This document shows, one piece after another, positions 1 to 18,911 of a stretch of 18,911 nucleotides of DNA. The stretch is taken from NCBI GenBank assembly GCA_024695545.1, contig JAILHZ010000136.1:1-18911 (forward strand), given 5' to 3'. This DNA comes from Clostridiales bacterium. Its GTDB lineage: Bacteria > Bacillota_A > Clostridia > Saccharofermentanales > Saccharofermentanaceae. The position numbers were made by a program, and so were the translations under genes. Under the pieces are notes generated by a model. The model was not told the DNA's origin. It was given only the letters and a program-made list of their open reading frames with translations, and made no database searches. The number at the start of each line of letters is the position of its first letter. The stretch's first letter is position 1.

Positions 1-121
1 GACGCTCGTCGAGAATATGGAGAGTTCCGTATCTTCTAACCGCTAAGTTGGTACCTACAGTAATATGTACGTCGGAACAATCTTGCTCGATGGCATAATC
101 CATTAATTGTTCAAAAGTCAT
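1..121 (-). CDS. pilT: PilT-like type IV pilus retraction ATPase, N-terminal fragment
   Basis: Only the first 40 codons lie in the window; the gene runs off the left edge. The ATG is at 121-119 and is preceded by GGAGGT at 133-128, which fixes the start. The translation begins MTFEQLMDYAIEQ, then CSDVHITVGT, then an R-x-x-G-x-L stretch. This is the usual opening of the PilT/PilU family: a short helix, the SD(V/L)H(I/L) strand, and a beta hairpin with R-x-x-G. Family members are hexameric cytoplasmic ATPases that retract type IV pili, powering twitching and, in naturally competent bacteria, DNA uptake. The Walker motifs are beyond the window, so a related GspE/PilB-type ATPase cannot be fully excluded, but the length of the leader before the SDVHIT strand fits PilT best. 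Confidence 0.72.
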   Translation of the reverse strand, partial: MTFEQLMDYAIEQDCSDVHITVGTNLAVRRYGTLHILDER

Positions 122-150
122 AAGTACACCTCCGAAATAAAGATATGTAC

Positions 151-156
151 ATTATA
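151..156 (-). promoter_or_regulatory. Candidate -10 box of the pilT-like gene
   Basis: The minus strand reads TATAAT at 156-151, about 30 bases before the ATG at 121. No good -35 is visible; the best 17-spaced hexamer is TATCAA. The predicted leader is about 23 bases. Confidence 0.45.
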
Positions 157-233
157 CATGAAAACAAATTCCTTTGATACAATTTTTCGGCATCTTTCGC
201 ATGATTGTCACTTTTTCTTCAAGATTGAGAGCG

Positions 234-265
234 CCGCCGAATTCTAATCTTGAGAATTTCGGCGG
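234..265. repeat. Imperfect inverted repeat between pilT and the deacetylase gene
   Basis: CCGCCGAATTCT (234-245) pairs with AGAATTTCGGCGG (253-265) with a single bulged T, leaving a seven-base loop AATCTTG. The loop is itself complementary to CAAGATT at 220-226, so two mutually exclusive pairings are possible. No T-run follows on either strand, so it is not an obvious terminator. The rest of the 122-367 gap holds only promoter candidates. Confidence 0.5.
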
Positions 266-311
266 AACGTTAGTATTCTGTCACCTAATCTGCGTGCCCG
301 ACGCGTATAAT
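250..311 (+). promoter_or_regulatory. Candidate promoters of the deacetylase gene
   Basis: Two alternatives are seen. TTGAGA (250-255) with an 18-base spacer is followed by TATTCT (274-279). A consensus TATAAT lies at 306-311 but lacks a good -35. The first overlaps the inverted repeat at 234-265. Either would give a leader of roughly 50-80 bases. Confidence 0.4.
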
Positions 312-367
312 GTGTCATGAAAGTGAGCGGAAATTGAACAGTTCCGCGAAGCGGGAGAGGTAAAAAT

Positions 368-1429
368 ATGAAAAGAAACAGAATTGCAGCAGGAATCGTG
401 CTGACCATGATATTGAACAGTGCTTTTGCCACGGGATGTGCGGGGAAAAAGACAAAGGATACGGAAGTATCCGGCTCATCTTCCGCTGCCTTCGAAAGTA
501 CGGAAGAGCAGAAGATCATCGAGCCGCCGACGGGAACTACTTCATATTCATCTTCTCCGGAAAGTGCTTCGGAACTGACCGCGCCCTCTACGGAAGAGAC
601 TTCTGCCACGACGTCTGAAACGACGGAAGAAACGACATCGGAGACAACTTCCGCGCCGGCGGATTATCTATCTGAGATCCGTGCGCTGAGAAATAAGATC
701 ACGGAGAATGCGGGATATTATGATTCCCTCGATAACACCATGAAGGAAAGCTGGTGCTTCAAGAGAAAAGAAGACCACTCGGTTTCCGGTTCATACGAAT
801 TCTTTACGATCAAGGACTATAACGGTGCGTATGTCAACGATCACGTGCCGGAAGGGGACAAGGTCATTTATCTGACTTTTGACTGCGGTTATCCGTCCGA
901 CAAGACGGTCGCGATCCTGGATACGCTGAAAAAGCATAATGTGAAGGCGAGCTTCTTCGTTACGAAGATGTACCTCGAAAAGTGCTCGGACTACGCTATC
1001 CGCATGAAGGAAGAAGGCCATATGGTCTGTAACCACACAGTCACCCACTCGGATCTGGTCCCGATGAGCGTTGCAGAGATCGCCAACGAGATCTTCGATA
1101 CGGCGGAGTATTTCTACGAGAAGACGGGATATACGCTCGATCCGTATTTCCGTACGCCGAAGGGAACCTACACAAAGAAGCTGATGACGATCATCAGCGA
1201 TGCGGGATATAAGACGGTGTTCTGGAGTATCGCATACAACGACTACACACCGAGCGCGCAGCCGGAGCCCGGATATGTGCTGGATCACTTCCGGACATAC
1301 CATCACAACGGTGCCATCGCGCTCATGCACAATGACTCCCAGTCAAATGTCAATGAACTGGATGCGGTTCTGACCTACCTGGAAGGCGAAGGATACCGGT
1401 TCGGCCTTCTGGACGAACTGGATCAGTAA
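368..1429 (+). CDS. PdaA-like polysaccharide deacetylase, probable lipoprotein
   Basis: 353 residues. Residues 1-24 form a lipoprotein signal peptide with ATG-C before Cys24; the -3 residue is Ala, so the lipobox is slightly weak. A Ser/Thr/Glu-rich spacer (about 35-97) leads to a NodB-type deacetylase domain (about 165-353). The motifs are TFDCGY (170-175), the HxxxH metal pair His223/His227 in NHTVTH, RTPKG (262-266), VFWS (284-287) and a late His321 in LMHND. Spacing and wording closely follow Bacillus PdaA, the peptidoglycan N-acetylmuramic acid deacetylase of muramic-delta-lactam formation in spore cortex; PdaA has TFDNGY at the first motif. The second Asp of the usual TFDDG is Cys173 here. 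It probably acts on peptidoglycan outside the membrane. The start has GGGAGAGG upstream. Family assignment is firm; the exact substrate is inferred. Confidence 0.85.
   Translation: MKRNRIAAGIVLTMILNSAFATGCAGKKTKDTEVSGSSSAAFESTEEQKIIEPPTGTTSYSSSPESASELTAPSTEETSATTSETTEETTSETTSAPADYLSEIRALRNKITENAGYYDSLDNTMKESWCFKRKEDHSVSGSYEFFTIKDYNGAYVNDHVPEGDKVIYLTFDCGYPSDKTVAILDTLKKHNVKASFFVTKMYLEKCSDYAIRMKEEGHMVCNHTVTHSDLVPMSVAEIANEIFDTAEYFYEKTGYTLDPYFRTPKGTYTKKLMTIISDAGYKTVFWSIAYNDYTPSAQPEPGYVLDHFRTYHHNGAIALMHNDSQSNVNELDAVLTYLEGEGYRFGLLDELDQ
419..427 (+). repeat. Copy 1 of dispersed word AGTGCTTTT
   Basis: Exact copy followed by G, inside the signal-peptide coding part of the deacetylase gene (read as Ser-Ala-Phe). 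Confidence 0.6.
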
Positions 1430-1442
1430 ACGGTTTTTGCCG

Positions 1443-1452
1443 GAAAAGCACT
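1443..1452 (-). repeat. Copy 2 of dispersed word, 10-base form AGTGCTTTTC
   Basis: Minus-strand copy in the 35-base gap between the convergent deacetylase and PqqD-family genes. No convincing terminator is visible in that gap. Confidence 0.6.
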
Positions 1453-1464
1453 GCTGCCCTAAGA

Positions 1465-1731
1465 TTATTCTACGATCGCGTTGATCTTCTTAAGCTCGGA
1501 CAGAGCGCGTGTTACATCTCCCTCGATGACCTCGCGGGGAGCGTCAAACTTCTCCTGCATGGAAGAGATGATCTCTTCCTCGGTAGTATCTTCCTTCAGA
1601 AGATTCAGGATCGCGCCGAAGGTACGGTTCCCGCGGACAACGCCGGAAAAATCCGCATCCGCTACGGGAATGAGAAGATACTCGCCGTCATCTTCCTGGG
1701 TGTGGATCAGAAAATTAGGAGAAAGCTTCAT
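1465..1731 (-). CDS. PqqD-family small protein
   Basis: 88 residues, start ATG 1731-1729 with AGGTAAGGAT just upstream. The pattern is that of the PqqD fold (winged-helix peptide-binding domain, also called RiPP recognition element): an N-terminal beta part with EYLLIPV, a GNRTFGAILNLL helix matching the family's N-x-T-x-x-x-I-x-x-L-L, a TTEEEIISSM helix, a Pro-containing turn and a final helix ending LKKINAIVE. PqqD-like domains bind leader peptides and present them to radical SAM or other modifying enzymes. No such enzyme lies in the window, and the gene sits 20 bases downstream of an exported low-complexity protein with which it is probably co-transcribed. Function unknown; it may be an orphan PqqD of the type common in Clostridia. 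Confidence 0.75.
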   Translation of the reverse strand: MKLSPNFLIHTQEDDGEYLLIPVADADFSGVVRGNRTFGAILNLLKEDTTEEEIISSMQEKFDAPREVIEGDVTRALSELKKINAIVE

Positions 1732-1751
1732 ATCCTTACCTCACGCTTCAA

Positions 1752-2324
1752 TTACTGGACCGGTACGAAAGGAAGCTCGATCGGCTCATCGCCGCCAATG
1801 TTGGAGGACGGAGCAGAAGTAGGCTTGGATGTCGGATCGGTAGTATTTGTATTCTTTGTTTCCTTGTTGTTGCCCGGATCTTTTCCTGTATCGCCCGGAA
1901 CGATGATGACTTCACCCTCGCCATTCATGGACGGCTGCTTCTGCTCGGGCTGTGAACCGCTGGTGGATGAATCCGCAGGGTCGGAAGAATTTGACGGATC
2001 AGCAGTACCGGTACCTGTGGCCGAAGGATCTTTCGTGGAAGAAGGAACGGCTGCATCCGAACTTGCTGAAGGATCAGCAGGTGTTGTTGCATCTCCGGAA
2101 GCGGAAGATGCGGATGACGCATCACTCGGCGGGACGATCGTATTTCCGTCGGCATCAGTTGCAACGGTGGTCGTTGTGATCTCGGAACCGTTAGCATCTG
2201 TTGCAGGTGTATCTTTCTTCTTGCTGCTGCCGCCAAGTGCGAATACCAGCACGAGTACGACGACCAGCACGAGAGCTGCGGCAGCGGATGCGATAATAAT
2301 CAGTTTCTTTTTGTCTAAATTCAT
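1752..2324 (-). CDS. Membrane-anchored Ser/Thr/Pro/Asp-rich protein, unknown function
   Basis: 190 residues, not assigned to a family. Residues 1-7 are charged (MNLDKKK), 8-31 form one hydrophobic membrane helix, and 32-36 are GSSKK-like. From there to about 175 the chain is low-complexity Ser, Thr, Pro, Asp and Ala with no predicted fold, ending in a short conserved-looking tail GGDEPIELPFVPVQ. The topology suggests cytoplasmic N-terminus, one anchor and a flexible extracytoplasmic stalk. The start has GGAG and AAGGA upstream. The PqqD-family gene follows after 20 bases in the same direction, so the pair is likely an operon. Codon use is ordinary. It could be a surface spacer protein or a substrate for modification; nothing in the sequence decides. 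Confidence 0.7.
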   Translation of the reverse strand: MNLDKKKLIIIASAAAALVLVVVLVLVFALGGSSKKKDTPATDANGSEITTTTVATDADGNTIVPPSDASSASSASGDATTPADPSASSDAAVPSSTKDPSATGTGTADPSNSSDPADSSTSGSQPEQKQPSMNGEGEVIIVPGDTGKDPGNNKETKNTNTTDPTSKPTSAPSSNIGGDEPIELPFVPVQ

Positions 2325-2390
2325 ATCCTTAACTCCATTCAGCGGCTTGAAAATGCGCTATTTCAAGGTAGTTCTCAATTAATCTTCACA

Positions 2391-2399
2391 ATTATATCA
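2391..2399 (-). promoter_or_regulatory. Extended -10 promoter of the PqqD-family operon
   Basis: The minus strand reads TGATATAAT at 2399-2391, a TGN-extended consensus -10. The -35 position has only TAGAAA, as expected for an extended -10 promoter. The leader to the ATG at 2324 would be about 60 bases. Confidence 0.6.
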
Positions 2400-2502
2400 T
2401 TCGGAAGAATAGATTTCTACATATATGATAAAAGTCTGGAAATATAAGTAACGCTAATAAAAATGCGCATATATCATATAGATACCGGAAGGCGGAGTGC
2501 GA

Positions 2503-2508
2503 TATAAT
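2503..2508 (+). promoter_or_regulatory. Upstream promoter P1 of the rpsF operon (-10 box)
   Basis: TATAAT with no strong -35. A start near 2515 would begin the transcript exactly at the long hairpin of 2515-2562 and give a leader of about 250 bases. Confidence 0.45.
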
Positions 2509-2514
2509 ACGTTT

Positions 2515-2562
2515 GTCGGACAGTTCCTCCCGGTTTTCGGTGTACGGGAGAACCCGTCAGAC
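2515..2562 (+). promoter_or_regulatory. Long imperfect hairpin at the 5' end of the P1 transcript
   Basis: GTCGGAC (2515-2521) pairs with GTCAGAC (2556-2562) with one mismatch. Then GTTC-C-TCCCG (2523-2532) pairs with CGGGAGAAC (2545-2553) with one bulged C. The loop is 12 bases and no T-run follows, so it looks like a leader structure rather than a terminator. Confidence 0.5.
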
Positions 2563-2625
2563 AGATTCATTTTCTGCCCTTAAGGCGGATAATGAGGTTG
2601 ATTTCTTGCTTTTCGGGCTTTAGGG

Positions 2626-2654
2626 TTGACCGGTCCCGTGACATGTGATATTCT
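2626..2654 (+). promoter_or_regulatory. Main promoter P2 of the rpsF operon
   Basis: TTGACC (2626-2631), an exact 17-base spacer, and TATTCT (2649-2654) preceded by TGA, so the -10 is TGN-extended. The same design recurs at the rplU promoter. The leader would be about 105 bases. Confidence 0.75.
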
Positions 2655-2662
2655 ATCACGTG
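2642..2662. promoter_or_regulatory. Palindrome covering the -10 of P2
   Basis: CATGTGATA and TATCACGTG are inverted around a TTC centre with one mismatch. The element is centred on the -10 hexamer, where a repressor would block polymerase. Confidence 0.4.
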
Positions 2663-2704
2663 CTGCGAAGGATGCAGAGAACATATACATATATGTGAGA
2701 AATA

Positions 2705-2753
2705 TCCTCGCTCTCATCGAAGAAGGTATGAGAGCCGTTCTAGTCCAGGAGGA
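2705..2753 (+). promoter_or_regulatory. Candidate S6:S18 autoregulatory leader element of rpsF
   Basis: GCTCTCAT (2710-2717) and ATGAGAGC (2728-2735) form a perfect 8-bp helix with a 10-base loop. Just outside, TCCTC (2705-2709) can pair with GAGGA (2749-2753) of the Shine-Dalgarno. This leaves a 13-base one-sided bulge (2736-2748) that opens with CCG (2735-2737). In Firmicutes and other bacteria the S6:S18 complex is known to bind an rpsF leader with a bulged CCG. The fit here is by eye. Confidence 0.5.
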
Positions 2754-2764
2754 GGTGAGAAATC

Positions 2765-3052
2765 ATGGCGAACAAGTATGAAATGATGGTTGTTCTGAGC
2801 CCGGTACTCGGTGATGAAGGTATTACTTCTACCACAGAGGCGATCAAGGCTAAGATCGAGTCTGCTGCTACAATCGACTCTATGGAGTCCCTTGGCATGA
2901 AGAAGATGGCTTACGAGATCGAGGATCAGAAGGACGGTTTCTATCTTCTGTTCAACTTCACATCTGATGCCGATTTCCCGAAGGAGATCGAGCGTGTGCT
3001 GAAGATCACAGAAGGCGTACTGCGTTTCCTTGTTATCCGCATTGAGGAGTAA
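2765..3052 (+). CDS. rpsF: Ribosomal protein bS6
   Basis: 95 residues, the usual length. It starts MANKYEMMVVLSP, the family's opening strand, and carries KKMAYEIEDQKDGFYLLFNF followed by the ERVLKITEGVLRFLVIR stretch. S6 is a single-domain protein that pairs with S18 on the platform of the 30S subunit and helps assembly of the central domain. The start ATG follows GGAGGAGG at 2748-2755, partly sequestered by the leader helix. It is the first gene of rpsF-ssb-rpsR, the order found in most Firmicutes, and is probably feedback controlled by S6:S18 through that leader. Confidence 0.97.
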   Translation: MANKYEMMVVLSPVLGDEGITSTTEAIKAKIESAATIDSMESLGMKKMAYEIEDQKDGFYLLFNFTSDADFPKEIERVLKITEGVLRFLVIRIEE

Positions 3053-3076
3053 TTCGGTAAAAAGGGAGTAACGACT

Positions 3077-3562
3077 ATGAACAAAGTTATTTTAATGGGT
3101 AGATTGACCAAAGATCCGGAAGTTAAGCAGACTCCGAGTAATATTGCAGTTTGCTCTTTCACGATCGCATGTGACAGACGCTTTAAGAGCCAGAACGGTG
3201 AACGCCAGTCTGATTTTATCAACTGCGTAGCATGGCGTCAGCAGGCGACTCTTCTCGGAAACTATTTCCACAAGGGTTCCCGTATCGCAGTGGTCGGTTC
3301 CCTGCAGTCCAGAAGCTATGATGATCAGAATGGCCAGAAGAGATATGTGACCGAGGTCGTTGTCGACGAGATCGAATTCGTTGATACACGCGCTGAGGGA
3401 CAGGCTTCCGCACCGGCACAGTCTTCTGCTCCGGCTCCGAGCCAGACGGCTTCCGTTGTCGCACAGACACCGCCGCCGGCACAGCAGATCGATCCCGGTT
3501 TTGAGGCTTCCATGGACTCCGATGACAGTTCACAGCTTCCTTTTGACGTAATGGGTTATTGA
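3077..3562 (+). CDS. ssb: Single-stranded DNA-binding protein with extended C-terminal tip
   Basis: 161 residues. An OB-fold DNA-binding domain spans about 1-104 ([51 protein letters not shown]). A Gln/Pro/Ala/Ser-rich linker covers about 105-140. SSB coats single-stranded DNA as a tetramer and recruits replication and repair proteins through its acidic tail. That tail normally ends in Asp-Asp-x-(Ile/Leu)-Pro-Phe with a free carboxyl. Here the chain reads [10 protein letters not shown] (to Phe156) and then continues DVMGY. Inserting one T after 3544 would end the protein exactly after LPF. The start follows AAGGGAG; the gene lies between rpsF and rpsR as in relatives. Confidence 0.95.
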
Positions 3563-3615
3563 CAGTAGAGGACACCGCATGTGTCCGATATCTTTCGAAA
3601 GGAGATTACATTACT

Positions 3616-3891
3616 ATGGCTGAAAATAGAGCACCTAAGGCACCGGCTCGTGAGTTCGGTGATCGCGGCATGAAGCAGAGACGTTCCAGAAGAAAGGTCT
3701 GCGCTTTCTGTGCTGATAAGGTAGAAATGATCGATTATAAGGATCAGGCTCGTCTTCGCAAGTTCGTATCTGAGCGCGGCAAGATCCTGCCGAAGCGTAT
3801 GACAGGTACCTGTGCGAAGCACCAGAGAGAGCTGACAATTGCGATCAAGCGTGCAAGACACGTTGCACTTCTGCCGTTTGTAGCGGACTAA
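3616..3891 (+). CDS. rpsR: Ribosomal protein bS18, zinc-ribbon (C+) form
   Basis: 91 residues from the ATG at 3616, preceded by AAAGGAG at 3598-3604; a longer reading frame upstream overlaps the ssb stop and has no ribosome binding site. The core [17 protein letters not shown], then [15 protein letters not shown], then [25 protein letters not shown] is diagnostic of S18. Cys29, Cys32, Cys66 and His69 form a likely zinc site, so this is the C+ form; organisms often carry a Cys-free paralogue under Zur control elsewhere. S18 pairs with S6 on the 30S platform. It is the last gene before the terminator at 3931. Confidence 0.96.
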
Positions 3892-3898
3892 TCTTCCG

Positions 3899-3927
3899 TT
3901 TACATAACTGCCTTTACAGTTTATAAT
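3899..3927 (+). promoter_or_regulatory. Promoter of the rplI-dnaB-tilS-hpt-ftsH unit
   Basis: TTTACA (3899-3904), exactly 17 bases, TATAAT (3922-3927). The expected transcription start near 3934 falls inside the left arm of the terminator hairpin that ends rpsR, so transcripts from this promoter cannot form the full hairpin. Confidence 0.75.
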
Positions 3928-3930
3928 GAT

Positions 3931-3966
3931 AAGCACCTGTATTTTGGATACGGGTGCTTATTTTTT
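3931..3966 (+). terminator. Rho-independent terminator after rpsR
   Basis: AAGCACCTGTAT (3931-3942) pairs with ATACGGGTGCTT (3948-3959), 12 pairs with one G-T, loop TTTGG, then A and six T. A second hairpin, TTTTTGCC/GGCAAAAA (3962-3984), overlaps the T-run. Confidence 0.85.
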
Positions 3967-4018
3967 GCCTTTTCACGGCAAAAAGAAGCGAAATCAGAAG
4001 AACCCGGAGGACAAGGAA

Positions 4019-4462
4019 ATGAAGTGTATCTTATTAGCAGACGTCAAGGGTCTGGGCAAGAAGGACGATATTGTCGAGGTAAATGACGGATATGCCAGGA
4101 ATTTCCTTCTGAAAAAGAAACTGGCCTGCGAAGCGACCGCAGACAACATGAATAAGAACAAGCTCAAGAAGGGCTCGGAGGCAGAACATGCACGCCGTGT
4201 TCTCGAGGAAGCCAGAGCCAACGGCAAGCTCCTGGACGGCAAGACCGTTCAGCTCGCGGTCAAGACAGGTGAAGGCGGACGCCTCTACGGTGCCGTAACC
4301 GCGATGGATGTAGCAGATGCTATTAAGAAGGCCGGCTTCGACGTAGATAAGAAGAACGTAATCATCAAGAACCCGATCAAGTCTTTAGGTACTTACGAAG
4401 TGACTGCGAAACTGCATACGCAGGTCAGCGTCAAGGTCAACGTAGAAGTCGTTGCCGAGTAA
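4019..4462 (+). CDS. rplI: Ribosomal protein bL9
   Basis: 147 residues from the ATG at 4019, eight bases after GGAGG (4006-4010). The frame extends back to 3926, but that would start inside the terminator and lacks a ribosome binding site. The N-terminal domain [36 protein letters not shown] is the L9 signature with its rRNA-binding face. A long Lys/Glu/Ala-rich connecting helix follows (about 41-75). The C-terminal domain contains [20 protein letters not shown]9 sits at the base of the L1 stalk of the 50S subunit and helps keep reading frame. Only 10 bases separate it from dnaB, whose ribosome binding site overlaps the rplI stop, a standard rplI-dnaB pairing. Confidence 0.97.
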
Positions 4463-4472
4463 GGAGATACCA

Positions 4473-6215
4473 ATGGCCGGATCCGCAAATAATGACAGAG
4501 CGATCCTGACACGAGTGCCCCCGCAGAATAACGATGCGGAAGTGGCGGTGCTCTGCTGCTGTCTGGATTCCCAGAATACGATCACGACTGTCGCCTCGTA
4601 TCTTGATCCGAGTGACTTTTATACACCGGCTCACCAGAAGATCTATGAGACGATCTATCATCTGTATTCCGAGTCGAAGTCGATCGACCTGATCACGGTC
4701 GGCGATGAACTGAAGAAGCAGGGAGATCTCGAGAAGGTCGGCGGTATGGCGTACTTAAGTACGATCGTCGATGCACATGCGCTTTTGTCGAACCTGTCGG
4801 AGTATATCAACATCGTCCGGCAGAAGTCCATGAGCCGTAAGATCATCAAGTCCATGGAGGATCTGACCCGTCAGACCTACGAGGGAGAGACGGATCCGGG
4901 TAATCTTATCGAGATCGCTATCTCGCGCCTTTCGGAGCTTCGTGACAGTAAGTCGGATGAAGCGCTTGTATCCCTGAAGGAGATCCTTCAGGAGACGGTC
5001 AAGAATATCGTTAACCCGCCGAAGAACCGTGCGGTCATGAGTCACTTTACCATGCTCGATCACGTTACGAACGGATTCCGTCCAGGTACGCTCACGATCG
5101 TTGCCGCCCGTCCTTCTATGGGTAAATCGGCATTCGTTATCAACATTGCCGTTAACGTAGCACTGAAGGATCACCAGCCGGTCGCTTTCTTCAGCCTCGA
5201 AATGAATGGACAGGAGATCGCCAACCGTATCCTCGCTTCGCGCTGTGATATCTCGATCTCGACACTTCAGAACGCCAAGAGGCTCTCTCAGGATGAACTG
5301 GGCAGGATCAACGGATCCATGCCGATGCTGGGAAATACGCCGCTTTATATCGATGAGCATTCGGGCTTAAATACCGCGGAGATCCTGACCCGATGCAGGG
5401 AACTGCAGAACCGTCTCGGAAAGAAGCTCGGTCTGATCTGCATCGACTATCTCCAGCTGATGAATCCGGCGGTAGAACGTAAGAATGCTTCCCGTCAGCA
5501 GGAAGTATCGGATATTTCCCGTGCCCTTAAGCTGATGGCAAAAGAACTGGATGTTCCTGTTATCGCGCTGGCACAGCTGTCCCGTGAATCGGAGAAGCGT
5601 GATGACCACATCCCGGTACTGTCGGACCTACGTGACTCCGGTGCGATCGAGCAGGATGCCGATATGGTTATGTTCATCCATCGTCCAGATTACTATAAGC
5701 ATAAGGATGAGTCCGAAGACGAAGAAGAGAGCACCAAGCAGGAGAAGTTCAAGAGGATCGATAAGGAAGAGATCCAGCGCGCTATGATCGTTGTAGCGAA
5801 GAACCGTCAGGGTCCTACCACGAATATCTTCCTATCCTGGAACGGTTCCAGAACGACCTTCTTTGAAAAGGAGAAGGCGGATCCGAACGCGGCTTCTACA
5901 CCTTCAGATGCCGACGCACCGCCGCCGTGGAGTGATACACCGGTCCCGGATGACCTGTTTACGGATCCGACGCTTCAGATCCCGCAGAAGACGATCGATG
6001 CCCACCATGAAGAGAGTGCTTCTTCAGCGCCTGCAGCGTCTGCGCCTCAGTCCGCAGCTCCGGCACCCGATCCGCTGGATGCGGCTCTGTTCTCCGGAGA
6101 TCCTTCCATGGAGTTTGAATCTCTGGATATGACGGAATGGTCGCAGGATCAGTATGATGAGCCTGCTGAGCCGGGTTACTTTGATGATCCCGGGCAGTTC
6201 CCGGATGGAGTGTAG
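4473..6215 (+). CDS. dnaB: Replicative DNA helicase DnaB with long C-terminal tail
   Basis: 580 residues from the ATG at 4473 (AAGGAG upstream); an in-frame TTG at 4452 is inside rplI and rejected. The N-terminal helical domain (about 15-120, PPQNNDAEVAVL) and a linker helix lead to the RecA-like motor: Walker A ARPSMGKSA (212-220), SLEMN (241-245), Walker B LICIDYLQL with Asp325, RESEKRDDHIPVLSDLRDSGAIEQDADMV from 371, and KNRQGPT (443-449). DnaB is the hexameric helicase that unwinds DNA at the fork and recruits primase. Typical length is 440-460. The excess is an acidic/charged insert (about 409-436) between HRPDYY and the KNRxGPT strand, and a Pro/Ala/Asp-rich tail (about 466-580) with no recognised domain. 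Named dnaC in Bacillus. Confidence 0.96.
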   Translation: MAGSANNDRAILTRVPPQNNDAEVAVLCCCLDSQNTITTVASYLDPSDFYTPAHQKIYETIYHLYSESKSIDLITVGDELKKQGDLEKVGGMAYLSTIVDAHALLSNLSEYINIVRQKSMSRKIIKSMEDLTRQTYEGETDPGNLIEIAISRLSELRDSKSDEALVSLKEILQETVKNIVNPPKNRAVMSHFTMLDHVTNGFRPGTLTIVAARPSMGKSAFVINIAVNVALKDHQPVAFFSLEMNGQEIANRILASRCDISISTLQNAKRLSQDELGRINGSMPMLGNTPLYIDEHSGLNTAEILTRCRELQNRLGKKLGLICIDYLQLMNPAVERKNASRQQEVSDISRALKLMAKELDVPVIALAQLSRESEKRDDHIPVLSDLRDSGAIEQDADMVMFIHRPDYYKHKDESEDEEESTKQEKFKRIDKEEIQRAMIVVAKNRQGPTTNIFLSWNGSRTTFFEKEKADPNAASTPSDADAPPPWSDTPVPDDLFTDPTLQIPQKTIDAHHEESASSAPAASAPQSAAPAPDPLDAALFSGDPSMEFESLDMTEWSQDQYDEPAEPGYFDDPGQFPDGV

Positions 6216-6219
6216 ATAA

Positions 6220-7683
6220 GTGGAAGACCTGATCACTTTGGTCGAAAAGTATATTGAGAAACACCGACTGCTGCCGGCTCCGCTGCTGCTTGTCGGTGTA
6301 TCCGGAGGCGCCGATTCGATGGCGCTTCTGTTCGTTTTAAAGGATATCTGCGACCGTAAATACCCGGATATGCCGATCCTATGCGCACATGTGAACCACG
6401 GGATCCGGGAAGAAGCCGATGCCGATCAGAAAACTGTTTCAGATTTCTGTGACGAACTCGGCATCGCTTTTTTGCCTAAACATGTGGATATTCCCGCGAT
6501 GGCGGAAAAGCAGGGCATCAGTCTGGAAACGGCCGGAAGGATCGCAAGGTACGAGTTCTTCCGCAGTTTTACGGGAGATGACGGAGTCATCGCGGTAGCC
6601 CACCACATGGAGGACCAGGCGGAAAGTATCGCTATGCATATCTTCCGCGGCTGCGGGATGGAAGGACTTTGCGGGATCCGTCCGAAAAATGGTAATGTGA
6701 TCCATCCGTTCCTGGGACTGCATAAGAAAGACATCCTGGAATTCGTCAAATCGAGAGGCATTCCTTTCTGTAACGATGTTACAAACGCTGATATCACTTA
6801 CGATCGGAACTTCCTGAGAAATGAGATCTTCCCGCGTATCGTGACCGGTCTTGACCGGGATCCGGTGGCTGCGCTGACCGGCCTTTCCGAAAGGATCACC
6901 GAGGAAAACGACTATTTGGACGAACTCGCAGCACAGAAACTGGGAGATACGGAAGACCTCGACCGCGAGGAATTTCTTGCCCTGCCGAAAGTCTTGAAAA
7001 GACGAGTGCTCAAACTTCTGGCGATCCGCACATTCGGTGATGTGGTCGATCTGGAAGCATGCCACTGGGATGCAGTTTCAGCCCTGGCGGAAAAGTCTTT
7101 CGGATCCGCATACGTCGATCTTCCGGGAGACCGGGCAGCGGCAAGGGAGGCGGGAAAGATCCGCTTTCTTTCAGGGGAAAGTGCTTTTGACGGGGGAAAA
7201 TCGGGATTTGTTGAAGGCGCAGGCCTGATCATTCCTGAAGATCTGGAAGGGGAGGTACTACCGCTCCGGGATCTGCCTTTAGGAGAAATAGTTAATTTTT
7301 CCCAAAGTTTTGTGTCAATGAGACTCCGCTCCGTTGAGAATGAGGGGCATATAGTATATAATAATTTGACTTGGTTTTTCCCTTCCTCGGTGCTGGGGGA
7401 CACGGTCATCCGGACCAGAAGACAGGGAGATACCATACTCCGGGCCGGGAATACCTGCCATAAGGAATTGCGCCGATTCATGAATGAGGTACATATTCCG
7501 CCGAGGTTCCGGGACCGGATGCTTCTTGTGGCAAAGGGGCAGGAGATCCTGTGGCTACCGGGATTTGCGCACTCCGTAGGCTTTACGGATGCGGAATCTG
7601 AAGGGAAATACAGGGCTATGATATTGGAAAACAAAAGTGAGGAAGATCTCTTCGCTTTAGAGTTTTTCGGGGAGCAGGCGTGA
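6220..7683 (+). CDS. tilS: tRNA(Ile)-lysidine synthetase
   Basis: 487 residues, starting at GTG 6220, four bases after the dnaB stop, with GGAG at 6207-6210 inside dnaB, so translation is probably coupled. The PP-loop SGGADS (28-33) binds ATP; CAHVNHGIREEADAD and the AHHMEDQAES stretch follow in the N-terminal catalytic domain. The C-terminal part carries RTRRQGDTI and the HIPPRFRDRMLLVA substrate-binding region. TilS attaches lysine to C34 of the CAU-anticodon tRNA-Ile, changing its reading from AUG to AUA, and is essential. The order tilS-hpt-ftsH is conserved in Firmicutes. An AT-rich patch at about 7284-7380 contains a promoter-like sequence. Confidence 0.96.
   Translation: MEDLITLVEKYIEKHRLLPAPLLLVGVSGGADSMALLFVLKDICDRKYPDMPILCAHVNHGIREEADADQKTVSDFCDELGIAFLPKHVDIPAMAEKQGISLETAGRIARYEFFRSFTGDDGVIAVAHHMEDQAESIAMHIFRGCGMEGLCGIRPKNGNVIHPFLGLHKKDILEFVKSRGIPFCNDVTNADITYDRNFLRNEIFPRIVTGLDRDPVAALTGLSERITEENDYLDELAAQKLGDTEDLDREEFLALPKVLKRRVLKLLAIRTFGDVVDLEACHWDAVSALAEKSFGSAYVDLPGDRAAAREAGKIRFLSGESAFDGGKSGFVEGAGLIIPEDLEGEVLPLRDLPLGEIVNFSQSFVSMRLRSVENEGHIVYNNLTWFFPSSVLGDTVIRTRRQGDTILRAGNTCHKELRRFMNEVHIPPRFRDRMLLVAKGQEILWLPGFAHSVGFTDAESEGKYRAMILENKSEEDLFALEFFGEQA
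7180..7188 (+). repeat. Copy 3 of dispersed word AGTGCTTTT
   Basis: Exact copy followed by G, inside tilS (Ser-Ala-Phe frame). Confidence 0.6.
7334..7362 (+). promoter_or_regulatory. Candidate internal promoter in tilS for hpt-ftsH
   Basis: TTGAGA (7334-7339), exactly 17 bases, TATAAT (7357-7362), in a locally AT-rich stretch of an otherwise GC-balanced gene. It lies about 340 bases before hpt and could uncouple hpt-ftsH from the upstream block. Confidence 0.45.
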
Positions 7684-7701
7684 AAGAAAGGAGATCAGGT
7701 A

Positions 7702-8238
7702 ATGGAACGGATTTCAGATGTAATCATCAGTCGTGAAGAAATTGCGGAAGCAGTGGATCGCATGGCGCGCCAGATCTCTGAAGATTACAAGGGAAAAGAT
7801 CTGATCGTGGTCGGTATCCTCAAAGGAGCAGCGGTTTTCCTCGCTGATCTGATCCGCAAGATCGACTGTCCCATGATCATGGACTTCATGCAGGTCTCCA
7901 GCTATTACAACGGTACCGTCTCGTCCGGGAACGTCAAGATCAAGAAAGATCTGGACTACGATATCTCGGGCAAGGACGTCCTGATAGTGGAAGATATCAT
8001 TGATTCCGGCGTTACCATGCAGTGCCTGAAGAGAGAGCTTTTCTCGAGAAATCCTAACAGCATCAGGGTCGTGGCGGCTTTTGACAAGCCTTCCCGCCGT
8101 ACTGTGGATTTCAGAGCGGACTACATCGGCATCGAGGTGCCGGATGAGTTCATCGTCGGGTACGGTCTGGACTATGCGGGAAAATACAGAAATCTTCCGG
8201 ACGTATGTGTGCTTGAAGTTGACGGAGGTGACAAATGA
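7702..8238 (+). CDS. hpt: Hypoxanthine phosphoribosyltransferase
   Basis: 178 residues, the normal length. ATG follows AAAGGAGATCAG. Key elements are [13 protein letters not shown] (38-50, the pyrophosphate-contact loop), [11 protein letters not shown] (66-76, flexible active-site loop), the PRPP-binding motif [11 protein letters not shown] (96-106), and DKPSRR and [13 protein letters not shown] near the end, which contact the purine. The enzyme makes IMP or GMP from hypoxanthine or guanine and PRPP in purine salvage. Its stop overlaps the ftsH start (ATGA at 8235-8238), showing translational coupling. In Bacillus, HprT also takes part with TilS in activating ftsH transcription, so the conserved neighbourhood may be functional. 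Confidence 0.96.
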
Positions 8239-10274
8239 GTCAAACAGAAAAAAGACCAAAACGGTCATTTAGCGGACTGCCGTTCTATCTCGTATTGATC
8301 GTGATCCTGATCGTGGCGTCCTACTTCTTCCTGAACGGTGATTCGGGAAAGAGTACTTCCCTTTCGGAAGCGCTGAATATCATCCAGAGCAAGGATACTG
8401 TTGCGGAAGACGTTGTCCTCAACGGCAATACGCTTTCGTTCAAGTATATGGATGCAGAGACCGGCAAGAAGAAGGAAGTCAGTAAGAAAGTTCCGTATGA
8501 TTCGCAGGATCATGTACTGCAGATCCTCATGGATGCGGAGAAGGACGGCGCGATCGAATCTTTCGAGTATAAGCAGCCGACTGATGTATCGGCCATTATG
8601 TCCGGTATCATGATCGTACTGATGATCGCCGCGATGATTTTTATCGTCTGGATCAATTTCTCCAGAAACCAGGGCGAAGGCAGATCCGCCATGAACTTCG
8701 GACGAAGCAAGGCGAAGCTCCATGACCCGTCCAAGAACAAGGTCAACTTCGCAGATGTTGCCGGTGCCGATGAAGAAAAAGAAGAACTTGCGGAAGTTGT
8801 TGACTTCCTGAAGAATCCGAAGAAGTATTCCGCACTTGGTGCGAAGATCCCGAAGGGTATCCTCCTTCACGGTGCCCCGGGTACAGGTAAGACATTGCTG
8901 GCCAAGGCTGTAGCCGGTGAAGCGGGTGTTCCGTTCTTCAGCATTTCCGGTTCCGACTTCGTAGAGATGTTCGTCGGTGTCGGTGCCAGCCGTGTTAGAG
9001 ACCTCTTCGACAGTGCCAAGAAGAATTCTCCGTGTATCGTATTCATCGATGAGATCGATGCTGTCGGCCGTCACCGTGGTGCCGGAATGGGCGGCGGTCA
9101 CGATGAACGTGAGCAGACCCTTAACCAGTTGCTCGTTGAGATGGACGGTTTCGGTCCGAACGAGGGCGTTATCGTAATTGCAGCGACCAACCGTGTCGAT
9201 ATCCTTGACCCGGCACTTCTCCGTCCGGGACGTTTTGACCGCCGTGTATCGGTAGCCCGTCCTGACATCAAGGGCCGTGCAGATATCCTGAAAGTACATG
9301 CGAAGAACAAGCCGTTCGAGGACGATGTCGATCTTAAGGAAATCGCTAAGATCACTCCCGGTTACACAGGTGCCGATCTTGCTAACCTTCTGAACGAAGC
9401 AGCTCTCCTCGCAGCAAGAAGAAATGCGAAGAAGATCAGCAAGGCGGATGTTTCCGAGGCTGTATTCAAGGTAATGGTCGGTCCTGAGAAGAAGAGCCGT
9501 GTCATCACCGACAAGGAGAAGCGCCTGACCGCTTTCCACGAAGCAGGACATGCGATCGTACTTCGTACTGTATCCGAGACAGAGCACGTCGAGCGTGTTT
9601 CCATCATCCCTGCAGGCGGTGCCGGCGGTTATACCGCGCACAAGCCGGATGAGGATATCTACTACACCACAAAGAAGCAGTTGATCGATTCGATCATGAT
9701 CTCCCTCGGCGGACGTGCCGCAGAACAGATCATCCTCGGCGAGATCAGCACAGGTGCTTCTTCCGACCTGCAGCACTGCAACGGCATTGCACGTGAGATG
9801 ATCACCCGCTACGGTATGTCCGAGAAGTTCCCGAACGTGATCTTCGACGATGACGATGAAGTATTCATCGGTAAGAGTTACGGTCACACACGTGTTTACA
9901 GTGAGCAGTCCGCGGCTGCGATCGACGAAGAAATCGCACGCATCATTGACAAGGCTTATAACGATGTGCTTGATCTTCTTAATGAGAAGATGGTTATCCT
10001 CAATGCAGTGGCTAACCGACTCCTCGAGAAAGAGAAGATCGAAGGACCTGAGTTCGAACAGATCTATGTCAGCGGCGGTGTGATCCCTGCTTCTGAAGAG
10101 ACTCCTGCTGAGGAAGAAAAAACTTCTGTAAGTGAAGAAGAGAATGCTTCCGAGAATGCAGCTCAGACCACGGAAGAAAAGATCGAAGAGACATCGGAGA
10201 TCGAGAAAGCCGTAGAGGAGCTTGAGAAGAGAGCAGAGACTTCCGAAACAGAGGAGAAGAAAGACGATCAGTAA
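8235..10274 (+). CDS. ftsH: ATP-dependent zinc metalloprotease FtsH
   Basis: 679 residues. Two membrane helices (about 15-34 and 118-141) enclose an extracytoplasmic segment of about 80 residues. The AAA+ domain has Walker A GAPGTGKT (213-220), Walker [12 protein letters not shown] (269-279), and the second region of homology [20 protein letters not shown]. The zinc protease site is HEAGH (435-439) with Asp511 in SSDLQHC as the likely third ligand. A coiled, very Glu-rich tail of about 60 residues (620-679) is longer than in Bacillus. FtsH is a membrane hexamer that extracts and degrades membrane and regulatory proteins. It ends the operon at a strong terminator. Confidence 0.98.
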
Positions 10275-10304
10275 TCTGATCAGTTAATTGAATCGAAAAT
10301 GAAG

Positions 10305-10338
10305 GAGCTTGTCTCATCAGTGAGGCAAGCTCTTTTTT
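10305..10338 (+). terminator. Rho-independent terminator after ftsH
   Basis: GAGCTTGTCTCA (10305-10316) pairs with TGAGGCAAGCTC (10321-10332), 12 pairs with one G-T, four-base loop, then six T. Confidence 0.93.
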
Positions 10339-10365
10339 GCTGTGAAAACAGGCGGGAGGGGACCA

Positions 10366-10405
10366 ATTGATATAAGAATGAGATTTCGCATAGTTTTATA
10401 TCAAT
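10366..10405. repeat. Perfect 10-bp inverted repeat in the ftsH/lipoprotein gap
   Basis: ATTGATATAA (10366-10375) and TTATATCAAT (10396-10405) are separated by 20 bases. It lies between the ends of two convergent transcription units, each with its own terminator, so its role is unclear. Confidence 0.5.
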
Positions 10406-10431
10406 CTGCTGATTGGATGCTGATTAGCGGC

Positions 10432-10474
10432 CAAAATGAATAAACCCGGATGGAAGATGCCTCCCATCCGGGTT
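10432..10474 (-). terminator. Terminator of the lipoprotein pair
   Basis: AACCCGGATGG (10443-10453) and CCATCCGGGTT (10464-10474) form 11 perfect pairs. On the minus strand the hairpin is followed by a moderately T-rich TATTCATTTT. Confidence 0.75.
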
Positions 10475-10511
10475 AACAATTTGTATTTGTCTTCAACCTG
10501 ATACGCGAGGA

Positions 10512-12245
10512 TCAGCCTGCGTATCTCAGTCCGTAGAATGCTTCGTTCTGATCCTGGGCTCCGATTACGAGATGGTTCCCTTCATTAGAAGCGAAGAGCT
10601 CGACTTCGGTGTTCTTTGTTTCGTCTTCGCCGAGGACCATCAGGCGGATGCGCTTTCCTTCGAGATCCAGACCTGTGCAGTAGCAGGCGGAACCGGCCTT
10701 GATCGTGTATGTGCCGATCTGGTGGCCTTCCTTATCGATCTCGTTGCAGGAGATGTCTACCTTGGCAAATCCGATACCGAACTTGGATCCGAATGCATCT
10801 ACAACGATCGGAAGTCCGCCGTGACTGATCACGGAGCAATTGTAGGAAACCATTCCCGTGCCGAAGAGGTCGGTAAGATGTGAAACCTTGAAGTTGTCCG
10901 GGTCGTAGCAGGATTCATTTCCGAGGTTGCCGATGAAGTAGTTTACATAGGTAAAAGCACTGCCGTTGAAGTTGAATACATAGACGTAAGAATCAGCTTC
11001 CTCCGGGCTGAGCTCGATATATGCATAGAAGCCGGAATCGGTCTTCATGAGTTTCATGCCTACAAAGTACAGACCGCCGTCAACCTCACCGATATCGCCT
11101 GACGGAACTGGAGTCTTGGATGTGCCGTCCAGAACGAGGTTCATATTGATGATGTTGCCATATTCATCTTTTTCGAATTCCGGATAGATCTCTTCCAGCT
11201 TTCCGTCGCCGTTGAGATCCCATGTGATACGGCTGTAGTTGTCACTGGAGAGTGTGTAGTATTTCGGTGTAGCACCGAAGTAGGAAAGATCCAGATAATC
11301 ACCGCAGTACATGGCTGGGATCTTAATGATATCAGCATAGTAACTGTTTGTTTCGGCGCTGACCAGATAGATCGCGTCATAACCGAGAAGGAATTCTACA
11401 TCTGCATTCTCGTTTTTAAGCAGTTCTGCGATCTTCTTTGCACTGTCACCAGTATAATCGTATGCATCGGAATTTGTGACGTACTCGACGATGAAATCCG
11501 CAAATCCGGCTCTGTTAGTTACAACGTCATTGATGTTCAGCGGGCATCCGTCAGAGGAACGGTAGTTGAATGTCTTGATCGAGCCGTTATCAACAGCAGA
11601 ATCGGTATAGTTCTGTGTCATGTAGTAGCTCAGGTATTTAGAGTCGGCACGGAAAATGTGAGTGCGGCTTTCCATGAAATAGTCTTTAGTAAGAGTACCG
11701 CTTTCACTGTTCTTGATAAAGATCGGACGCTGTGTGTCGAATGCGTCGTTGTAAGAAGAATCCAGAGATTCTCCGTTGCCCTGTACACTGTTCCAGAGCT
11801 GCTCGTAACCCTCAATGGTATTTGGGAAGAAGTCGAACTTATCGACGGACTTGTAGATGCAGTGTGCCGGGGCACTCTGATCCTGAGAATCGCCCGTAAT
11901 GGCAACTCTTGGCTCGGAGATCATAAAGAACTGCAGATTCTCCGCATCGCCCTCAGTGATCTTAAAGTCAGAAGAGACGGAATAATCCTTTGGTCTCTTG
12001 GGAGCGGTAAGATCTCTGACAGAAGGACCTTTGGTCTCAGAAGATTCTTCCGTTTCGGAAGAAGTTGCCGAAGTTTCTGATTCGGTCTCGGACTCAGACT
12101 CGGATTCAGATGAAGCTTCTGTTTCGGAAACTTCTGTTGTCGAAGACTCTGTCTCCTCCGTAGTGGTTTCCTTACTCTTTTCCTTACATCCGGCGATCGC
12201 CGTGATCATGGAAAGAGTGAGAAGAATGGCAATCATTTTTTTCAT
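10512..12245 (-). CDS. Lipoprotein A, remote RsiV/DUF3298-like, unknown function
   Basis: 577 residues with perfect AGGAGG before the ATG at 12245. Residues 1-20 are a lipoprotein signal peptide ending AIAGC (Cys20). A Ser/Glu/Thr spacer (about 21-75) includes SESESESETESETS. The folded part has FNYRSSDGCP (226-235), then INDVV, then FLLGYDAIYLV with YYADIIKIPAMY (about 285-313), SYFGATPKYYT, and an Asp-rich WDLNGDGKLEEI loop (342-353) that resembles a calcium-binding repeat. MKTDSGFYAYI and a final GLRYAG follow. The FxY-x-G-x-P-DVV to Y-x-IP layout recalls the DUF3298 domain of RsiV and PdaC, but without a recognisable GGAH motif. It is a paralogue of the gene directly upstream, 64 bases away. 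Function unknown; probably surface exposed. Confidence 0.8.
   Translation of the reverse strand: MKKMIAILLTLSMITAIAGCKEKSKETTTEETESSTTEVSETEASSESESESETESETSATSSETEESSETKGPSVRDLTAPKRPKDYSVSSDFKITEGDAENLQFFMISEPRVAITGDSQDQSAPAHCIYKSVDKFDFFPNTIEGYEQLWNSVQGNGESLDSSYNDAFDTQRPIFIKNSESGTLTKDYFMESRTHIFRADSKYLSYYMTQNYTDSAVDNGSIKTFNYRSSDGCPLNINDVVTNRAGFADFIVEYVTNSDAYDYTGDSAKKIAELLKNENADVEFLLGYDAIYLVSAETNSYYADIIKIPAMYCGDYLDLSYFGATPKYYTLSSDNYSRITWDLNGDGKLEEIYPEFEKDEYGNIINMNLVLDGTSKTPVPSGDIGEVDGGLYFVGMKLMKTDSGFYAYIELSPEEADSYVYVFNFNGSAFTYVNYFIGNLGNESCYDPDNFKVSHLTDLFGTGMVSYNCSVISHGGLPIVVDAFGSKFGIGFAKVDISCNEIDKEGHQIGTYTIKAGSACYCTGLDLEGKRIRLMVLGEDETKNTEVELFASNEGNHLVIGAQDQNEAFYGLRYAG
10953..10961 (-). repeat. 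Copy 4 of dispersed word AGTGCTTTT
   Basis: Minus-strand copy followed by A, inside lipoprotein A (Ser-Ala-Phe frame on the coding strand). Confidence 0.6.
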
Positions 12246-12309
12246 AAAAGTTCCTCCTTTTGATACTTCTATTTACTTGCCTGTCTGTATATTATCACGT
12301 GTTACTTAA

Positions 12310-13965
12310 TTACCCCCAGAACATGATGGAGTAGAATACATCCTCAAGGTCCTTGCCGTTTACGGTCAGGTTATAACCGGCATCTTTTTCGAATGCAATT
12401 TCAGCGTAGAATGTGTCATTCGGATTTCCGTTTTCAACGGCAACGATCAGACGATGGGTCTGGATATTGTATAGGTACGCACGGACAAAAGAACCTGCCT
12501 TGATGGTTGTGTCTTCCACCTTGGTGTAATCGATCTCACTGACCTTGGCGCAGGGGATATCGATCTTGGCGGTTACCGGTCCGCCGTCGGAAGTCCAAAG
12601 GTCATACTTGAACATTGGCAGGCCGTTGGTTCCGATTACGGAGAAGGCATTGGTATAGTACTTCGTGCCGAGGGTATCGCAGATGTCTCTCATCTCGAAG
12701 TCTTCCGGATTGACAAAGGTTCTGGAACACATGAAGTCCTCGAACTTTCCGACATAGGTGAGCCCACGTCTTTCGATTTTAAAGACATAGGTGTCTTCGA
12801 AAGAATCGATGGAAAGCATGCGGGCATAATAGTAGAAACCGGTATCTGTCTTCATGACCATCGACGGCAGCATACTGTGACCGGTGATCGTGATACCGGC
12901 GGTTTTGGAATTGAAATCTAACCCGTTGTAGCTGATGTCCAGAATAAACTCATCCGAACCGTAATCACCGGTTCCCTCGGAATAGGTAACCTCTGACTTG
13001 ATCGAATCCATATCTCCATCGAGGTTGACATCCCAGATGATTTCGTTGTTTGCATCGTCAAAGATGGTATAGTACTTCGGAGTCTTGCCGAAGTACTCCA
13101 TGTTGAAGATATCCTCATGACCGATGACCGGGATCTTATAAACTTCATAGTTGATCACGCCGTAGGAGGTCTTTAAGAAGTTGATGGCATCGTAGCTCAT
13201 CGTGAACACGAATGATCCGTCGGTAATGCTGTTCTCGATTCCTGTCAGCCAGGATTTGTATTCCGCATCTGCACCCGGGAGATTAAAGAGCATGTCAACA
13301 TAACCTGCCAGCGCGCTCTTGTCCAGCACGACATCGTCCAGTGTAATCGGACTGCCGTCCGAAGAAAGGTAGTTAAATGCGCGGAATTCGTTTTCCTTCT
13401 GATCGGCGAAGGAGGTTACCGCGAAAGAGAAGACCTGTGAGTCGGATCGGAAAAGTGCTGTTTTGAAATCGTATTCGTTGTTATCAACAGTTTTCCCATC
13501 CTTGGCATCTTTCAGAAAAGCATCGGCGGCGGTTTCGTACTTATCGCTTGTGGCGTTCATCAGTGCCGATGTGTCATTCGTGATGGCAGTCTGGAGTTTG
13601 TCGTATGGAGATCCGTCTTCAAAGAAGAGCTGGTCTATGGAAAGACGGAGATAGTTAGTCTGCTCATCTGCCGCACTGAAGGCGGAGGTGAAGTCCCAGT
13701 ACTCGATAGGATAATTCAGCCCGAGTGTCTCGAGAGAATGATCTACAGCGAACACGTTCTCAGGAGCAGTTGTCTCCGTTGTGGTGGGATCGGTATCTTC
13801 AGAAGAGGATTCAGAAGTTTCTGTTTCGGTATCGGAAGGATCTTCCGTTTCCTCTGTGGTGACCTTTGGCTTCTTCGTCTTCTTTGTTTCCTCTGTCGAC
13901 TTTGAACAGCCGGCCAGAGAAAGGATCACTGAACCGCATAAGAGAAAGGAAACAATTCGTTTCAT
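12310..13965 (-). CDS. Lipoprotein B, paralogue of lipoprotein A
   Basis: 551 residues from the ATG at 13965, eight bases after GAGGGG; a GTG three codons upstream touches that site and is less likely. Signal peptide ends SLAGC (Cys20). A Thr/Ser/Glu/Asp linker covers about 21-70. Shared with lipoprotein A in the same order are FNYLSSDGSP (197-206), LDDVV, FTMSYDAINFL, YEVYKIPV (273-280), EYFGKTPKYYT, WDVNLDGD (311-318), VMKTDTGFYYYAR, TTIKAGSF and a C-terminal aromatic-Gly end. Asp/Asn spacing in the WDVNLDGD loop would suit a bound calcium. The tandem copies imply duplication and divergence. Like A, it is remotely DUF3298-like; the assignment is inference. It is probably the first gene of a two-gene unit. 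Confidence 0.8.
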   Translation of the reverse strand: MKRIVSFLLCGSVILSLAGCSKSTEETKKTKKPKVTTEETEDPSDTETETSESSSEDTDPTTTETTAPENVFAVDHSLETLGLNYPIEYWDFTSAFSAADEQTNYLRLSIDQLFFEDGSPYDKLQTAITNDTSALMNATSDKYETAADAFLKDAKDGKTVDNNEYDFKTALFRSDSQVFSFAVTSFADQKENEFRAFNYLSSDGSPITLDDVVLDKSALAGYVDMLFNLPGADAEYKSWLTGIENSITDGSFVFTMSYDAINFLKTSYGVINYEVYKIPVIGHEDIFNMEYFGKTPKYYTIFDDANNEIIWDVNLDGDMDSIKSEVTYSEGTGDYGSDEFILDISYNGLDFNSKTAGITITGHSMLPSMVMKTDTGFYYYARMLSIDSFEDTYVFKIERRGLTYVGKFEDFMCSRTFVNPEDFEMRDICDTLGTKYYTNAFSVIGTNGLPMFKYDLWTSDGGPVTAKIDIPCAKVSEIDYTKVEDTTIKAGSFVRAYLYNIQTHRLIVAVENGNPNDTFYAEIAFEKDAGYNLTVNGKDLEDVFYSIMFWG

Positions 13966-14002
13966 AATATGCACCCCTCGTTTGTCATTTTTACTTTACA
14001 TA

Positions 14003-14008
14003 ATTATA
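14003..14008 (-). promoter_or_regulatory. -10 box of the lipoprotein B-A unit
   Basis: The minus strand reads TATAAT at 14008-14003, four bases past the T-run of the spoVG terminator. The -35 position is weak and falls within the terminator hairpin. Confidence 0.5.
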
Positions 14009-14011
14009 CAC

Positions 14012-14038
14012 AAAAAAAGACCGGATACTGATCCGGCC
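14012..14038 (-). terminator. Rho-independent terminator after spoVG
   Basis: On the minus strand GGCCGGAT, loop CAGT, ATCCGGTC, then seven T. Eight pairs including one G-T. Confidence 0.85.
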
Positions 14039-14047
14039 GTATTTGTT

Positions 14048-14057
14048 GAAAAGCACT
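14048..14057 (-). repeat. Copy 5 of dispersed word, 10-base form AGTGCTTTTC
   Basis: Minus-strand copy between the spoVG stop and its terminator hairpin. Confidence 0.6.
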
Positions 14058-14072
14058 AATTTTCGAGGTGTT

Positions 14073-14375
14073 TCAGTACTGTTCGCGTGTGGGGATGTCC
14101 GCCACCTGCTGTGACAGCTGGTCAATGGCTTCCTTATACTTGGCAAGGACCTGTGCGGAGATCTGATCGCGGAACTGGGAATTGATCGGGTGAACGATAT
14201 CCTTATACTCTCCCTCGGGAGTACGGCGGCTGGGCATCGCGATAAACAGCCCGTTGTTGCCCTCAACGACCTTAACATCATGGACAACAAACTGGTGATC
14301 GAAGGTGATGGAAACGATGGCCTTCATCTTGCTCTCTAAAGATAGTCTGCGAATGACAATGTCCGAAATTTCCAT
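14073..14375 (-). CDS. spoVG: SpoVG family nucleic-acid-binding regulator
   Basis: 100 residues from the ATG at 14375, six bases after AGGAGG (14386-14381). The frame continues seven codons upstream but that start has no ribosome binding site. [65 protein letters not shown] is nearly the textbook SpoVG core; the last 30 residues are variable. SpoVG binds DNA or RNA and affects sporulation division, capsule, virulence and cell-wall traits depending on species. It is divergent from murC here, whereas in Bacillus it lies by glmU, another cell-wall precursor gene. Its own terminator isolates it from lipoprotein B. Confidence 0.95.
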
Positions 14376-14411
14376 GTCTGCCTCCTGATAATACACCCTA
14401 TATACCCGTTA

Positions 14412-14442
14412 TTTTGTAGGATATCACATTTTTGTAGGATAT
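14412..14442. repeat. Two 13-bp direct repeats between spoVG and murC
   Basis: TTTTGTAGGATAT occurs at 14412-14424 and again at 14430-14442, an 18-base period. Each contains GTAGGATAT, which fits the sigma-H -35 form RnAGGAwww. Twelve bases after the second copy lies GTCGAAA, one off the -10 form RnnGAAT. As read this would drive murC; the repeats could equally be regulator sites. Confidence 0.5.
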
Positions 14443-14467
14443 TCATCATATATTGTCGAAAAAAGGG

Positions 14468-14473
14468 TATAAT
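14468..14473 (+). promoter_or_regulatory. -10 box of the murC unit
   Basis: TATAAT without a clear -35 at the right distance. A start near 14480 would put the palindrome at 14482 at the very 5' end of the message. Confidence 0.5.
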
Positions 14474-14481
14474 AGGAAGGA

Positions 14482-14497
14482 AAATGCGTCCGCATTT
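14482..14497. repeat. Short palindrome in the murC leader
   Basis: AAATGCG and CGCATTT are inverted around TC. It lies just after the likely transcription start and could be an operator. Confidence 0.4.
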
Positions 14498-14559
14498 CAC
14501 CATGGTATCTTTATTTTTTAAGGAATTACCGAATAACCGGTTAATTGGAGAGAAATAGT

Positions 14560-16005
14560 ATGGCAGAAGGTATGAGAGACTTGCCCTCCGGCAAGCGTGT
14601 TTTTTTTGTCGGAATCGGCGGTATCAGCATGAGCGGTCTGGCCCGCATCGCATGTAATTACGGATTGATCGTCGGCGGATCGGATATGCATCCGTCGGAG
14701 CGTACACGTGAACTCGAGGGAATCGGCGTCAAGGTGTACGGTCATCACAGTGAAGAAAATATTAAGGAGTTTGCTCCGGACATCGTCGTACATACTGCGG
14801 CGATCCTTCCCGGCAACCCTGAACTGGACTATTCCAGAAAGAACGGACTTACGGTCATGGAGAGATCTGTGTTCTTAGGTCTGATCACCAGAAACTTCGC
14901 AAACGTGATCAATATCTCCGGAACTCACGGCAAGACCACCACCACTTCGATGGTCTCCCTGATTCTTCTGGAAAGTGGCGCGAATCCGACCGTGCATCTC
15001 GGTGCGGAACTCGATGCTTTTGGCGGAAGTGTGTATCTCGGTTCCAAGGACCAGCTTCTTGTATCGGAAGCGTGTGAGTATCACAGATCGTTCCTGGAGT
15101 TTTACTCCACCATCGCAGCGATCACAAATATCGACTATGACCATGTTGACTGCTACGGCAGCATCGATGAAGTTATCGATGTATTTGCCGAGTTTACCGA
15201 GAAGCTTTCTCCGGAGGGAACGCTCGTTATTCCTGCCGGTGACAAGAATGTGCAGGAGTGTGTGAAGCGTATCCCGGCTTGCCGTGCGAAGGTCGGCATG
15301 GAAGAGCCCAGGATCCTGACGACAGGACTTGAGGGAGAGGGCTTCGGTTTCTTCAAGAGAGAACCGGATTTCTGCGCAGCGAATATCGAGTATAAAGATG
15401 GTAAGGCGGGATTTGATGTCCTCTTCAAGGGACGCCCGTACACACACATCCAGCTCGCGATCCCGGGCACACATAATGTGTACAATGCGCTGACGGCAAT
15501 CGCGTGTGCTTCTCTTGCAGGAGGTACCGCTCAGGCCGCTGCAAAAGCACTGTCCTCCTTTACCGGGGCTGAGGGCCGTTTCACGATCAAGGGTACCTTC
15601 AAAGGTGCGATGGTCGTCACCGATTATGCACATCATCCGAGTGCTGCAAGAGCGACACTCGATGCGGCATCCCATGTACCGCACAATAAGACCTGGGTCG
15701 TTTTCCAGCCGCTGACATTCAGCCGTACAAAAGTGCTTTTCGAGGATTATGTCACATCGCTTCTGCCGTGTGAGGATGTCTTCTTTGATGAGATCTTCTC
15801 CGACCGTGAAGTCAATCCGGGTGATATCTCCTCGAAGGATATCGCGGATGAGATCAACAGAAGAGGCGGACACGCTATCTTCTTCGAGTCGAAGGATGCC
15901 ATCGTGGAGAAGCTTTCTTCCGTCGTGAACAAGGATGACATGATCCTGATCCTCGGGCCGGAGGATATCCGTGCGCTCGGTGACCGTCTGGTCAGCATGG
16001 AGTAA
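14560..16005 (+). CDS. murC: UDP-N-acetylmuramate--L-alanine ligase
   Basis: 481 residues from the ATG at 14560, with TTGGAGAG upstream; an in-frame TTG at 14545 is part of that site. The Rossmann opening FVGIGGISMSGLA (16-28) binds the UDP-sugar, HTAAI closes the first domain, and GTHGKTTT (121-128) is the Mur ligase ATP loop. EACEYHRSFL (170-179), NIDYDHVDCYGS, GTHNVYNALTA (303-313) and DYAHHP (355-360) mark the central and C-terminal domains. The cytoplasmic enzyme adds the first amino acid of the peptidoglycan stem. A membrane protein follows after only three bases, so the two are probably co-translated. Confidence 0.98.
   Translation: MAEGMRDLPSGKRVFFVGIGGISMSGLARIACNYGLIVGGSDMHPSERTRELEGIGVKVYGHHSEENIKEFAPDIVVHTAAILPGNPELDYSRKNGLTVMERSVFLGLITRNFANVINISGTHGKTTTTSMVSLILLESGANPTVHLGAELDAFGGSVYLGSKDQLLVSEACEYHRSFLEFYSTIAAITNIDYDHVDCYGSIDEVIDVFAEFTEKLSPEGTLVIPAGDKNVQECVKRIPACRAKVGMEEPRILTTGLEGEGFGFFKREPDFCAANIEYKDGKAGFDVLFKGRPYTHIQLAIPGTHNVYNALTAIACASLAGGTAQAAAKALSSFTGAEGRFTIKGTFKGAMVVTDYAHHPSAARATLDAASHVPHNKTWVVFQPLTFSRTKVLFEDYVTSLLPCEDVFFDEIFSDREVNPGDISSKDIADEINRRGGHAIFFESKDAIVEKLSSVVNKDDMILILGPEDIRALGDRLVSME
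15543..15551 (-). repeat. Copy 6 of dispersed word AGTGCTTTT
   Basis: Minus-strand copy followed by G, inside murC (coding strand reads Lys-Ala-Leu). Confidence 0.6.
15732..15741 (+). repeat. Copy 7 of dispersed word, 10-base form AGTGCTTTTC
   Basis: Exact copy inside murC in a different frame from copies 1 and 3 (Val-Leu-Phe). Confidence 0.6.
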
Positions 16006-16008
16006 CTG

Positions 16009-17562
16009 ATGAAGAAGACCCGACGGCTCCGCATCATCTGCGTTATTCTTCTTGCAGTGATACTGATCGTATCGTCGCTTTTTATCCTGCTCCCGAGAAG
16101 AAATGACGGATCGACGGGACGCGCGGCGCTGATGTTCGTCCATGAAGATATCATGTTTCCGCAGATGGACTACAGCCAGCTCTTCTCGCAGCTGGATGTC
16201 TCTTCGTACTTCGTGATCGACAGTTCCTGTCCGGAAGAACAGATGAGGAAGAAGATCGACAAAGTGCTGCGTTCGGACTCGGTAGGATCTGTTGTGCTGA
16301 TCCTCGAAGGAGACTATGCAAAGTCCGGTTTTACTATCGCATCGGAAAATGAGAAGATCTCGGATCTTGTCCTGATCTGCCCGAAGATGGATGTATCTGA
16401 ATTCGGCGAGATCGGAACAAAGGATCCTTCCTGCCGTGTCGCGATATTCTCCGTGCAGAACCAGTCCGTGGATGCGCTCTATGAGAGACTGTCCGGCGAG
16501 GATACGAAGTTTACTTCAGGTACGAAGGCAAGCGGATCGGCACCGGAACTTTTCCTGTCGTCGGACGCGAAGCGTTACTATGCGAGAAAAGGTGACAGAA
16601 GCGACCAGCAGATCGCATCTGTTCTCACGATCAACAGCCCCGTCATGCAGACATATATGGCGAACTACATTAAGAACTATGTTCTGGAAGAAGACGGCGT
16701 CTCGAACGGCCCGCTTCTGACATGGGTCATGAAGACGGTCTGTACGATTCTGACGATCGTTGCATTCTTCCTTTATGCCGCGACACTTCCGGCGAATAAG
16801 AAGTTTGTTCCGGTGAACGGAAAAGAACCGGGAAAAGATCCTTCCGCTCCGACTGAAGAAGGTGAGCCCGTGAAGCGTGAGCGCGGCCGTGACGGCAAGA
16901 TCCGCGGACGCTCCATTGCAGATAAATACAGAAGTTCACTGAATCATCTTCTGGCGCTGCAGATATTCCTCGGCGGCATCATCAGCCTTCCGGCGATGTA
17001 TCTTGTTGCGAATAAAAAGACATCCTTTCATATCGTGCTGCTTCTGTGGATCTGTGTGTCACTCCTGAGCTCGGCATTCTTCCTCCTTCCTTTTGTCCGG
17101 AAGATAAAGAACAGAAAGGTCAGATCCAACCGCTCCATGTGGCAGATCCATATGCTGTTTACAGCACTCCTTGCCGCGGCAGTATTCATGCTGACACTGC
17201 TGTGGAAAGGCGCCGGATTCTTAAAGCCGGACATCATGCTGCTGGTGGCGCTTCTGCTTTCTGTAATGACCGGCATGGCGATGTTCACACTGCAGCTTGC
17301 CGACAATTTCTTCGGAAGGATCCAGGGAACACGACAAAGTGTTCTTGATTCCGTAAAATTTTCCGCGATACGTTTCGTTCCGATGGTGATTGTTTTCGTT
17401 TTCTCGATTATAATAGATAGAGGACTATGTGCTATGCAGATCCTCTTGCTGGCATTATCCCTGCTGGTGGCATCGTTCATGCGCAGGATAATCAAGAGAG
17501 GCGCTCTGGGGGAGACACTGTCCGTAGTTTTATATTCATGCCTTTATTGGATGATGTTTTGA
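16009..17562 (+). CDS. Polytopic membrane protein with an extracytoplasmic alpha/beta-like domain, unknown function
   Basis: 517 residues, not recognised. Start ATG three bases after the murC stop with GGAG inside the murC end. Residues 8-29 are a signal-anchor helix. About 35-230 form a soluble domain with alternating hydrophobic strands (VGSVVLILEG, ISDLVLICP, CRVAIFSVQ), which resembles an alpha/beta-hydrolase core, but the nucleophile elbow G-x-S-x-G is not visible. A membrane helix (236-259) is followed by a charged cytoplasmic-like loop (260-312, KRERGRDGKIRGR). Six or seven further helices follow at about 313-334, 341-362, 380-400, 407-430, 453-470, 472-491 and possibly 499-517. Placement after murC suggests an envelope role. 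A weak -10 (17409-17414) near its end might serve the next gene. Confidence 0.75.
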   Translation: MKKTRRLRIICVILLAVILIVSSLFILLPRRNDGSTGRAALMFVHEDIMFPQMDYSQLFSQLDVSSYFVIDSSCPEEQMRKKIDKVLRSDSVGSVVLILEGDYAKSGFTIASENEKISDLVLICPKMDVSEFGEIGTKDPSCRVAIFSVQNQSVDALYERLSGEDTKFTSGTKASGSAPELFLSSDAKRYYARKGDRSDQQIASVLTINSPVMQTYMANYIKNYVLEEDGVSNGPLLTWVMKTVCTILTIVAFFLYAATLPANKKFVPVNGKEPGKDPSAPTEEGEPVKRERGRDGKIRGRSIADKYRSSLNHLLALQIFLGGIISLPAMYLVANKKTSFHIVLLLWICVSLLSSAFFLLPFVRKIKNRKVRSNRSMWQIHMLFTALLAAAVFMLTLLWKGAGFLKPDIMLLVALLLSVMTGMAMFTLQLADNFFGRIQGTRQSVLDSVKFSAIRFVPMVIVFVFSIIIDRGLCAMQILLLALSLLVASFMRRIIKRGALGETLSVVLYSCLYWMMF

Positions 17563-17580
17563 CCGGGGAGGATAGGGCCT

Positions 17581-18588
17581 ATGTCATCTACGATTAAAGA
17601 CGTTGCTAAAATGGCGGGAGTTTCCATTTCGACGGTTTCCAAGTTTATTAACGGAGGAAACGTTCTCGAGGAGAACCGCGCCCAGATCGAACAGGCGATC
17701 GAGACTCTGAATTATCAGGTCAATACGGTCGCGCGCGGCATGAAGACCAGAAAGACCATGTCGATCGGTGTGCTGATTCCGAGTCTTGCGGACTACTATG
17801 GCGTATCGATCCTTTCCTATATTGACCAGGAGCTCTACGCCAACGGATACAGTATGATCATCTGTGATTACAATCAGGGCGATCCGACAGGCGCTTCTGA
17901 TAAAATCAATTTCCTTATTAACAAGCAGGTCGACGGCATCATCATGCAGCCGATGAACGTGCGCCAGGAAGATATCGACCGCGCGACGAAAGCAGATGTT
18001 CCGATCGTTTTCGTTGATATGGAGTATCCGGCAATCTCCTGCGATTCCGTCACCATCGATAATGTCGACATCGCATACCGCATCACGAAGCACCTGATCG
18101 ATAACGGTCACAACCGGATCGGTTTCATCGGCGGTACCTCGGGATTTATCACGACGGATGACCGTGTGACGGGATATAAGAAGGCTCTCGATGAGGCGGG
18201 GATCACGCTTGATCAGGATCTCCTCTATCTCGAGAATGTCTCAGAAGAGAGCGGCTATATAGCCATGATGCACTTCATGCAGAGAAAGTATAAGCCGACA
18301 GCTGTCTTTGCCAGCGGCAATGACCTTACCTGCGGCGCTGTAATGTATATCAACGAGAAGAAGCTGGTAATCCCGGACGATGTATCTTTCGTCGGATTTG
18401 AGAACCAGACGATCGCACATGTGTATAACCCGACTCTGACCATCGGTATCCAGCCGATCAGAAAGATCGGACAGACGGCGGTCCGCATGCTCCTCGAGAG
18501 AATGAAGGAAGAGTACACGGGCGAGCCGAGAAATGTGCGTCTCAAGGCTGTCATTGATTTCGGCGCCTCGGTGAAGAAGATCAAATAA
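17581..18588 (+). CDS. LacI-family transcriptional regulator
   Basis: 335 residues, the usual size; GGGGAGG precedes the ATG. The N-terminal helix-turn-helix TIKDVAKMAGVSISTVSKFIN (4-24) binds DNA, followed by the hinge (about 47-60, VNTVARGM). The periplasmic-binding-protein-like sensor domain starts MSIGVLIPSLADYYG and includes DGIIMQPM, IDNVDIAYRITKHLIDNGHNRIGFIGG, DRVTGYKKALDEAGI, AVFASGNDLTCGAVMYI and DDVSFVGFENQ. Such proteins usually repress sugar or nucleoside genes and respond to a small ligand. None of the neighbours is a sugar gene, so its targets are not apparent. It lies 18 bases after the membrane protein in the same direction. No canonical terminator follows. Confidence 0.94.
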   Translation: MSSTIKDVAKMAGVSISTVSKFINGGNVLEENRAQIEQAIETLNYQVNTVARGMKTRKTMSIGVLIPSLADYYGVSILSYIDQELYANGYSMIICDYNQGDPTGASDKINFLINKQVDGIIMQPMNVRQEDIDRATKADVPIVFVDMEYPAISCDSVTIDNVDIAYRITKHLIDNGHNRIGFIGGTSGFITTDDRVTGYKKALDEAGITLDQDLLYLENVSEESGYIAMMHFMQRKYKPTAVFASGNDLTCGAVMYINEKKLVIPDDVSFVGFENQTIAHVYNPTLTIGIQPIRKIGQTAVRMLLERMKEEYTGEPRNVRLKAVIDFGASVKKIK

Positions 18589-18625
18589 GGAAAGCCGGCC
18601 CGACGTGTCTTGTGCCGGGGGGAGA

Positions 18626-18635
18626 AGTGCTTTTC
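18626..18635 (+). repeat. Copy 8 of dispersed word, 10-base form AGTGCTTTTC
   Basis: Intergenic copy between the LacI-family gene and the rplU promoter. Confidence 0.6.
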
Positions 18636-18685
18636 TATATATATAAATATTTATGCTTGACGTACTCTTGATCGCATGGTATTCT
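18636..18685 (+). promoter_or_regulatory. rplU promoter with AT-rich UP-like element
   Basis: TTGACG (18657-18662), exactly 17 bases, TATTCT (18680-18685) with TGG before it, giving an extended -10. A 20-base run of A and T (18636-18655) lies directly upstream, as in strong ribosomal-protein promoters. Confidence 0.8.
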
Positions 18686-18691
18686 ATTTCG

Positions 18692-18808
18692 GTGACCGCA
18701 TGTGCCGGGCTCCTAAATCTGTGCCTTTTTTTAGTGCTTTTCGCACGGAGAAGCTACAGTGCCTAGGATTAGACAGCGAGACTGGATGAACAGGAGGGAA
18801 ACGTTTTT
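18692..18808 (+). promoter_or_regulatory. rplU leader, candidate L21 autoregulatory element
   Basis: About 117 untranslated bases separate the predicted start from rplU. CTCC (18710-18713) and GTGC (18721-18724) can pair with the adjacent GCAC (18743-18746) and GGAG (18747-18750), with a bulged TAAATCT. A leader RNA upstream of rplU is a known Firmicute element; agreement with its consensus was not tested. Confidence 0.5.
18733..18742 (+). repeat. Copy 9 of dispersed word, 10-base form AGTGCTTTTC
   Basis: Lies in the rplU leader, 107 bases after copy 8 in the same orientation, so the two flank the rplU promoter. Confidence 0.6.
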
Positions 18809-18911
18809 ATGCAGTATGCAGTTATTCTGACAGGCGGCAAGCAGTACAAGGTTGCCGAGGGCGACGAGATCTTCGTAGAGAAGCTCGAGGGCGAAGCCGG
18901 TGAGAAGATCA
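18809..18911 (+). CDS. rplU: Ribosomal protein bL21, N-terminal fragment
   Basis: The first 34 codons, cut by the right edge. [19 protein letters not shown] is the L21 signature, and [13 protein letters not shown] continues the family pattern. ATG at 18809 follows AGGAGG at 18792-18797, with a slightly long spacing of 11 bases. L21 binds 23S rRNA in the 50S subunit and usually heads rplU, a small cysteine protease-like gene (ysxB) and rpmA. Confidence 0.95.

Follow-up and report, generated by a model that had tools for sequence, protein, structure and literature searches.

We propose that AGTGCTTTT, a 9-bp word recurring through the 18.9-kb stretch of DNA analysed here (the window), is probably the core of a DNA uptake signal in a genus of uncultured rumen Clostridia. 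On the sequence data, the best reading is a signal that would work like the USS of Pasteurellaceae and the DUS of Neisseriaceae but would be of separate origin. The first-pass annotation had proposed a candidate uptake or recognition sequence from the window alone, and the comparative evidence supports this, its role in driving DNA uptake being what we infer.

When each 9-mer was pooled with its reverse complement, AGTGCTTTT was the commonest of the window, with nine exact copies on both strands (Table 1), whereas 200 dinucleotide shuffles averaged 0.07 copies and never gave more than 1. The words AGTGCTTT and GTGCTTTT, with nine occurrences each, are found there solely within the 9-mer. Our recount matched every place and strand of the first-pass annotation (five plus, four minus) as well as the extension of five of the nine copies by C, and the ORF table agreed that four are intergenic (1444, 14049, 18626 and 18733) and that the coding copies use different frames (Ser-Ala-Phe at 419, 7180 and 10953, Val-Leu-Phe at 15732, antisense in murC at 15543). 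The ORF that starts downstream of the last copy is one that we take to be rplU. No Rfam family was matched in the window at gathering scores.

Table 1. Copies of the word in the window and genes of the type IV pilus. Flank scores are from a PWM trained on genome G001; positions refer to the window unless a locus is named.
Feature	Position	Strand	Context	Flank score (bits)	Identical in aligned relatives
Word copy 1	419..427	+	polysaccharide deacetylase gene, frame Ser-Ala-Phe	+6.8	4/5
Word copy 2	1444..1452	-	intergenic	+1.9	0/5
Word copy 3	7180..7188	+	tilS, frame Ser-Ala-Phe	+6.6	5/13
Word copy 4	10953..10961	-	lipoprotein-like gene, frame Ser-Ala-Phe	+2.1	0/7
Word copy 5	14049..14057	-	intergenic; core without flank	-10.8	2/6
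Word copy 6	15543..15551	-	antisense in murC	+7.3	6/8
Word copy 7	15732..15740	+	murC, frame Val-Leu-Phe	+2.8	5/8
Word copy 8	18626..18634	+	intergenic, 3' of lacI-family gene	-0.9	0/1
Word copy 9	18733..18741	+	intergenic, 5' of an ORF start	+1.0	0/1
PilT-family type IV pilus retraction ATPase, N-terminal 40 residues	2..121	-	cut off by window edge		
Larger minor pilin with conserved C-terminal cysteines, zinc-ribbon-like	L226:5504-6019	-	pilus operon; candidate word reader		
Larger minor pilin, weakly ComGD-like, neighbour of the cysteine-bearing one	L226:4950-5486	-	pilus operon; candidate word reader		

The checks named in the first-pass annotation (genome-wide counts against a Markov model, strand skew, intergenic enrichment, conservation, and comEA/comEC and pilus genes) were made, the genome-wide counts coming from relatives rather than from the window's own assembly. 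In the nearest relative examined (G001, 2.6 Mb), AGTGCTTTT has 871 copies versus 35 of the reversed word. All 23 genomes of the genus that were examined hold 127-984 copies, or 51-361 per Mb when counts are divided by rounded genome sizes, whereas counts in the order's remaining 165 genomes are 0-62, with a density of no more than about 23 per Mb. This amounts to one exact word per 3-20 kb in the genus, the densest genomes reaching about one per 3 kb. Stretches of three genomes contained 98, 142 and 76 copies versus 7.9, 12.6 and 7.5 expected from an order-4 Markov model, an excess of 10-12 fold. The reversed word is a rough control, being so rare in some sister-genus genomes that a low count gives a high ratio (30 versus 2 in G094, for instance), so copy number and not the ratio sets the genus apart. 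A comparison of word density with the GC content of the stretches gave rho of 0.44, 0.15 and 0.56 (P = 0.07, 0.54 and 0.02), and two foreign-looking stretches picked after the fact (L100 and L109) contained 0 exact words versus 8.9 expected.

A non-palindromic motif of ~22 bp, GGnmAGTGCTTTTssmGnAGnA, is built on the word as its core, and some 9 bp downstream of this core form a weak flank; beyond about +17 there are weak single columns only. The extended motif is alike in three genomes (G001, G019 and G004; 18.7-19.7 bits), matrix thresholds being set so that a Markov control yielded at most 10% as many matches. Seven of the nine window copies fit it (P = 6e-6), although the window has no alignment with the stretches used for training. 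In the genus, AAGTGCTTTT is a common 10-mer form of the word, and one-letter variants are in excess (230 versus 136, 300 versus 181 and 199 versus 118). Three dialects with a similar flank were observed, AGTGCTTTT, RGTGCATTT and AGTTCTTTT. RGTGCATTT has 478-596 copies in 3 of the 23 genus genomes and 31-118 in the other 20, and AGTTCTTTT outnumbers AGTGCTTTT in three (G010, G021 and G022). We claim no sister-genus counterpart: only a weaker word, CTTTTCGA, was present in G031 and G034, and a matrix search seeded with it stopped at 21 sites, the minimum that the procedure can return. The G010 matrix that had CTTTTCGA as its seed was discarded because it drifted into coding periodicity.

The word is conserved at orthologous places far beyond the genes that carry it. 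At orthologous coding places it was kept in 90 of 133 pairs versus 21.3 expected, in genes 75-85% identical, although the pairs are not independent, as the same species and sites recur among them; 345 of 348 pairs fall in four identity bands and 3 are of lower identity. With regard to placement, 84 of 316 exact sites are intergenic, in about 12.3% of the DNA, an enrichment of about twofold (P = 6e-12). Another 229 are genic, 228 of them with a frame, 124 sense and 104 antisense, and a coding-strand lean was seen for the G011 dialect (67 : 36). The gene calls behind the intergenic, frame, polarity and gene-end counts came from a simple purpose-written ORF scorer (coding fraction 0.875-0.880).

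The genus also encodes the machinery that such a signal would use. The pilT-like gene reported at the window edge is real, although the 40-residue piece by itself had no Pfam match; its counterparts at four loci (L031-L034) are ORFs of 356-361 codons, and that of L031 matches TIGR01420 at 423.9 bits (cut-off 319.1). Among 33 genomes examined (23 of the genus and 10 of sister genera), T2SSE ATPases were identified in 33, ComEC in 31 and ComEA in 32; within the genus, two drafts show gaps, G002 (89% complete) lacking ComEC and G018 (88% complete) lacking both ComEC and ComEA. In 16 of the 23 genus genomes we read type IV pilus loci that include prepilins, and the G012 draft showed no PilB-PilT tandem. 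Some orphan prepilins, about 245-278 residues long, were also observed. The pilus operon encodes two larger minor pilins that are candidate readers of the word (Table 1). An AlphaFold model of the cysteine-bearing one had a mean pLDDT of 72 and a pTM of 0.48, and a Foldseek search of it against the PDB returned nothing at E <= 0.001. Its weak matches to zinc ribbons (1tfi and 1qyp, E about 4) are recorded here as an observation and are not evidence. Among 15 genus genomes, the phage portal family had 0 matches, and conjugation coupling proteins had 10, in 7 genomes.

From the observed word, flank, distribution, conservation and dialects, together with the genes for the pilus, ComEA and ComEC, we infer preferential binding and uptake, a receptor and a drive. 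Extracellular double-stranded DNA would be bound by the type IV pilus of these cells, which PilT would retract, and a minor pilin of this pilus may prefer DNA bearing the extended motif. ComEA and ComEC would then bring in one strand, followed by recombination. Word-bearing fragments would enter cells and recombine more frequently than others. Point mutations that bring a site closer to the word would therefore spread by molecular drive, and exact copies would accumulate in permissive places of both strands. If the receptor specificity shifted in a lineage, the word would follow, and dialects would arise.

Several features are shared with known uptake systems. Like the USS of Pasteurellaceae (Hin type AAGTGCGGT), the clostridial word has a 9-bp core, a weaker and mostly one-sided extension, copies in the order of 10^3 on both strands, variants and lineage types; uptake by a type IV pilus would be a further likeness. 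The letters AAGTGC are common to the USS and AAGTGCTTTT, perhaps by chance. In contrast, core and flank differ from those of the USS proper, whose core is given as AAGTGCGGT or ACAAGCGGT (PMC3630211); the flank is marked by mGnAGnA, whereas A/T tracts flank the USS (PMC7811141), and the host is a clostridial genus. Gene-end bias, described for Pasteurellaceae uptake sites (PMC2346458), is absent and slightly reversed here, the outer 20% of genes holding 69 of 448 sites versus 90 expected. As with the DUS, the signal is common to relatives and has dialects, though the DUS word itself is unrelated. Inverted pairs between genes are frequent for the neisserial DUS, while few inverted pairs were found among the 316 clostridial sites (6 within 60 bp); a role as paired terminators was rejected because of this low number. 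Work on Neisseriaceae describes dialects among relatives (PMC3630211) and a type IV pilus that takes up DNA with the help of a DNA-binding minor pilin, the ComP receptor (PMC6370729, PMC12040237). Clostridioides difficile, likewise clostridial, has type IV pili with DNA-binding subunits, the pilins PilJ and PilW, and no conditions are known that give natural competence (PMC9556784). Protein-DNA complexes have been modelled for ComN (PMC12616744). The lack of gene-end bias, the few inverted pairs and the uneven strand use in G004 and G011 count against the uptake reading, as does the finding that all 10 sister-genus genomes examined carry the same pilus, ComEA and ComEC without the word, and that prepilins are not more numerous in this genus.

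A dispersed word of this kind could also be a Chi-like site, which would halt a helicase-nuclease of the AddAB/RecBCD type and start recombination. Chi sites are asymmetric, of comparable density and known as lineage-specific words, and they are enriched on the leading strand, to which the exact sites of G004 lean (35 : 17, P = 0.018). Overall, however, the strand-skew check revealed no replication polarity of the Chi or segregation type: in stretches of at least 8 kb where GC skew and gene strand concur, which cover 218 of the 316 exact sites, leading and lagging strands had 117 : 101 exact sites and 491 : 69 genes. Matrix sites were divided 267 : 260 (P = 0.79), with single genomes leaning either way (matrix sites, 56 : 34 in G004 and 56 : 79 in G001). 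The clostridial motif is also longer, and its weak downstream flank and twofold intergenic excess would be unexpected for a short Chi; we consider this explanation improbable. A site for a chromosome-organising or segregation protein (Noc-, MatS-, KOPS- or SMC-type) would suit hundreds of dispersed copies kept in place, but is given a similarly low probability: the motif is neither palindromic nor polar overall, its spacing is near random (CV 0.87-1.16), copies lie within genes in restricted frames, and one-letter dialects would require a joint shift of the protein and hundreds of sites.

It is very doubtful that the word marks self-DNA for a defence or modification system that attacks DNA without it. 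Such a mark would account for the over-representation, the dialects and the scarcity in the two foreign-looking stretches, which were chosen post hoc, but we know of no system of this type that reads a 9-bp core with such a flank. Ordinary word bias, whether from codon usage, a protein motif or a mobile short repeat, has a negligible probability. The predominance of Ser-Ala-Phe, Val-Leu-Phe and antisense frame 2 speaks for it; yet a codon or protein motif is rejected because of the antisense and intergenic copies, the two senses being nearly balanced and intergenic DNA richer in the word. Likewise, no repeat-like conservation surrounds the core, the variants of the window copies in aligned relatives are mostly in-place substitutions, and elsewhere in the order the other genera have few copies of the word. 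Markov-like counts, codon bias and a mobile repeat, which the first-pass annotation had held against its own proposal, were thus not what we found.

Returning to the uptake signal, we lean slightly towards the view that sequence-tagged DNA uptake arose separately a third time, in Gram-positive rumen anaerobes, and that one of the pilus operon's two larger minor pilins reads the word. If this is true, natural transformation would be implied among uncultured rumen Clostridia, and one-letter dialects would genetically isolate co-resident species. From a Gram-positive case it would follow that self-tagged uptake arises repeatedly, with no outer membrane needed. The 23 related genomes with their dialects would be material for finding the receptor by co-variation. 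The signal would also offer a practical handle on a gut group that is difficult to manipulate, since this group might be transformed with tagged DNA.

All nine copies of AGTGCTTTT that the first-pass annotation had reported in the window, and had proposed as a candidate uptake or recognition sequence, were found at exactly the positions claimed. The word is the top-ranked 9-mer of the window by count, both of its inner 8-mers are absent from the window except within it, and 200 dinucleotide shuffles of the window held a mean of 0.07 copies. Genome-wide counts were taken from relatives of the window's genome, among them G001 (2.6 Mb), which has 25% of the window's sampled 31-mers in common with it and carries 422 + 449 copies of AGTGCTTTT vs 16 + 19 of the reversed word. 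All 23 genomes of the same genus contained 127 to 984 copies each, and the 165 genomes (29 genera) in the rest of the order 0 to 62; with rounded genome sizes, the density was 51 to 361 per Mb in the genus vs about 23 at most elsewhere in the order. The ratio of AGTGCTTTT to the reversed word ranged within the genus from 3.1 (G010) to 27 (G006), but this control is rough because the reversed word is nearly missing from some sister-genus genomes (30 vs 2 in G094), and copy number therefore separates the genus better. The comparison with an order-4 Markov model bore out the over-representation: AGTGCTTTT was the most over-represented 9-mer in stretches totalling 291 to 373 kb per genome from G001 (98 vs 7.9 expected), G019 (142 vs 12.6) and G004 (76 vs 7.5).

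The window is normal chromosomal DNA. The gene truncated by the left edge, previously called pilT-like, does belong to the PilT family and is followed by genes for a polysaccharide deacetylase, a PqqD-like protein, DnaB helicase and tilS, and further on by a phosphoribosyltransferase (hpt-like), murC and a lacI-family gene; rpsF, ssb, rpsR, rplI and ftsH were named from their sequences, and the right-end ORF is presumably rplU. Upstream of such a gene we would expect ribosomal protein L21 leaders, and an Rfam search of 18589-18809 at the gathering score gave no match. Over the whole window, GATC-containing words were very common among the top 6- to 9-mers. The nearest TilS relatives in named genomes (loci L031-L050) were MAGs, many of them from rumen or other ruminant gut, labeled Clostridiales, Clostridia, Ruminococcaceae, Mageeibacillus sp. 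or Candidatus Scatonaster, with RUG251 the closest (TilS 99% identical) and Lachnospiraceae and others farther off. The trait is patchy, since four more distant TilS loci (L045-L048) were word-rich, with 31 copies in 65 kb, and L038, L040, L044 and L049 had zero.

Positions of the word copies and related features, with identical copies per aligned relatives
Feature	Position	Identical/aligned	Remark
AGTGCTTTT copy	window 419	4/5	
AGTGCTTTT copy	window 1444	0/5	
AGTGCTTTT copy	window 7180	5/13	
AGTGCTTTT copy	window 10953	0/7	
AGTGCTTTT copy	window 14049	2/6	without the motif flank
AGTGCTTTT copy	window 15543	6/8	
AGTGCTTTT copy	window 15732	5/8	
AGTGCTTTT copy	window 18626	one aligned relative, without AGTGCTTTT	without the motif flank
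AGTGCTTTT copy	window 18733	one aligned relative, without AGTGCTTTT	
Upstream of presumed rplU	window 18589-18809		two AGTGCTTTT copies within 108 bp
Second minor pilin	L226:5504-6019 (-)		conserved cysteines near C terminus

The word is the core of a longer motif, as a similar extension, chiefly downstream, flanks it in G001, G019 and G004. With the core at positions 0-8, the upstream columns showed G at -4 and -3 and A or C at -1, and the downstream columns C/G, C/G, A/C, then G at +12, A at +14, G at +15 (frequency 0.63-0.66) and A at +17 (0.59-0.60), while faint isolated columns extended in some genomes as far as about +30, where G004 has G. Iterated weight matrices carried 18.7 to 19.7 bits. 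Their thresholds were chosen so that a Markov control (order 5, same length as the stretches) yielded no more than 10% as many hits; they detected 186 sites in G001 (291 kb; control 16), 301 in G019 (373 kb; control 23) and 126 in G004 (338 kb; control 11). The G001 matrix, trained on stretches with no alignment to the window, gave a positive flank score in 7 of 9 window copies vs 11% of random positions (P = 6e-6).

Conservation in relatives was confirmed as well, coding copies being kept far above 9-mers of the same gene and frame. Across the window and 13 related loci, where pairs are not independent, identical coding pairs numbered 43/159 vs 11.0 expected at 60-75% gene identity, 90/133 vs 21.3 at 75-85%, 39/46 vs 16.2 at 85-95% and 6/7 vs 5.2 above 95%; the window alone gave 20/41 vs 6.7. 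Variants at aligned places were chiefly in-place substitutions, as PMC7811141 describes for USS. One-letter neighbors of AGTGCTTTT were in excess in G001, G019 and G004, chiefly a few such as GGTGCTTTT and AGTTCTTTT.

Some genomes of the genus favor a variant. AGTGCTTTT is scarce in G011, where RGTGCATTT with a similar flank occurs instead and GTGCATTT reached 81 vs 14.3 expected. RGTGCATTT numbered 596 in G011, 478 in G017 and 504 in G012, the latter two also having about 400 AGTGCTTTT copies, and 31 to 118 in the remaining 20 genomes. AGTTCTTTT outnumbered AGTGCTTTT in G010 (213 vs 154, control 46), G021 (298 vs 233, control 78) and G022 (229 vs 200, control 55); in G008 (54 vs 135) it was near its control of 42. 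The pooled G008/G021/G022 matrix (71 sites) had T or G at the variable position of AGTTCTTTT and a similar flank. This single-letter shift over hundreds of places resembles the uptake-sequence dialects that PMC3630211 describes in Neisseriaceae.

Placement was analyzed with 316 exact sites in 1.0 Mb. The anticipated intergenic enrichment was present, with 84 sites in intergenic DNA, which makes up about 12.3%; 229 were inside genes and 3 on gene edges. The 228 frame-assignable sites comprised 124 sense (sense-0 65, sense-2 52, sense-1 7) and 104 antisense (antisense-2 79, antisense-0 17, antisense-1 8), and the antisense and intergenic copies rule out a coding explanation: placement acts at the DNA level, constrained by protein tolerance. 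Coding sites of the G011 dialect were sense-leaning (67 : 36, P = 0.003). The first-pass annotation had also raised a Chi-like site, a chromosome-organisation site and strand skew. Polarity, counted for the 218 sites in stretches with agreeing GC skew and gene strand (491 leading to 69 lagging genes), showed no overall bias (leading 117 : lagging 101), but G004 alone leaned leading (35 : 17, P = 0.018; G001 34 : 34, G019 48 : 50). Matrix sites, G011 included, gave 267 to 260 overall, with 56 : 34 in G004 and 56 : 79 in G001.

Spacing between sites was near random. A terminator stem was rejected as the main role because only seven pairs lay within 60 bp, six of them inverted. Word sites were not concentrated at gene ends (69/448 vs 90 expected), unlike Pasteurellaceae USS, for which PMC2346458 reports such a bias. 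The lowest-density stretches included L100 (type I restriction-modification genes and an integrase) and L109 (two serine recombinases and a relaxase), as judged by inspection; picked because low, they jointly held zero exact copies vs 8.9 expected, and no genes like theirs occurred in the other stretches searched. L098 and L104 were also low, with 2 copies each, and L104 resembles ordinary chromosome.

Other repeated words were observed. A second family around TTTCCGACTTAAA was over-represented in G019 stretches L106-L125 (TTCCGACTTA 22 vs 0.9 expected); it may be a short repeat, because it was lost from the listed top words once similar contexts were removed. TTCACCCGTAAT / ATTACGGGTGAA recurred in L045-L048 and G004 stretches L088-L105, with 9 copies of the 12-mer in the latter, and TTACGGGTGA had 12 copies in 65 kb of L045-L048. 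A GCTGCTAAGAAGG-type word of G022 (L162-L165, L214-L215), several copies in 80 kb and mostly in one or two loci, is probably a local repeat. CTTTTCGA, over-represented on both strands in sister genera (L186-L201; G034 29 vs 5.1 expected, G031 61 vs 25.5), might be another, weaker signal.

The expected pilus and competence genes were largely present. T2SSE ATPase family matches were found in 33/33 genomes (23 genus, 10 sister), usually as a PilB-PilT tandem with extra copies, although the G012 draft was without the tandem; ComEC was in 31/33 (absent from G002 and G018) and ComEA in 32/33 (absent from G018). Each of 11 genus genomes had 5-7 N_methyl prepilin matches, and the range over 7 sister genomes was 1-13. 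Prepilin-bearing pilus loci were read in 16 genus genomes; those of G004 and G001 encode prepilin peptidase, PilB, PilT, PilC, PilM, PilN, PilO-like protein, small pilins and a pair of minor pilins, each roughly 170-180 residues long. In G001 the opposite strand also encodes a PilX-like protein of some 665 residues. Names other than PilB, PilT and prepilins are our assumption from gene order and sequence. The PilT next to the pilus operon and that at the window edge are both of the PilT family. The second minor pilin had 39 relatives in a protein search, 38 with a prepilin domain and those from named organisms all Clostridiales MAGs; two cysteines of the C-terminal region were invariant among 27 aligned, and a third nearly so. 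The first matched ComGD weakly (21.8 bits, under the cut-off of 70). PMC12040237 describes ComGD as the monoderm counterpart of FimT and reports that the conserved charged residues of the S. pneumoniae protein contribute only slightly to uptake, other residues weighing more.

Uptake words beyond Neisseriaceae and Pasteurellaceae, named as the exceptions in PMC7811141, were not reported in the titles and abstract openings listed by searches of open-licence PMC papers, a weak negative. DUS are mentioned for Neisseria (PMC6370729, PMC12236230), the minor pilin ComN is the predicted USS receptor (PMC12616744), and DNA-binding pilins are reported in C. difficile without known competence (PMC9556784). 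By word, flank and host, AGTGCTTTT lies outside both the USS and the DUS families. The pilus, ComEA and ComEC machinery is required by an uptake reading and alone leaves the genus restriction of the word unexplained. AGTGCTTTT is a real DNA-level signal specific to the genus and almost certainly a selected or driven one; judged from sequence patterns, it is best read, with reasonable though not full confidence, as a putative uptake signal that would work like USS and DUS.
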